In this document: positions 1 through 64,000 of the stretch, one piece after another
Numbering within the stretch: the stretch's first letter is position 1
How the letters are laid out: each line of letters begins with the position of its first letter
NCBI RefSeq assembly: GCF_000526495.1
Contig: NZ_JAGE01000001.1
Location: 2,724,001-2,788,000, forward strand
Origin: Ruminiclostridium josui JCM 17888
GTDB lineage: Bacteria; Bacillota; Clostridia; Acetivibrionales; DSM-1351
DNA length: 64,000 bases
Direction: 5' to 3'
The notes under the pieces: generated by a model
Seen by the model: only the letters and a program-made list of their open reading frames with translations
Databases searched by the model: none
What the model was told of the DNA's origin: nothing
Program-made: the position numbers and the translations under genes

Positions 1-383
1 CGGGACTATTTAAAACAATGGTAAACGGTGCAGTAGCTCTTATAATTGCGGCTATAGCTTACAAACTCAGTCTTACCAATGGGATTAATTATGTACTTGT
101 ATTTTTTAGCTTTGCCATACTTTTTGTTTTTGCAGAGGTCTTTACATACAGGTTAATAGGTTCAAATTCCAATGCAGTAGTAGTTACAATGCTCAGAATG
201 CTATTTGCAATTGCTGCCTGTATACCTGCCATAATAATATTAGTAGTAATAGCCGTTATTTCAAATGGTATACCAAATGTTATAGAAACATCTATATGCA
301 TGCTGGCTGTAAATATTGCCATTTCCATATTATTGGCGTATCTTAGCAAAGGTATTTTTGAGCAGAGCGAACTTATGGAATAA
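1..383 (+). CDS. C-terminal part of an integral membrane protein (5' end outside window)
   Basis: The reading frame is already open at the window edge, so the first ATG (18) is probably internal and the gene starts upstream. The visible ~127 residues form about four hydrophobic segments, with short polar links such as the one around SNSNAV, and end in a short acidic tail. The layout resembles the permease end of a putative ABC exporter, but no family motif is present, so I name it only as a membrane protein. It lies upstream of the cobalt/nickel transporter genes and is separated from them by a hairpin, so it is probably a different transcription unit. Confidence 0.6.
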   Translation, partial: GLFKTMVNGAVALIIAAIAYKLSLTNGINYVLVFFSFAILFVFAEVFTYRLIGSNSNAVVVTMLRMLFAIAACIPAIIILVVIAVISNGIPNVIETSICMLAVNIAISILLAYLSKGIFEQSELME

Positions 384-489
384 CATGTATTATGTTTGAC
401 ACATAAATTTCTTTATTGTAGAATAGCTATGAAACGAGATCAAGAAGGTCTCCCTGATTAACACTTATTATTTATTTTAAAATTAATTA

Positions 490-528
490 GACCCAAGAAG
501 GGCTAGAATTTACATACCCTTATGGGTC
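490..528 (+). promoter_or_regulatory. Hairpin upstream of cbiM (terminator or leader attenuator)
   Basis: GACCCA (490-495) pairs with TGGGTC (523-528), and inside it AAGGG (498-502) pairs with CCCTT (517-521). The hairpin is followed by a short U-rich stretch and lies about 30 bp before the cbiM start. It could end the upstream unit or be the expression platform of a metal-responsive leader. I could not match the preceding ~100 bp to a known cobalamin or NiCo riboswitch consensus. Confidence 0.45.
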
Positions 529-557
529 TATTATTATGTGAAAGGGGAAGATCAGCA

Positions 558-1553
558 ATGCATATGGGAGATTTTATGCTGTCTCCAGCAGTCGGAGGTA
601 CAATGATGACTGCAGCCGTTGGAACAGCGGCAGTTTCAATAAAAAAAGTAAGGGACATGGATGAGAAAAAGATTCCTTTAATGGGAGTAATGTCCGCTTT
701 TGTTTTTGCAGCACAAATGATTAATTTTACTATACCGGGAACAGGTTCAAGCGGACACCTTGCGGGGTCAATAATGCTTGCAATTCTGCTAGGGCCATAT
801 GCCGGATTTTTGTCAATGGCGGCTATTCTTCTTATACAAGCACTGTTTTTTGCTGATGGAGGACTTCTTGCCTACGGCTGTAATGTGATAAATATGGGTT
901 TTTTTGCCTGTTTTATCGCATATCCGCTGATATACCGTACTATAACAAAAAAAGGGCTGACCAGAACAAGATTAATGACAGGAAGTATTCTGGCCAGTGT
1001 GGCTGCATTACAGATGGGGGCTTTCAGTGTGGTAATTCAAACACTGCTGTCAGGGAAAACAGAGTTGCCATTTACTCAGTTTGCACTTGCCATGCAGGGA
1101 ATTCATCTGGCAATAGGAGCTGTAGAAGGTGTAGTAACAGCCGGGGTAGTATCATTTGTATGGAAGGTAAGACCTGATATAATTAGTACCCAACCTGCTG
1201 AAAAAAGTAAGCAGGGTTATAAGTCTGTGATTGTTGGTTTTCTTGCTGCTGCATTGCTTCTGGCAGGGGGTATATCACTCTTTGCATCTGCAAATCCCGA
1301 TGGCTTGGAGTGGTCAATTGGAAAGGTAGCAGGGGATAAAGAAATAAAAGGGGAAACCAGAGTACACAAATCCCTTGAAAAAGCGCAACAGGATATTGCA
1401 GTGTTGCCGGATTATAGTTTTAAGAAACAGGAAAATGCTGATGAAGCTGTAGGAAAGGTTGTTTCCGGCTTGGTAGGCTCAGGTATTACCGTGGGCTTGG
1501 TACTAGCCGTTGGCTACTTGATAAAGCTGATAAAACGGAAGAAAGCTAAATAA
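558..1553 (+). CDS. cbiM: Substrate-binding membrane component of ECF nickel/cobalt transporter (CbiM/NikM with PDGLE domain)
   Basis: CbiM-type S component of an energy-coupling-factor transporter, which captures Ni2+ or Co2+ and passes it across the membrane with CbiQ and CbiO. The start is placed at ATG 558, not the earlier in-frame ATG at 522, because the family needs Met-His-Met at the very N-terminus (the His and free amino group bind metal) and an AAAGGGGA site precedes 558. Residues 1-210 carry about seven membrane segments with the family GHLAGSIMLAILLGPYAG region. A C-terminal part with PDGLEW (about residue 245) and one more membrane segment is the PDGLE domain that replaces separate CbiN. 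First gene of cbiM-cbiQ-cbiO. Whether the substrate is Ni or Co cannot be read directly; the CooT gene downstream favours Ni. Confidence 0.9.
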   Translation: MHMGDFMLSPAVGGTMMTAAVGTAAVSIKKVRDMDEKKIPLMGVMSAFVFAAQMINFTIPGTGSSGHLAGSIMLAILLGPYAGFLSMAAILLIQALFFADGGLLAYGCNVINMGFFACFIAYPLIYRTITKKGLTRTRLMTGSILASVAALQMGAFSVVIQTLLSGKTELPFTQFALAMQGIHLAIGAVEGVVTAGVVSFVWKVRPDIISTQPAEKSKQGYKSVIVGFLAAALLLAGGISLFASANPDGLEWSIGKVAGDKEIKGETRVHKSLEKAQQDIAVLPDYSFKKQENADEAVGKVVSGLVGSGITVGLVLAVGYLIKLIKRKKAK

Positions 1554-1575
1554 ACAGTTAATTTTGGAGTGTTTT

Positions 1576-2373
1576 ATGACAGATATAGCAGGAGCATTAT
1601 ATGAAATAAAGCATTTGGATGAACTATCTAAAAGAGATAATATAATAAATAATATTCACCCACTGGTAAAACTCATTGTTACTTTGGCTTATATAGGAAT
1701 ACTTGCATCCTTTGATAGATATGAGGTATTTGCACTTGTTCCGTTTATAATGTATCCTGCTGCCGTCATGATTATTTGCGAAATACCTGTGGGTAAGATT
1801 ATCAAAAGGGTTCTGGCTTTAGAACCTTTTATTATTGTGGCCGGAATACTTAATCCCATATTGGATAAAAATACCATTTATATTGGAACTGTATCCATTT
1901 CAAGTGGATGGCTGACACTAATTTCCCTTATAATAAAAAGTACACTTATGGTCTCGGCGGGCTTTCTGCTAATTGCATCTACAGGAATTGATGATATAGC
2001 AGGAGCAATGAGTCTGGTGAAAGTACCATCCATATTTGTACTGTTGTTTTTGCTGACATACAGATATATTTTTGTCCTTATGGATGAGGCTGAAAGACTA
2101 ATAAAAGGTTATACATTAAGAGCACCTGGTCAAAGAGGCGTAAAAATTAAGATTTGGGGCCCAATGATTGGACAGTTGCTTCTAAGGAGCTTTAACCGTG
2201 CCCAAATAATATATCAGTCTATGGTTTTAAAGGGGTATAATGGAAAGTATAGTGTTTCAGCAGATAAGAGTTTCAGATATGCAGAGGGAATTTATCTGTT
2301 GGTATGTGTGGCGTTTTTTATAATGTCAAGACTGATTAATATACCCATGGTTATAGCGGGGATTTTTCATTGA
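1576..2373 (+). CDS. cbiQ: ECF transporter transmembrane component CbiQ (EcfT)
   Basis: T component that couples the ATPase to the metal-binding subunit. About 265 residues with four to six membrane segments and the EcfT cytoplasmic signatures near the C-terminal half, including RAPGQRG (about residues 180-186) and a downstream arginine-rich coupling segment ending in a KGYNG motif. I place the start at ATG 1576: GGAG lies eight bases before it, and the TTG at 1564 overlaps that ribosome binding site. The gene follows cbiM by 22 bp and precedes cbiO by 18 bp, so the three are surely cotranscribed. Confidence 0.9.
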   Translation: MTDIAGALYEIKHLDELSKRDNIINNIHPLVKLIVTLAYIGILASFDRYEVFALVPFIMYPAAVMIICEIPVGKIIKRVLALEPFIIVAGILNPILDKNTIYIGTVSISSGWLTLISLIIKSTLMVSAGFLLIASTGIDDIAGAMSLVKVPSIFVLLFLLTYRYIFVLMDEAERLIKGYTLRAPGQRGVKIKIWGPMIGQLLLRSFNRAQIIYQSMVLKGYNGKYSVSADKSFRYAEGIYLLVCVAFFIMSRLINIPMVIAGIFH

Positions 2374-2391
2374 GAATTTTATGGAGGTCTT

Positions 2392-3153
2392 ATGAGTCAT
2401 CACAAAATAGAATTGGAAGAAGTCAGCTTCCATTATCCTGATGGGTATCAGGTAATTGACAATGTCACTTTTATGCTTGGACATGGGGAATCGGTAGGTG
2501 TTGTTGGAGCCAACGGAGCCGGTAAATCAACATTGCTTTCCCTATTAACGGGAATACTGTTTCCTCAGAAAGGGAGCGTAAGGGTTGGGGATATTCCTGT
2601 TACAAAGAAAACACTTACAGATATAAGGCGTAGTATAGGTCTTGTATTTCAAGAACCTGATGACCAGCTATTTATGACATCGGTATATGATGATGTGGCA
2701 TTTGGGCCAAGGAACTATCGTTTGGATGAAAAAGAGGTGGAGCGAAGAGTAAATCATGCCTTGGAAGAAGTTGGAATAACTCATCTGAAGGATCGTCCTC
2801 CATACAAGCTTTCCGGTGGAGAAAAGAAGCTGGCAGCTATAGCAGCGGTTATTTCCATGGAGCCTGATATACTTATAATGGATGAACCTACCGCTTCATT
2901 GGATCCAAAGGCAAGACGCAAGGTAATGAATATTCTTAAAGGGTTCAGTCATACAAAAATTATAACAAGTCACGACTTGGACATGATAATGGATATGTGT
3001 GATAGGACAATAGTTTTAAAAGATGGCAAAATAGCAGCCGATGGGTCTACGGTGGATATTTTGGGAGATAGTGCTCTTATGGATTGGTGCGGTCTTGAGA
3101 TACCTCTTGCAATGCAAAACTGTCCTATATGTAAGAAATCTAAATTTATGTGA
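2392..3153 (+). CDS. cbiO: ECF transporter ATPase CbiO
   Basis: ABC ATPase that powers Ni/Co uptake. It has Walker A GANGAGKST (about residues 41-49), a Q-loop at FQEPDDQ, the signature LSGGEKKLAAIA, Walker B ILIMDEPTASLDP and the switch His in TSHDLDM. Length 253 is normal for CbiO. The C-terminus ends with two cysteines in CPICKK, slightly unusual and possibly metal-related. GGAGG seven bases before the ATG supports the start. One ATPase gene follows cbiMQ, as in group I ECF transporters. Confidence 0.93.
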   Translation: MSHHKIELEEVSFHYPDGYQVIDNVTFMLGHGESVGVVGANGAGKSTLLSLLTGILFPQKGSVRVGDIPVTKKTLTDIRRSIGLVFQEPDDQLFMTSVYDDVAFGPRNYRLDEKEVERRVNHALEEVGITHLKDRPPYKLSGGEKKLAAIAAVISMEPDILIMDEPTASLDPKARRKVMNILKGFSHTKIITSHDLDMIMDMCDRTIVLKDGKIAADGSTVDILGDSALMDWCGLEIPLAMQNCPICKKSKFM

Positions 3154-3345
3154 TTTTGTGTTTATGTAAGAAAAAATATGTTCAATACTTTACAGAATGT
3201 ATTTATTACTTATAATGATAATAGAATGTTTGTAAGGTCAATCTTATAAGAGGACTGTAATGAATGGTAGGCTGAACAGTTTAAAGCTGCTATTGAGGAA
3301 TTGTCCGATATATATTTTGTGTGATAGTAATGGTTGGGGGGATAT

Positions 3346-3777
3346 ATGCGGATTGCAATTATAGATGGTCAAGGCGGAGGCATAGGTAAACTTATTATTG
3401 AAAAGCTCCGGGCTTCATTTGGCAATGAAATTGAGCTGCTTGCATTAGGAACAAATGCACTTGCTGCATCATTAATGCTAAAGGCAGGGGCAAATGAAGG
3501 AGCCTCCGGTGAAAATGCAATTTTAATTAATGCGTCAAAGGTGGACATAATAATTGGGACGATAGGGATTGTATGTGCAAACTCAATGTTGGGCGAACTT
3601 ACACCTGTAATGGCAGCTGCTATTGCACAAAGTCCGGCGGTTAAAATATTGATTCCTTTAAATAGATGTAATATTATGGTGACTGGAACTTGTGATGAAC
3701 CGCTTCCCCATCATTTGGATGATGCAATAGCTATGGTTGGAAACGTAATAAGGAGTGATAAAAGTGTGCGAGGCTAA
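3346..3777 (+). CDS. DUF3842 family protein
   Basis: A ~143-residue soluble protein beginning MRIAIIDGQGGGIGK, a Rossmann-like glycine-rich turn, with family traits of DUF3842: a stretch of alternating small residues, VDIIIGTIGIV, and a final segment with NRCNIMVTGTCDEPL. Function unknown. ATG 3346 is chosen because GGGGGGA stands directly upstream; TTG 3334 would overlap this site. Its 3' end overlaps the cooT start by 14 bp, showing translational coupling. The position after an ECF metal transporter and before cooT suggests a role in metal homeostasis, which is inference. Confidence 0.8.
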   Translation: MRIAIIDGQGGGIGKLIIEKLRASFGNEIELLALGTNALAASLMLKAGANEGASGENAILINASKVDIIIGTIGIVCANSMLGELTPVMAAAIAQSPAVKILIPLNRCNIMVTGTCDEPLPHHLDDAIAMVGNVIRSDKSVRG

Positions 3778-3958
3778 TGTATATCTTGTAGATAAGGACG
3801 GTAAGGAGACTCTTGTTCTTGATTCTGTGGACAAAGTAATTCCTGATAAAGATGAAATAGTACTGGAAAATATCTACAATGAAAGAAAGACTGTAAGAGC
3901 AAGAATAAAAGAAATGGAGCTAGTTGAACATAGAATTATTTTGGAAAGTATTGATTGA
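3764..3958 (+). CDS. cooT: CooT family nickel-binding protein
   Basis: Small (64 aa) CooT-like protein. CooT of Rhodospirillum and clostridial homologues bind Ni2+ through Cys2, as dimers. The start is GTG 3764, giving Met-Cys-Glu-Ala-Asn at the N-terminus, the family hallmark. AGGAG eight bases before it, inside the end of the DUF3842 gene, supports this over GTG 3755. The remainder is a compact beta-rich fold with the family pattern LVDKDGKE, VLDSVDKVIP and a C-terminal RIILESID. The DUF3842 overlap and the closeness of cbiMQO make a nickel uptake and handling group. Confidence 0.82.
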   Translation: MCEANVYLVDKDGKETLVLDSVDKVIPDKDEIVLENIYNERKTVRARIKEMELVEHRIILESID

Positions 3959-4044
3959 TATTGTAAACAATTTTGGTATATAGGATAGTGATAATATTGT
4001 ATTTAGTTTGTTATAAAACTTTGTGTTTTTGCGGAGGGTTGGTA

Positions 4045-4923
4045 ATGGATAAGGTACCAAAACTCTCTCTTTATTTTTATAACAAAGCTCTCAACATTTG
4101 TTTAAAAAAAGGTTTGGAAGTTGACTTTATAGATTTATTGCTTAATATTGCGGTGACTCTTGATTCACTTGGAAAACAGAAAGATGCTATTAAAACATAC
4201 AAAAAAGTTTTAGAAATTAATCCACATGAAGCCAGAGCGTATTACGGTTTGGCGATAATATATGATGATAGGAAGGATTTTGATAAAGCTATTGAAATGT
4301 ACAAAAAGGCCATTGAAAAAAATCCTGATTATGCAAAAGCATATTTTTTTCTTGCCAACTCATGTGATGAGGGCGGGCGAAAAGAAGAAGCAGCTGAGTA
4401 CTACAAAAAGGCAGCAGAACTTGAGCCGTACCATTTCTGGGCATACAACAATCTTGCTGCCGTTTACGAAGAAATGGGGAAGTATGACAAAGCCCTGATT
4501 GCTATAAGAAGAGGTTTGGAACTGGAGCCCGACCATTTTAAGGCGCTTTTTAATGCAGGAGTAATTATGAATAGGCTTGGCTATACTCAGAAGGCTATAG
4601 CATATTATAATACATCTATAGAAAAGAACCCCAGATATCCTTATAGCTATCTGAATCTTTCTCTTATATATATGGAGGAAAACGACATAGAGAAAGCAAT
4701 AGAGGTTATTTCAAATGGGATAAGATATAATGCTGATGCTTCTTTTTTGTACTACAACAGAGCTTGTTTTTACGTTCATACGGGTGAGCTGAATCTTGCC
4801 TTAACCGATTTAATTACCGCAACAGATTTAAGCAGTGAGTTGGAAGAATTCATGAAAACCGATAATGAAATAGACCCTTTAAGGGAAATGGAATTGTATA
4901 AAAAAAGATTTGCATATGTTTAG
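4045..4923 (+). CDS. Tetratricopeptide repeat protein
   Basis: About 292 residues made almost entirely of TPR units: at least six copies of the 34-residue helix-turn-helix with the A-x-x-Y-Y/F-L/G and P-x-x motifs, for example near residues 31-64, 65-98, 99-132, 133-166, 167-200 and 201-234. Such proteins act as protein-protein scaffolds; the partner cannot be told. There is no signal peptide, so it is cytoplasmic. The start is ATG 4045, preceded by GGAGGG; an upstream TTG would add a hydrophobic stretch without a ribosome binding site. It stands alone, with a terminator directly after it. Confidence 0.85.
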   Translation: MDKVPKLSLYFYNKALNICLKKGLEVDFIDLLLNIAVTLDSLGKQKDAIKTYKKVLEINPHEARAYYGLAIIYDDRKDFDKAIEMYKKAIEKNPDYAKAYFFLANSCDEGGRKEEAAEYYKKAAELEPYHFWAYNNLAAVYEEMGKYDKALIAIRRGLELEPDHFKALFNAGVIMNRLGYTQKAIAYYNTSIEKNPRYPYSYLNLSLIYMEENDIEKAIEVISNGIRYNADASFLYYNRACFYVHTGELNLALTDLITATDLSSELEEFMKTDNEIDPLREMELYKKRFAYV

Positions 4924-4931
4924 AAATATAT

Positions 4932-4957
4932 AAAAAACCTAATTCATTAGGTTTTTT
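4932..4957 (+). terminator. Rho-independent terminator after the TPR gene
   Basis: AAAAAACCTAAT and ATTAGGTTTTTT form a perfect stem with a TC loop, ending in a T run 9 bp after the stop codon. Confidence 0.85.
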
Positions 4958-5204
4958 TATTATGAATTGCAAATGCAATTATTTACAGTAAAGTTCAAGA
5001 TATTACAATCAAAATCAATAATTTACAATAAAGTTCAATAAATTACAATAATATTATTTACAAATAATATTATATATGGTAATTTTATATTTGAAGATAT
5101 CATTTGATTTGTACTTCAGATAACTCTACGTAAATGCATACGTTGCTTATTTGGAGATCAAATATAATTAATTAAAAGCATTGACATCTGATTTATTATT
5201 TGGC
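4958..5204. repeat. AT-rich intergenic region with an 18-bp direct repeat
   Basis: No gene is visible. ATTTACAGTAAAGTTCAA at 4981-4998 recurs with one change at 5021-5038, spaced 40 bp, and a degraded third start lies at 5041. Purpose unknown. Two copies with one spacer length are not a CRISPR array. Confidence 0.5.
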
Positions 5205-5239
5205 AAAAATCCCGGCGGATATATTCCGTCGGGATTTTT
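5205..5239. terminator. Terminator downstream of the marR gene
   Basis: CCCGGCGGA and TCCGTCGGG form a stem flanked by A and T runs on both sides. It can work in both directions and lies just past the 3' end of the leftward marR gene. Confidence 0.8.
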
Positions 5240-5270
5240 GTTAATAAATATATATAAGACTTGAAAATCA

Positions 5271-5717
5271 CTATTTTATTTTCAAAATAATATTATTTAA
5301 TTCAGGCACAATATTTTTAAGTTTAGTCAAGTCCTTATCATCTAGACTAGATAATTTTTCCATAAACAAACTTTTGGCTTTGTTTTCAATATCGTGTAAT
5401 AAAGTACATGCTTTTTCAGTCAATTTAACCATTATTATTCTTCTGTCATTGGGATTATCATATCTGTCTGCATAACCTTCGGCAATAAGCTTGTCAATAA
5501 TGGGTGTCATATTTGGCCTTGAAATTATCAAGTCATTGGCCAACTGAGATACCGGACATGGACCGATTTTTGCCAACCTGAACAGTACTTTGGTATGGGA
5601 CGGCGGAATGGGCAGTCCTTTAAACATAGCCGATGGATTAAATATTCTGCTGCTTAAATTAAGTACAAGTAAAAACAAATCATCCGATACACTGTTAATT
5701 TCTTCTTCGGGTAACAT
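5271..5717 (-). CDS. MarR family transcriptional regulator
   Basis: 148 residues with a MarR winged helix-turn-helix: recognition region VSQLANDLIISRPNMTPIIDKL (split here as residues ~57-78) followed by the wing DNPNDRRIIMVKLT, the D-x-R-D/N-R motif typical of the family. MarR proteins bind as dimers to palindromes and usually repress a neighbouring exporter, leaving DNA when a ligand binds. AAAGGAG seven to eight bases before the ATG supports the start. It is transcribed away from a two-gene ABC exporter 288 bp off, which is its likely target. Confidence 0.88.
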   Translation of the reverse strand: MLPEEEINSVSDDLFLLVLNLSSRIFNPSAMFKGLPIPPSHTKVLFRLAKIGPCPVSQLANDLIISRPNMTPIIDKLIAEGYADRYDNPNDRRIIMVKLTEKACTLLHDIENKAKSLFMEKLSSLDDKDLTKLKNIVPELNNIILKIK

Positions 5718-5839
5718 TCCACTAACTCCTTTTAGTTAAGTAAACCACTATATTTCAACAAACAAGACATAGAATAAATATCTGCGTATATTTATTTGAA
5801 TATAGTAGTATCATTTTATATTGTAATTATAAACGATTT

Positions 5840-5915
5840 GAATTAGTAATACAATCAAATTGTTATTGACATAGAATAGTTATATAAATATAATTAAAAA
5901 ATGAATTACTAATAA
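5840..5915 (+). promoter_or_regulatory. Consensus promoter of the ABC exporter flanked by two repeat boxes
   Basis: TTGACA (5866-5871) and TATAAT (5889-5894) are spaced by exactly 17 bp, a perfect vegetative promoter. GAATTAGTAATA begins at 5840 and GAATTACTAATA at 5903; they differ at one base and each core (ATTAGTAAT or ATTACTAAT) is nearly palindromic. They lie symmetrically on both sides of the core promoter and are plausible MarR operators. Confidence 0.7.
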
Positions 5916-6005
5916 TATACATAATATAAAGGTAAATTGGATATGGTCTTGAATATAAATTTGATTTACGGCAAGACTTTACCCTGTTGCAGAAAGGAGT
6001 AATAC

Positions 6006-8273
6006 ATGGGAAAGTTAATGAGACATTTGAAACCTCATATACTATCAATTCTTGGCATAGTGATATTATTATTTGTCCAAGCATATTGTGATTTATCTTT
6101 GCCGGACTATATGTCTGACATTGTAAATGTAGGTATTCAACAGGGAGGTATTAAAAATGCCGTACCTGATATAATCAGAAAAACTGAGATGGACAAAATA
6201 ACTTTTTTTATGGATGAAAATGATAAAAAAATAGTTTTAGACAATTATGCTTTAATTGAAAAAGGTAAAGCATCTCAGGATGATATGGATAAGTATTCAA
6301 AAAAATATCCTGAAATTAATAATACCGATGTTTACAAACTGAATACAAAGGACAGTGAGGTTATTGACAAGATAAATACTGCTGTTGGAAAGCCAATGCT
6401 GTTTGTAGGTGCTATCGAAGGCACAATCAAAATGTCGGATAACTCATCGGAAAGTAATAGTGATACAGCTAATAACAGTGAGATGGAGAAATTATTTGCC
6501 AATGTTCCCCCAGGAACAGACCCATTTACTGTTATTGCGCAGCTTCCCAAAGAACAATTAGATGGTATGATGAAAACGGTAAATGATAAATTTGCTGCTA
6601 TGCCTGACAGCATAATCACTCAGGGTGCAGTTAAATACGTTCAAGGGGAATATAAAGCCCTAGGTAGAGACACTGGAAATCTTCAATCAAACTATATAAT
6701 TATAGCCGGTTTGAAGATGCTTCTTATATCTCTTATCAGTATGGCCGCTACTGTTACGGTTGGTTTGATGGCAGCAGTAGTAGCAGCTAGTGTCAGCAGT
6801 AGCCTAAGAAAAAATGTATTTGAAAATGTAGTTGGATTCTCAAATGCCGAGTTTGATAAATTCTCAACATCTTCTCTTATTACAAGAAGCACCAACGACA
6901 TACAGCAGGTACAGATTTTTCTGGTTATACTTCTGCGCATAGTGTTCTACGCACCTATCTTAGGTATAGGCGGTGTTATAAAGGTTTTGAATACCGATAC
7001 CAACATGACATGGGTAATAGGTGTTGCCGTTTTGGCTATAATGGTTTTAGTTGTAATACTATTTGCTGTTGCAATGCCAAAATTCAAAAGTATGCAAAAG
7101 TTGGTTGATAAACTAAACCTTGTAACACGTGAAGCCTTGACCGGTATGCTAGTAATCAGAGCTTTCGGTACACAGAAAACTGAAGAGGAAAAATTTGAAC
7201 AGGCAAATACCAATTTTACAAGAACAAATCTATTTGTTGGTAGAATCATGTCAGCAATGATGCCTGCAATGATGCTTATAATGAATGGTGTTATGATATT
7301 GATAGTGTGGGTAGGTGCACACCAGATAGACTTGGGGAATATGCAAGTTGGTAATATGATGGCATTTATACAATATGCTATGCAGATTATAATGGCCTTC
7401 CTGATGATTTCAATAGTATCCATAATTCTACCTCGTGCATCAGTTTCAATAGCGCGTATAGGAGAAATTATAGACACAAAAGGCTCCATTAAAGACCCTG
7501 CAGTATCAAAAGATTTTGTGAGTGGAATGAAGGGTACTGTAGAATTTAAAAATGTTTCATTTAAATATCCCGGTGCAGAGGATGATGTTATATCTAACGT
7601 AAACTTTACTGCAAAACCTGGTCAGACTACTGCATTTATAGGAAGTACGGGAAGTGGAAAATCAACTCTTATTAATTTGATACCTAGATTTTATGATGTT
7701 ACTGAAGGACAGGTTCTTATTGATGGAGTTGATATTAGAGATGTTTCCCAACATGATTTAAGAGAGAAAATTGGTTATGTACCACAAAAAGGAATTTTGT
7801 TTTCAGGTACAATTGAAAGTAACCTTAAATACGGTAATGAGTCAGCAACAGAAGAAGATATCAGAACTGCCTCTGAAATCGCACAAGCTATGGACTTTAT
7901 AAGTGAGAAGGAAGAAGGCTTTGCGACTGAAATATCACAAGGCGGTACCAATGTGTCTGGTGGACAGAAGCAAAGACTTTCAATAGCACGTGCTCTTGTT
8001 AAAAAACCTGAAATATTTATATTTGATGATAGTTTTTCTGCATTGGACTTTAAAACAGATGCAGCAATAAGAAAGGCACTTAAAGAAAAGACAGAGGGCG
8101 CAACAGTACTTGTTGTAGCACAGAGAATAAGCACTGTAATGTCTGCGGATCAGATACTTGTTCTGGATGAAGGCCAGGTTGTAGGTATTGGAACTCATAA
8201 GGAACTAATGGAAACTTGTGATGTTTATAAACAGATTGCCTTATCTCAGTTATCAAAGGAGGAATTGGCATGA
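6006..8273 (+). CDS. Heterodimeric ABC exporter subunit with large extracytoplasmic loop
   Basis: Type IV ABC exporter (membrane domain plus ATPase) of 755 residues. The first membrane segment (~13-35) is followed by about 190 residues of polar sequence before the second, much longer than the usual short loop and probably extracytoplasmic. The ATPase has Walker A GSTGSGKST, signature VSGGQKQRLS and Walker B IFIFDDS, where Asp replaces the catalytic Glu. Such a degenerate site is typical of one half of heterodimers like BmrCD or TM287/288. The start codon of the partner overlaps its end by 4 bp. Likely a drug or peptide exporter controlled by the divergent MarR protein; substrate unknown. Confidence 0.88.
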   Translation: MGKLMRHLKPHILSILGIVILLFVQAYCDLSLPDYMSDIVNVGIQQGGIKNAVPDIIRKTEMDKITFFMDENDKKIVLDNYALIEKGKASQDDMDKYSKKYPEINNTDVYKLNTKDSEVIDKINTAVGKPMLFVGAIEGTIKMSDNSSESNSDTANNSEMEKLFANVPPGTDPFTVIAQLPKEQLDGMMKTVNDKFAAMPDSIITQGAVKYVQGEYKALGRDTGNLQSNYIIIAGLKMLLISLISMAATVTVGLMAAVVAASVSSSLRKNVFENVVGFSNAEFDKFSTSSLITRSTNDIQQVQIFLVILLRIVFYAPILGIGGVIKVLNTDTNMTWVIGVAVLAIMVLVVILFAVAMPKFKSMQKLVDKLNLVTREALTGMLVIRAFGTQKTEEEKFEQANTNFTRTNLFVGRIMSAMMPAMMLIMNGVMILIVWVGAHQIDLGNMQVGNMMAFIQYAMQIIMAFLMISIVSIILPRASVSIARIGEIIDTKGSIKDPAVSKDFVSGMKGTVEFKNVSFKYPGAEDDVISNVNFTAKPGQTTAFIGSTGSGKSTLINLIPRFYDVTEGQVLIDGVDIRDVSQHDLREKIGYVPQKGILFSGTIESNLKYGNESATEEDIRTASEIAQAMDFISEKEEGFATEISQGGTNVSGGQKQRLSIARALVKKPEIFIFDDSFSALDFKTDAAIRKALKEKTEGATVLVVAQRISTVMSADQILVLDEGQVVGIGTHKELMETCDVYKQIALSQLSKEELA

Positions 8274-10135
8274 GTGGAAAATCAGTAAAGCATGAGAGAA
8301 CAAAAAAACAAGGGTTTATGGGCGGTCGTGGTCCAATGGGAATGAAAACAGAAAAGGCCAAGGACTTTAAAGGTACAATGAAAAAATTGCTAACCTATAT
8401 GAAACCCTACAGATTCTCTATTATAATAGTGCTTATATTTGCTGTGGGCAGTGCCGCATTTTCCATTGTAGGACCAAAGATATTGGGAAAAGCGGTTACA
8501 AAGATTTATCTTGGTTTGGTGGATAAAGTCAGTGGTACAGGTAATGGAATTGACTTTGAATATATTGGAGAAACACTATTATTTCTTATAGGCTTGTATG
8601 CGATAAGTGCTATATTCTCATTCGTGCAGGGTTATGTAATGGCAGGAGTAGCACAGAAGGTTTCGTATAGTATGAGAAAAAATATTTCTCAGAAAATAAA
8701 CCGCATGCCATTAAAGTTTTTTGACAAAGTTACTCATGGAGAAGTTTTATCAAGAGTTACAAATGATATTGATACTGTTAGCCAAACATTAAATCAAAGC
8801 TTGTCACAGATGTTTTCTTCTTTTACATTACTTATTGGCGTATTGATAATGATGTTGTCAATAAGCTGGATTATGACATTAGCATCTGTACTTATAATAC
8901 CTTTATCAGTTATTCTAATATCTGTAATTGTTAAAAAGTCACAGAAGTACTTTAAAGATCAACAGGAATATTTAGGCCATGTTAACGGTCATGTTGAAGA
9001 AATATATAGCGGACACAACATAATGAAGGCCTTTAACGGTGAGAAAAAAGCAATTGAACAGTTTGACAGTCTCAATGATACACTGTATAAATCAGCTTGG
9101 AAATCACAGTTTCTTTCCGGTATGATGCCACCAATAATGATGTTTGTAGGAAATATAGGTTATGTTTTGGTAACTATACTGGGTGGATGGCTTACAATCA
9201 AGAATAAAATTGAGGTTGGAGATATTGTTTCATTCATTCAATATGTTCGTACATTCCAACAGCCAATAGGTCAGGCGGCACAGATTGCAAATGTTCTTCA
9301 GTCCACAGCAGCTGCTGCCGAAAGAGTTTTTGCTTTCCTTGAAGAAGAGGAAGAAGTAGAGGATATTTCAAACCCTGCGGATACTTCAAATATTAGAGGC
9401 GAAGTTGAATTTAAAAATGTTCACTTTGGATACAATCCTGAGAAAATCATAATCAATGACTTCTCAGCAAAGGTAAAACCGGGTCAAAGAGTGGCTATAG
9501 TTGGTCCTACAGGAGCAGGTAAGACAACAATGGTTAAACTTTTAATGCGCTTTTATGATTTAAACAGCGGTGGCATATTTATTGACGGTATTAATATTAA
9601 TGATTTCAAACGAAATGATTTACGTGATTTGTTTGGAATGGTTCTTCAGGATACATGGCTGTTTAATGGAAGTATAATGGAAAATATCCGTTACGGAAGA
9701 TTGGATGCAACTGATGAAGAGGTTAAGGAAGCAGCCAAGGCAGCGCATGCCCACCACTTTATAAAGACGCTTCCGGAAGGCTATAACATGATTTTGAATG
9801 AAGAGGCCAGCAATGTATCACAAGGTCAGAAACAGCTACTTACAATAGCCAGAGCTATTTTGTCAAATCCTAAGATTCTTATTCTGGATGAAGCAACCAG
9901 CTCAGTTGATACACGTACGGAAGTATTGATACAAAAGGCTATGGAAAACTTAATGAAGGATAGAACAAGTTTTATCATTGCTCACAGACTGTCAACAATC
10001 AGAGATGCAGACTTGATTCTGGTTATGAAGGACGGAGATATCGCAGAGCAGGGTAACCATGAGGAACTCCTTGCTGCAAACGGTTTCTATGCCTCATTGT
10101 ACAACAGTCAGTTTGAAACTGAGGAAGCATCATAA
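8270..10135 (+). CDS. Heterodimeric ABC exporter partner subunit
   Basis: 621 residues: six membrane helices (about 45-340), then an ATPase with Walker A GPTGAGKTT, signature VSQGQKQLL, Walker B ILILDEATSSVDT with intact catalytic Glu, and switch His in IAHRLSTI. The signature has SQGQ in place of SGGQ, common in the consensus half of heterodimers. A ~35-residue basic N-terminal tail precedes the membrane part. ATGA overlap with the upstream subunit shows coupled synthesis. A strong hairpin terminator follows. Confidence 0.9.
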   Translation: MSGKSVKHERTKKQGFMGGRGPMGMKTEKAKDFKGTMKKLLTYMKPYRFSIIIVLIFAVGSAAFSIVGPKILGKAVTKIYLGLVDKVSGTGNGIDFEYIGETLLFLIGLYAISAIFSFVQGYVMAGVAQKVSYSMRKNISQKINRMPLKFFDKVTHGEVLSRVTNDIDTVSQTLNQSLSQMFSSFTLLIGVLIMMLSISWIMTLASVLIIPLSVILISVIVKKSQKYFKDQQEYLGHVNGHVEEIYSGHNIMKAFNGEKKAIEQFDSLNDTLYKSAWKSQFLSGMMPPIMMFVGNIGYVLVTILGGWLTIKNKIEVGDIVSFIQYVRTFQQPIGQAAQIANVLQSTAAAAERVFAFLEEEEEVEDISNPADTSNIRGEVEFKNVHFGYNPEKIIINDFSAKVKPGQRVAIVGPTGAGKTTMVKLLMRFYDLNSGGIFIDGININDFKRNDLRDLFGMVLQDTWLFNGSIMENIRYGRLDATDEEVKEAAKAAHAHHFIKTLPEGYNMILNEEASNVSQGQKQLLTIARAILSNPKILILDEATSSVDTRTEVLIQKAMENLMKDRTSFIIAHRLSTIRDADLILVMKDGDIAEQGNHEELLAANGFYASLYNSQFETEEAS

Positions 10136-10156
10136 AATACAAACATTTAATAATAA

Positions 10157-10200
10157 GGGGCTATCACAAAACAGAATGCTTTCTGTTTTGTGATAGCCCC
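10157..10200. terminator. Bidirectional terminator with perfect 20-bp arms
   Basis: A perfect 20-bp inverted repeat (10157-10176 and 10181-10200) with a TGCT loop lies between the convergent exporter and DUF1015 genes. The arm GGGGCTATCACAAAAC resembles the arm of the hairpin at 41249-41307 (GAGGCTGTCGCAAAAC), so both may belong to a dispersed terminator family. Confidence 0.85.
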
Positions 10201-10222
10201 ACTTAATTTTGACCGGATAAAG

Positions 10223-11530
10223 TTACTTTATCTTCCTGCACTCCAGATAGAAACGTTTTTCTTCCGCTTCTCCCATGGAGAAGGTTTTCCTTGGCAAAGC
10301 GCCATCTAAAATAACAGTTTTGAAAAGGTCTGTTTTATTCATTGAGGGCAGATAAATGCCCAGGTTTCCAGTTTGTGACCCTAGTCTTGTTACAACATCC
10401 TCACCGTGAATATAATCTATTTTTACTTGAGGGTGTTCTTTTATGTAATAATCCAGAAAAGCTTGAAGTGTACCTACTTCCAGATTACTTACAGGATTAT
10501 TAATTGTAATTTCTCCTGAGCCTTCTGAGGTTATGTACTTAAATACATGTGGTTTTGAATTTTTACTACATGTATTGTTTTGGTAGTAAGCAGAAAATTC
10601 ATTTAAAAGGTTTTTTGCATCTACATTAAACAAAACTCTATGAATAGGTTCAAATACAAGGCCTTCATCATGAACATTTACCAACTCCACTAATGCATAT
10701 CTTGCAGGATGATTTTGCTGCTCTTCATAGGAAAGACCTGATTTTACGTTTTCCCAGTGGCCTTTTGCCGAGGCAAGAGAATGATTACCGTCACCTACTG
10801 CAAAAAGCAGTACATCTTCCTGATTTTCTAGACCATATTTTTCACGGAAATTTTTTAAATCAGCAAGTTGTGACAGAGCCTCTGCAACGGAGGAAAGATC
10901 TTCTTCGTCAGATACTTGATACCCTTTTATGTGTCCTCCGTTCATCATAAGCTCGAAGTCATAAAGTTTTTCAAGTTTATCAGCTTTTTGAGCTAGAGGT
11001 TCAATAACCTTTTTGTCAGGATCGTCTATTAGAACCATAATATGAGGCAGTTCTATTGGAGCATTCTGACGAATTTTTATACGGGGGGGAAGTCTCTCTA
11101 TGACTGTACCCTCGGTAGCTCTTATCAATGTACAAGAACCTTTTGTATAGCTATAACATTCAAGATCAAGTGCAACCATAAGCCCTTTTCTGGACTGGGT
11201 ATGGGAAGTTTGCCTGTCTACAAGGATAAAACATTCATCAAGTTCATTTAGTGTACCTGATTGTATATAGTTATCCATGTTACTGTTAATGGTATTTATT
11301 CTGGTGTCACTGTCACCATCCTCCAAATACACCTCTGGGAATATTATATTATAGGTGGAGGGACTATCCTTAGTAATGTCTGCAACTTTTTCCCAGTAAC
11401 TGCGCTCAGATGTATATTGGTCACATGCAACAACAGCCCATTTTTCAAGTTGACATTTTGAATCAGGGAGCATGATTTTAGGAATTTTTAAACCTAATTT
11501 TGATAGTATTTTTTTGTAATTATCCATCAT
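10223..11530 (-). CDS. DUF1015 family protein (SerK/ParB-like fold family)
   Basis: About 435 residues matching DUF1015: KWAVVACDQYTSE near residue 30, a central FAVGDGNHSLASAK motif (GDGNHS is the family signature) and a C-terminal FDYY/IHGEDV region. The family includes archaeal free-serine kinase SerK; residues of the GDGNHS loop take part in phosphate chemistry there. Whether this protein is a kinase cannot be told. The start is ATG 11530 or 11527, five bases after GAGGT, rather than GTG 11539. Single gene, convergent with the exporter operon. Confidence 0.8.
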   Translation of the reverse strand: MMDNYKKILSKLGLKIPKIMLPDSKCQLEKWAVVACDQYTSERSYWEKVADITKDSPSTYNIIFPEVYLEDGDSDTRINTINSNMDNYIQSGTLNELDECFILVDRQTSHTQSRKGLMVALDLECYSYTKGSCTLIRATEGTVIERLPPRIKIRQNAPIELPHIMVLIDDPDKKVIEPLAQKADKLEKLYDFELMMNGGHIKGYQVSDEEDLSSVAEALSQLADLKNFREKYGLENQEDVLLFAVGDGNHSLASAKGHWENVKSGLSYEEQQNHPARYALVELVNVHDEGLVFEPIHRVLFNVDAKNLLNEFSAYYQNNTCSKNSKPHVFKYITSEGSGEITINNPVSNLEVGTLQAFLDYYIKEHPQVKIDYIHGEDVVTRLGSQTGNLGIYLPSMNKTDLFKTVILDGALPRKTFSMGEAEEKRFYLECRKIK

Positions 11531-11731
11531 ATACCTCACAATTTAGCGAATTAAAGTGTTCATGTAAATTCTACATTAATTGCACTTTTTAGTCAATTTA
11601 ACACACCCATTTCCATAATAAATTTTGGTTTGATTAATTATTCAATTTCTCTGAATGATTTAAAAAATAAAAGAAATAATAATGTGTGTACAAATTTGTG
11701 ATAGAAGAACAACAAAGTGCAGGTGAGCAGA

Positions 11732-12277
11732 ATGTTGAGTATGTACAGCCATGTATTAGGACTGCCAGTAATAAGTGCAAGCAATGGATTAAAAATAGGA
11801 AATCTAAAGGATGTAATATTTTCCAGAGAAAATAAGGGCGTAGTAGCTTTTGTAATGGAAAAAGGAAGTAATCCTGTAAAAGGTAACGTGGTAATGCTGC
11901 ATGATGTTTTGAGTCTGGGTAATGATGCATTGATAGTTAGTAGTCCGGACTGTCTGCTCAATTACAGAAAGTTTAAGAAATCCTTTGAAGAAAGCGAGAA
12001 AATACAGCTTCGGGGATTGAAAATATATACCAGGCAAGGAGAGGATATAGGGGTTGTTCAAGATATCCTTTTTGACTACAGAACAGGCAAGGTTGAAGGA
12101 GTGCAGGTTTCTGACGGCTTGGTTCAGGATATTTTGAAAGGAAGAAGTATCCTACCTTTTATCGGTAAAGTTGAAATAAGCAATAGTAATATTTTAATTG
12201 AAAACGGGGCAGTTGAAGAAATGGTAAGTACAGGTGGAGGATTACGAAGTCGGCTTGGAAACGATACTATAATGTAA
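11732..12277 (+). CDS. PRC-barrel domain protein
   Basis: About 181 residues with two PRC-barrel-like halves: GLPVISASNGLKIGNLKDV at about 10-28 and LRGLKIYTRQGEDIGVVQDI at about 94-113. Each has the G-x-x-I/V-G-x-V/L-x-D turn of the fold seen in ribosome maturation factor RimM and photosynthetic reaction centre H. Likely cytoplasmic, scaffold or membrane-associated; role unknown. ATG 11732 follows AGGTGAGCAGA. The next gene, a small glycine-rich membrane protein, begins 17 bp after the stop, so the two form one unit. Confidence 0.8.
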   Translation: MLSMYSHVLGLPVISASNGLKIGNLKDVIFSRENKGVVAFVMEKGSNPVKGNVVMLHDVLSLGNDALIVSSPDCLLNYRKFKKSFEESEKIQLRGLKIYTRQGEDIGVVQDILFDYRTGKVEGVQVSDGLVQDILKGRSILPFIGKVEISNSNILIENGAVEEMVSTGGGLRSRLGNDTIM

Positions 12278-12294
12278 AACAGGAGGAGTGATTT

Positions 12295-12474
12295 ATGTTG
12301 AGAAATTTTACTAAAGGTTTGGTAGTCGGAGGATTAATTGGAGCTTCTATAAGTGTCTTAACAAATCCTGAGGTAGTTGATCCCAGAATGAGGAGAAAAA
12401 TGATGAAATCTGGGAGAAAAATATTACACAGGTCAAACAATATGTTTGGTGAAATGATTCATATGTTCAGGTAA
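12295..12474 (+). CDS. Small YtxH-like membrane-anchored protein (59 aa)
   Basis: Starts at ATG 12295 after AGGAGGAG and ends with TAA at 12472-12474. The N-terminus holds one hydrophobic glycine-rich segment (GLVVGGLIGASISVL, residues 8-22) followed by a strongly basic tail with four Met-Arg/Lys clusters. This layout is like YtxH/DUF6672-type small envelope proteins. It follows the PRC-barrel gene closely. Function unknown; I rely on the strong ribosome binding site and the sensible composition. Confidence 0.7.
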   Translation: MLRNFTKGLVVGGLIGASISVLTNPEVVDPRMRRKMMKSGRKILHRSNNMFGEMIHMFR

Positions 12475-12506
12475 AAAGGATATTAAAAATACTGGAAGAT
12501 TAGGCA

Positions 12507-12541
12507 GGGGTCTGCTGTAAAATCCGTATTCAGCAGACCCC
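12507..12541 (+). terminator. Hairpin between the small membrane protein and AI-2E family gene
   Basis: GGGGTCTGCTG and CAGCAGACCCC pair perfectly over 11 bp with a 13-nt loop. No T run follows, so it may be a weak terminator or an RNA processing hairpin. Confidence 0.5.
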
Positions 12542-12564
12542 AAATACCATAAATGGAGTGAGCT

Positions 12565-13614
12565 ATGACTAAGACAAAAAAAGCAATACTTTACATAATA
12601 TTGATATTTTTAGTGCTTGGTACAGCAGTATTTTTCTATTTCTATATTGACAAAATAATTAAGATTCTTTATCCGTTTTTTATTGCTTCCTTAATTGCGT
12701 ACATTATATATCCCCTGGTTATAAGATTTGAACGTAAAGGAGTAAAAAGAAGCGTATCAATAATTTTAATTTATATATTTATTGCTTTGACTCTGATTTT
12801 TTTTGGTATTTACGTTATGCCAGAAGTCTTAAGTAACGGAAAGGAGCTTTTTAAAACTTTACCCAATATTACAAGTAGTTATCGGGAGTATTTTAACAAT
12901 TGCATATCTAAAATAAAGGCAAGTAAATGGCCCCCGGAAGTGAAAGACCTTATTTTCAATGAAATTAACTATGGTGCCGGGTTCCTGCAGGTTTATGCAG
13001 CAAGGGTGATGAAGAAAACACTCTCTGTACTTGCTTCTTCAATAGTAATTATGCTTAACATAGTACTGTCCATGATAATAGCATATTACTTTTTGAAGGA
13101 TGCAGAGGTTTTAAAAAATTCTACCCTTATGCTTGTTCCGAAGAAAATGAGAAATGATGTTATAAATACAGGCAGAGAATTGAATTCAATAGCTACCCAT
13201 TTTATACAAGGACAGCTTACTACAGCACTTATTGTTGGGATTATGGAAACTATTGGACTTTATCTTATAAAAATAAAATATCCATTTGTTCTTGGACTCT
13301 TTGGGGGAGTGGCAAATATAATTCCCTATTTTGGCCCGTTTCTAGGAGCTATACCGGCAGTTGCGGTGGCTTTACTACAATCGCCCTATAAGGCGGCTTT
13401 GGCGGCACTTGTTTTTATAGTGGTTCAGCAAATTGATAATGCATTTATATCTCCTAAAATTATTGAAGGAAAGTTGGGGCTTCACCCTGTGACAACAATT
13501 CTTGCGGTACTAGTGGGGGGAGAATTTTTCGGTATAATAGGGATGTTGATAGGAGTGCCTGTGGCGGCAATGTTGAAAGTCATTCTTAAAAAGATAATAG
13601 ATTTGATAGTATAG
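12565..13614 (+). CDS. AI-2E family transporter (putative permease)
   Basis: 349 residues with about eight membrane segments and the family arrangement: two N-terminal helices (8-55), a soluble part around 90-140, and the conserved C-terminal block with FVLGLFGGVANIIPYFGP (~235-252) and the IDNAFISPKIIEGKLGLHP motif (~292-310). The family contains YdbI/TqsA-like proteins and Na+/H+ antiporters; substrates vary. GGAGTGAGCT precedes the ATG. Confidence 0.88.
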   Translation: MTKTKKAILYIILIFLVLGTAVFFYFYIDKIIKILYPFFIASLIAYIIYPLVIRFERKGVKRSVSIILIYIFIALTLIFFGIYVMPEVLSNGKELFKTLPNITSSYREYFNNCISKIKASKWPPEVKDLIFNEINYGAGFLQVYAARVMKKTLSVLASSIVIMLNIVLSMIIAYYFLKDAEVLKNSTLMLVPKKMRNDVINTGRELNSIATHFIQGQLTTALIVGIMETIGLYLIKIKYPFVLGLFGGVANIIPYFGPFLGAIPAVAVALLQSPYKAALAALVFIVVQQIDNAFISPKIIEGKLGLHPVTTILAVLVGGEFFGIIGMLIGVPVAAMLKVILKKIIDLIV

Positions 13615-13681
13615 ACTATATTGCTTTAACTAAAAAGATTATTTATTATATAAATAAAAAGAGTGCAGAAACGGAGAAGAT

Positions 13682-13930
13682 ATGAAACTTAAAAGAAAGA
13701 CTAAATTAATTATAATTGTTGTAATAGCTGGATTATTGATTTTATATGGTATACTTGACAGAATTTTTTCCTTCAATTTGAACCCCAAAACAGTAAATAA
13801 TGTGGGTATGGTGCTTATGATTCTGGCTTTTGCGCTGCTTTTCAGTGACACAAAAAGAGATAACAGTTCATCAACTAATGAAAAAACGGATATTACAACT
13901 AATGATGATGAAAAAGAAAATCACTCTTGA
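13682..13930 (+). CDS. Small membrane protein (82 aa)
   Basis: Two hydrophobic segments (about residues 9-26 and 39-56) and a hydrophilic tail rich in Asp, Glu, Ser, Thr and Asn. GGAGAAG precedes the ATG closely. I do not recognise a family. It lies between the AI-2E transporter gene and the T-box leader, and may be the last gene of the transporter's transcript. Confidence 0.6.
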   Translation: MKLKRKTKLIIIVVIAGLLILYGILDRIFSFNLNPKTVNNVGMVLMILAFALLFSDTKRDNSSSTNEKTDITTNDDEKENHS

Positions 13931-13969
13931 CAGTAATGCTCATATTATATATCATAAATTTAATAAAAT

Positions 13970-14253
13970 TTTATAAAGAAGTGCTATGAGATAAAGGCTG
14001 TGAACAAGAGGAGTATACAGTTTTGTTGATACCCAAAGAGAGAAGCGGTTGGTGAAAAGCTTCGGATCTGAACTGTAGAAGGTAGCTTGGGAGCTCTGCA
14101 CCGAAGTAATAGTAGGCTGCAGCGGAGTTGCGAACGTTAACTCGTTTAAAGATCATCAATAAATTTATAGGATTTTGACCTATAACATTTATTCGTGAAT
14201 TTTGGTGGTACCGCGAAATAAGACTTCGTCCAAATATTGGACGGAGTTTTTTT
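13970..14253 (+). promoter_or_regulatory. T-box leader (tRNA-sensing) for valS
   Basis: The hallmark GGTGGTACCGCG (14204-14215) is present, followed by a terminator (CTTCGTCCAA 14224-14233 with TTGGACGGAG 14237-14246, then T7). Upstream is stem I with GAGGAGTA near 14008 and a candidate specifier GTA (Val) at 14075-14077 within GAACTGTAGAAG. Uncharged tRNA-Val would stabilise the antiterminator and let transcription continue. valS is the second gene downstream. The exact specifier codon is my reading from context; a reading frame one base off would give TGT (Cys). Confidence 0.9.
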
Positions 14254-14278
14254 ATATAACTGAGAAAGGAGAAAGCAT

Positions 14279-14518
14279 ATGAAACCTATTGAAATATTGG
14301 CTTTGGTCTTAATGGCTATTGGATTTATTAGTGTTTATATGGCAAAAACAATAGTGAGAAAGTTTGATTTGGCAAAAAAACAGACTTGTGAGCATGAAGC
14401 AGAAATGACCGCAGAGGAAGTTGAGGAATATAAGTTTAACAAGGCTGTTTTTAATATAAAAATATCAGGATATCTTGTGGCAACACCAGGAATTGCTTTA
14501 TTAGTTATTTTCAGATAG
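14279..14518 (+). CDS. Small membrane protein between T-box and valS (79 aa)
   Basis: Two hydrophobic segments (residues 4-23 and 61-78) flank a charged middle (KFDLAKKQTCEHEAEMTAEEVEEYK). A clear AAAGGAGAAAG precedes the ATG. It lies between the T-box terminator and valS, 33 bp before valS, so it must be under tRNA-Val control too. Family not recognised. Confidence 0.75.
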   Translation: MKPIEILALVLMAIGFISVYMAKTIVRKFDLAKKQTCEHEAEMTAEEVEEYKFNKAVFNIKISGYLVATPGIALLVIFR

Positions 14519-14551
14519 TTGTTATTTTAGAATGAAGAGGAGGTTGTTTTT

Positions 14552-17203
14552 ATGGATGAAAAGCAAAACATAGCTAAACAATACGATCCGGGACAGGTTG
14601 AGGACCGGCTATATAAAAAATGGATGGATGAAGGTTATTTCCATGCAGTAGCTGACAAGAGCAAAAAACCTTTTACAATTGTGATTCCTCCGCCAAACAT
14701 AACAGGGCAGCTTCATATGGGGCATGCTCTTGATAATACTCTACAGGACATTCTTATAAGAACAAAGAGAATGCAGGGCTACTGTGCATTGTGGCTTCCG
14801 GGAACTGACCACGCCAGTATTGCAACAGAAGCAAAGCTAGTTGATGCATTGGCAAAAGAGGGGATATCAAAGGATAGCCTTGGACGTGAGAAATTTCTTG
14901 AAAAGGCTTGGGAATGGAAAAAAGTTTATGGCAGCAGGATAGTTGAACAGCTAAAAAAACTTGGAAGCTCCTGCGATTGGGAACGTGAACGTTTTACAAT
15001 GGACGAGGGACTTTCCAAAGCAGTTCAGGAAGTTTTTCTGAAGCTCTATGATAAAGGACTTATATACAAGGGTGAAAGAATTACAAACTGGTGTCCTAAG
15101 TGTAATACTTCAATATCAGATATAGAAGTTGAGTATGAGGAACAGGCGGGAAACTTCTGGCATATCAAGTATCCTGTAAAGGACTCTGATGAATTTGTAA
15201 TAATTGCAACTACCCGTCCTGAAACTCTCTTGGGTGATACTGCTGTAGCAGTAAATCCTGAAGATGAGAGATACACGCACTTGGTAGGAAAAACCTTGAT
15301 TCTGCCTTTGGTAAACAAAGAGATACCTGTAATAGCTGACTCTTATGTTGATAAGGAATTCGGTACAGGCTGCGTTAAGATAACACCTGCTCATGACCCA
15401 AATGACTATGAAGTTGGCCTTCGTCACAATCTGCCTCAGATAAGGATAATGAATGACAATGCCATAATGAATGAAAACGCAGGACAATACAAGGGCATGG
15501 ATAGGTACGAAGCCAGAAAGAAAATGGTAGAGGATTTGGAGAAGCTGGGACTTCTGGTTAAGATTGAACCACATTCACATAATGTAGGTACTTGCCAGAG
15601 ATGTAAAACAGTTGTTGAACCTCTTATTTCAAAACAGTGGTATGTTCGTATGAAGCCATTGGCTGAACCGGCTATAGATGTTGTAAGAAATGGAACAATC
15701 AAATTTGTACCTGAGAGATTTTCAAAAATATACTTTAACTGGATGGAAAATATTCAGGATTGGTGTATTTCAAGACAGCTTTGGTGGGGACACAGAATTC
15801 CTGCATACTATTGTCAGGAATGCGGACATATGATGGTTCAGGAAACTGCTCCTGATACTTGTTCCAAATGCGGAAGCAAAAGAATTGAACAGGACCCGGA
15901 TACACTGGATACATGGTTCAGTTCAGCATTGTGGCCTTTTTCAACACTAGGCTGGCCTGAAAAAACAGAAGATTTGGAATATTTTTATCCTACAGATGTA
16001 CTGGTAACAGGCTACGATATAATATTCTTCTGGGTTGCAAGAATGATATTCTCAGGTATGGAGCATATGAAGCAGGAGCCTTTCAAGTATGTATTCATAC
16101 ATGGTATTGTGAGGGATTCACAGGGGAGAAAGATGAGTAAATCCCTTGGAAATGGAATAGACCCTTTGGAGGTAATAGCCCAGTACGGTACAGATGCATT
16201 GAGATTTGCTCTTACAATTGGAAACTCACCAGGAAATGATTTGAGATTCTCTCCTGAAAAGGTTGAATCTGCAAGAAACTTTGCTAACAAGGTATGGAAT
16301 GCATCAAGATTCGTTCTTATGAATTTTGATGAAGACCTTGATTTTAGCAAGGTAGACAAGAAGAAATTTTCTATTGCAGATAAATGGATTTTGAGCAGAA
16401 TAAATACAGTAACTAAAGAGGTTACTGAAAATATTGAGAAGTTCGAGCTTGGCCTCGGTTTGCAGAAAGTATACGACTTTATATGGGAAGAGTTCTGTGA
16501 CTGGTACATCGAGATGGTTAAGCCAAAACTTTATGACAGGGAAAGCGAAGGAAGGCTGGAAGCTCAGTATGTTCTAAACTTTGTTCTTGGAAACGCTATG
16601 AAGCTGCTGCATCCGTACATGCCTTTTGTAACTGAGGAAATCTACACACACCTGATTAATGACGGCAGAAGCATAATGATTTCCCAATGGCCGGAGTACA
16701 GCGAAGAACTGAATTTTGCAGAAGACGAAGCAAAAATGGCCATCATCATGGATGCCATTAGAAGCATAAGAAATACCCGTGCTGAAATGAATGTTCCGCC
16801 TTCAAGAAAAGCAAAGATTATATTTGTTGCAGCTGGTGAAACAGAAAAAGCTACTCTGACAGAGGGAACTTCTTTCTTCCAGAGACTTGCAAGTGCATCT
16901 GATGTAACAGTACAGCTTAACAAAGAAGGAATTCCTTCTGATGCGGTAGGAGCAGTTGTTCATGGCGCAGAAATATTCATTCCTCTTGATGAGCTGATAG
17001 ACATTGAGAAAGAAATCGAAAGACTGGAAAAGGAAAAGAAAAACCTTGAGGGAGAACTAAAAAGAGTAAAAGGAAAGCTCAGCAATGAAGGTTTTGTTGC
17101 AAAAGCTCCACAAAAGGTAATAGAAGAAGAAAAGGCAAAACAGGCAAAATACCAGGATATGTACGACAAGGTAGTTGAGAGATTGGAAAGCCTGAAAAAG
17201 TAA
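14552..17203 (+). CDS. valS: Valyl-tRNA synthetase
   Basis: Class I aminoacyl-tRNA synthetase that charges tRNA-Val. 883 residues, normal for bacterial ValRS. It has the HIGH-type motif in [13 protein letters not shown] (~50-62), the editing domain (~190-340) with [17 protein letters not shown], two zinc-finger-like CxxC sets (near 178-184 and 420-450) and [12 protein letters not shown] (~528). The C-terminal coiled coil (~815-883) binds tRNA. GAGGAGG precedes the ATG. Expression is set by the T-box leader. Confidence 0.98.
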
Positions 17204-17342
17204 GTATCATAACATAAGAGAATCGGTTTTATCCAAGTAGACTTAATAGTCAGTTTGGTAAGACTGGTTCTTTTGTTTTTCATTTATTTTTAGTGCTGAT
17301 GGATGTAAACAGTATTTATCAGGATTTTCAGTATGTGAAATA

Positions 17343-18179
17343 ATGGATTATTTCTATAAAAATCATAAAGGATATCAAGGCATACATACGCCTGTTGTAG
17401 CAGTGCTTGATACTGGAGTAAGCAAAAATGTTGATATAATTGATAGTGTCATATATTTTAAAGATTTTATAAATAATAAAGGTGATTACTATGATGATAA
17501 TGGACACGGTACCAAGGTTTGCGGAATAATAACAGGAAATGGAAAAAACTCCATGGGAAGGTATAAGGGGCTATCAGATAAGACTGATTTGGTAGTATTA
17601 AAAATTGCCGACTCCAATGGAAATGTCGTTTTAGCTTCACTTATTGATGCATTACTATGGTTGGACAATAACGTAGAAAAGTATAATATTAGAATAGCTT
17701 GTATGTCCTTCGGGTTTGATACAATCAATTCTACTATTACTATAAATTACTTGGATTTACTCATCAAAAACTTAATAGATAAGAACGTATTATTTGTTTC
17801 TTCGGCAGGTAACCGAGGTGGTATGGATGGTTTAGTTACTTTTCCGGGATCCTTGGAAAGAGTTATAACTGTAGGAAGTATTAGCTTCAATCCAAAACAG
17901 GATAAAGATATTACTGAATCAATAATTAGCGCTTTTTCAAGTATCAAAACCGAAAGTAACGTACAAAAGCCGGATAATTATGCCCCTGGTGAGAATATCA
18001 TAGTACCATGTTGTGACACCAACGGAGGATTAAAATATGAAAGTGTTAACGGAACGTCTTTTAGTGCAGCGATTTTTTGTGGGCAATTATCCATTTACTG
18101 GGGTGAAAATTACTCGTTTTCAAGTATAGAAATGAAGGATTTGATTAAGAGAAATTCTAAAAATGGTATTTTAATGTAA
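17343..18179 (+). CDS. Subtilisin-like serine peptidase (S8), compact and without signal peptide
   Basis: 278 residues with the full S8 triad: Asp in VVAVLDTGVS (~22), His in DNGHGTKVCGIITG (~54) and Ser in NGTSFSAAIFCGQ (~238), plus the oxyanion Asn in SSAGNRGG (~156). There is no signal peptide or propeptide, so it would act inside the cell or be exported by another route. The ribosome binding site is weak. The frame is open for 81 bp upstream (from 17262) without an ATG, GTG or TTG, so an N-terminal part may have been lost or an unusual start may be used. The next gene, a lipoprotein, begins 14 bp later, so they are one unit. Confidence 0.85.
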   Translation: MDYFYKNHKGYQGIHTPVVAVLDTGVSKNVDIIDSVIYFKDFINNKGDYYDDNGHGTKVCGIITGNGKNSMGRYKGLSDKTDLVVLKIADSNGNVVLASLIDALLWLDNNVEKYNIRIACMSFGFDTINSTITINYLDLLIKNLIDKNVLFVSSAGNRGGMDGLVTFPGSLERVITVGSISFNPKQDKDITESIISAFSSIKTESNVQKPDNYAPGENIIVPCCDTNGGLKYESVNGTSFSAAIFCGQLSIYWGENYSFSSIEMKDLIKRNSKNGILM

Positions 18180-18193
18180 AGGAGTATATTTAA

Positions 18194-19909
18194 ATGTCAA
18201 AGTCCCAATTAATTTACAAAAAAGTATGTGTTATTTTAATGATTTCAATGTGTCTGACTATTTTCACTTCTTGTGATACAAAGTCAGAGCTACGAGCTAA
18301 TACATACAATTTTGAATCACAAAAGGTTGATTTGAAGGTATTATCTGAAAAAATAGGATACTATAAAACTGATGACAACGGTTATGGCTTTTGGAATGAA
18401 GAGGCAAATACACCGGACATGTATAGTACATATTTTTCTGTTATGCTCCTGAAAAAAGCAGGCTACGATTTTGAGATGCCAAATGTAAAAGCATATGACC
18501 TTAGTCAGGTTATAAGTACGTCGTCATTATTTGATTTGTCTCAATACTGTGAGATATTCCAAAATGATATTAAGACAGATAATTCTTTAAGACAAAAAAT
18601 ATACGACTATACAATGTCACTAAAAGAAGATAACGGGACTTTCAAAATGAATAAGGATATTGAACCTGATACTTTATCAAATTACTGCGCAGTTAAAATA
18701 TTAAACTATTGTAGTGAAAACTATGACTTTAGTGGAGTAAAAGAGTATATAGAGCAATATTTGAATAACCAACTTAAAACAGAAGATTTAAATATTTACT
18801 ACGGTGATTTGCTTAATATATACAACACACTTCAACTTATGAAGGATAGTACTTTTGATGAAAAAATACGTAATTACGCAAATAAACATTTTACTAAATA
18901 CCAACATCAAATTAATACTATGATGAAAACAGATAAATTAGATTTGCTGGCTTTTAATGTTTACTTCCAGTTTGTTAAAAAGCTTAACTTCAAAAATAAT
19001 ATACCCAAGGAAAATATTGCGGTATATATAAGTAGCTTAAAAAATAAAGACAACGGTTATGGTTATATGAAAGGGTCCCAAACTGACTTGCAGGTAACGT
19101 ATGACGTTTCAGAAATTTGCGACTATTACAACATTGATATAAACTATGACAGCCTTGTTAACGTAATAATGAGACACCAATTAGTTACAACAAATTGGTT
19201 TATAACTACATCAATTGTTGAAAGCAGTATTGATTCAACATATTATGCTTATTTAATTTTAAAGGAATTAGGATTTGATTACAGCAAAGACATATCAGAT
19301 TATTTAAAGAAGCATTCTATAAATGAATCTGACGTATACTATATTGCTCTTCAAAATTATTCTAATAAAGAAATCAATGGGCCTTCAGTTAATTCCAGAA
19401 ATAATGCTATTAAGAATGTTACTAAGAAATTAGACCAAAGTAATGCTAAATCACTAATATTATTAGTGAATGATCCAAAGCTGCGACAGAGTATTCCATC
19501 AGAATCAAAAAGAAACATTAAGGAAATGGCAAAAAAGTATTTAAAGCAAAAAAAAGAAAAAGCAGCTTACAAATTATTTCTTATTTCATTATATAATTTA
19601 GAGGGTTCTGATAGATATTCTACAGAGATTTTAACTGACACTTTGAAGGAAGTACTCAATGAATTTCCTTGCTCCATTGAAACCTTATATGCGTTAATTA
19701 TTGCTCTGGAAAGTAGTACGGATGAAAATTTAAACCTAAAAACTAAATGTTCAGATGTTGATTTTTTAAACTGGTGCAAATATGTCCTTAGCGAGACAGA
19801 CCATGGTAATGGCATATTTTGTTACAACGGCGGAGAAGACAAATTCGCCGACTTTAAATCAATATATTTCGGAGTTTATTCAATGAATAGACTAAAAAAG
19901 TATCTGTAG
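18194..19909 (+). CDS. Lipoprotein with alpha/alpha-toroid (prenyltransferase-type) repeats
   Basis: 571 residues. The N-terminus is a lipoprotein signal (hydrophobic segment then TIFTSC, Cys at about 27). The mature part has repeated segments with D-N/D-G-Y-G-F/Y-W patterns, near residues 55-90, 145-185 and 290-330, and a last one near 530-565 with NGIFCYNGGEDKFAD. These resemble the repeats of squalene cyclase/prenyltransferase-like toroids. I see no cyclase DxDD motif, so it is more likely a binding or structural domain. It follows the S8 peptidase gene with AAAGGAG before the ATG. The pair may be functionally linked; function unknown. Confidence 0.7.
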   Translation: MSKSQLIYKKVCVILMISMCLTIFTSCDTKSELRANTYNFESQKVDLKVLSEKIGYYKTDDNGYGFWNEEANTPDMYSTYFSVMLLKKAGYDFEMPNVKAYDLSQVISTSSLFDLSQYCEIFQNDIKTDNSLRQKIYDYTMSLKEDNGTFKMNKDIEPDTLSNYCAVKILNYCSENYDFSGVKEYIEQYLNNQLKTEDLNIYYGDLLNIYNTLQLMKDSTFDEKIRNYANKHFTKYQHQINTMMKTDKLDLLAFNVYFQFVKKLNFKNNIPKENIAVYISSLKNKDNGYGYMKGSQTDLQVTYDVSEICDYYNIDINYDSLVNVIMRHQLVTTNWFITTSIVESSIDSTYYAYLILKELGFDYSKDISDYLKKHSINESDVYYIALQNYSNKEINGPSVNSRNNAIKNVTKKLDQSNAKSLILLVNDPKLRQSIPSESKRNIKEMAKKYLKQKKEKAAYKLFLISLYNLEGSDRYSTEILTDTLKEVLNEFPCSIETLYALIIALESSTDENLNLKTKCSDVDFLNWCKYVLSETDHGNGIFCYNGGEDKFADFKSIYFGVYSMNRLKKYL

Positions 19910-19992
19910 TATTCGTGAATACCTATTCAATACACAATTATCCAAGGTAATAATAAAAGATATTAAACTTTTCAATACTCCTTTTCACTTTG

Positions 19993-20026
19993 GTAACAGT
20001 TTTATTATAAACCAATATACTGTTAC
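19993..20026. repeat. 8-bp inverted repeat ahead of the desulfurase-like gene
   Basis: GTAACAGT (19993-20000) and ACTGTTAC (20019-20026) are exact inverse copies spaced 18 bp, 30 bp before the start of the next gene. Could be an operator or a weak hairpin; no T run follows. Confidence 0.4.
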
Positions 20027-20055
20027 TAGCTAAAACAAGTGAGAGGAGTATTTTT

Positions 20056-21426
20056 ATGCTTAATAATATACGATATAGAAACATGAACCCATACCGCAAT
20101 CTTGTAGCAGGAGTTGATACAAGAATTCCTCTGGACAATGGCTCATATACAACGGCAATTAATTTTGACAATGCTGCTACCACGCCTCCTTTTTTGTCTG
20201 TGATTAAAGATGTGGATAGCTTCATACCATGGTATTCATCTATCCATAGGGGTAAGGGGTATAAGTCTGTTGTGTCAACGAATTTATATGAAGAGGGACG
20301 CCAGATAATAAAGGATTTTGTGAAAGCTGATAGTGACAATGACACAGTAGTGTACACAAAAAACGCTACAGAATCAATAAATATACTTGCATACATACTT
20401 AGTCAGCAAAAAAACGGAAAGGACGTAGTTCTGTCCACTTGGATGGAACATGCTGCAAACGACCTGCCTTGGCGGGATAAATTCACTGTTGATTATATTG
20501 AAACAGATGAATTTGGAAGACTGTCCATGGATGATTTGGAGAGTAAGCTGAAAAAATATAAAAACAGGGTACGGCTTGTAACGGTTACGGGTGCCTCAAA
20601 TGTTACCGGGTACATAAATGATGTTTATGCAATAGCTTCATTGGCACATAGGCATGGAGCAGAAATACACGTGGATGGAGCTCAGTTGGTGCCGCACTTG
20701 CCAGTGGACATGAAGCCTTTTGGTACAGTTTCTCATATTGATTATCTCTCATTTTCAGCCCATAAAATGTATGCTCCTTATGGCAGCGGCTCCTTGATAG
20801 GACCGAAATCATCATTTGAAAATGGCCTGCCCTATTGTCAGGGAGGAAGTGCAATAGCCCTGGTTACACATAATAAAATATGGTGGGAGGAGCCCCCGCA
20901 TAAGGACGAGGCAAGTACACCAAATCTGTTGGGAATAATAGCATTAATCTCCACAATCAAAACATTGACTTCATTAGGAATGGACAATATATTTAGGCAT
21001 GAGAAGTCGTTGTTATATTATGCTTATGAAAAGATGAAAACTGTACCGGGAATTACCTTTTATAGTCATCCTGAAATTCAAGAGACTATTGGAGTTATTC
21101 CCTTTAATATGGAGGGGGTACACCACTCACTGATGTCGGCTATTTTATCATATGAAGCAGGTATTGCGGTAAGGAACGGCTTTTTCTGTGCCCATCCATA
21201 TTGTGAGAGATTACTGGGATATTCAGCACAGGATATGGAGGATATGATGAGAGACCCCAAAAGTATATTCCCGGGAATCGTTAGGGCTAGTTTTGGTATT
21301 TATAATGAATTTAGCGAAATTGACAGATTTATTGCCTTTCTCAATCAGGTCGCTTTGAATAAAAAATATTATGTTGATAAATATAGCAATTCCAGAGGTA
21401 GATACAATATCAAAAACGAAGTTTAA
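20056..21426 (+). CDS. Class V aminotransferase, cysteine desulfurase-like (SufS/CsdA type)
   Basis: PLP enzyme of fold type I, 456 residues. It has NFDNAATTPP at ~35-44, the PLP Lys in SFSAHKMYAPYGSG (~236), HVDGAQLVPH (Asp contacting the pyridine N) and a Cys in VRNGFFCAHPYC, at the place of the SufS active-site Cys (RTGHHCAQP in typical enzymes). Likely mobilises sulfur from cysteine or acts on a related substrate. No sufB, sufC or sufU neighbours are present, so it is not the housekeeping ISC/SUF gene. AGAGGAG precedes the ATG. Confidence 0.85.
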   Translation: MLNNIRYRNMNPYRNLVAGVDTRIPLDNGSYTTAINFDNAATTPPFLSVIKDVDSFIPWYSSIHRGKGYKSVVSTNLYEEGRQIIKDFVKADSDNDTVVYTKNATESINILAYILSQQKNGKDVVLSTWMEHAANDLPWRDKFTVDYIETDEFGRLSMDDLESKLKKYKNRVRLVTVTGASNVTGYINDVYAIASLAHRHGAEIHVDGAQLVPHLPVDMKPFGTVSHIDYLSFSAHKMYAPYGSGSLIGPKSSFENGLPYCQGGSAIALVTHNKIWWEEPPHKDEASTPNLLGIIALISTIKTLTSLGMDNIFRHEKSLLYYAYEKMKTVPGITFYSHPEIQETIGVIPFNMEGVHHSLMSAILSYEAGIAVRNGFFCAHPYCERLLGYSAQDMEDMMRDPKSIFPGIVRASFGIYNEFSEIDRFIAFLNQVALNKKYYVDKYSNSRGRYNIKNEV

Positions 21427-21551
21427 ATATACAAAAAAATACATAAATATGATACACTAAATAAAACCATAGTATTGCCCGCAGCGGGAAACAAGTATTG
21501 CTTGTGGTAAAAATGGAAAAAATAATAAAAATACATTTAGGTGATAAAAAA

Positions 21552-23480
21552 ATGAATTATGGATTTGTTAGAGTTGCAGCAGCAGTACCTGATTTAAAAG
21601 TAGGGAATTGTGATTTTAATGCCGGGGAAATAATAAAGGCAGCCAGAAAAGCTGATAGTCAAGGTGCACAATTTGTTGTGTTTCCTGAACTGTCGGTTAC
21701 TTCCTATACTTGTGGCGATTTGTTCTTACAAACTACTTTGCTAAAAAGAGCATTAAGTGCTCTGGAGACAGTAATTTCTGAAACAGCTCAGCTAGGATGT
21801 GTTATAATATTAGGTATGCCGCTGGCTTTGGGCAGTAGGCTGTACAATTGTGCTGTAATTATTAAAAGTGGAAGGATTCTGGGAGTTGTCCCAAAGTGCT
21901 ACATACCTAATTACAGCGAGTTTTATGAGGCAAGATGGTTTTCGTCAGGGTTAGACAAGCCTGCCGAAACAATAAATATACTTGGAAATACCGTACCTTT
22001 TGGATTTGACATATTATTTGAAGCCGAAAACGTGGATGGTTTGTGTTTCGGAATAGAAATATGTGAAGATTTATGGGTTCCAATCCCTCCAAGCTGTAAT
22101 CAGGCTCTCAATGGAGCAACGCTTTTGTTTAATCTGTCTGCAAGCAATGATATTGTAGGAAAGCATGAATATAGGGAAGAACTCATAAAGATGCAGTCAG
22201 CAAAATGTTCAGCTGCATATGTTTATGTATCATCGGGCCCTAATGAATCAACTACTGATTTGGTTTTCGGAGGACATTCACTTATTAGTGAATACGGCTC
22301 GGTACTTGCCCAAACAGAGAGATTTTCATTTGATGAAAAAATGATTATTTCAGATATAGACATACAGAGACTTGTAAATGAAAGATTTAAGAATTCGGCT
22401 TTTAAGCATAAAACAAATGATGTAAATTTCAGAAAGGTACCATTTACTGTATATGAGCATAAATTCAGTAAACTGTTAAGGTGGATAGATCCTAATCCTT
22501 TTGTTCCATCTGATTCAAATGCAAGAAACAAGAGGTGCGAAGAGATATTCAATATTCAGACTTCAGGTTTGGGAAAAAGACTCAAGCACACAGGCCTCGA
22601 CAAATGTGTTATAGGGATTTCCGGAGGACTTGATTCAACTTTGGCATTGTTGGTTATTGTAAAGACCTATGATAGATTGGGATTGGATAGAAAGAACATT
22701 CACGCAGTTACAATGCCCGGATTCGGAACCTCAGCAAATACACTGGGTAATTCCTTGGAACTCATGAGGCTGATGAATGTCACAACTCATCGTATAGATA
22801 TAAAGGAAGCTTGTTTAAAGCACTTTGAGGATATTGGCCATGATCCTTTAAATTATGATGTCACCTATGAGAATGTTCAGGCTAGAGAACGAACTCAGAT
22901 ATTGATGGATATGGCAAATAAGATTGGTGGACTTGTTATAGGTACAGGTGATTTATCGGAGTTGGCATTGGGATGGGCAACATATAATGGAGACCATATG
23001 TCAATGTATGGGGTAAACTCAGGTGTTCCAAAGACATTGGTAAAATACTTGGTGCAATGGTGTGCAGACTATTTGTTTGACAATGACATTAGAAATGTAC
23101 TGTTAAGTGTTTTGGACACTCCCATAAGTCCCGAACTTCTTCCTACAGACAAGGAAGGCTGCATACAACAAAAGACAGAGGATATTGTAGGACCTTATGA
23201 GCTTCATGATTTTTATCTTTACCATTTGGTAAGATACGGGGCTGAGCCTGATAAGATTTACAAGCTTGCTGAGCAGGCTTTTGAGGGTAAATACGAAAAA
23301 GCTATTATAAAGAAATGGCTTGAAACATTCTTACGCAGGTTCTTTAGCCAGCAGTTCAAGCGTTCATGTCTGCCGGATGGTCCAAAAGTGGGTTCAATTA
23401 GTCTTTCTCCACGAGGTGACTGGCGAATGCCTAGTGATGCCGATGTGGGAATATGGTTAAATAAATTAACTGATTTATAA
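21552..23480 (+). CDS. nadE: Glutamine-dependent NAD+ synthetase
   Basis: Makes NAD+ from deamido-NAD+, ATP and glutamine-derived ammonia. 642 residues in two parts. The nitrilase-like glutaminase domain (~1-275) carries the Glu in VVFPELSVTSY, the Lys in VVPKCYIPNY and the Cys in GIEICEDLWVP. The synthetase domain (~310-642) has the PP-loop GISGGLDSTLALLV and GTGDLSELALGW. Start ATG 21552 follows TTAGGTGAT; in-frame ATG 21513 and TTG 21498 lack such a site. A small membrane peptide gene follows by 16 bp. Confidence 0.95.
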   Translation: MNYGFVRVAAAVPDLKVGNCDFNAGEIIKAARKADSQGAQFVVFPELSVTSYTCGDLFLQTTLLKRALSALETVISETAQLGCVIILGMPLALGSRLYNCAVIIKSGRILGVVPKCYIPNYSEFYEARWFSSGLDKPAETINILGNTVPFGFDILFEAENVDGLCFGIEICEDLWVPIPPSCNQALNGATLLFNLSASNDIVGKHEYREELIKMQSAKCSAAYVYVSSGPNESTTDLVFGGHSLISEYGSVLAQTERFSFDEKMIISDIDIQRLVNERFKNSAFKHKTNDVNFRKVPFTVYEHKFSKLLRWIDPNPFVPSDSNARNKRCEEIFNIQTSGLGKRLKHTGLDKCVIGISGGLDSTLALLVIVKTYDRLGLDRKNIHAVTMPGFGTSANTLGNSLELMRLMNVTTHRIDIKEACLKHFEDIGHDPLNYDVTYENVQARERTQILMDMANKIGGLVIGTGDLSELALGWATYNGDHMSMYGVNSGVPKTLVKYLVQWCADYLFDNDIRNVLLSVLDTPISPELLPTDKEGCIQQKTEDIVGPYELHDFYLYHLVRYGAEPDKIYKLAEQAFEGKYEKAIIKKWLETFLRRFFSQQFKRSCLPDGPKVGSISLSPRGDWRMPSDADVGIWLNKLTDL

Positions 23481-23496
23481 GTTTTAGGAGGTTATT

Positions 23497-23601
23497 ATGC
23501 AAAAGAAATGGGTTAAAAGGGTTGCTTTGGTACTGGCTATTATTATGCTGATTACAACATTGGGTGTGGCTGGATTTTCAATTATTACTTCAGGACAGTA
23601 G
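23497..23601 (+). CDS. Small membrane peptide (34 aa)
   Basis: Starts at ATG 23497 after TTAGGAGG and ends with TAG at 23599-23601. The sequence is a basic head (MQKKWVKR) followed by one membrane helix and a short polar tail. This size and layout recall the DUF4044/Prli42-type stressosome-anchoring peptides of Firmicutes, but the homology is not certain. It sits 16 bp after nadE. Confidence 0.6.
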   Translation: MQKKWVKRVALVLAIIMLITTLGVAGFSIITSGQ

Positions 23602-23739
23602 TATTATAAAAATAGCTTTATAAAACCGTAAAATTTAGTCAATTTTACCCATTTTACGAATGTGGTAAATATAATAAAATTATTATGTGATTTTGTATTT
23701 TTCCGTAAAAGTATTGTATTCTACAAGGGTGTGAATTGT

Positions 23740-24615
23740 TTGCTGGACACTGTTGCTGTTAATTTTAAAAGCATTTTGGATTTTTTATCTGTATATGTCC
23801 CATTTACCCAGCCATTGGAAATACTGCGCTCATTAGTTGACGTAAGTATTGTTTCTTATCTTACTTATAAGCTGATACAGCTTGTAAAGGAGACAAGAGC
23901 GTGGCAGTTGGTAAAGGGTATTGTTGTAATACTCATTGTAGCAATGCTCAGTGACTGGCTTAAATTACGCACACTAGCTTATATACTGAACAGAACAATA
24001 GAACTTGCGGGATTTGCCCTGGTAGTTGTATTTCAGCCGGAGTTAAGGCGTGGGCTTGAACAGATTGGTAGAAGCAACTTTAAAGGCTTCTTTAGTTTTG
24101 ATGAAAAGGATGCCACCATACATACAACTTTTACTATAGAAGAAATAGTAAAAGCGTGTACCGAACTGTCAAGAACAAAGACCGGAGCTCTCATTGTAGT
24201 TGAACGTGAAACAAAACTCGGTGAAATAATAAATACCGGAACACGGCTTGATTCAAGTGTCAGTGCCGAATTGATAATAAATATATTCACACCCAATACA
24301 CCGTTGCATGACGGAGCATTAATTCTGCGAAACAATAAATTGAAATCAGCAGCATGTTTTCTTCCTCTTACCGACAATCCAAATCTTAGTAAAGAACTTG
24401 GGACCAGACACAGGGCTGCGCTGGGAATTACAGAGGTGTCTGACTGCATATCGGTAGTTGTATCCGAAGAAACAGGAAAAATATCTTATGCCTTAAACGG
24501 CGGTTTGACCAGAAATCTTACGCCTGATATTTTACGAAAGGCGCTGAATAAAAATTTACTGGAAAAGAAGTCTGTAAACAAGAAGCTGGCACTTTGGAAG
24601 GGGAAATCAAAGTGA
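23740..24615 (+). CDS. cdaA: Diadenylate cyclase CdaA (c-di-AMP synthase)
   Basis: Makes the essential second messenger c-di-AMP from two ATP. Three N-terminal membrane helices (from about DVSIVSYLTYKLI) precede the DAC domain with the catalytic DGA in TPLHDGALIL and RHR in GTRHRAALGIT. The start is uncertain: TTG 23740 with AGGGTG seven bases upstream gives a normal ~292-aa protein; GTG 23731 or GTG 23662 would extend it. The next gene, cdaR (ybbR), overlaps its end, and glmM lies downstream, the classical cdaA-cdaR-glmM set. Confidence 0.93.
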   Translation: MLDTVAVNFKSILDFLSVYVPFTQPLEILRSLVDVSIVSYLTYKLIQLVKETRAWQLVKGIVVILIVAMLSDWLKLRTLAYILNRTIELAGFALVVVFQPELRRGLEQIGRSNFKGFFSFDEKDATIHTTFTIEEIVKACTELSRTKTGALIVVERETKLGEIINTGTRLDSSVSAELIINIFTPNTPLHDGALILRNNKLKSAACFLPLTDNPNLSKELGTRHRAALGITEVSDCISVVVSEETGKISYALNGGLTRNLTPDILRKALNKNLLEKKSVNKKLALWKGKSK

Positions 24616-25853
24616 AAGAATTCCTGAAGAAAGATCTAACATTAAAAATATTTTCAATAATATTTGCTATATTTCTGTGGTTTGCAATTAATCCTGTACA
24701 GACAGAACATTATACTGTTCCATTAAATGTTATTAATGAGGAGAGTCTTAAATCACAAGGACTTGTTTTGAACAGCAGAAACTTTAACAAATACGTTGTT
24801 GTTGATGTAAGGGACAAGGGAGATGTTCTTGATAATATAAAGGACACTGATTTTGAAGTAACTCTTGATTTGTCAAAAGTTAAAAGTGTAAATGACAAGG
24901 TTATTGCTTTGGAACCGCCTGTTTATCTGGGCAGGGAAAGAATTAATCCAAAGAATATAGAGCTTAAGCCAAAAACAATTACACTTGATTTGGCACGTAT
25001 AGAAGAGAATCCATTTATAGTTCAGATTGAAACCACTGGTAAACTTTCCGCAGGATATGAGATAATCTCTAAGACTGCACAACCGACTACAGTATCAATA
25101 CAGGACATTGACACTGTAGTAGCTTCAGTTGGCTCCGTAAAGGCTTTTGTTGACGTAACTGGTCTTGACAGAAATCTGGAAATCAGGAAGGAATGTAAGG
25201 TATACGACAAAAAAGGCGTGGAGATGCGGGGACTTGGGAAAAAATTAAGCGTTGACATAAAGATAGAAGTAGGTAAAAGAGTACCGGTTATTCCAATTAC
25301 ACAGGGTACTCCAGCGGACAATTATCTTGAAGGTGAATATTCTGTAAAGCCTAACAGCATACTAGTTACAGGCGATACTGATATCATGGAGAAAGTAAAC
25401 GAGGTTAAAACTGTTCCAATAAATATTGAAAAAGCAGATAAAACTTTAAATACGCAGGTTTTACTGCAGATACCAGATGGGCTCAAACTTGTGAGTTCTT
25501 CTCGTGAAGTAAGTGTTGAAGTAAAGATTATTCCCTTGGATATAAGGACCTATAAATTTGAACCCAGAGATATAACTCTGGAAGGTACTGTAAATGACAA
25601 CACACTTGCTTATGAGATTGTAGAGCCTGTATCGGTAGTTTTAAAAGGGAAAATGGAAGACATGTCTAATGTAACGTTGAATAGGCTGTTTGCTAAAGTA
25701 GATGTAAGCGGACTAAAGGAAGGAGAACATCGTATTCCGTTACAGGTAAAATTGCCTGCAAATATTACTCAGTCAGGTGAAGCCAAAGTACATGTCAAAA
25801 TAACAAAAGTGACTGCCGAGGAAAATCAGAATGTGCAGCAGGACACAAGGTGA
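24612..25853 (+). CDS. cdaR: YbbR-like regulator of diadenylate cyclase (CdaR)
   Basis: A membrane-anchored protein that controls CdaA. One N-terminal helix (LTLKIFSIIFAIFLWFAIN, ~9-27) is followed by extracytoplasmic YbbR repeats, about four, near residues 45-125, 130-220, 225-310 and 315-400, each with the beta-rich D-V-T/V-L-D pattern. The start is GTG 24612 with GGAAGGGG eight bases upstream, overlapping the cdaA stop by 4 bp. The C-terminus overlaps nothing; the oxidoreductase begins 4 bp after the stop. Confidence 0.9.
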   Translation: MKEFLKKDLTLKIFSIIFAIFLWFAINPVQTEHYTVPLNVINEESLKSQGLVLNSRNFNKYVVVDVRDKGDVLDNIKDTDFEVTLDLSKVKSVNDKVIALEPPVYLGRERINPKNIELKPKTITLDLARIEENPFIVQIETTGKLSAGYEIISKTAQPTTVSIQDIDTVVASVGSVKAFVDVTGLDRNLEIRKECKVYDKKGVEMRGLGKKLSVDIKIEVGKRVPVIPITQGTPADNYLEGEYSVKPNSILVTGDTDIMEKVNEVKTVPINIEKADKTLNTQVLLQIPDGLKLVSSSREVSVEVKIIPLDIRTYKFEPRDITLEGTVNDNTLAYEIVEPVSVVLKGKMEDMSNVTLNRLFAKVDVSGLKEGEHRIPLQVKLPANITQSGEAKVHVKITKVTAEENQNVQQDTR

Positions 25854-25857
25854 AAAT

Positions 25858-27444
25858 ATGAAAATTCTAATTTCAAATTTGGTAACAACACTTGATGGAG
25901 GACAAAAGGAACTTGAACATCAGGTGCTTCGAAAGCTAAAAATTAACAACAGTTTAGTTAAAAATATAAAAATTGTTAAACAGTCAATAGATGCCAGGAA
26001 AAAACCTGGCATACGTTTTGTCTACTCAGTTTCATGTGAGCTTAATGATAATGTGAAAATTCCGGTCGATAATGATATTCGAATTCTTGAGGAATTACAG
26101 GAGGAAAAATTATTTCCCGGAAATAAACCAATGTTAGGAAGACCTCTTGTGGTAGGAACCGGTCCTGCCGGCCTTTTCAGTGCATTAGTCCTTGCCCAAA
26201 ACGGTTACAGGCCTATTGTAATTGAAAGAGGGGGAGATGTAAGTGAGCGTACCCAAAAGGTCACTGCTTATTGGAATGGCGGAAACCTTGATACCGAAAC
26301 CAATGTACAGTTCGGTGAAGGAGGGGCAGGTACTTTCTCTGATGGAAAGCTTACAACAAGAATAAATGATATTAGGTGCGAAAAGGTTCTTAGGGAATTT
26401 CATCGTTTGGGTGCACCTGATGAAATAATGTACAAAGCAAAACCCCATATTGGAACTGATATTCTAAAGAATATTGTAGTGCAAATGAGAAAGGAAATTG
26501 AACGTCTTGGGGGAACAGTTCTTTTTAACACTAAGATGGTAGATGTGAAGACTCTAAATGGAGAAATCTGTGGGGTCAGCACAAACACCAACTCATTTAT
26601 AGACACAAATGCTGTAGTATTGGCCATAGGGCACAGTGCAAGGGATACCTTTGAAATGTTGTATAGAAGGGGTATTACTTTTGTACAGAAGCCATTTTCA
26701 ATTGGGGTGAGAATAGAACATCCTCAAGAACTTATAAATAGGGCACAATATGGCGAGGCGGCAGGACATCCTGCATTAGGTCCCGCGGATTATCAGCTTT
26801 TCTGCAAATTTCAAGAGCGTACAGCATATTCCTTTTGCATGTGTCCCGGCGGAGTAGTTGTAGCCTCAGCTTCTGAAACAGACACTATAGTTACCAATGG
26901 TATGAGTGAATTCAAAAGGGATAAAGATAATGCTAACAGTGCCTTGGTTGTTTCCGTAGGGCCTGGAGATTTTGGAAGTCAACATCCTCTTGCGGGAATC
27001 GAGTTTCAAAGAAAATGGGAAAGGCTTGCTTTTGAAACAGGGGGAAGTAATAATAGTGCTCCCGTGCAAAGACTTGAAGATTTTCTGGAGGGAAGGACAG
27101 GAGGAATTGGCAGTGTAAAGCCAAGCTACACTGGTGAAACCCGCTGTGCCAATATCAATGATTGTCTTCCCAATTATGTGACGGATAGTATGAAACAGTC
27201 AATAAGCTATTTTGATAGGAGACTAAAAGGCTTTGGCATGAAAGATGCATTGCTTACAGGTGTTGAAACAAGAACATCATCCCCTGTGCGAATTCCAAGG
27301 AACGATAAGCTTGAATGTATTGATTTGCAGGGACTTTATCCTGCAGGAGAGGGAGCAGGTTACGCAGGGGGAATAGTAAGTGCTGCAGTAGATGGAATAC
27401 GGATAGCAGAACAAATTATTAAAACTTATTCAATTCCGAAATAA
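25858..27444 (+). CDS. FAD-dependent oxidoreductase (COG2509 type)
   Basis: About 528 residues: an N-terminal ferredoxin-like/BFD-like part (~1-85) and an FAD-binding domain with VVGTGPAGLFSALVLAQNG (~97-115). Further motifs are FGEGGAGTFSDGKLTTR (~156-172), a CPGGVV segment and a C-terminal AGEGAGYAGGIVSAAVDG (~500-517), all hallmarks of these uncharacterised FAD-dependent dehydrogenases. AGGTGAAAAT precedes the ATG. It lies between cdaR and glmM in many clostridia, including here, with no proven link to c-di-AMP. Confidence 0.85.
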   Translation: MKILISNLVTTLDGGQKELEHQVLRKLKINNSLVKNIKIVKQSIDARKKPGIRFVYSVSCELNDNVKIPVDNDIRILEELQEEKLFPGNKPMLGRPLVVGTGPAGLFSALVLAQNGYRPIVIERGGDVSERTQKVTAYWNGGNLDTETNVQFGEGGAGTFSDGKLTTRINDIRCEKVLREFHRLGAPDEIMYKAKPHIGTDILKNIVVQMRKEIERLGGTVLFNTKMVDVKTLNGEICGVSTNTNSFIDTNAVVLAIGHSARDTFEMLYRRGITFVQKPFSIGVRIEHPQELINRAQYGEAAGHPALGPADYQLFCKFQERTAYSFCMCPGGVVVASASETDTIVTNGMSEFKRDKDNANSALVVSVGPGDFGSQHPLAGIEFQRKWERLAFETGGSNNSAPVQRLEDFLEGRTGGIGSVKPSYTGETRCANINDCLPNYVTDSMKQSISYFDRRLKGFGMKDALLTGVETRTSSPVRIPRNDKLECIDLQGLYPAGEGAGYAGGIVSAAVDGIRIAEQIIKTYSIPK

Positions 27445-27523
27445 CACTATTAATAACATATTAAAAAATGATATATTATAATATGAAAGTTAAATTCGAA
27501 ATAAATGGAACTTGGAGGATAAA

Positions 27524-28873
27524 ATGGGAAGATTATTTGGAACTGACGGGGTCAGAGGTGTTGCAAATCTTGAATTGACTCCAAAACTTGCATATCAGCT
27601 TGGCCAGGCAGGCGCTTACGTACTTACCGGAGAAACCAAGCACACACCTAAAATTCTGGTTGGTATGGATACAAGAATTTCAGGGGATATGCTTGAAGCC
27701 GCACTGATTTCTGGAATTTGCTCTGTGGGAGCTCAGGTTGTCAGCCTTGGAGTAATTCCAACTCCTGCAATAGCGTACCTTACAAGACAGTATGATGCCG
27801 ATGCAGGTGTTGTTATTTCAGCTTCACATAACCCTTTTGAATATAATGGAATAAAGTTTTTTAATTCCAATGGATATAAATTACCTGATGCTATCGAGGA
27901 TAAAATTGAAGAAATTATATTAAATGACGGTGAAGATTTGCCTAAACCGGTAGCTCAGAATATTGGTTTTAAATGCTATCAGGAAAATGCTCTTGAAGAT
28001 TACGTAAACTTTATAAAGGGAACTATTACAGGTGATCTTGAAGGAATAAAGGTAGCAATTGATTGTGCAAATGGGGCATCATTTCAAGCAGCTCCAATGG
28101 CATTGCTTGATTTAAAGGCTGATGTAAGTGTTATAAATAATGAACCTGACGGAACAAATATTAACAGCGGGTGCGGTTCTACACATATGCAGCAGCTTCA
28201 GGCCTATGTAAAGGAGATTAAAGCTGATATAGGTCTTGCTTTTGACGGTGATGCAGACAGAGTTCTTGCTGTTGACGAAAACGGTAATATTGTAGACGGA
28301 GACCAGATAATGGCTATTATCGGCTTATATCTGAAGGAAAAAGGTATGCTGTCTCAAAATACAATTGTGGCAACGGTTATGAGTAACATGGGACTTGATA
28401 TTATGGCTAAAAATAATGGCCTTAATATTGAGAAAACAAAGGTTGGAGATAGATACGTTCTGGAAGAAATGCTCAATAAGGGATATATGCTTGGGGGCGA
28501 GCAGTCTGGCCATATTATATTCCTGGATCATAACACTACAGGTGATGGTCTTTTAACTGCCGTTCAGCTTTTGAAGGTTCTAAAGGAATCAGGCAAAAAG
28601 CTTTCGGAGCTTGCAGGAGTAATGCAGATATTACCCCAAGTATTGATAAATGCAAAGGTAACAAATGAAAAGAAATATAAATACCTTGATGACGAAGTAA
28701 TCAAGAAGATGTGTAAGGAGCTTGAGGACGAGTTCAAGGGAGAAGGAAGGGTTCTTATAAGGCCTTCAGGAACTGAGCCTTTGGTTAGGGTAATGATTGA
28801 AGGCAAGAATAAGGATGTTATTACCAGACGTGCAAAGGAACTTGTAAGAGTTATTGAAGGAAGATTGTCATAA
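27524..28873 (+). CDS. glmM: Phosphoglucosamine mutase
   Basis: Turns glucosamine-6-phosphate into glucosamine-1-phosphate for peptidoglycan. 449 residues: [14 protein letters not shown] at the N-terminus, catalytic phosphoserine in ISASHNP (~101), metal loop DGDADR (~240), substrate loop GEQSGH (~326) and phosphate-binding [11 protein letters not shown] near the end. ATG 27524 is preceded by TTGGAGGATAAA; the earlier TTG overlaps it. Next along is glmS, so the two consecutive amino-sugar steps are neighbours. Confidence 0.97.
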
Positions 28874-28888
28874 AGGTATACATAATAG

Positions 28889-28923
28889 GAGGAGTGGGGA
28901 TTTTTTCCGCCCTTCTTTTTTTT
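28889..28923 (+). terminator. Probable terminator after glmM
   Basis: A G-rich arm (GGAGTGGGGA) pairs, with single-base bulges, to TCCGCCCTTC and is followed by eight Ts. The imperfect stem lowers confidence. Confidence 0.5.
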
Positions 28924-28987
28924 GCTTTTTTGATTGTTAAAGTATTTAGTACAATTACCCATAAAAGTTAAAAAACTATGAATTGTG

Positions 28988-29017
28988 TTGACAATTTTGC
29001 AGCATATATAATATATT
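28988..29017 (+). promoter_or_regulatory. Promoter of the glmS transcript
   Basis: TTGACA (28988-28993) and TATATT (29012-29017) are spaced 18 bp, in the 110 bp between the glmM terminator and the glmS ribozyme. Confidence 0.55.
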
Positions 29018-29100
29018 GTAGTATATATGTGAATGGATTTTAGAAATAGTTGGATGCTGAGGGGGTGAAAATAGAGGCGGGATTAAATTGAATTAAAAAG

Positions 29101-29262
29101 GCGCCAGGACAGATTTTTTATAAGTCTGTTGACGAGGAGAAGGAAGCGATGCACAAACCAATGTGTGTCGTATCGAAAGATTCGGCGGATACCTTCCGGC
29201 TGTTACGGTCGAGAGAGACAAAACAAAACTTGCAGGCGACTGCAAGAACAAAATGGTCTCAT
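29101..29262 (+). ncRNA. glmS ribozyme-riboswitch
   Basis: Matches the glmS ribozyme: GCGCCAGGAC at 29101 (the cleavage site precedes this G), GTTGACGAGG, then TCGAAAGATTCGGCGGATACCTTCC split over 29180-29201, the conserved CGGCTGT, and the ACAAAACTTGCAGGCGACTGCAAG stretch of P3/P4 within a GAGAGAC...GGTCTC stem. Glucosamine-6-phosphate acts as a coenzyme for self-cleavage, which leads to decay of the glmS mRNA. The base before the cleavage point is G here, while A is common elsewhere; this position is known to be variable. Confidence 0.95.
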
Positions 29263-29560
29263 GTAACTAATCCTGTATCATATCTTATAAAATTCATTAT
29301 ATATAAAAATTTAATATTGTTTTTGTAATTGAGAAGGTTTTTTAGCTTTGCCCTTGTTGCGGAATTTTTATGTCATAAAGGCCTTCTACGGATGAGTATA
29401 TATAGAATAAGTATATATTTGTCTACTTACGCTATTTTTGTGTACTAAGGGAGAAGTGTGTCTTTTTAGGGTAAAGAGTGTTTGAAAAAGTTTATTTAGG
29501 CTTTAACCATTGCAACAAGGAATAATTATGTAAACCGACAAATGTAAAAGGAGAATTAAT
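29263..29560. other. Long glmS 5' untranslated region after the ribozyme
   Basis: Nearly 300 bp of AT-rich DNA separate the ribozyme core from glmS. An AGAAGG...CCTTCT pair (about 29331-29388) could form a weak hairpin. No reading frame with a ribosome binding site is visible. Confidence 0.4.
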
Positions 29561-31387
29561 ATGTGCGGAATAGTTGGATATATTGGAAATAGAAAAGCAG
29601 TACCTGTTCTTATAAATGGATTGTCAAAGCTTGAATACAGAGGATATGATTCAGCAGGCGTCTCTGTTAATGAGGGCGGAGTTTTAAAGGTTATCAAGTG
29701 CAAGGGAAGACTTGCATGTTTGGAGGAAAAGCTTGAATCTGAGAAGTTAATCGGTTGCATGGGAATTGGTCATACCAGATGGGCTACTCACGGAGAGCCT
29801 AACGATGTTAATTCACATCCTCACATAAGCCAGTCAGGTGAAATAGTTGTTGTCCATAACGGAATTATTGAAAACTATATGCAAATTAAAGAGTTTTTAA
29901 AAGGTCAGGGGTATGTTTTTAAATCTGAGACTGATACTGAAGTTATTGCGCACCTGGTGGAATATTACTATGATGGAGACCTTGTAGATGCTGTAATGAA
30001 GGTAATTGATGAAATTGAAGGGTCCTACGCGCTGGGAGTTATTTGCAAGGATGATGAGGATATGTTTGTATGTGCAAGAAAAGACAGTCCTTTGATTATC
30101 GGACTTGGAGAAGGTGAAAACTTCATTGCTTCGGATATTCCTGCAATTCTTGAATATACAAGAAATATTTATATTCTTGAAGATAAGGAAGTTGCTATTC
30201 TCACAAAAGACAGCGTGCAGGTATTCAATAGCCTTGGTGCTCCTGTTGATAAAGAGGTTTTTAAGGTGAATTGGGATGTGGAAGCTGCTGAAAAGGGCGG
30301 CTATGAGCATTTTATGATGAAGGAAATGTATGAAGAACCAAAGGTTATAAAGGATACTATAAATCCTCGAATAAAGGACGGAGAACTGGTTCTTGATAAT
30401 GTTACAATTACTGAGGATGATATAAATAAACTGGAAAAAATATATATAGTTGCCTGTGGAACAGCATATCATGCAGGTGTTATAGGAAAATACATTATAG
30501 AGAAGCTTTGCAGAATACCGGTAGAGGTAGATGTTGCATCTGAATTCCGTTACCGTGATCCACTTATTTCTGATAAGAATATGACAATAATAATAAGCCA
30601 GTCGGGAGAAACTCTGGATACCTTGTTTGCACTCCGTGAGTCAAAGAAAAGGGGAGCAAGAATTCTTTCTATAGTTAATGTTGTAGGCAGCTCTATTGCT
30701 CGTGATTCAGATGATGTTCTATACACATGGGCAGGGCCGGAAATTGCTGTAGCATCAACAAAAGCGTACAATACACAGTTGACTGCTCTTTATATGGTGG
30801 CTCTTGAGCTTGGACTTAAAAAGGGTACAATTACAAAAGAGGAAGCTGACACTATTCTAAATCAGCTAAAGGAAATTCCTGAGGATATTGAAAAGATTCT
30901 TGAGAATAAGGAAGATATACAGAAATTTGCTCATCAGCATTACAATGCCAAGAGTATATTCTTTATTGGAAGAGGCCTTGACTATGCTCTCTCATTGGAA
31001 GGCTCCTTAAAGCTGAAAGAAATCTCATACATTCACTCAGAGGCATACGCAGGTGGTGAATTGAAGCATGGAACTATTGCACTTATTGAAAAGGGAACTC
31101 TTGTTGTTTGCCCAATGACTCAGGATACCCTGTTTGATAAAATGGTAAGCAATATCCGTGAAGTTAAGGCCAGAGGTGCCGTGGTTCTTGCTATTACACA
31201 GGAAAAGCATGCAGAAGAACTTCGAAAGACAGCAGATACTGTAATAACAATACCAGACGTGGACTCACTAATTGCTCCGATTTCAGCAGTTACTCCGCTT
31301 CAGTTATTTGCCTACTATATGGCTATAGAAAAGGGCTGTGATGTAGATAAGCCAAGGAATCTTGCCAAGAGTGTAACGGTGGAGTAA
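29561..31387 (+). CDS. glmS: Glutamine-fructose-6-phosphate aminotransferase (isomerising)
   Basis: First step of amino-sugar synthesis. The N-terminal Ntn glutaminase domain starts with Met-Cys (Cys2 is the nucleophile after Met removal) and has GHTRWATHG (~70) and HNGIIENY. Two SIS isomerase domains (~280-430 and ~450-590) follow, with SQSGETLDT and an ending KSVTVE. 608 residues is standard. AAAGGAG precedes the ATG. Controlled by the upstream ribozyme. Confidence 0.98.
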   Translation: MCGIVGYIGNRKAVPVLINGLSKLEYRGYDSAGVSVNEGGVLKVIKCKGRLACLEEKLESEKLIGCMGIGHTRWATHGEPNDVNSHPHISQSGEIVVVHNGIIENYMQIKEFLKGQGYVFKSETDTEVIAHLVEYYYDGDLVDAVMKVIDEIEGSYALGVICKDDEDMFVCARKDSPLIIGLGEGENFIASDIPAILEYTRNIYILEDKEVAILTKDSVQVFNSLGAPVDKEVFKVNWDVEAAEKGGYEHFMMKEMYEEPKVIKDTINPRIKDGELVLDNVTITEDDINKLEKIYIVACGTAYHAGVIGKYIIEKLCRIPVEVDVASEFRYRDPLISDKNMTIIISQSGETLDTLFALRESKKRGARILSIVNVVGSSIARDSDDVLYTWAGPEIAVASTKAYNTQLTALYMVALELGLKKGTITKEEADTILNQLKEIPEDIEKILENKEDIQKFAHQHYNAKSIFFIGRGLDYALSLEGSLKLKEISYIHSEAYAGGELKHGTIALIEKGTLVVCPMTQDTLFDKMVSNIREVKARGAVVLAITQEKHAEELRKTADTVITIPDVDSLIAPISAVTPLQLFAYYMAIEKGCDVDKPRNLAKSVTVE

Positions 31388-31481
31388 GGGTAATGTGGTG
31401 AAGTGGGGAATTGAGGAATCATAAAAAAGTTTTAGAATTTATAAAAAAGTAGTGGAATTAATAAAAAAGTAGTGAAGTTTT

Positions 31482-31530
31482 AAAGAGATATAAGATCTGT
31501 TTTAAAAAATCAGACCTTATATCTCTTTTT
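31482..31530 (+). terminator. Terminator after glmS
   Basis: AAAGAGATATAAG pairs with CTTATATCTCTTT with a small internal loop and ends in T5. Between the stop codon and this hairpin lie three imperfect copies of a stretch containing ATAAAAAAGT (31425-31480), with no visible function. Confidence 0.8.
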
Positions 31531-31608
31531 ACTTTATAAGTAAAATGAATATTTGTAATACAGATTGTCTATAGACATTGTTGTCGATGGCTGTTTATAA
31601 AGAATTTT

Positions 31609-33065
31609 GAGTGTGTGAAATAATCTCTGTAAATAGCTTTCTATGATAATTTTATTAGAGTTGTGAAGGCCAGATGCTGGCTTTCATAACTTGTCTACAA
31701 TATAATAGTAAATTAATGGCATGTCAATAGCACCCTTCCAAAAGGGTGTTTTTGATTGTCCTGATTTTATTGCAGAAGCCTGCCCTCATACATGATGGAC
31801 AACTCACCGTAGACTTTACCCCAGTTACGGAGAGTCATAGTCCACTTCTTGGTTGCCTCAAAGGTTGCTAGATATAGGGCCTTTAAGAGGGCTGTGTCAC
31901 TTGGAAATACGCTTCTTTGACGATTCAGACGACGATATGTGCTGTTCAGGCTTTCTATAGCATTGGTTGTGTAGATTACCTTGCGAACATCCGTAGAAAA
32001 CTTGAAAATCGGGCTTAGGATATCCCAGTTCGTAGACCAACTCTTCATGGCGTTAGGATAACGGTCCTGCCACTTGTCCGTAATTTGCATCATACGCTCA
32101 TATCCGGTCTCCTCTGTAGGGGCATGGTAGATTGTCTTCAGGTCATTAGCAAACTCCTTCTTATCTTTGTCTGCAACATATTTTAGTGTGTTTCTTACCT
32201 GATGGACTATGCAGCGTTGATACTCTGTTTCCGGAAAAGCTACAGCAATGGATTCCTTGATGCCACTCAGGCCATCTGCACAAAGTATAAGAATATCCTT
32301 GACTCCACGGTTCTTCAGTTCATTTAGGACACTAAGCCAATATTTACTGCTTTCATTTTGGCCTATCTGAATGCTTAACACTTCCTTTTGGCCTTCTTCA
32401 TTGATTCCAAGAATGATGTATGCAGCCAGCTTCTTGATGACATTGTTGTCCCTAACAGAAAAGTGCACAGCATCTATGAATACAATTGGGTAAACGCTGG
32501 ATAGTGGACGTTGTTGCCATTCCTCAATTTCTGGAAGCAGTTTGTTTGTGATATCGGATACCATGCCTTCACTAACTTCAAATCCGTAGATTTCTTCGAT
32601 CTGGTCAGAGATCTGGCGAGTTGTCAAACCTCTTGCATACATAGCAATGATCTTTTGGTCAATGCTTGAGATATCCTTTTGACGCTTCTTCACGATTTGT
32701 GGCTCAAAGGAACATTCTCGATCTTGTGGAACGTCAATTTCCATCTTACCATATGTACTTTGTATTGATTTGGATTTTTTTCCGTTCCTGTAATTGGTGT
32801 TATTGGAACGTTCGTATGGCTCATAGCCTAAATGCTGATCCATCTCGGCTTCCAACATGCTCTGAATGGTACCCCCTAACAAGTCTTTAAGTGCTTCCTG
32901 GATGTCTTCTGCAGTCTTGATGTCATACTCTTGAAGTAGGGATGCAATAATGTTCTTTTTTCCTTCGCTCATCGAATTCTTTCTTCTTGCCATAAAAAAT
33001 AGCCTCCTATGATAATTTGATTTTATCATAGAAAGCTGATTTTACAGACTTTTCTTCACAGGCTC
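31609..33065 (-). mobile_element. IS256-family insertion sequence, complete, with 8-bp target duplication
   Basis: 1457 bp bounded by imperfect inverted repeats: the left end GAGTGTGTGAAAT...AGCTTTCTATGATAA and the right end, its inverse with changes, closing in CTC. AGAATTTT flanks both sides (31601-31608 and 33066-33073), an exact 8-bp target duplication as the family makes. One transposase gene fills it. The element appears intact and recently moved. Near the transposase start a perfect 9-bp inverted repeat (33007-33015 with 33023-33031) may block outside transcription. Confidence 0.93.
31767..32993 (-). CDS. IS256-family (mutator-type) transposase
   Basis: About 408 residues with the mutator-type DDE core: Asp in VFIDAVHFSVRD, Asp in LILCADGLSGIKE and Glu in TTNAIESLNSTYRRL, plus the C-x2-H motif in RCIVHQVRNTLKYV. 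The start is ATG 32993, which follows GGAGGCTATTTTTT; an upstream in-frame codon would add a leader peptide lying in the terminal repeat. No frameshift or stop is present, so it should be active. Confidence 0.95.
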   Translation of the reverse strand: MARRKNSMSEGKKNIIASLLQEYDIKTAEDIQEALKDLLGGTIQSMLEAEMDQHLGYEPYERSNNTNYRNGKKSKSIQSTYGKMEIDVPQDRECSFEPQIVKKRQKDISSIDQKIIAMYARGLTTRQISDQIEEIYGFEVSEGMVSDITNKLLPEIEEWQQRPLSSVYPIVFIDAVHFSVRDNNVIKKLAAYIILGINEEGQKEVLSIQIGQNESSKYWLSVLNELKNRGVKDILILCADGLSGIKESIAVAFPETEYQRCIVHQVRNTLKYVADKDKKEFANDLKTIYHAPTEETGYERMMQITDKWQDRYPNAMKSWSTNWDILSPIFKFSTDVRKVIYTTNAIESLNSTYRRLNRQRSVFPSDTALLKALYLATFEATKKWTMTLRNWGKVYGELSIMYEGRLLQ

Positions 33066-33306
33066 AGAATTTTTCAACATCTTCTTATTAATAAATAAAA
33101 GTTAATAAAAAGAAAAGAGCATCAATCGACTATTTTTCAAGTCGTTTTATGACACTCCTGTTCTACAAGTCGCGTATAATACGTCATTAAAAATACGGGT
33201 TATATAAGACTTGATTCCAATTAATAATCTATCTATGTAATGTTGACTATAAATCATATCATTATAGAAAATACAAGCAGATGAGTATTTTAATACGGCT
33301 TATTGG

Positions 33307-33957
33307 TTACTGCCTAGTTTGAGTTCCTCCCATAGTAAAATACTCGCCTGTGTCTGTTATTCCAGTAACAGTTGTTACAGCTACATCAATTACGTAACCA
33401 CCTGAGGAATACTTTTCAGTAATAGATCCAAATTTTCCTAATGCTCCAAGATATCTTTGGGAGTTTATTATTGGTCCATGAGTAGTGCCAACAAGAGCAT
33501 AGTTAATAAGTATAACATCAGCTTCTATATCTGAAACATTTAGTATACCTACATTTAATACAGTAAGATTCCATTGATAAGGCGATACAAATGTACCTGT
33601 TAAAACTAGTACTCCAGCAGGAACACTTGCGGTACTAGCGTTACTTTGAATACTTGTAGTGCTATCCTCACCTGGAGTAATTTTATTACCATTTTTATCT
33701 TGTAAATTACCTTGAGAAATTGGTAATATTGCGATTACTTCATCCTCAGATATACCGTATTTCTCAAGTATCGGCTTATACTCCTCGTAGTTATTAATGT
33801 CAAAGCTTGGATACTTATTAATATCAACATTAATTATTTTTACATCATTGTTCGTGTTAATTGAAGTATTCTCATTTGCAAATGCAGGAATGTTAGATAA
33901 AATTAACAACGAAATAACGAGAAAAATGCTAAACAATTTAGTAATTTTATTTTTCAT
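33307..33957 (-). CDS. Secreted protein of unknown function (216 aa)
   Basis: A signal peptide (KNKITKLFSIFLVISLLIL...SNIPAFA, cleavage likely after AFA) is followed by a polar Asn-rich region. Then comes a Ser/Thr/Ala linker (~100-110) and a ~100-residue C-terminal domain of beta-strand character (VLVLTGTFVSPYQWNLTVLN ... GITDTGEYFTMGGTQ). ATG 33957 is preceded by AGAGGA. I do not recognise the family. It overlaps no other gene and follows the 138-aa gene by about 35 bp, so they are probably cotranscribed. Confidence 0.7.
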   Translation of the reverse strand: MKNKITKLFSIFLVISLLILSNIPAFANENTSINTNNDVKIINVDINKYPSFDINNYEEYKPILEKYGISEDEVIAILPISQGNLQDKNGNKITPGEDSTTSIQSNASTASVPAGVLVLTGTFVSPYQWNLTVLNVGILNVSDIEADVILINYALVGTTHGPIINSQRYLGALGKFGSITEKYSSGGYVIDVAVTTVTGITDTGEYFTMGGTQTRQ

Positions 33958-33991
33958 GAATTTCCTCTTTTCATTTTTCATTTATAAATTC

Positions 33992-34408
33992 TTATATTGG
34001 GTTATCAGCCCAATCTGTGTTTGGTACAAGTTCAAATCTTGTAGAACCAGTACAGGTATAGCCAATCAAATCATATATGGCATCAGAGTTTTTTTCCCTT
34101 ATGTATTTTACCAATACTTTTGCTAATGTTAGTTCGCATAGTTCTTCCTCAGAGATAGGGGGATTCTGATTAACAGCTTTGTTGAATTCTAGCTCAATAA
34201 TAAAATAAAAGATAGAATCAACATAACCTTCACAGTAAAGATTAACTGCTGCTTGCAAAATTCTTTTGGAACTGTAAAACTTTGTTTTAAAGTTTTCTTC
34301 GGAAAAATAGCTGTGCAAAAAACCTTTATGGTGTACTATTTTATAAATTGAAACTACTGATGATAACAAGTCCTTATACGAATCATCTTTTGGTATTACC
34401 TGATACAT
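33992..34408 (-). CDS. Unknown soluble protein (138 aa)
   Basis: GGGAGG before the ATG supports it. The sequence is helical and mixed-charge, without membrane segments, and ends in an Asp/Pro-rich NTDWADNPI. It resembles no family I know. It is the first gene of a leftward pair with the secreted protein, close to the IS256 insertion. Confidence 0.6.
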   Translation of the reverse strand: MYQVIPKDDSYKDLLSSVVSIYKIVHHKGFLHSYFSEENFKTKFYSSKRILQAAVNLYCEGYVDSIFYFIIELEFNKAVNQNPPISEEELCELTLAKVLVKYIREKNSDAIYDLIGYTCTGSTRFELVPNTDWADNPI

Positions 34409-34734
34409 TGATAACCTCCCAATGAATTGATTTTTATGGTGCCTTAAGTCGTTTTGATAACTAATATCTTAAATAGTAAATAAAATCATGATTTTACAAA
34501 CCAAGTATAAATGATTTAAATTAGATATTCAATACACATTGTAATATTTGTAAATATTTATAATAATTATACAAATTTTGCAAAAACAGAGTTTGACTTA
34601 TAGTTATTATGAAAATAATAGTACAATAAAAATTTATAGAAAGGTATTTTAAAATACATTTTTATAGAGACTATAAATATAGTTTTACATTTTGTGGTAC
34701 AATTACTATTATTATGGTATAAGAAGGATTTAAT
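34409..34734. other. AT-rich intergenic region before the tnsA remnant
   Basis: Very AT-rich (runs of A and T), no gene. It must carry the divergent promoters of the leftward pair and of the tnsA-like gene. I cannot assign a specific box with confidence. Confidence 0.4.
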
Positions 34735-35063
34735 ATGAGTAAGTATAACCTTAATTGGGATGAAAATAAATTAAAAAAATATATTAGCGAGGGACGGGGT
34801 CAAGGTGTAGGAAAAGACTACAAGCCATGGATTACTATACATGACTTCCCTTCTGACGGATTCAGCTCAAGGCAGCCTGGTTGGAAATCTAATCGGGTCT
34901 GCCATTTTTTGTCTAATAACGAGTTGAGATACTTCTATTTACTTGAATGGGCCGATGATGTAACAGATATACGAGAGCAATACCCCATGAATCTGGAGGA
35001 TACCATGAGGATTGCGGACAAGCTTGGTATTAAGCATCCGCAGAATAATAAGAACGATGTTCC
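34735..35063 (+). pseudogene. tnsA-like transposon endonuclease, 3'-truncated by an IS21-family element
   Basis: About 110 residues of the TnsA N-terminal region: GRGQGVGKDYKPWITIHDFPSDG (residues ~18-40, the family motif), VCHFLSNNELRYFYLLEW and DIREQYPMNLEDTMRIADKLGIKHPQ. The family's continuation, with the VMTTDF motif and the rest of the ~230-270 residues, is missing. The frame stops at 35088, 25 bp inside the IS21 end that starts at 35064. No second half is visible beyond 41231. TnsA is the strand-nicking partner of TnsB in Tn7-type transposons; TnsB, TnsC and TniQ are absent here. A relic of a Tn7-like element. Confidence 0.8.
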
Positions 35064-35141
35064 TGTCAATGACGGTGATAAAATGTAAGAAAACAGCGGT
35101 TAAATTTTGTATGTATATGGTGGTAACAAAATAACTTGTGA

Positions 35142-37057
<1,916 letters not shown>

Positions 37058-37058
37058 A

Positions 37059-37955
37059 AAAAAGCTCTCGGGTATTAATAGTAAGGACGATATACGTCTA
37101 AAAAATGAAATAAAAAAATTAAGGAAAATAGATGTTGAAACAATTAAAAATAATGGAGATTGGGCGGTTTTTGGACTTATATCTGGAGCTGAAAAAAAGG
37201 GGAGCCAATTAGTAGTAGAATTGCCCCATCAAGTGAGACAAGCCTTAATAGATAACACTTTTTATACAACTCTTGATTTAATGATGCTTAAAGGTCTTGA
37301 AGGGAAATATGCAATTATTCTTTATGAAATGGCTATAAGGTATCAAAAAGCGCAAATACCAGAAATGACTATTGAAGAATTTAGAAAACTTACAGGAACA
37401 GAAAATAATTACAATGACTTTGGAGTATTGCGACATAAGGTTTTAACTCCTGCTCTTGAGGAAATCAACTCGGATAAAACGGATATAATACTGGACTATA
37501 CAACCACAAACAAAGGCAAGAAAACGATGACAATCAAGTTTTTTGTTAAACAAAAGCCAAAACCAAGGATAAAAGAAATATCAGCAGCCAGTGAGATTTT
37601 AGCAACAACAGAACAATTGACAATTGATGCTGTTATAGAGGTTGTTGAGCTAGAAGAAATAGCAAAAATCCTTAAACCTATAGAAGTGGATGCAGCCGAA
37701 CTTGTTAAAGTTATAAAGGCAAATGATATTGATTTGGAACTGCTACAACAATATGTTAATGTTATAAAAAACAACGAAAAAAACGTAGCTAAAAAAATAG
37801 GTACTCTGATTTATGCTTTCAAACACAAAATGACACCTGAAAGTGTTTCTGTTATGATTAAATCAAACAAAGATAAGCTTTCAAACAGGGATAATTTTGA
37901 GCAAAGGGAGTATTCTGACGAATACTGGAGTACATTCTTTACAAATAAGCCATAA
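37059..37955 (+). pseudogene. Rep_3-type plasmid replication initiator, without start codon
   Basis: The frame is open from 37053, inside the istB junction, to the stop at 37953-37955. Residues beginning SKDDIRLKNEIKKL and continuing through WAVFGLISGAEKKG to LMMLKGLEGKYAIILYEMAIRYQK, EEFRKLTGTENNYNDFGVLRHKVLTPALEEIN look like the winged-helix core of Rep_3 initiators. There is no ATG, GTG or TTG before TTG 37221, which would cut off ~45 residues of good coding sequence. So I read it as a 5'-truncated gene. The C-terminal ~100 residues are a less conserved, helical, valine- and glutamate-rich tail. Confidence 0.7.
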
Positions 37956-38003
37956 CCGGCTTTAAAATATTAATAAGGGTGTTGCGTTACTACCGATGAT
38001 TAC

Positions 38004-38300
38004 CTATTTAAAAAAATTTGAAAGAATACGGGAATCCATAAATCCTTGTTCATAGAAGAAATTTTGATAGTCTACTGAGAGCTTTTCATACAGACTGTCA
38101 AGTTGTAGAATTAAAGCAAACGCTTCCTGGGATAATATTTGTTCTAACTTCTTTAGAACTTCATTGTATTGTTTATAAAAGTCGGAGTATTGAACAGATT
38201 GATTATACTCCGTGCTTAGTTCGTTAATTCTATCTTCAATACATGATATAAAAAAGCTTTTGGATTTTTTTAAACTATCCTCCGAATAACTAAAAAACAT
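38004..38300 (-). CDS. Small helical protein, DUF6809-like (98 aa)
   Basis: ATG 38300, with GGAGGG nine bases upstream; a longer frame reaching to 38372 lacks a site. The protein is helical and ends LDSLYEKLSVDYQNFFYEQGF, which recalls small clostridial proteins of mobile elements (DUF6809/DUF6664 type, ending in FxxGFxxG), but I am not sure. Its ribosome binding site lies in a hairpin. Function unknown. Confidence 0.6.
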   Translation of the reverse strand: MFFSYSEDSLKKSKSFFISCIEDRINELSTEYNQSVQYSDFYKQYNEVLKKLEQILSQEAFALILQLDSLYEKLSVDYQNFFYEQGFMDSRILSNFFK

Positions 38301-38306
38301 ATATGA

Positions 38307-38377
38307 TTTCCCTCCAAAAGAAAAAATGGAGGGAAAATTAACAAGTGCGAATAGGTATAACCCTACACGCACTTGTT
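38307..38377 (-). promoter_or_regulatory. Structured leader of the 98-aa gene with sequestered ribosome binding site
   Basis: Read on the minus strand, the leader begins with a 10-bp stem (AACAAGTGCG with CGCACTTGTT, plus coordinates 38368-38377 and 38340-38349) holding an inner TAGG/CCTA stem. It is followed by a second hairpin with perfect 10-bp arms, TTTCCCTCCA (plus 38307-38316) and TGGAGGGAAA (38327-38336). The Shine-Dalgarno GGAGGG is inside the second arm, so translation would be blocked unless the hairpin opens. Confidence 0.65.
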
Positions 38378-38410
38378 TATATTTGCATAAAAAGATAAAT
38401 CAAGTATAAT
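38376..38410. promoter_or_regulatory. Overlapping divergent promoters
   Basis: Rightward: TTGCAT (38383-38388), 16 bp, TATAAT (38405-38410). Leftward: TTGATT (plus 38403-38398), 16 bp, TATAAA (plus 38381-38376). The two -35/-10 sets interleave, so polymerase can use only one direction at a time. They drive the candidate RNA on the right and the 98-aa gene on the left. Confidence 0.6.
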
Positions 38411-38416
38411 AAAACT

Positions 38417-38509
38417 GGTTGCTGTGGTGGACGAAAGTCCATACGTGTGGGTGGTTATGCACCTGCATGAGTTTCTAAGTGTTGGTAGCACTTAGAAATC
38501 ATAGCAACT
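38417..38509 (+). ncRNA. Candidate structured RNA (four-way junction)
   Basis: Closing stem GTTGCTGTG (38418-38426) with CATAGCAAC (38500-38508). Inside are three hairpins: TGGAC/GTCCA with a GAAA tetraloop (38428-38441); GGGTG/CACCT (38449-38453 with 38460-38464); and a perfect 10-bp stem TTTCTAAGTG/CACTTAGAAA (38472-38481 with 38489-38498). A promoter ends at 38410, giving a start near 38417. The GNRA tetraloop favours the plus strand. No family match known to me. Confidence 0.55.
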
Positions 38510-38600
38510 ATTTAATTTTCCCTAGAAAAATTATAGCATCATGGAATATTTTTGCAAGGCTTATTTAAAGGGCACAGTGATAGTTTTTGAAAGTTATAAC

Positions 38601-38632
38601 TTGACAATAATTGTAAATAAAATACAATTATT
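38601..38632 (+). promoter_or_regulatory. Promoter with overlapping 10-bp inverted repeat
   Basis: TTGACA (38601-38606), 16 bp, TACAAT (38623-38628). AATAATTGTA (38606-38615) and TACAATTATT (38623-38632) form a perfect 10-bp inverted repeat spanning the spacer and the -10, a good operator candidate for the secreted-protein gene at 38662. Confidence 0.6.
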
Positions 38633-38661
38633 AGAAAAACTAACTTTAATGGAGGCAAAAA

Positions 38662-39069
38662 ATGAAAAACAAAATTTTAACAGCAACATCAACCTTACTT
38701 TTATCAGTTATGTTATTGTCGGTATTTGTGTTTGCAAGTAGCTATAAGACCTATTTTTCCTTTGATAGTACGTTAACAGGCGAAACAAGAAGTTTTGAGG
38801 GAACGAATATAAGGTTTACTGCAACAGCAATTTCATCTCCTTTTGTACATAAAGATAATAAAACCTATAACGTAACCTTAAAAAGGTCTAATTTCTTCAC
38901 AGACGATACAATTGGAACAGTTGCGTTAAAAAGAGATACTACTGACACAGCAAAATGGTCTAATGTAGGAAAAGGAAAATATTATGTTTGTTTATCTAAA
39001 GCAATAGACGGAGTTACATTAGATGCAGGTTCATCATCAAATCAAACAGTAGTTTTCGAAAATTATTAA
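38662..39069 (+). CDS. Small secreted protein (135 aa)
   Basis: A signal peptide (residues 1-25, ending VFVFAS) followed by a ~110-residue domain rich in Thr, Ser, Asp and Lys, with alternating hydrophobics suggesting a beta sandwich. There are no cysteines in the mature part except one near the middle (YYVCLSK). GGAGG precedes the ATG. Family not recognised. It has its own promoter with a dyad, and a terminator follows, so it is a single-gene unit on the plasmid-like insert. Confidence 0.65.
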   Translation: MKNKILTATSTLLLSVMLLSVFVFASSYKTYFSFDSTLTGETRSFEGTNIRFTATAISSPFVHKDNKTYNVTLKRSNFFTDDTIGTVALKRDTTDTAKWSNVGKGKYYVCLSKAIDGVTLDAGSSSNQTVVFENY

Positions 39070-39083
39070 TAAAATACTAATAA

Positions 39084-39121
39084 AAGAGCAATGCACAAAT
39101 ATATTTTCTGTGCTTGCTCTT
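39084..39121 (+). terminator. Terminator after the secreted-protein gene
   Basis: AAGAGCAA-TGCACA pairs with TGTGC-TTGCTCTT with a small bulge, followed by a short T-rich stretch. Confidence 0.65.
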
Positions 39122-39150
39122 ATTATATCCAATATTAAGGAGATAATACT

Positions 39151-39729
39151 ATGCTAAAAGCTTCCATAATACAAGTAATTTCTATTGCTTTTTATATAAT
39201 TATCTTAATAATAGGAATAAAAAGAAATTTTTCTTTTAAAAAACATTTTATTTTATTCATGTTTTATTTTTATATTGTAGCTACTATTTCTATTACTTTA
39301 TTCCCAATACCAGTGGGAAAATTAGATATTCAACTATTAAAAGAATCTTCGTTTTTGAAAAACAATTATATACCATTTAAGGACATAATCGGAATAATAA
39401 AAACTCAAAATAAAACTACTATTCTAAAACAACTATTTGGTAATATTCTTTTAATGGTTCCATTAGGATGCTTTGTACCTGTGATATTTCAAAAGTACGA
39501 CAATTTTAAGAGGGCTATTACTATAGGTATTCTGTCTTCGGTTACAATTGAGTTTTTACAGTTTTTAATATCATTTATTATTGGTATCACATACAGGATT
39601 ACAGATATAGATGATGTTATATTAAACACTATTGGATTTACTTTAGGTTATTTTCTTTTTAAAAAATCAGTTTTTTATAAGTTTCTTGTTCAAAATCGTC
39701 TCACTTATACATCGAATAAAGAAATATAA
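39151..39729 (+). CDS. VanZ family membrane protein
   Basis: 192 residues with four membrane segments and VanZ-like motifs: NILLMVPLGCFVP (~103-115), IEFLQ (~136-140) and RITDIDDVILNTIGFTLGY (~153-171). VanZ gives low-level teicoplanin resistance in vancomycin clusters; many homologues are of unknown role. AAGGAG precedes the ATG. No other van gene is present. AT content is even higher than in neighbours, fitting plasmid origin. Confidence 0.8.
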   Translation: MLKASIIQVISIAFYIIILIIGIKRNFSFKKHFILFMFYFYIVATISITLFPIPVGKLDIQLLKESSFLKNNYIPFKDIIGIIKTQNKTTILKQLFGNILLMVPLGCFVPVIFQKYDNFKRAITIGILSSVTIEFLQFLISFIIGITYRITDIDDVILNTIGFTLGYFLFKKSVFYKFLVQNRLTYTSNKEI

Positions 39730-39774
39730 TAAAATAATCTTTATATAGCTATAATTACCTTGGCCATTGTCAAT

Positions 39775-39830
39775 AATCCAAAAAGCCTTGGGTGGATTGC
39801 TCCGCAGATCCACCCAAGGCTTTTTGGATT
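39775..39830. terminator. Bidirectional terminator with perfect 23-bp arms
   Basis: The arms at 39775-39797 and 39808-39830 are exact inverse copies with a 10-nt loop. It separates the convergent VanZ gene and the leftward three-gene unit. The last bases of the right arm touch the stop of the 142-aa gene. Confidence 0.85.
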
Positions 39831-40258
39831 TATCGTTTTAATATTCTTGAAATTAGTCTTTGTTTCTTCGGTTCGTCTTTTACTGGAGCTTGTAGTTCTA
39901 ATGCTTTGTCTACACAATGTAATTGCTGTGCATTGTTAGCCATCTTGTGAGCTTCGGCAAGCCTAGCGTTAAGTTCTTTAATCTGCTCATTTTTTATCTC
40001 TAATTCTTTGCTTAACTGTTCGTTTTGTTTTTCAAGTATGTTTAAAACTTCTTTAAAAATTTTTACATCTTCTTTAAAATCACTTGAATTTTGTTTTGGA
40101 GTTATATACTGCAAAACCGTCTTATTAAGTCGTTTTTTGCCGTTCACAATTTTTAAATATGGCTTTAAATCAGTTTCAAGTCGGTTGTAAATTGCTTGAA
40201 CAGACACCCCTAAAATCTCGGCTACTTCTTTGACGGTTAGAAGTTCTTTAGTATCCAT
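39830..40258 (-). CDS. Helix-turn-helix protein with coiled-coil tail (142 aa)
   Basis: N-terminal helix-turn-helix (TVKEVAEILGVSVQAIYNRLE, MerR/excisionase-like, split by me as residues ~8-28), then a coiled coil (~75-108) with heptads of Leu and Glu/Lys (LEKQNEQLSKELEIKNEQIKEL). The last ~30 residues are basic. The layout recalls RepB-type plasmid proteins (DUF536). AGGAGG precedes the ATG. Last gene of a leftward three-gene unit. Confidence 0.7.
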   Translation of the reverse strand: MDTKELLTVKEVAEILGVSVQAIYNRLETDLKPYLKIVNGKKRLNKTVLQYITPKQNSSDFKEDVKIFKEVLNILEKQNEQLSKELEIKNEQIKELNARLAEAHKMANNAQQLHCVDKALELQAPVKDEPKKQRLISRILKR

Positions 40259-40540
40259 CTTTTAGACCTCCTATAATCTCTTTGCTGTTCCATGCTGCAC
40301 ATCCAATAAATGAAAGTAGCAGCCACACTGAAAAGATATTGAGAGATAAAACGTGCCGTATTGGTTCATAAAACCATAGGCATACAAATAAAAGAGAAAG
40401 TGTAATGTCAGCAGATATAATCCCTTTAAAAACTCCATCTTTGTACTGCCGCTTAATTGCTTGTATTTTATAAGCTATTTCCTCAAATGCCAACCTCAAA
40501 AGGAAGAATAAAGCTAAAAGAAGGGCAATAGATACCAGGC

Positions 40541-40559
<19 letters not shown>
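40248..40559 (-). CDS. Membrane protein of the plasmid-like insert (~103 aa)
   Basis: Three hydrophobic segments are visible (SLVSIALLLALFFLLRLAFEE, ITLSLLFVCLWFY and IFSVWLLLSFIGCAAW). I place the start at ATG 40559; an upstream in-frame ATG (40625) would add a polar stretch overlapping the preceding gene. It overlaps the preceding gene by 19 bp and the following one by 11 bp, so the three are translationally coupled. Family unknown. Confidence 0.55.
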
Positions 40560-41166
<607 letters not shown>

Positions 41167-41248
41167 TTTTTTTGCCATAAAACAGCAAAATTTAAACGCT
41201 ATAAAATTACAAAATCGAAACGTCATTGACAATGGTAAAATAATAGAC

Positions 41249-41307
41249 GAGGCTGTCGCAAAACTAATTTTTATCTTTTTAACCTGTTTCTGTTTTGCGA
41301 TAGCCTC
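41249..41307. terminator. Hairpin with 16-bp arms right of the IS21 end
   Basis: GAGGCTGTCGCAAAAC (41249-41264) pairs with GTTTTGCGATAGCCTC (41292-41307) with one G-U pair, around a 27-nt loop. Its arm is related to the arm of the terminator at 10157. Confidence 0.65.
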
Positions 41308-41416
41308 ATTTTGAATATTCAACAGATTTTCTATAAGGATTATCAATAACATATTTTACATAAAAGTACAATTAAATACACATAACGACAATATTTTGTA
41401 AAATATGAAGAAAAAA

Positions 41417-41647
41417 TTGACATTAAATATATATTTAGTTATAATGATTCACATAATATTTACATAAAAGAGAATATGTGCGATTTTTTAGTAGGAGCAA
41501 AACAAATTTTAGAAGATTTTCTTAATTTGTTATTTTAAATTTAAACATGATATAAGTAAACAAAATGTTAAAAAATAGTATTAATAAATAGATAAATAAA
41601 TAGATAAATAGAGACTGAAGACTGATTGATGAGAAGAGGGATATCTG
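41417..41647 (+). promoter_or_regulatory. Consensus promoter and long leader of the biosynthetic cluster
   Basis: TTGACA (41417-41422), 17 bp, TATAAT (41440-41445): a perfect vegetative promoter. Transcription from about 41452 gives a ~195-nt leader that is extremely AT-rich and contains a short tandem repeat, ATAAATAGATAAATAAATAG at 41585-41604 and on to about 41613. No terminator or riboswitch could be recognised in it. Confidence 0.75.
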
Positions 41648-43423
41648 TTGATTACTAATAAGTATAGTATAAGTTTATTATGGCCAGATAAGTGTGAAAA
41701 CAGTTGTTTTGATAAAGAGAACACAAACGTTATAAACGATTTAGATATTGAGAGAATCGCTTCAGAGATGAGTATTGATAATTACCATAAGTTAAGTATT
41801 GATACATTGCTTTCAAATTTTACTTCAGATCCTTCAACTATACAATATCGTTTAGATATAATAGAAGATTTAGTAAACAATCCTGGTCTTGAGGACGGGA
41901 TAAAAGGTTTAATACCAATGATAGATGAATTGACTAGCATCATCGCAAGAAATCAATTCGAAGATATGAATTTGCTTCAGACAGTTAAAAGAATTTCTGA
42001 ACTAGGTGTATTTGTACAATGTATCGACGAGTTGAAAAATCTGTTGGTAAACTTCAAGAGTAGCATAACATCCAAGGGACTGAAAGAGCTTCTTAATTTA
42101 ATTGATGAAATTACAAATGAGGAGTCTTTTATTTCTTTATGCGCTGAACTTCCGAAGCTGAGACTTGGAGTAAGTAACATTTCCAGTGTTACAATCGGTA
42201 TTAACCTTGATTCAATGCTTTATCCAAAAGAAGCTGTCTTAGTATCATTAAATGACCAGCCATATAAGGAGCAAAGCTTTTTTGACCGTATTTCAGGTAA
42301 ATTTACAGGCGAAGATAAGTTAACTGGGATTACCCCACTATATAAGATAAATAAAAATGCTAATTCAGATAGAGTAATGGCGGACACATTACTGGCAGGA
42401 GACAAGAAATATGATTATTTTTTAAAGGCTTTAAACAGCAATCTTGAAAGTCTTATAAAGTCAGTGGTTCGTCCTATGGTTCCGGTAGTAAACAAATATC
42501 TTAATACAAACACTGCATTTTTAACTAAGTTATTACCAGAGTTTTGTTACTTGCTGGGAGCAGTAAAACTGATAAGAAAACTAAAGGCTAGTGGATTAGC
42601 GGTTTGCAAACCAAAAGTTGCTGAAATCGAAAGACGTGTATGTACAGTTAAGAGTAGTTATAATGTTATTCTTGCTTTAAATATACATGATAGAAATCCT
42701 GAGGCAGATTTGGGAAACACCATAGTATCAAATGATATATCTTTTGATGATCAAGGAAGAATATTTGTGTTAACTGGACCGAATCAGGGAGGTAAGACTA
42801 CTTATATTCAATCCATAGGATTGGTTCAGATTCTGTTTCAGTTAGGCGTTTTTGTTCCGGGAATACAGGCAGAAATAAGCCCGGTGGATAGTTTGTTTAC
42901 GCATTTTCCAGTAGAAGAGACTTTTGATTCAAATATGGGACGTATGGCGGAAGAGTGCAATAGGCTCAATCAAATATTCTGCCAGGCTACTAGACATAGT
43001 ATGATACTTTTGAATGAGTCTTTTTCCAGTACCAGTTCTACTGAAGCACTTTTTATAACCAGGGAAGTACTATTAGGGCTAAAAATGCTTGGTACACGTG
43101 CTATTATTACAACACATGTTCATGAACTTGCAACGGACCTTGATGTCATAAATTCATCAATACCTGGGGACAGCACTATAGTCAGTTTGGTTTCAAGAGT
43201 TGTAAAAGAAAGTTCAAGTAGCGATTCAGCTAAGAGAACTTACAAGATAACTCAAGGAGCACCTAGTGGATTAAGCTATGCAAGAGATATTGCACTAAGA
43301 CATGGTATCAGTATTGATAAAATTATGGGCATATTACTGGAGCGCCGTCAAATTAATCATTTGGTTGAAATGAATGAAATAAATGAAGTTTATGATAAGA
43401 TATATCACAAAGATTCTTTATAG
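41648..43423 (+). CDS. MutS-like ATPase at the head of the biosynthetic cluster
   Basis: 591 residues resembling the core and ATPase parts (domains III and V) of MutS, without the mismatch-recognition N-terminus. The ATPase has Walker A LTGPNQGGKTT (~377), with Gln in place of the usual Met, Walker B SMILLNESFSSTSSTEA, where NES replaces the usual DELGRGT, and ITTHVHEL. Other MutS-like proteins of this kind exist in clostridia; their role is not mismatch repair as far as known. Start is TTG 41648, seven bases after AGAGGGA. It is the first gene after the cluster promoter and is read in the same direction as the FAAL, AT and PKS genes. Confidence 0.75.
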   Translation: MITNKYSISLLWPDKCENSCFDKENTNVINDLDIERIASEMSIDNYHKLSIDTLLSNFTSDPSTIQYRLDIIEDLVNNPGLEDGIKGLIPMIDELTSIIARNQFEDMNLLQTVKRISELGVFVQCIDELKNLLVNFKSSITSKGLKELLNLIDEITNEESFISLCAELPKLRLGVSNISSVTIGINLDSMLYPKEAVLVSLNDQPYKEQSFFDRISGKFTGEDKLTGITPLYKINKNANSDRVMADTLLAGDKKYDYFLKALNSNLESLIKSVVRPMVPVVNKYLNTNTAFLTKLLPEFCYLLGAVKLIRKLKASGLAVCKPKVAEIERRVCTVKSSYNVILALNIHDRNPEADLGNTIVSNDISFDDQGRIFVLTGPNQGGKTTYIQSIGLVQILFQLGVFVPGIQAEISPVDSLFTHFPVEETFDSNMGRMAEECNRLNQIFCQATRHSMILLNESFSSTSSTEALFITREVLLGLKMLGTRAIITTHVHELATDLDVINSSIPGDSTIVSLVSRVVKESSSSDSAKRTYKITQGAPSGLSYARDIALRHGISIDKIMGILLERRQINHLVEMNEINEVYDKIYHKDSL

Positions 43424-43733
43424 AAAAGTACGCCCAAACAAGAGGCATAAATTAGGTTAGGCCTGGGCAGCAACTCCTTTTTAATTCGATGCTGCCCATA
43501 AATTCTTTTAGGTATAAGCATACAAGTATATCATCACTATTAATTTTTCCTAAACTAGTTATACATTAAACTCCTATGAACATCAGTACAGCATTAATAA
43601 TTAAATAATAGATAAGCCAAAGATACTTTAACTAATTTGAAGAAAGTATATGAAGTCGGTAACTAAATTTGTAGATATAATTGCAGTTCATATGTATGGT
43701 TACGTAAATTTTTTCGTTGATTAGGGGGAAAAA
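43424..43733 (+). other. Intergenic region before the FAAL gene, with a hairpin
   Basis: TGGGCAGCA (43464-43472) pairs with TGCTGCCCA (43490-43498), a 9-bp stem 40 bp after the MutS-like gene. No clear T run follows, so termination may be partial. TATAAT-like bases near 43675 lack a good -35. Otherwise empty. Confidence 0.5.
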
Positions 43734-46310
43734 ATGACTAGATTTACTGATTTGGTTCAAGCTATACAAACAAGGAGCAATGATAGCAATAAAGGTGTCA
43801 CATTCATATCAAGTGATGTTGAAGAGAATTTCGTAACGTATAAAGAACTTTATGAAAAAGCTGTAGGTATTTTAGGTTACCTTAATTCAAAGGGTTTGAA
43901 GCCCGGCGATGAGCTTATTCTTCAAATTGATGATAACAAAGATTATATTTTTATGTTCTGGGCATGTCTTCTTGGAAAAATAATACCCGTTCCCGTTACT
44001 GTAGGTAACAATGAAGAACATAGACTGAAGCTTTTCAGAATAATCGATATATTAAGTAACCCGTATATTGCGACAACTAAAAAAACATTCAAAGTTTTGG
44101 AAAACTTCACACAACAGAACGGGTTGAGTGAAAGTATGTTTTCAATTAAGAACAAAGCCCTATTCACTGATGAATTGCAAAGCATAGAGCCTGGAAATGT
44201 TCTCAGACCTCAAGAAAACGATATTGCTTTTATACAGTTTTCATCTGGTTCAACTGGTGACCCTAAGGGTGTTGTGCTTACACATAGTAATTTGATAGCA
44301 AATATCTACGCGGCTATCAGATGTTCTGGTACAGGGCCGGAAGATTCTATGTTAACGTGGATGCCACTTACTCACGATATGGGTATGATAGGTTCTCATC
44401 TGCTGCCTTTGGTTGCAGGAATTAATCAATATATTATGCCTACATCTCTATTCATCAGGCGTCCTTCACTTTGGTTGAAAAAGTCCCATGAGCATAAAGT
44501 TAATATACTTTCATCTCCTAATTTTGGATATAGATATTTGCTCTCATTTTATAAACCTGACAATTTTAAGGATTGGGACTTATCTCATATAAAAATCATA
44601 TATAACGGTGCAGAACCTATATCAGCAGAATTATGCAGAGAATTTCTTGGGAAAATGAAAGAACACGGACTTCAGAAAACAGCTATTTTCCCAGTGTATG
44701 GTCTTGCAGAAGCATCGGTTGCTGCTACTTTTCCGATACCGGGTGAAGAATTCATTGAAGTAAATCTCGACCGCAGACATCTAAATATCGGTGACAAAAT
44801 TATTGAAGCAGATAAAAGTGATATTAACTGTGTGACGTTAGTAAATGTTGGTTTCCCTGTGGATGATTGCAGTGTAAGGATTTGTGACGAGGCAGACAAT
44901 GTGCTTGAAGAGTGCTGCGTAGGACAGATTCAAATCAAGGGAAAAAATGTTACTTCTGGATACTACAGGAATCAAGTGGCTACCGATAATGCATTAACAA
45001 AGGATGGGTGGCTGAAAACAGGCGACTTAGGCTTTTTAAATGGCGGACGCTTGGTGGTAACAGGAAGACAAAAGGACATAATTTTTATAAATGGACAGAA
45101 TTATTATCCTCATGACATAGATAGAATAGCAGAAAAGGTAGAAGGGGTAGAATTCGGTGGAGTAGCTGCATGCGGCGTTTACAACGAGGAACAGCAAAAA
45201 GAAGATGTAGTTATTTTTACAGTGTTTAAGGGGAAGAATGAAGATTTTGTTGACATTTTATTAAATGTTAAGAAGTTGATAGGCAGACAGCTAGGTATAG
45301 AAGTGAGAGATGTTATACCGCTAAGAAAATTACCAAAGACTACAAGCGGAAAAATTCAAAGATATAAGCTTGCAAAAGAATATACAGACGGGTGCTTCGA
45401 CGATGTCATAGGTCAGCTGAAACAGCTTGTAGATGAAGCTATTAAAGATATAAAGGTAGATGTGCCTGTAAATGAGATAGAAGAAAAACTGATTAAAATA
45501 TGGTCTGGTGTATTAAATGTGGAAAACATAGGTGTAAATGACAACTTTTTTGAAATCGGGGGAAACTCTTCTTTGATGGTACAAATGCTGTCACAAATAG
45601 AAGCTGATTATCCAGATGCAATAAACGTTACAGATCCATTTGAAGTTCCTACAGTAAGAAAATTGGCTCAGCATATATATAAAACTATATCTAAGCAAGA
45701 GTCAACATCGTCTGTCAAAACGCTGGAACTTCCAGAGAGATTCTTTGTTAACGCATCAGAAAACTATCCGTGGAATACACAGCAGGAAATTAGCTTCACT
45801 TTAAACGAAGAGTCTTGTTACAAAATGAGAAATATATCTAAAATTGAAGGAGTTCAAACAGAGGATATATTACTATTGTTGTACGCTTTTGCTATATCTC
45901 AGGTTTCAGGGGTCAGACTGCTGGATATACAATCTTTGTTTAATAAAAATCAGGTTATAAATAATGTCAGAGTTGACTTTTCAAATTCATTTGAACTTTC
46001 TGATTTGCTCAAAGAAGTAAATCAGGCACGAAGAGAAAGTTCCGGCAGCGGTGTGAACTTTGAAGATATGGTACAAGCTTGTATAAACAAGACTCAGCAT
46101 TCAATATTTCCTCTAATATATTCTAAGAGTAGCCTTAAGGCAAATGTTGATTTGATGGAAGTCTTTGATATGGTTGTCAGGATAGAAGATTACGAAGATT
46201 CTATCAACATCTTTTGCGAGTACAATGCTGCAAGGCTGAAAAAAGAAGGAATTGAGCAAATAGTAAACCAGTATATACATATAATTAATTCATTGATTAA
46301 CAAGTATTAA
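43734..46310 (+). CDS. Fatty-acyl-AMP ligase with carrier domain and half condensation domain
   Basis: 858 residues. Adenylating domain (~1-560) of FAAL type: FSSGSTGDPKGVVLTHSN (~167-184), TWMPLTHDMGMIGSHLLPL, YGLAEASVAATF and the final TTSGKIQRYKL with catalytic Lys. It should activate a fatty acid as acyl-AMP and load the following carrier domain (~575-650, GGNSSLM with Ser612 for phosphopantetheine). The last ~190 residues (~665-858) match only the C-terminal half of a condensation domain, without HHxxxDG. Loads the starter of the assembly line. Preceded by GGGGGAAAAA. Confidence 0.88.
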   Translation: MTRFTDLVQAIQTRSNDSNKGVTFISSDVEENFVTYKELYEKAVGILGYLNSKGLKPGDELILQIDDNKDYIFMFWACLLGKIIPVPVTVGNNEEHRLKLFRIIDILSNPYIATTKKTFKVLENFTQQNGLSESMFSIKNKALFTDELQSIEPGNVLRPQENDIAFIQFSSGSTGDPKGVVLTHSNLIANIYAAIRCSGTGPEDSMLTWMPLTHDMGMIGSHLLPLVAGINQYIMPTSLFIRRPSLWLKKSHEHKVNILSSPNFGYRYLLSFYKPDNFKDWDLSHIKIIYNGAEPISAELCREFLGKMKEHGLQKTAIFPVYGLAEASVAATFPIPGEEFIEVNLDRRHLNIGDKIIEADKSDINCVTLVNVGFPVDDCSVRICDEADNVLEECCVGQIQIKGKNVTSGYYRNQVATDNALTKDGWLKTGDLGFLNGGRLVVTGRQKDIIFINGQNYYPHDIDRIAEKVEGVEFGGVAACGVYNEEQQKEDVVIFTVFKGKNEDFVDILLNVKKLIGRQLGIEVRDVIPLRKLPKTTSGKIQRYKLAKEYTDGCFDDVIGQLKQLVDEAIKDIKVDVPVNEIEEKLIKIWSGVLNVENIGVNDNFFEIGGNSSLMVQMLSQIEADYPDAINVTDPFEVPTVRKLAQHIYKTISKQESTSSVKTLELPERFFVNASENYPWNTQQEISFTLNEESCYKMRNISKIEGVQTEDILLLLYAFAISQVSGVRLLDIQSLFNKNQVINNVRVDFSNSFELSDLLKEVNQARRESSGSGVNFEDMVQACINKTQHSIFPLIYSKSSLKANVDLMEVFDMVVRIEDYEDSINIFCEYNAARLKKEGIEQIVNQYIHIINSLINKY

Positions 46311-46326
46311 TTAAGGAGAATAAAAT

Positions 46327-47595
46327 ATGATTAAGACAGCAATTTTATTTCCGGGTCAAGGTTCACAATATGTTGGTATGGGCTCTGACTTGTACCAGAG
46401 GTCAAGCATCGCAAGACAGACATTTGAGGAAGCAAACGATGTACTTGGTTTTGATATTAAAAGGTTATGCTTCGAGGGGAACAAAGATGAACTGACAGAG
46501 ACACAAAATGCACAGCCGGCTATTCTTACTGTCAGCATTGCCGCTTTTCGTACATATATGCAGGAAATTGGGCTAGAACCATCTTGTCTTGCTGGACATA
46601 GTCTAGGAGAGATATCAGCGTTGGTAGCTAGTGATGCCATCAGTTTTTCTGACGGTTTAAAACTTGTCAGAAAAAGAGGAGAATTAATGAAGGAAGCAGG
46701 AGTTAAAGCTCCCGGCACTATGGCTGCAGTAAGTGGTGTGTCCCAGGAGGCACTTATGGAAATGTGCAAGAAGGCATCGCAGGATGGAAAAATTGTTGTT
46801 TTATCTAATATTAATTCAAAAGATCAGATAGTTATTTCCGGACATAAAGAAAATGTAGAGAAAGCTTGTGACTTGTTGGTGGGTGAAGGTGGGACTGCTA
46901 CTTTTTTAAAGGTTAGTGCTGCTTTTCACAGCCCTCTTATGAATCCGGCAGCTTCCGACTTTAGTGAAGAACTTGTGAAATATAACTACAACCAGATGAA
47001 GAGAACTGTTATTTCAAACGTAACAGCACTTCCATACGAATCAGAAAAAGAAATTGTAAATAAGCTCAAACTTCAGATTATAAGTCCCGTTATGTGGAAA
47101 CAGTCCATGGAATATTTACGTGACAAAGGTGTAGAAGTTGCTGTGGAGATGCAGCCCAAAACTGTATTGAAAAACTTAATGAGAAAGAATGCTCCCGAGA
47201 TAAAGACATATTCATTTGATAGAAACGCTGATGTGCAGTCACTTAAGGAATTTATTTCAGTTATGAATAAAGAAAAAAATAATAAAACAAGTAATAAAAC
47301 TAATGTTGTTGACAGGTGTCTTGCAATCGCAGTCTGTACAAGGAATTATAACTGGAATGACGAGGAGTACACAGCTGGGGTAATTAATCCATATAGACAG
47401 ATTAAATCAATGAGAGAGAAGATTGAGAGTGAGAATAGAGAGCCAACCTATGATGAAATGATAAGTGCTTTAAATATGCTAAAATCTGTTTTCAAGACAA
47501 AGAAAGTTCCTGAAATTGAGCAAAAGGAAAGGTTTGAACAGATTTTCAATGAAACGGGAACAGCAGAATTGTTTATTGATTTCAGTATTCTTTAG
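46327..47595 (+). CDS. Free-standing malonyl-CoA:ACP acyltransferase with C-terminal extension
   Basis: Supplies malonyl units in trans to the AT-less PKS modules. Residues 1-300 are FabD-like: FPGQGSQYVGMG at 8-19, the nucleophile Ser92 in GHSLGE and His201 in AFHSP, at the same numbers as in E. coli FabD. The ~110 residues after 310 are unlike FabD: a linker of Lys/Asn/Thr, then a segment with CTRNYNWNDEEY and a helical part to the end. In trans-AT clusters such tails occur. The gene lies between FAAL and the first PKS. TAAGGAG precedes the ATG. Confidence 0.9.
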   Translation: MIKTAILFPGQGSQYVGMGSDLYQRSSIARQTFEEANDVLGFDIKRLCFEGNKDELTETQNAQPAILTVSIAAFRTYMQEIGLEPSCLAGHSLGEISALVASDAISFSDGLKLVRKRGELMKEAGVKAPGTMAAVSGVSQEALMEMCKKASQDGKIVVLSNINSKDQIVISGHKENVEKACDLLVGEGGTATFLKVSAAFHSPLMNPAASDFSEELVKYNYNQMKRTVISNVTALPYESEKEIVNKLKLQIISPVMWKQSMEYLRDKGVEVAVEMQPKTVLKNLMRKNAPEIKTYSFDRNADVQSLKEFISVMNKEKNNKTSNKTNVVDRCLAIAVCTRNYNWNDEEYTAGVINPYRQIKSMREKIESENREPTYDEMISALNMLKSVFKTKKVPEIEQKERFEQIFNETGTAELFIDFSIL

Positions 47596-47635
47596 TCTAT
47601 AGATTTCTAAATAGAAAATTTATAAAGGTGGTATT

Positions 47636-50600
47636 ATGGGAGTTAATCTTTCAGAATTGAGTTCCTTTGATTTAGATAAGGTAAAGAACGAAAGCGAGCA
47701 AAAGAGACTAACATATGATGACTCGATAGGTACAGATATAGCAATTATTGGTATGTCGGTAAATCTTCCTGAAGCAAATGACTTAAGCGAATACTGGAAC
47801 AACTTAAGAGACGGAAAAGATAGCATAGTTGAGTTTCCAGAAACTCGTAAGGGTGACATAGAGAAATATTTGCGTTCATTAGGTAGTGATACCGAGGACA
47901 TAGAATTTTTTCAAGCTGCATTTCTCAATGAGATAGATAAATTTGACTACGGATTCTTTAAGCTTACTCCAAGTGAAGCTAGCCTCATGAGTCCGGTTCA
48001 AAGGCTTTTTCTTGAAACCACTTATAAGACTATAGAAGATGCTGGGTACGGCGGAAGTAAGATTATGGGAAGCAAGACAGGAGTATTTGTGGGTTGCATT
48101 GGTGATGCTGAAGAAGTTACTTATGCAGACATATTATCACAGAGTGATAGTGCCCAGAATCCCAGCGCTTTCACCGGAAATCTGACATCAATGATTCCCA
48201 GCAGGATTTCTTATTTCCTTGATTTAAAAGGGCCAAGCATGGTTGTAGATACAGCATGCTCATCTTCTCTTGTTGCGATACATCTGGCATGCCAGGCAAT
48301 AAGAAACGGAGAATGCGATATGGCTTTAGCAGGAGGCATAAAGCTTTTCCTGGTTCCGGCCATAAATAAAATTAAGCTTAGAATTGATTCCTCCAACTAT
48401 CGTTCAAAGGCTTTTGACGATAGTTCTGACGGTATTGGTGTAGGAGAAGGTTCGGCTGCTGTAATGCTGAAACCACTAAGTAAAGCATTAAGAGACAGAG
48501 ACAACATATATGCGGTAATAAAGGGAAGTGCCATAAATCAGGATGGGAATTCAATAGGTATTACTGCTCCCAATGTAGCTGAACAAGCAAATGTTATAGC
48601 AAAGGCTTGGAAAAATGCAAGAATAAATCCTGAAACTATATCTTACATAGAGGCTCATGGAACAGGAACCAATCTAGGGGACCCTATTGAAATTGAAGGA
48701 ATAAAAAGGGCGTTTTCACGTTTTACAAAGAAGAAACAATTTTGTGCTATTGGTTCAGTTAAAACCAACATAGGTCATTTGAATGAAGCCGCAGGTATTG
48801 CTGGGCTTATTAAGCTTGTTTTATGCTTAAAGTATGGTGAAATCCCACCGAGTATTCATTTTAACTTGCCTAACAGGAAAATTGATTTTGAACAATCACC
48901 TGTTTATGTAAACGACAGACTAGTAAAATGGGACACAAATGGAGATTTGAGAAGGGGTGCGATAAGCTCTTTTGGTTTCAGCGGAACCAACTGTCATATG
49001 GTTCTGGAAGAAGCTCCTGCAATCAGACATGCTGGTGAAGTAAAAAGTGCAGGATTGTTTGTAGTGCCCATTTCTGCGAAATCTGAAGAGGCTTTGGACA
49101 AGCTCCTTGCTGCTTACAACAGCTTTTTATACAAAAATCCTAACATAGAAATTAGAGATTTATGCTATACGGCCAGTTTAGGAAGAGAACACCATAATCA
49201 CCGTGTGGCTGTAATTGCACAGGATTTGCTATCCTTGAAAGAATCAATAAGTAAGCTTTGCAGTAACGGTGTTAGTAAATCAAACTATGAAAATGTTTTC
49301 TTCAATAACTTCAAAGTTATACGTGGTACGAAAAGTACTGAATCAGATGTTGGTCTTACTGAGGACAAACTGGAAGGTATGAATAGACTGGCACATTTTA
49401 AACTTGAGGAATTTGTCAGAACTAATAAATCCGATAAGGCATTATTAAGTGAAATTTGTAGTCTATACTCTAACGGAGCAGATATTGATTGGAGCTTTTT
49501 GTATGAAAAAGAACGTCCTCAAACAATAAGTCTGCCTACATATGTTTTTGACAAGGAGCGCTGCTGGTGCGAGATACAGGAGGTTGCTGCTCAGAACTGT
49601 AAATATGATAGTCAAAAAAGCTTCTATAACATTGTATGGAAGCAAAAGCCTCTGTTGAAAGATGAAAAGGGTGATACCCCACAAACTATAGTAATTCTGA
49701 GAAGTTCTGAAAAGAGCTATTCAAATTTTGAAGATAAGCTTAAAAACAGTTCTGCCAGAATAGTTTCGGTAACATTAGGGGACGGTTTCAAACAGATAAA
49801 TAACAACAAATACATTACAGATACATTTGAAAATAGTTTTAACCTTCTTTTTGACAAAATAAAAGAGTCAAAATCCGTACAAATAGTGTATTTATTGGCT
49901 GCTGAAATAAATGAGAGTGCGAAAACCACAGATGAATTGCAGAGAAATCTGGAGCATGGATTATATAGCCTTTTCAATATTGCAAAAGCAGTTAAAGGTT
50001 ATGATTTTGATAGCACTAGTATTCTTATAGTAGCTGGGAATATAAGCAAAATTGCTGAGAATGACAATATAATTATTCCGGAAAATGCAACTATTTCAGG
50101 CTTGGCTAAGGTCATAAATCGTGAGTTTACCAATATCTCTTGCAGGCTAATAGATATTGATGATGAGTTTAGTGAGGATGATTTGGTTGGCGAACTTCAT
50201 TTAAGGAGTGGTGAACAGCAGGTTGCCTATAGAAATGGTAACAGGTATGTCGAAAGCTTCACGGAGTTTGATATTGACAAATCCGGCAACTCAGAAGTAA
50301 AAGTACGGGAGAATGGCGTTTATATAATAACCGGAGGAATTAGTGGAATAGGTTATGAAGTTGGCAAATACCTGGCGAATGAAGCCAAGGTTAATATTAT
50401 ATTGGTTAATCGCTCGAAAATGCCCCAACGTGACACATGGGATACTATTTCGGCTAACAACGAAAACAAGAAGCTTTTGGAGAAGATATCAGCTATTAAG
50501 AGTCTTGAAAAAACAGGCTCAACTGTTGAATACTACAGTGCGGATGTTTCAGATGAGATTCATGTACGAAATCTCATAAATAGCATAAAAGAAAAGTATG

Positions 50601-53600
50601 GTAATATCCATGGGATTATTCATAGTGCCGGTGTTGCTGATGACAGACTCATTATCGAAAAAAATAAAGAGGATTTTGACGCTATTATCCGAGCCAAAGT
50701 TTATGGTACTTGGTTATTAAATCATTTTTCAAATGCAGAAAACCTTGATTTTTTCATATTGTTTTCATCAGTATCATCCATATTGGCTGCTCCCGGACAA
50801 GGTGATTATTCTGCTGCAAATGCATATCTGGATTCCTTTAGTGATTATAGAAGGGGCAATGGAAAAAAAGCCACAACCATTAACTGGGTTGCATGGAAAG
50901 AAATAGGAATGGCTGTAGAAAAGGGATTTACTGCGGATACCACTTTTAAAGCAATAACTACAAAAAAAGCCATGGATTGCTTTGATAAGGTGTTTCATAG
51001 AGATATCTCAAGAGTGTTGATTGGTGAGCTGAATTTTGAGAGTAATATGGCAGCTTTATTGGAGAAAGCGCCTTTTGAACTTTCTGATGATATAAAACAT
51101 AAATTAAAGGAATCTGCAAAACAGCGCGCTTTATTAAAGGAACAGAATGTCTCAAATAATAGGCCCAATGTGAGACTGAAGGGGAAAGAAACAAACCAAT
51201 ACAGCAAGATTGAGCAGCAAATTGCTGAGGTGTGTATGGCTGTCCTTGGATTTAAAGAAATTGACATATATGATAATTTCTTTGACTTAGGTGCAGATTC
51301 CATTGCGCTTTCACAGATGTTTAAAGAGTTGGATAAATATTTTCCGAATATGCTAAGTGTGACAAAGGTGTTTGCGTATCCTAGTATTTCAGCTTTAGCA
51401 AAATATCTGAGTGAGCAACTGGACGAATCAGATTCCCAAGGTTCTCATGATAATCTCATGCTTGAGGAAGAATCGGAACCTGATAAAAACGACAGTATTG
51501 CTATAATCGGGATAGGTTCATACTTGCCAACAGGCCATAATTTGGATGAATTCTGGAATAGCATACGAAATGGTAAAGACCTTATTAGAAATATACCGGA
51601 AAATAGAAAAAAGGATATTGAAAAATATCTTTCATTTAAAGGGGAGGATATCGGAAATCTTAAATTCTTAGAAGCAGCATATTTGGAAGAAATTGACGGA
51701 TTTGACTACAAATTCTTTAAATTATCTCCAAAGGAAGCGTCATTGATGGATCCCAACCAGAGAAAATTCCTAGAGACAGCCTGGACTGCTATCGAGGATG
51801 GAGGCTATGGAGGAAATAAATTAAAGGGGACAAAAACAGGTGTTTTCGTAGGGTTTTCTAATAACCCGCTTAATAACTATGTGGATATAATTTCAGATGT
51901 AGAGCCGGGGGAACTTCCTATTTCCTTGTCTGGGAACCTGACATCCATAATCCCCAGCAGAATTTCATATCTCCTTGACCTTAAGGGACCCAGTATGCTT
52001 ATAGATACTGCATGTTCTTCGTCCTTGACTGCTGTACATACGGCATGCAGAAGTTTAAAGAGCGGAGAGTGTGATATAGCAATTGCGGGCGGAGTAAAAA
52101 TAAATATAATGCCCTTGGACAATGAAATAAAAATCGGCATTGAATCATCAACAGGCCGAACAAGAGCCTTTGATGATGATTCTGACGGGACAGGTATAGG
52201 AGAAGGAGTAATAAGCTTTCTTTTAAAACCTTTAAAGAGGGCAATTGAGGATAAAGACAACATATATGCCATAATCAAGGGAAGCGCTGTGAATCAGGAC
52301 GGGACTTCTGTGGGTATCACAGCACCAAATGTTAAGGCACAAACAGAGGTAATCCTTGAAGCATGGAGAGATTCGAAGATTGATCCGGCTACATTGTCAT
52401 ATATCGAAGCCCACGGAACAGGTACAGAATTAGGTGATCCTCTTGAAATAGAAGGATTGAATGAAGCATTCAGGAAGCATACCAAAAAAAGAAATTTCTG
52501 TGCCATAAGTACTGTAAAATCAAATATAGGACACCTTTATGAGGCTTCTGGTATGGCAGGATTATTAAAGGCAGTTTTGTCCTTAAAACATAAAGAACTG
52601 GCTCCGTCCATCCATTTTGTGAAACCAAACGATAAGATAGATTTTATTGATACTGCAGTTTATGTAAATGACAGGTTGACAAAATGGGATGTAAATAACA
52701 CAGCCAGAAGGTGTGGAATAAGCTCTTTCGGATTTAGTGGAACCAACTGCCATGTAGTTCTTGAAGAAGCTCCTGAAATTAAATATGAATCAGTAGCCCA
52801 TGACAGCAGTGCGGAAATAATCGGACTCACTGCAAAGAGCGAAGCTGCACTATATGAATTGGTGAGAAGATATAAAACATTTCTCCAGAATTCAGAAGGA
52901 ATATGTTTAAAAGATATATGCAGCACTGCAAACACGGGAAGAACCCATCATAATTTCAGACTGGCTGTAGTTGCTAAAGATAAAAAAGAACTTCTGTATA
53001 AGCTTGATTTTATTCTGGAAAACAAGTTTAGTGGATTAGACAGGGCTATAGGATTCTATGGTAAACATTTTGTCATCATGATCGACAAAGAAATCCTTCA
53101 GCAAGGCGAGTTAAGACAGAAGGAGAAACTTGAGCTTACTACTCAGGTGGGATTACTCACTGAGGAATTGGCAGAGCAGGATATATTTGATAACAGCTTA
53201 TTGGAGCGTTTATGTGAGTTATATGTAAAGGGAGCTGACGTTGACTGGGATATTCTTTATAGGGGAAATAGAGCAGGAAAGAAAGTAAGTTTGCCTTCCT
53301 ACCCCTTTGAAAAACACAGGTGTTGGATAAATATAGACTCAGCTGAAAAACGCAACTTTAGTGATAACATCAAAGTTATACACCCATTATTGGAAAAGCA
53401 AATGGTTGAATCCATAGACCAGATTATTTTTTCTACTGAGTTTAGCCCTAAAAAACATTTTGTACTATCAGATCACATAATTATGGGAAGCTATGTAATA
53501 CCCGGGACTACATACATAGAAATGATATATCAAGCGGGCCGAAGGTTATCTGATGATGGTCAGATACAGATAAATGATATAACTTTCTATACTCCTGTGG

Positions 53601-56185
53601 TACTAAGGGAATCTGATACAAGAGAAGTTCAGACAATTGTTAAATTTAAAGATAGAAGCTTTGAATTTACTATTGTAAGCCATATTGCTGACAGCAACGA
53701 CGGCACACTTAAAAAGTGGATAAAACATGCAGAGGGTAATTTTAGCTTTCATGAGGACACAGCATTTACAAGCCATGACATTAATCAGATTAAAGAAAGA
53801 TGTTCTTGTGACATACTTGAGATTAAGCAAAATGAACTTTCAAAAGGCTTTATTGAGTTCGGACCAAGATGGCTGAATATACATAAGCTGTGGGTTGGCA
53901 GTGAAACGGCACTTGCCCAATTATCTCTGCCGGATGAATTTGTACATGACATGGAGACTTATTACATACATCCATGTATGCTGGACATGGCTGCTGCAGC
54001 ATATTGTTTTACTTATGAGAAAAGGTATCTTCCGTTATCTTACAAGAGACTAAAGGTATACGGAAAAATGCCTCATAAGTTTTACAGCTATATTAAAAGT
54101 ATAAATATAGGAGCAAATGAAGAAGTCGTAAGTTTTGATATAGATTTAGTCGACGAGAACGGCAAAGTATTTATCGAGATAACTGAGTTTTCTCTAAAAA
54201 AGGTTCATGAGTTTAAAACGCTGGTCAGAGATAATATCTTTACATATTCAAAATGGATACCAGCAGATATTTCTTCAAGTGAGGTTGTATTAAATCAAGG
54301 GCTTACAGTTGTACTTAGACACATGGACGGTGCTGGCAAAAAAATAGCTGAAGAAATCAAAGCTGCTGGAGAAGACATAATAGAAGTAGTACAAGGGTCG
54401 GCGTATGAGAAATTTAATGATGGTATGTACAGAATAAGTGAATCAAAGGAAAGCTATGATGAACTTATAAAAGATTTGAAGGACAAAAAGGTATCTCGGA
54501 TAATACATATGCTGACTGTTGATGACAATAACAGCTCATCATCAGATGAGAATACGGGTAGCAACTTGAGTAAAGGATTATACAGCCTGTTTTACCTTAC
54601 AAAAAGTATGGTGAAATACGGATTAAAAGATGATTTGGATTTGATAGTGATATCCAAAAATGCAAACGAGATTACAGGTGAAGAAATAAGTATAAATCCT
54701 GAGAATGCAGCGTTATTCGGATTGTCAAAGGTAATATCCAAAGAGCATCAAGGGATAAGATGCAAATTTGTTGATGTTGACAATAAATCTGGGAACTACG
54801 TAATTATGAAAGAGGCTGTATTTAATAAAAATCCTGACAATATGGCTATAAGAAATAATATCAAGTATATAAACAGAATTGAAAGAATGAATATAGAAGA
54901 GGTACCTGATGAGGTTACGGATATAAGAGAACAAGGGGTATATCTAATAACTGGAGGCTCAGGAGGGCTAGGACTTGAATTTGCAAAGCACATAGCTGCA
55001 AAAGGAAAGTCGGTAAAAATTGCTCTTGTGGGACGTTCTGAAATTCCACTCCGTGAAGAATGGGATAGTATTCTTGAAAGCGGGTGTGACAGAAAGATAG
55101 AAAGACTGATTAGAACAATCCTTGATATTGAATCCCCAGGCTCAAAGGTTATTTATTGCAGTGCTGATATTTCAATTTATGAGCAAGCGGAAAAAGCACT
55201 AAATGAAATAAGAAAGAATTTTGGCTCTATAAATGGGATTATTCATGCAGCCGGAGTAGCCGGAAGCGGTTTTATCTTTATGAAAGAAGAAGGTGAACTT
55301 CGGAAGGTAATAGCTCCTAAAATCCAAGGTACGGTTATTCTGGACACATTGACAAGGGAGGATAAGCCTGACTTCATGATTCTGTTTTCGTCAATTGCAT
55401 CCTTTTTGGCATATCCGGGTCAAGGTGATTACACTGCAGCAAGTTTATTCTTAAACTCCTATGCGGCATATAGAAACAGGCTTGGCAAAAAGACAATATC
55501 AATAAACTGGCCGGCATGGAAGGAAACAGGAATGGCAGTAGACCATGGTGTGAATACCGATACAGCATTTAAGGCCATATCAACAGCTGAGGCCCTAGGC
55601 GCTTTTGATGAAATTATAAATAAGAAACTATCTGAAATCATTGTTGGAGAATTGGATTCAGAGTATTTTACCAAGAACGGTGAAAGCAGTATTTTGGCAA
55701 ATAATCTGATGGCAGCATTTACGAAGAAAAAGAAACATAATGAGCAGAAAGAAATTAATAAGAGTAAATCCCTCAGTGTTCAGATTAAGGACAAAAATAT
55801 TGAAGAGCTGGATGACATCGAAATTCTTTTGTCAGGAATATGGGCAAAGGTTTTAGGTATGACAGAAATTGATATTTATGAGAATTTCTATGAAATGGGT
55901 GGAGACTCAATCCTTGCAACACAAATGTTTAAAGAAATAGACAAGGAATTTCCGGGAGTTATAGATATTGCTGACATATTCTCATATTCGTCAGTAAGTC
56001 AACTAGCAACATATATTAAGGACAAAACAGACAACAAGGGTATTGATAATGCTGGCGCTAAAGAAAATACGGATTTCGGAGTAGTCGAAGAAAGCAATAT
56101 AGAAGATATTTTGGACAAGTTGGTAAAAGGCGAAATTTCCATGAGTGAAGCTGATGAAGTTATCAAAACCGGAGGTAAAGCATAG
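47636..56185 (+). CDS. AT-less modular polyketide synthase: KS-KR-ACP-KS-DH-KR-ACP
   Basis: 2849 residues, two modules. Module 1: KS (~32-465; Cys208, His341, His381), a vestigial AT-docking linker (ends SLPTYVFDKERCW), KR (~890-1075, with HSAGVADDRL, a B-type LDD-like motif, and catalytic Tyr in GDYSAAN), ACP (Ser in GADSIAL, ~1221). Module 2: KS (~1286-1715; Cys1460), DH (~1912-2180; His1947 in DHIIMGSYVIP, Asp2117), KR (~2434-2620, catalytic Tyr), ACP (GGDSILA, ~2757). No AT or ER is present. The C-terminus (VEESNIEDILDKLVKGE) is a docking region for the next protein. Confidence 0.93.
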   Translation: MGVNLSELSSFDLDKVKNESEQKRLTYDDSIGTDIAIIGMSVNLPEANDLSEYWNNLRDGKDSIVEFPETRKGDIEKYLRSLGSDTEDIEFFQAAFLNEIDKFDYGFFKLTPSEASLMSPVQRLFLETTYKTIEDAGYGGSKIMGSKTGVFVGCIGDAEEVTYADILSQSDSAQNPSAFTGNLTSMIPSRISYFLDLKGPSMVVDTACSSSLVAIHLACQAIRNGECDMALAGGIKLFLVPAINKIKLRIDSSNYRSKAFDDSSDGIGVGEGSAAVMLKPLSKALRDRDNIYAVIKGSAINQDGNSIGITAPNVAEQANVIAKAWKNARINPETISYIEAHGTGTNLGDPIEIEGIKRAFSRFTKKKQFCAIGSVKTNIGHLNEAAGIAGLIKLVLCLKYGEIPPSIHFNLPNRKIDFEQSPVYVNDRLVKWDTNGDLRRGAISSFGFSGTNCHMVLEEAPAIRHAGEVKSAGLFVVPISAKSEEALDKLLAAYNSFLYKNPNIEIRDLCYTASLGREHHNHRVAVIAQDLLSLKESISKLCSNGVSKSNYENVFFNNFKVIRGTKSTESDVGLTEDKLEGMNRLAHFKLEEFVRTNKSDKALLSEICSLYSNGADIDWSFLYEKERPQTISLPTYVFDKERCWCEIQEVAAQNCKYDSQKSFYNIVWKQKPLLKDEKGDTPQTIVILRSSEKSYSNFEDKLKNSSARIVSVTLGDGFKQINNNKYITDTFENSFNLLFDKIKESKSVQIVYLLAAEINESAKTTDELQRNLEHGLYSLFNIAKAVKGYDFDSTSILIVAGNISKIAENDNIIIPENATISGLAKVINREFTNISCRLIDIDDEFSEDDLVGELHLRSGEQQVAYRNGNRYVESFTEFDIDKSGNSEVKVRENGVYIITGGISGIGYEVGKYLANEAKVNIILVNRSKMPQRDTWDTISANNENKKLLEKISAIKSLEKTGSTVEYYSADVSDEIHVRNLINSIKEKYGNIHGIIHSAGVADDRLIIEKNKEDFDAIIRAKVYGTWLLNHFSNAENLDFFILFSSVSSILAAPGQGDYSAANAYLDSFSDYRRGNGKKATTINWVAWKEIGMAVEKGFTADTTFKAITTKKAMDCFDKVFHRDISRVLIGELNFESNMAALLEKAPFELSDDIKHKLKESAKQRALLKEQNVSNNRPNVRLKGKETNQYSKIEQQIAEVCMAVLGFKEIDIYDNFFDLGADSIALSQMFKELDKYFPNMLSVTKVFAYPSISALAKYLSEQLDESDSQGSHDNLMLEEESEPDKNDSIAIIGIGSYLPTGHNLDEFWNSIRNGKDLIRNIPENRKKDIEKYLSFKGEDIGNLKFLEAAYLEEIDGFDYKFFKLSPKEASLMDPNQRKFLETAWTAIEDGGYGGNKLKGTKTGVFVGFSNNPLNNYVDIISDVEPGELPISLSGNLTSIIPSRISYLLDLKGPSMLIDTACSSSLTAVHTACRSLKSGECDIAIAGGVKINIMPLDNEIKIGIESSTGRTRAFDDDSDGTGIGEGVISFLLKPLKRAIEDKDNIYAIIKGSAVNQDGTSVGITAPNVKAQTEVILEAWRDSKIDPATLSYIEAHGTGTELGDPLEIEGLNEAFRKHTKKRNFCAISTVKSNIGHLYEASGMAGLLKAVLSLKHKELAPSIHFVKPNDKIDFIDTAVYVNDRLTKWDVNNTARRCGISSFGFSGTNCHVVLEEAPEIKYESVAHDSSAEIIGLTAKSEAALYELVRRYKTFLQNSEGICLKDICSTANTGRTHHNFRLAVVAKDKKELLYKLDFILENKFSGLDRAIGFYGKHFVIMIDKEILQQGELRQKEKLELTTQVGLLTEELAEQDIFDNSLLERLCELYVKGADVDWDILYRGNRAGKKVSLPSYPFEKHRCWINIDSAEKRNFSDNIKVIHPLLEKQMVESIDQIIFSTEFSPKKHFVLSDHIIMGSYVIPGTTYIEMIYQAGRRLSDDGQIQINDITFYTPVVLRESDTREVQTIVKFKDRSFEFTIVSHIADSNDGTLKKWIKHAEGNFSFHEDTAFTSHDINQIKERCSCDILEIKQNELSKGFIEFGPRWLNIHKLWVGSETALAQLSLPDEFVHDMETYYIHPCMLDMAAAAYCFTYEKRYLPLSYKRLKVYGKMPHKFYSYIKSINIGANEEVVSFDIDLVDENGKVFIEITEFSLKKVHEFKTLVRDNIFTYSKWIPADISSSEVVLNQGLTVVLRHMDGAGKKIAEEIKAAGEDIIEVVQGSAYEKFNDGMYRISESKESYDELIKDLKDKKVSRIIHMLTVDDNNSSSSDENTGSNLSKGLYSLFYLTKSMVKYGLKDDLDLIVISKNANEITGEEISINPENAALFGLSKVISKEHQGIRCKFVDVDNKSGNYVIMKEAVFNKNPDNMAIRNNIKYINRIERMNIEEVPDEVTDIREQGVYLITGGSGGLGLEFAKHIAAKGKSVKIALVGRSEIPLREEWDSILESGCDRKIERLIRTILDIESPGSKVIYCSADISIYEQAEKALNEIRKNFGSINGIIHAAGVAGSGFIFMKEEGELRKVIAPKIQGTVILDTLTREDKPDFMILFSSIASFLAYPGQGDYTAASLFLNSYAAYRNRLGKKTISINWPAWKETGMAVDHGVNTDTAFKAISTAEALGAFDEIINKKLSEIIVGELDSEYFTKNGESSILANNLMAAFTKKKKHNEQKEINKSKSLSVQIKDKNIEELDDIEILLSGIWAKVLGMTEIDIYENFYEMGGDSILATQMFKEIDKEFPGVIDIADIFSYSSVSQLATYIKDKTDNKGIDNAGAKENTDFGVVEESNIEDILDKLVKGEISMSEADEVIKTGGKA

Positions 56186-59100
56186 TGGAAAAAATTAAGA
56201 AATATATATATGAGCAGGTAATATCTCAGAAGATATCAAAAAATGAAGCTGCATTGATGTTAAAGGAGCTATATGAAAACCAAGAGGATAACAATAAGGA
56301 TATAGCTGTTATAGGTATGGACTGCAGACTTCCAAAAGCAAATAATATAAATGAATTCTGGGATAACTTGCTAAGCGGCATAGATTGTATCGGAGATTTT
56401 CCCGAAAACCGAAGAAAAGACATTGAAAGTTTTGTTAGAAACAAAGGTAAATTTACAAATGAGGATTTTATTAAACAAGGATATATAGATGATATATCAG
56501 GGTTTGACCCTGCCTTTTTCAATATATCACCTGCAGAGGCAAATACGATGGACCCGGTTCAGAGACTGTTTTTGATGGTGGTGTGGGGTGCATTAGAAGA
56601 TGCAGGGATAAATTTTTCAAAAATAAGCGGCTCTAAAACTGGTGTCTTTGTAGGAAAGGCTCATTTGAATGAACCTCTTTATAAGGATTTTATAGATGAC
56701 TTTGATATGATAGCATTTAACGGCTCAGCTACTGGGATTTTATCCAGTCGAATATCATACATGCTGAATCTGAATGGCCCAAGTCTTGTAATTGATACAG
56801 CGTGTTCATCTAGTCTGGTGGCATTGCATACTGCTTGCCAGTCTTTGATAAATAATGACTGCGAAGTAGCTATAGTCGGTGGGGTAAGGGTAATGCTTCT
56901 GCCTGTTAAGGATAACAAGCTTGAAGCTCTTGAGTCTCCTGATTACAAATTAAGACCCTTTGACAACGAAGCAAATGGAACCGTTTGGGGTGAAGGTGTA
57001 AGTGCTGTTGTCTTAAAACCATTGTCAAAAGCCATTAAGGATAGAGACAATATATATGCAGTAATAAAAGGCAGCGCATGTAACAATGATGGTGCATCAA
57101 ACGGGATTTCTGCACCTAATGCCTATGCCCAAGAAAAACTGATTGTGGATTTGTGGGAGAAGAAAAAAATCAATCCCGAAAGCATATCCTATATAGAAGC
57201 TCATGGTACAGGAACAGCTTTGGGTGATCCAATCGAGATAAAAGGGATTACAAATGCATTCAGAAGATTCACCAACAAGAAGCAGATATGTGCTATCGGA
57301 ACTGCCAAGGGAAATATAGGACATTTGGTAGCTTCGTCGGGATTGGCAGGATTAATTAAGGTATTGATGGCTATGAAGCATAAAAAAATACCACCTACAA
57401 TCAATTTTAATGAACCGAATGCCTATATAAATTTCATAGAGTCTCCTGTTTACTTTAATGACAGGACAATTGAGTGGAAAGATGACGAAAAGCCATTAAG
57501 AGCAAGTGTAAGCTCATTTGGAATCAGCGGTACAAACAGTTATGTAATTGTTGAAGAACCTCCCAAACTTAAGGAAAAGAGCAATATAGCGACTGGTAAG
57601 GATTTTGTATTCACTTTATCCGCTAAAAGCAGTACATCATTAAAAAAACTAATATGTAAATATGTTGACTTTCTTGAAGATGAGACAGGCTATGATTTAG
57701 AGGATGTTTGTTTTACTGTAAATACAGGTAGAGTTCATCACAATCACAGGATTGCAATAGTAGGAAATAGCATAGCTGAACTAAAAGGCAAGCTTGCTAT
57801 TTTAAATAAAGGTGAACTGAGAAGCATACCAAAGGAAAACATATACTATGGTGATTTCAGGCTGGTTTCAGATGTAAAAAGGGAAAGAGCAGATGGACTT
57901 ATTACAAAGTCAGACAAAAAGAAACTTGATGAGCTGTCCAAAAGCAAAGCTTTGGAATATGTTGAGTGTGGGAAGAATGAAAGCAGCCTTTTAAAGGATT
58001 TATGTGATTTGTATGTTAATGGTGCAGATATTCCATGGGACACCTTGTTTTTAGAGTCTGAAGCAAGAAAGGTAAGTTTGCCCAAATATCAATTTGATCT
58101 TAAAAGGTGCTGGCCGGAAAGCAGGGGCAAATCACCAATAGAAGCAAGGTTTATAAAGAATACTTCCGACACAGAGATGTTTCATGGGGATAACCATGAG
58201 ATACACCCTTTGCTTGGAAAACTTTATCTTAGAACTTTGAACCAAGACATATACATAAATGAACTTAATCCTTCTTTGCAATGGGTAATTGGAGAACATA
58301 AAGTTGCTGGGAATTTTGCAATGCCCGGTGTTTCATTTATTGAGATGGCGTTGTGTCTTGGAAAAAAATACTTTGACACTGAGTATATCCGATTAGCCGA
58401 TATGGCGGTTATATTTCCTCTTATGCTTAGGGAAGGAGAGACTAAGAGGATTCAAACAATAGTAAAGAAGCTGAAGGGTTATCTGGAGTTTGCTGTTGTT
58501 GGAGAAACAGAAGATAAGAATAACAATAACGGCTTCATTGAGTATGTTCAAGGAAAGATATATCCTTTGGATGAAAAGGCCGAGAAGAAACTGGATATCG
58601 CTTTACTGTCAGAGGAAATGGACAAATTGGGCAAAATCAATCCCAATAACTTTACACAGGGATTTATCCAGTTTGGAAGCAGATGGACTGATTGTGTTTC
58701 GCTGAGCACAGGCAAAACATCTGCAGTTGTGGAGTTGACTTTACCTGAGAACTTTGCTGAAGACTTAGAGAAATATTACCTCCATCCTGCATTACTTGAT
58801 ATGGCTTTAAATGCTTTGGCTTTGACTGTAAAGGAAAGGTATCTTCCATTTGCGTATAAGAATATTAATATTTATGGGCCTACACCATCCAAATTCTACA
58901 GCTATATTCATAACTTAAAGGATAGTGACCAGCGGCAGGAAATGAAGTCCTACAATATTGACTTTATAGATAGCGAAGGTAAGGTTTTTGCTGAAATTGA
59001 AGAGTATACCATCAAAAAGGCTAATAATATTTCAAATATGGAAGCAGATAACCCTATGTTTTACACTACAAAGTGGGTACAAAAAGACCTTGCTTTGAAT

Positions 59101-62100
59101 GAAACTCCCGTAACACATGGGAAAGCTATTGTATTTAAGGACAACCTTGGACTTGGTGACGATTTGGTACAAGAGCTGAAAAACTGCGGGTGGCAGGTTA
59201 TTGAGTTGAGACTCGGCACTCAATATACAAAAACTGATAATAGCAGATATGAGATTTCTGTAGATGAAAGGGATTATATAACCTTTATAAACGAAGTAAA
59301 TTTTGATGGACTTACACATATATTTCATTTATGTACGGCAAATGATATGCAGGAGGTTGAAGATACAGATGCTCTTTCAAATAGCCTGGAAAAGAGTGTT
59401 TACAGCTTGTTTTCACTCACAAAGCATTTAATTGGCAAAGCACAAAATAAGAAAGTGGATATGTATATAGTATCCAGAAATGTAAACTCGGTGACGGGAA
59501 ATGAAGAGTTCCTGCAACCGCAGTATGCATGTGTATTCGGCTTAGCTAAGGTTATTAATAATGAGTATCCGGATTTCAGATGTAGAAGCATTGATAGTGA
59601 CGGTAGTATATCGGCTAAGGACATTATATCAATAATAGGCTGTTCCGATATTGAAGCTCAAGTCGCATTCAGAAATAAGATGTTCTACACAGAAGAGATT
59701 CAGCCAATGAGAACTGAGGCTATACCAGAGGAAATAGTGGAAATCAGTTCCGATGGTGTATATGTAATTACCGGAGGTACCGGTGGAATAGGTCTGGAAA
59801 TATGCAGATATCTTGCTGCCTGTTCTAAGGTGAACCTTGCACTGGTAAACAGGTCTTCTTTGCCTAAACGTGAAATGTGGGATGAAATACTCCAAAAGAA
59901 TGAGGATTCACGTCTATGCAATATATTAGAGAAGCTTAGAGCCATTGAACAACAGGGTTCTCAAATTGTTTGCTACAGTGCTGATGTAAGTGAATATGAG
60001 CAAATGGAAGCTGTAATGGAGGATTTAAGAAGAAAGTTCGGACGAATCAGAGGAATAGTACATAGTGCTGGTATTGCGGGTCAGGGTCTTTTGATGAACA
60101 AAGACTTATGTACATTCCAAAACGTAATTAAGCCAAAGGTATATGGCGCATGGATTCTGGATAAATTGACTGAAAATGAACAGCTTGATATGTTCGTTCT
60201 GTTTTCTTCTATTGCGTCATTTGTTGCATACCCGGGACAAGGAGACTATACGGCAGCTAACTCATTTTTAGATGCATTTTCTGCCTACTGCAGCAAAAAA
60301 GGAAGAAAAATGCTTTCTATTAACTGGCCTGCGTGGAGTGAAACAGGTATGGCAGTAAATCACGGTGTAAATATTGATATGATATTTAAACCAATATCTA
60401 CCGAGGATGCCATAAATGCATTTGGAAGTATAATTCATAAATCTGTCCATAGAGCGATAATAGGTGAACTGGATTATGAAAGCTCAATGATTGAAAAGCT
60501 TCAAATTGGTTTATCAAAAAGTATAAGAGGTATAATTAATAAACACAAAAACAGTTTAATTTCAAACACAAAAAATATTGACACTTTAGCTGATGTTGTT
60601 CTTAAAGGCCGTAAAGATAGCGATTATACTCAGGCAGAAATCAAGGCTGCAAAGATATGGGGAAATATATTTGGACTGCAGGAAGTCAATATATTTGACA
60701 ACTTCTACGATTTGGGCGGAGACTCCGTCTTTGCAATGAAATTAGTAAATAGTTTAAATAAGCATTTAAATGTAAACTTAAGCATTGTAGACGTGCTTAA
60801 TTATCAAAGTGTGAATGAGTTGGGGGCTTACCTTGATGAAAAAGGGCTTAATAATGAAAGTACAATTGAATTAAATGATGTAGCTGTTTTGAAGCGTGCT
60901 GAACATAAAGAGTTTTATCCTGTAACATCGCAGCAAAAAGCTATTTATCTTTTATATCAGAGGTTTCCTGAGAACATCAGCTATAACACACCTATAATAA
61001 TTAACATTGAAGGAAACCCGGATATAGCTCAATTTGAGCAAATATTCAGGCAGTTGATTAAGAGACATGAATCATTAAGGACATCCTTCCATATGCATAA
61101 GGGAGTACCCGTATTTAAAATCCATGATGACGTAACATTTGACATTAAATATTCTGAGGCTGTGGGTACGCCTGTTGAGAAGATAATAAATTCCTTTATA
61201 CGGCCGTATTGTCTGGAAGAACCTACTTTACCGAGAGTAGAGATTGTTAAGACTGGGCTTTTAAACTACACTCTTATGTTAGATGTTCACCATATAATCG
61301 CAGATAGAACTTCGGTAGGGATTATGCTCAATGACTTTTTCAATTTGCTTAAAAATAATCCATTAACTGAGATTGCTGCCCAATATAAAGACTATGCCGA
61401 ATGGCAATACAGCTATTACAACTCGGAAGCAATAAAAAAGACTGAAGAGTATTGGCTTGATGTTTTTAAAGGAGAAATTCCACTGTTAGATATTCCTACA
61501 GATTACAAAAGACCTCCGATACTATCTTATGAAGGTGAAAGTGTCAAATTTTCATTGGATGAGAAGTTGTGTGATGAACTTAACAGTATAGCAGCAACTG
61601 CTAATACAACCATTAATATGGTCTTGACTTCCGCATTCTATATTCTGCTTAATAAGCTAACATCTCAGGAGGACCTAGTTATAGGCTGTAATGTAATGGG
61701 GAGAACCCATGAGGATATTCAGAACACCATGGGGATGTATGTAAATACTATTCCTGTAAGAAGTTATATTAGCGGCGATTTGTCATATAAAACATATTTG
61801 GATAACGTTAAGAACAGTTGTCTGTTAGCATATGACAATCAAAATTACCCGATTGAACGTCTTCTAGAGAAGCTTGACTTTAAGAGAATACAAAACAGAA
61901 ATCCTCTATTTGACGTTTGTTTCAATATGATGAATATTCCTGACAGTATTGGTTCTGATAAGGAAATTTCATTGCAGGGACTTGTTATAAGGCCTGTAGA
62001 TTTTGAAAATAAGACTGCAAAGTTTGATATTACTCTTAGTGCATCTTTATCAGGCAATAAGGTTGAAATGTTCATGGAGTACAGGACATGCTTGTTTAAA

Positions 62101-62256
62101 AGAAATACTATAGAAAGTTTTATAAAGCATTACATTGAGATACTGGAAGTAATTAAAGACGATATTAACATCCGTTTAAACGATATTTTATTGAAAAATG
62201 ATATAGCCGTAATAAAGTACGAAGCAGAAGATGATGGAGATTTTATACTTGATTGA
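56185..62256 (+). CDS. AT-less PKS-NRPS hybrid: KS-DH-KR-ACP-C
   Basis: 2023 residues. An N-terminal docking helix precedes the KS (~38-455; Cys207 in DTACSSS). Then come the DH (~672-945; His705 in EHKVAGNFAMP, Asp872 in HPALLDMA), KR (~1190-1380; no LDD motif), a carrier (~1490-1560; GGDSVFA) and a condensation domain (~1570-2010). The C domain has HHIIADR with His1702, His1703 and Asp1707, where Arg1708 replaces the usual Gly. It passes the polyketide to the amino acid of the next protein. Start GTG 56185 overlaps the stop of the previous gene by one base (TAGTG), preceded by GGAGG. Confidence 0.93.
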   Translation: MEKIKKYIYEQVISQKISKNEAALMLKELYENQEDNNKDIAVIGMDCRLPKANNINEFWDNLLSGIDCIGDFPENRRKDIESFVRNKGKFTNEDFIKQGYIDDISGFDPAFFNISPAEANTMDPVQRLFLMVVWGALEDAGINFSKISGSKTGVFVGKAHLNEPLYKDFIDDFDMIAFNGSATGILSSRISYMLNLNGPSLVIDTACSSSLVALHTACQSLINNDCEVAIVGGVRVMLLPVKDNKLEALESPDYKLRPFDNEANGTVWGEGVSAVVLKPLSKAIKDRDNIYAVIKGSACNNDGASNGISAPNAYAQEKLIVDLWEKKKINPESISYIEAHGTGTALGDPIEIKGITNAFRRFTNKKQICAIGTAKGNIGHLVASSGLAGLIKVLMAMKHKKIPPTINFNEPNAYINFIESPVYFNDRTIEWKDDEKPLRASVSSFGISGTNSYVIVEEPPKLKEKSNIATGKDFVFTLSAKSSTSLKKLICKYVDFLEDETGYDLEDVCFTVNTGRVHHNHRIAIVGNSIAELKGKLAILNKGELRSIPKENIYYGDFRLVSDVKRERADGLITKSDKKKLDELSKSKALEYVECGKNESSLLKDLCDLYVNGADIPWDTLFLESEARKVSLPKYQFDLKRCWPESRGKSPIEARFIKNTSDTEMFHGDNHEIHPLLGKLYLRTLNQDIYINELNPSLQWVIGEHKVAGNFAMPGVSFIEMALCLGKKYFDTEYIRLADMAVIFPLMLREGETKRIQTIVKKLKGYLEFAVVGETEDKNNNNGFIEYVQGKIYPLDEKAEKKLDIALLSEEMDKLGKINPNNFTQGFIQFGSRWTDCVSLSTGKTSAVVELTLPENFAEDLEKYYLHPALLDMALNALALTVKERYLPFAYKNINIYGPTPSKFYSYIHNLKDSDQRQEMKSYNIDFIDSEGKVFAEIEEYTIKKANNISNMEADNPMFYTTKWVQKDLALNETPVTHGKAIVFKDNLGLGDDLVQELKNCGWQVIELRLGTQYTKTDNSRYEISVDERDYITFINEVNFDGLTHIFHLCTANDMQEVEDTDALSNSLEKSVYSLFSLTKHLIGKAQNKKVDMYIVSRNVNSVTGNEEFLQPQYACVFGLAKVINNEYPDFRCRSIDSDGSISAKDIISIIGCSDIEAQVAFRNKMFYTEEIQPMRTEAIPEEIVEISSDGVYVITGGTGGIGLEICRYLAACSKVNLALVNRSSLPKREMWDEILQKNEDSRLCNILEKLRAIEQQGSQIVCYSADVSEYEQMEAVMEDLRRKFGRIRGIVHSAGIAGQGLLMNKDLCTFQNVIKPKVYGAWILDKLTENEQLDMFVLFSSIASFVAYPGQGDYTAANSFLDAFSAYCSKKGRKMLSINWPAWSETGMAVNHGVNIDMIFKPISTEDAINAFGSIIHKSVHRAIIGELDYESSMIEKLQIGLSKSIRGIINKHKNSLISNTKNIDTLADVVLKGRKDSDYTQAEIKAAKIWGNIFGLQEVNIFDNFYDLGGDSVFAMKLVNSLNKHLNVNLSIVDVLNYQSVNELGAYLDEKGLNNESTIELNDVAVLKRAEHKEFYPVTSQQKAIYLLYQRFPENISYNTPIIINIEGNPDIAQFEQIFRQLIKRHESLRTSFHMHKGVPVFKIHDDVTFDIKYSEAVGTPVEKIINSFIRPYCLEEPTLPRVEIVKTGLLNYTLMLDVHHIIADRTSVGIMLNDFFNLLKNNPLTEIAAQYKDYAEWQYSYYNSEAIKKTEEYWLDVFKGEIPLLDIPTDYKRPPILSYEGESVKFSLDEKLCDELNSIAATANTTINMVLTSAFYILLNKLTSQEDLVIGCNVMGRTHEDIQNTMGMYVNTIPVRSYISGDLSYKTYLDNVKNSCLLAYDNQNYPIERLLEKLDFKRIQNRNPLFDVCFNMMNIPDSIGSDKEISLQGLVIRPVDFENKTAKFDITLSASLSGNKVEMFMEYRTCLFKRNTIESFIKHYIEILEVIKDDINIRLNDILLKNDIAVIKYEAEDDGDFILD

Positions 62257-62291
62257 TGAATAGGACATGTAATTAACAAGGAGGATTTGAA

Positions 62292-64000
62292 ATGAGTGTA
62301 TTACGTAAGGTATTGGCTTCCAGCGATAGTTTTTCTGTAGAAAAAAAGTTTTGGGAAGACAGATTATCCGGTGATTTTGTAAACGGAAGTTTTCCATATG
62401 ATTTTAGGGAACAGGATACGGACGAACCAGAGTATGGCATATGCGAATTTGAGTTTGACGGTAAAATTTCATCCAAACTGCTTAGTATCAGTAATAACTC
62501 ACATAAGAGACTTTTCCTAATACTTATGGCAGCAGTTAAGTGTCTCCATTATAAGTATACGGGCTCAAAGGATACCGCTATTGGTACATCGGTGTATAAA
62601 CAGCAAGAAGAAGCAGATTATGTTAATAATATACTCTTAATCAGGGATTCCATAGACGAGGGTACCTCCTTTAAAGATATGCTTCTATTGGTCAGGGAAT
62701 CAGTGAATAAAGCCTATGAAAATGCCAATTACCCTTTAGAATATTTATGGAACGATTCAAAGGAAAATGCAAGGAGATTGTTTGATTCTGCCGTTATATT
62801 ACTTAATATTCATGACAGATCCTATTTAGATAGTGTCATGCCTTCACTGATTTTTTCATTTATAGAAGCTGATGGAGTAATCAAGGGGCATTTGGAGTAC
62901 AATACTAAGCTTTACCGAAGTTCAACTATGCAAAATATGATAGCTCATATGAAGAATTTACTTAAGTTGATTTCGGAAGACATAAACATAAAAATATCAG
63001 ATACAGATATTTTATCACCTGAGGAAATTAATAAGATTCTTTTTGAGTTTAATGATACTGATGCAAATTATCAAAAGGATATGACAATACACAGGATGTT
63101 TGAGGAGCAGGTTGAAAAGACGCCTGACAACATTGCTATTTCCTTTGGTGACAGAAATATAACATATAAAGAACTGAATCAGAAATCAAATCAAGTGGCA
63201 AGGCTTCTGCAGGAGAAGGGGATATTACGCAACAGTATTGTTGCTATAGTTCTGGAACGTTCCCCTGAAATGATAATCGGGGCATTGGGGGTATTGAAGG
63301 CAGGGGGTGCATACCTGCCTATTGATCCCACATATCCTCAAGAGAGAATCAGGTATACTTTGGAAGATTCTGAAACAAAGGTTATGCTGACACGGAATGA
63401 ACTTGTATACGACTTAGACTTTAAGGGAGAGATACTTGATTTAAGTGATGAGGGCATATACCAAGGTGACATTTCTAACATTGAATCAGTAAATTCACCG
63501 GATGATTTGGCATATATAATTTATACTTCCGGTACAACCGGAAAACCCAAAGGTTCAATGATTGAGCATAGAAATGTTATTAGACTTTTATCCAATGACA
63601 AGTTTCAGTTTGATTTCAGCCAAAATGATATTTGGACAATGTTTCATTCATTTTGCTTCGATTTCTCAGTTTGGGAAATGTATGGAGCTTTATTGTATGG
63701 CGGTAAGCTTGTTATTGTACCGAAACATGTTGCACAGGATACAAAGGAGTTTTTAAGCCTTTTAAAACGGGAAAGAGTAACTGTTTTAAACCAAACACCT
63801 ACGGCTTTTTATAACCTCTCGGATATAGAGGAGGAGCAAAACGAAAGGGACTTGAGTATAAGATATGTCATTTTTGGGGGTGAAGCCTTAAAACCTGTTA
63901 AATTGAAGCCTTGGAGAGAGAAGTTTCCCCATGTCAAGTTTATCAACATGTACGGGATAACTGAAACCACCGTTCACGTTACATATAAAGAAATAACCAC
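62292..64000 (+). CDS. NRPS, N-terminal part: half condensation domain and threonine-type A domain (runs off window)
   Basis: Starts at ATG 62292 after AAGGAGG and stays open to the edge (569 residues visible). Residues ~1-250 match only the second half of a condensation domain (starting near FWEDRLSGD), without HHxxxDG. The A domain follows: YKELNQKSN (A1), YIIYTSGTTGKPKGS (A3), FCFDFSVWEMYG (A4), NQTPTAF, VIFGGEA and FINMYGITETTVH. The ten-residue pocket read from these is D-F-W-N-I-G-M-V-H (the last Lys lies outside the window), the known code for L-threonine. Confidence 0.92.
   Translation, partial: MSVLRKVLASSDSFSVEKKFWEDRLSGDFVNGSFPYDFREQDTDEPEYGICEFEFDGKISSKLLSISNNSHKRLFLILMAAVKCLHYKYTGSKDTAIGTSVYKQQEEADYVNNILLIRDSIDEGTSFKDMLLLVRESVNKAYENANYPLEYLWNDSKENARRLFDSAVILLNIHDRSYLDSVMPSLIFSFIEADGVIKGHLEYNTKLYRSSTMQNMIAHMKNLLKLISEDINIKISDTDILSPEEINKILFEFNDTDANYQKDMTIHRMFEEQVEKTPDNIAISFGDRNITYKELNQKSNQVARLLQEKGILRNSIVAIVLERSPEMIIGALGVLKAGGAYLPIDPTYPQERIRYTLEDSETKVMLTRNELVYDLDFKGEILDLSDEGIYQGDISNIESVNSPDDLAYIIYTSGTTGKPKGSMIEHRNVIRLLSNDKFQFDFSQNDIWTMFHSFCFDFSVWEMYGALLYGGKLVIVPKHVAQDTKEFLSLLKRERVTVLNQTPTAFYNLSDIEEEQNERDLSIRYVIFGGEALKPVKLKPWREKFPHVKFINMYGITETTVHVTYKEIT

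Follow-up and report, generated by a model that had tools for sequence, protein, structure and literature searches.

The last third of the 64,000-nucleotide stretch of Ruminiclostridium josui JCM 17888 DNA analyzed here (the window) raises the question of what is made by a polyketide synthase-nonribosomal peptide synthetase (PKS-NRPS) line that runs up to the end of the sequence, and how its proteins are held together. Few polyketide-peptides are known from anaerobes. A preliminary description of the window had proposed an acyl 7-hydroxy-2,4-dienoyl threonine as the product and had already flagged that more modules might follow past position 64000.

Extent of the assembly line

Reading on in the genome showed that the window end splits a 45-kb hybrid trans-AT PKS-NRPS cluster, which extends from 43734 to ~88914 in extended window coordinates, so that the window contains only its front half and five further modules lie beyond 64000. 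The p5 gene is still open at the window edge and encodes 2,569 more residues, up to 71708 in extended coordinates. It is followed by p6, p7, and genes for a B12 radical-SAM protein and an ABC exporter, with p8, p9, and p10 at 85410-87071, 87082-88038, and 88087-88914 in the same coordinates. Domains were called with Pfam, NCBIfam, and a domain map, and active sites and adenylation (A) domain codes were taken from aligned domains. By genome sequence and motif check, the gene set of the line is complete and its catalytic sites are intact. Among the 11 genomes of the genus examined, the cluster is present in this one only, and the best match to p4 within the genus has 38% identity. No close relative of p8 was found among 391 genomes of the class, and a literature search returned no described product for the p1-p10 line.

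The polyketide half is of the trans-AT type

All genes in the window part are on the forward strand. p1 (43734..46310) has a fatty acyl-AMP ligase (FAAL; aa 1-560), an acyl carrier protein (ACP; aa 578-652), and a tail resembling half of a condensation (C) domain; Pfam reports AMP-binding, PP-binding, and a weak Condensation match, and NCBIfam a fatty acyl-AMP ligase. p2 (46327..47595) is the discrete acyltransferase (AT) encoded by the cluster, malonyl type and FabD-like, with a GHSLG motif, an Acyl_transf_1 match, and a match to TIGR00128 (fabD) above the cutoff. According to Pfam, the domain map, and motif check, p3 (47636..56185) reads KS-KR-ACP-KS-DH-KR-ACP and p4 (56185..62256) reads KS-DH-KR-ACP-C. 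In the window open reading frames, the catalytic motifs of all KS, KR, ACP, and DH domains are preserved, as in KS1 (47735..49015; DTACSS, HGTGT, and NIGH) and DH1 (53378..54220; HIIMGSYVIP and HPCMLD), and the second DH has both the His motif and the Asp motif.

The preliminary description had assigned the line to the trans-AT type and had suggested a KS phylogeny as a check. No AT domain was found in p3, p4, or p7 by Pfam or the domain map, the KS linkers are of the RhiE/CurL type, and the four KSs of the cluster all lie inside the AT-less clade, not with cis-AT enzymes, in a tree of 26 KSs constructed without characterized references. Searches against solved structures put PksL and other trans-AT KSs on top, with the cis-AT CurL interleaved, and the best matches of KS1 are mostly trans-AT KSs. 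An apparently very close match of KS1 to a 7zma chain (706 bits) was rejected, because the score is the sum of two KS domains (~333 and ~367 bits). The domain and sequence data thus support the trans-AT type.

The peptide half and the predicted product

p5 (62292..71708) has the architecture half-C lobe-A(Thr)-PCP-E-Cy-A(Cys)-PCP-Ox-C, p6 (71729-78826) has an A(Thr) domain with a methyltransferase insert, then PCP-C-A(Leu)-PCP, and p7 (78802-85374) reads KS-ACP-C-FkbH-PCP-TE. The A-domain codes are DFWNIGMVH for both Thr domains, DLYNLSLIW for Cys, and DAWFLGNVV for Leu. The open reading frames and domains of p1 to p5 lie where they had been placed before, and the earlier reading of FAAL-ACP, free AT, KS-KR-ACP, two KS-DH-KR-ACP modules, C, and a Thr-coded A domain was borne out. 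It had missed the half-condensation lobe behind the ACP of p1, the N-terminal half-condensation lobe that precedes the p5 A domain in place of a full C domain, and the motif of the p4 C domain (60910..62214), HHIIADR where HHxxxDG is expected. In a survey of 285 C domains not belonging to the FkbH-linked group, it was the only one with DR, and this deviation counts against the scheme proposed below.

The methyltransferase insert of p6 sits between the A2 and A3 motifs. O-methylation by analogy to KtzH was considered and dropped, since the KtzH insert sits at a8-a9 and a2-a3 inserts are listed as S- or N-methylating in a review (PMC11355689). A methylated Thr is predicted from the domains, and the methyl group may be on N or O.

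We propose the following scheme, to which we assign a probability of roughly 70% as the best explanation of the line. The FAAL would load a fatty acid onto the p1 ACP, and the C-domain-lobe tail of p1 would pass the acyl chain to KS1. Three malonate extensions would give a 7-hydroxy-2,4-dienoyl chain, which would be joined to Thr, with subsequent epimerization of this residue. The next Cys would be cyclized and oxidized to a thiazole, methylated Thr and then Leu would be added, and KS4 would add a malonate without reduction. FkbH of p7 would put D-glycerate on the terminal PCP, the p7 C domain would form an ester between the β-ketoacyl chain and a glycerate hydroxyl, and the TE would release the product, with the half-condensation lobes acting as noncatalytic links between the proteins. 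The product should then be acyl-(7-OH-dienoyl)-D-Thr-thiazole-MeThr-Leu-malonate-glycerate, where we infer the chemistry at every step. Its expected composition is C(n+29)H(2n+42)N4O12S as a linear acid, or one H2O less as a lactone or tetronate (764.3666 with an octanoyl starter), with a further 14 if the radical-SAM protein methylates.

Half-condensation lobes at protein junctions

The p1 tail (45702..46307, forward strand) is a lone C-terminal lobe of a C domain of ~200 aa. Its AlphaFold model (pLDDT 88.5, pTM 0.87) matches C domains in Foldseek with an E value of 3.6e-10, and hhalign aligns it to C-domain columns 205-429 with an E value of 7.8e-16. p6 ends in a relative of this tail. The N-terminal lobe of p5 (62292..63077, forward strand), modeled with a pLDDT of 83.0, matches C domains with a Foldseek E value of 2.6e-16; it is proposed to dock the C domain at the end of p4, and this p4/p5 arrangement recurs in many Firmicute NRPSs. 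From its position and modeled fold, we propose that the p1 tail serves to dock p1 to the KS of p3.

It is doubtful, though still plausible at some level, that the lobes are nonworking remnants of split genes, as might be suspected from their divergence (20 to 28% identity) and the absence of the HHxxxDG half. The tails are a separate, confidently folded family, consistently positioned after carrier domains in many clusters and genera, and decay would not restrict them to carrier-to-KS junctions. Of 20 genome-wide tail matches, 17 have a KS at the start of the following gene of the assembly line, and the other three have no line gene within ~5 kb. In a separate count of protein pairs, a tail was followed by a KS in eight cases and by a C domain in none, while proteins without a tail were followed by a KS in 11 cases and by something else in 15 (Fisher P = 0.0045). 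An apparent tail before a half-C domain at locus L046 proved to be an artifact of a full C domain. The KS proteins behind a tail have a short N-terminal motif, in contrast to three trans-AT KS proteins that follow plain carriers and have helical docking sequences, which also argues against decay. The p3-to-p4 junction looks helical. COM, PAX, β-hairpin, and four-helix-bundle elements were not found at the p1-p3 and p6-p7 junctions, where C-domain lobes are found.

A predicted terminal glycerate module

The FkbH domain of p7, a predicted glyceryl transferase/phosphatase, scores 305.7 bits against TIGR01686 (cutoff, 146.65), and its DxDxT motif reads DCDNT. Directly before it and the PCP is a C domain with an intact HHxxxDG motif, which was present in all C domains preceding FkbH in our survey. 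The p7 C domain belongs to a clade of nine such domains that spans several phyla, with members from Ruminiclostridium-type, other clostridial, Bacilli, and Aminicenantes loci (SH-aLRT, 100). These features suggest that the last module should load glycerate via FkbH, and glycerate would be an unusual final unit.

As KS4-ACP lacks a KR, a β-keto group is expected, and the α carbon of the β-ketoacyl glycerate ester could attack the glyceryl thioester in a Dieckmann cyclization, giving a 3-acyl-tetronate in an oxygen analog of tetramate formation by PKS-NRPSs. Known tetronates contain the same building blocks, though they are made with FabH-like enzymes (PMC12304814), and a Halalkalibacter relative (L034) carries the same KS-ACP-C-FkbH-PCP module but a reductase where p7 has its TE, as in the butenolide-forming BurF. 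Nonetheless, we regard this outcome as unlikely. The nearest solved relatives of the p7 TE, the fengycin and surfactin TEs, are macrolactonizing; related lines continue with more C-A modules after KS-ACP-C-FkbH-PCP, so that cyclization of the β-keto ester is not required; and for BurF itself, a tetronate intermediate has been excluded (PMC12304814). No stand-alone FabH-like enzyme, free ACP, or free FkbH was found in the cluster by domain searches, FkbH being fused in p7. Macrolactonization or hydrolysis is more likely for release.

A role of FkbH in providing a hydroxymalonyl-type extender, or some unrelated three-carbon unit, instead of a glycerate ester is much less probable still. Hydroxy- and methoxymalonyl-ACP pathways do use FkbH proteins too. 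In p7, however, FkbH is part of a larger protein, with a C domain on one side, the last PCP on the other, and no KS downstream, and domain searches of nearby genes found no FkbI/FkbK-like genes, so glyceryl is expected rather than hydroxymalonyl.

Finally, the module order as far as the first A domain matches the preliminary description, and the domains are compatible with its 7-hydroxy-2,4-dienoyl head and first Thr, but acyl-dienoyl-threonine as the full product is refuted by the downstream genes (E, Cy-A(Cys)-Ox, and C in the rest of p5, then methylated Thr, Leu, malonate, and glycerate units on two more NRPS/PKS proteins before any TE). There is a very small residual chance that this compound is made, and then only as a shunt product.

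With glycerate as the predicted last unit, p1-p10 is a complete, intact, antibiotic-type line from an anaerobe, whose building blocks can be read and whose product mass can be clearly predicted. Relatives in which FkbH is kept and then followed by TE, Red, or additional modules are natural test cases for the evolution of BurF-type chain fusion, and the tails, if they do serve in docking, would give engineers a new means of connecting NRPS and trans-AT PKS proteins. We suggest tentatively, at somewhat less than even odds, that the p1 (45702-46307) and p6 tails form an undescribed docking class which hands chains from a carrier to the trans-AT KS of the next protein and pairs with the KS N-terminal motif, and that KS-ACP-C-FkbH-T-TE forms a glycerate-derived ring by a thiotemplated route.

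Comparison with known systems

The known docking classes (COM, PAX, SLiM/β-hairpin, four-helix bundle, and DHD) likewise hold consecutive line proteins together, but the tails of p1 and p6 each consist of an entire C-terminal C-domain lobe that faces a KS. Docking of this kind was not found in our literature search, which covered passages of a 2021 docking review and a 2024 C-domain review.

Another cluster of this genome (C1:2850791 to ~2875000), also present in genomes G002, G005, and G007, shares the FAAL start, C-FkbH-T after KS-PCP, and a discrete AT. It differs in having C-A-T-E after C-FkbH-T and a C domain from another clade; one of its KS modules has a partial AT-like match.

Glycerate ester chemistry by C-FkbH-T is established for vioprolide, whose synthetase also has a FAAL start and a C domain with HHxxxDG predicted to esterify glycerate (PMC8949500). 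There, the module for glycerate comes after the acyl starter, whereas the present line has it at its end, behind a KS and directly ahead of the TE. In malleicyprol biosynthesis, the C domain of BurF (C-NEX-T-Red) esterifies a β-ketoacyl chain onto a T-bound hydroxy acid after PKS extension, and the NEX domain is derived from FkbH (PMC12304814). Unlike BurF, p7 has a complete FkbH, for which in-place glycerate formation is predicted, and release would be by a TE. The Halalkalibacter relative ends in Red like BurF but, unlike BurF, keeps a complete FkbH.

Domain content, extent, and surroundings of the cluster

The window (G000:C1:2724001-2788000, in the source genome G000) belongs to a 4.47-Mb, two-contig genome of low G+C content. 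The five genes named in the preliminary description lie in the window with the domains ascribed to them. The KS motifs DTACSS, HGTGT, and NIGH are intact, as are the KRs, the ACP serines, the first DH (HIIMGSYVIP and HPCMLD), and the second DH (HKVAGNFAMP and HPALLD). The pocket residues of the p5 A domain are D-F-W-N-I-G-M-V-H, which is the threonine code that had been proposed. Such a domain set, with intact motifs and Thr code, cannot be chance. The assignment to the trans-AT type also holds: every module lacks an AT, p2 is a FabD-like AT, and a tree of 26 KSs places all four of the cluster with AT-less KSs, apart from KSs with an AT behind. The solved structures that match KS1 best are mostly trans-AT KSs, and CurL is interspersed among them.

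Sequence read past the window places the cluster end at about 88914 in extended window coordinates. Behind p1 (FAAL-ACP), p2, and the PKS proteins p3 and p4 come two NRPS proteins, p5 (half-C-A_Thr-PCP-E-Cy-A_Cys-PCP-Ox-C) and p6 (half-C-A_Thr with a methyltransferase inside-PCP-C-A_Leu-PCP-tail), in which half-C is an N-terminal condensation lobe before an A domain and tail a lone C-terminal lobe after a carrier, and then p7 (KS-ACP-C-FkbH-PCP-TE). For the B12-binding radical-SAM protein p8, comparison with 391 genomes of the class gave no close match; p9 and p10 form an ABC exporter. No close copy of the cluster was found among the ten other genus genomes compared.

A MutS domain V protein (41648-43423) lies directly upstream of the cluster. 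Farther upstream (31767-37955) are a Mutator transposase, an IS21-type transposase pair, and a Rep3 initiator, which suggest acquired DNA. Directly downstream is a dockerin-bearing protein with Sortilin/BNR repeats, which we take to be a GH74-type xyloglucanase and which makes the source organism look like a cellulolytic clostridium of the Ruminiclostridium type. Beyond it (locus L010, 13077-18714) lie two radical-SAM genes, each with a protein lacking a Pfam match behind it; these may form a modification system separate from the cluster.

Predicted product

The product called earlier, an acyl 7-hydroxy-2,4-dienoyl threonine, was right in the modules observed but incomplete, as the line goes on through p5 to p7 beyond 64000. 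If each module acts once and in order, a fatty acyl would gain a hydroxyl and then two double bonds, followed by D-Thr (E domain), a thiazole (Cy, Cys, and Ox), a methylated Thr, and Leu; one unreduced malonate and a glycerate would come last, before release. Inserts known at the place of the p6 methyltransferase are S- or N-methylating (PMC11355689). Hydroxyl and double-bond geometry is only weakly predicted from the KR motifs, because KR1 has an LDD-like ADD motif and KR2 and KR3 have no ADD motif. There is some doubt about the activity of the p4 C domain because of its HHxxxDR motif, the sole such case in a survey of 285 C domains that do not belong to the FkbH-linked group.

Condensation lobes between proteins

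The last 202 residues of p1, behind the ACP, have a highly confident predicted fold (pLDDT of 88.5 and pTM of 0.87), that of a condensation domain's C-terminal lobe, and lack the other lobe, which carries the catalytic HHxxxDG; the p6 C terminus is a relative. In a first set of loci, the next line gene was KS first behind all eight carriers with a tail, while carriers without one were followed by 11 KSs versus 15 others (Fisher P = 0.0045); one tail-to-half-C case, in truth a full C domain, was left out of the tail count. A tail profile was then searched against 11 genomes of the genus and 398 of the phylum, and 20 loci were examined, a few of which coincide with members that built the profile. 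Every tail was C-terminal, and a KS came next in 17, at times with an AT gene between; at the other three, encoding orthologous 7400-residue synthetases, no line gene was found within ~5 kb. The KS proteins that follow a tail have a short N-terminal motif in common (e.g., LSSFDLDKVK or MLDFNLIEF); helical docking sequences were seen in three trans-AT KS proteins that follow plain carriers. The condensation lobes are probably docking elements.

A second family, of half-C lobes, with a predicted-structure model and a fold match, stands before A domains in cases where the preceding protein has a full C domain at its end; it includes the p5 and p6 N termini and is widespread in Firmicutes. Condensation-lobe elements are not described in the searched passages of a 2021 docking review or a 2024 C-domain review, and their novelty as connectors is not proven, since most subscription papers fell outside the literature search. 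Among hybrid trans-AT PKS-NRPS lines, the cluster is a new variant, with a predicted glycerate-capping end and, probably, condensation-lobe docking elements.

C-FkbH-T modules

The p7 FkbH matches TIGR01686 with 305.7 bits (cutoff, 146.65), and the source genome has only two FkbH domains, both behind a C domain. The p7 TE is nearest to the fengycin and surfactin TEs, a weak argument that favors release by macrolactone formation or hydrolysis over a tetronate.

About 40 kb downstream of the first cluster, a second one (G000:C1:2850791 to ~2875000; loci L012 and L013) has the order FAAL-ACP-C-A-PCP-KS-KR-DH-PCP, KS-PCP, C-FkbH-T-C-A-T-E, AT, and its C-FkbH part is conserved in three other genus genomes. 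A related genus member (L027 and L028; G007:C1:1036001-1066000) encodes a protein of 4261 residues in which two C-FkbH-T modules stand in tandem behind KS-DH-KR-ACP and are predicted to add two successive glycerate units.

A scan of named genomes found further C-FkbH-T lines in Aminicenantes, Cohnella, Halalkalibacter, Pedosphaera, Kordia, Paenibacillus, and Clostridia bins. Those of Aminicenantes and Pedosphaera end in C-FkbH-carrier-TE, and the Halalkalibacter line runs FAAL-ACP-C-A-PCP, AT, KS-ACP-C-FkbH-PCP-reductase. Nine of the 15 C domains before FkbH, p7 included, fall in one clade with full SH-aLRT support; the label "C before FkbH" as a whole requires four changes on the C-domain tree.

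C-FkbH-T is established as a glycerate-ester module for vioprolide (PMC8949500), and the domain order recurs in p7, as C-FkbH-PCP. In BurF of the malleicyprol pathway, a C domain links two carrier-bound chains through an ester; behind it stands a NEX domain, which corresponds to the N-terminal portion of FkbH, and the study's authors suggest that the remainder was lost (PMC12304814). The BurF ending is resembled by that of the KS-ACP-C-FkbH-PCP-reductase protein of Halalkalibacter urbisdiaboli (locus L034, 7985-15013), whose FkbH is complete, and p7, unlike BurF, still has the FkbH remainder.
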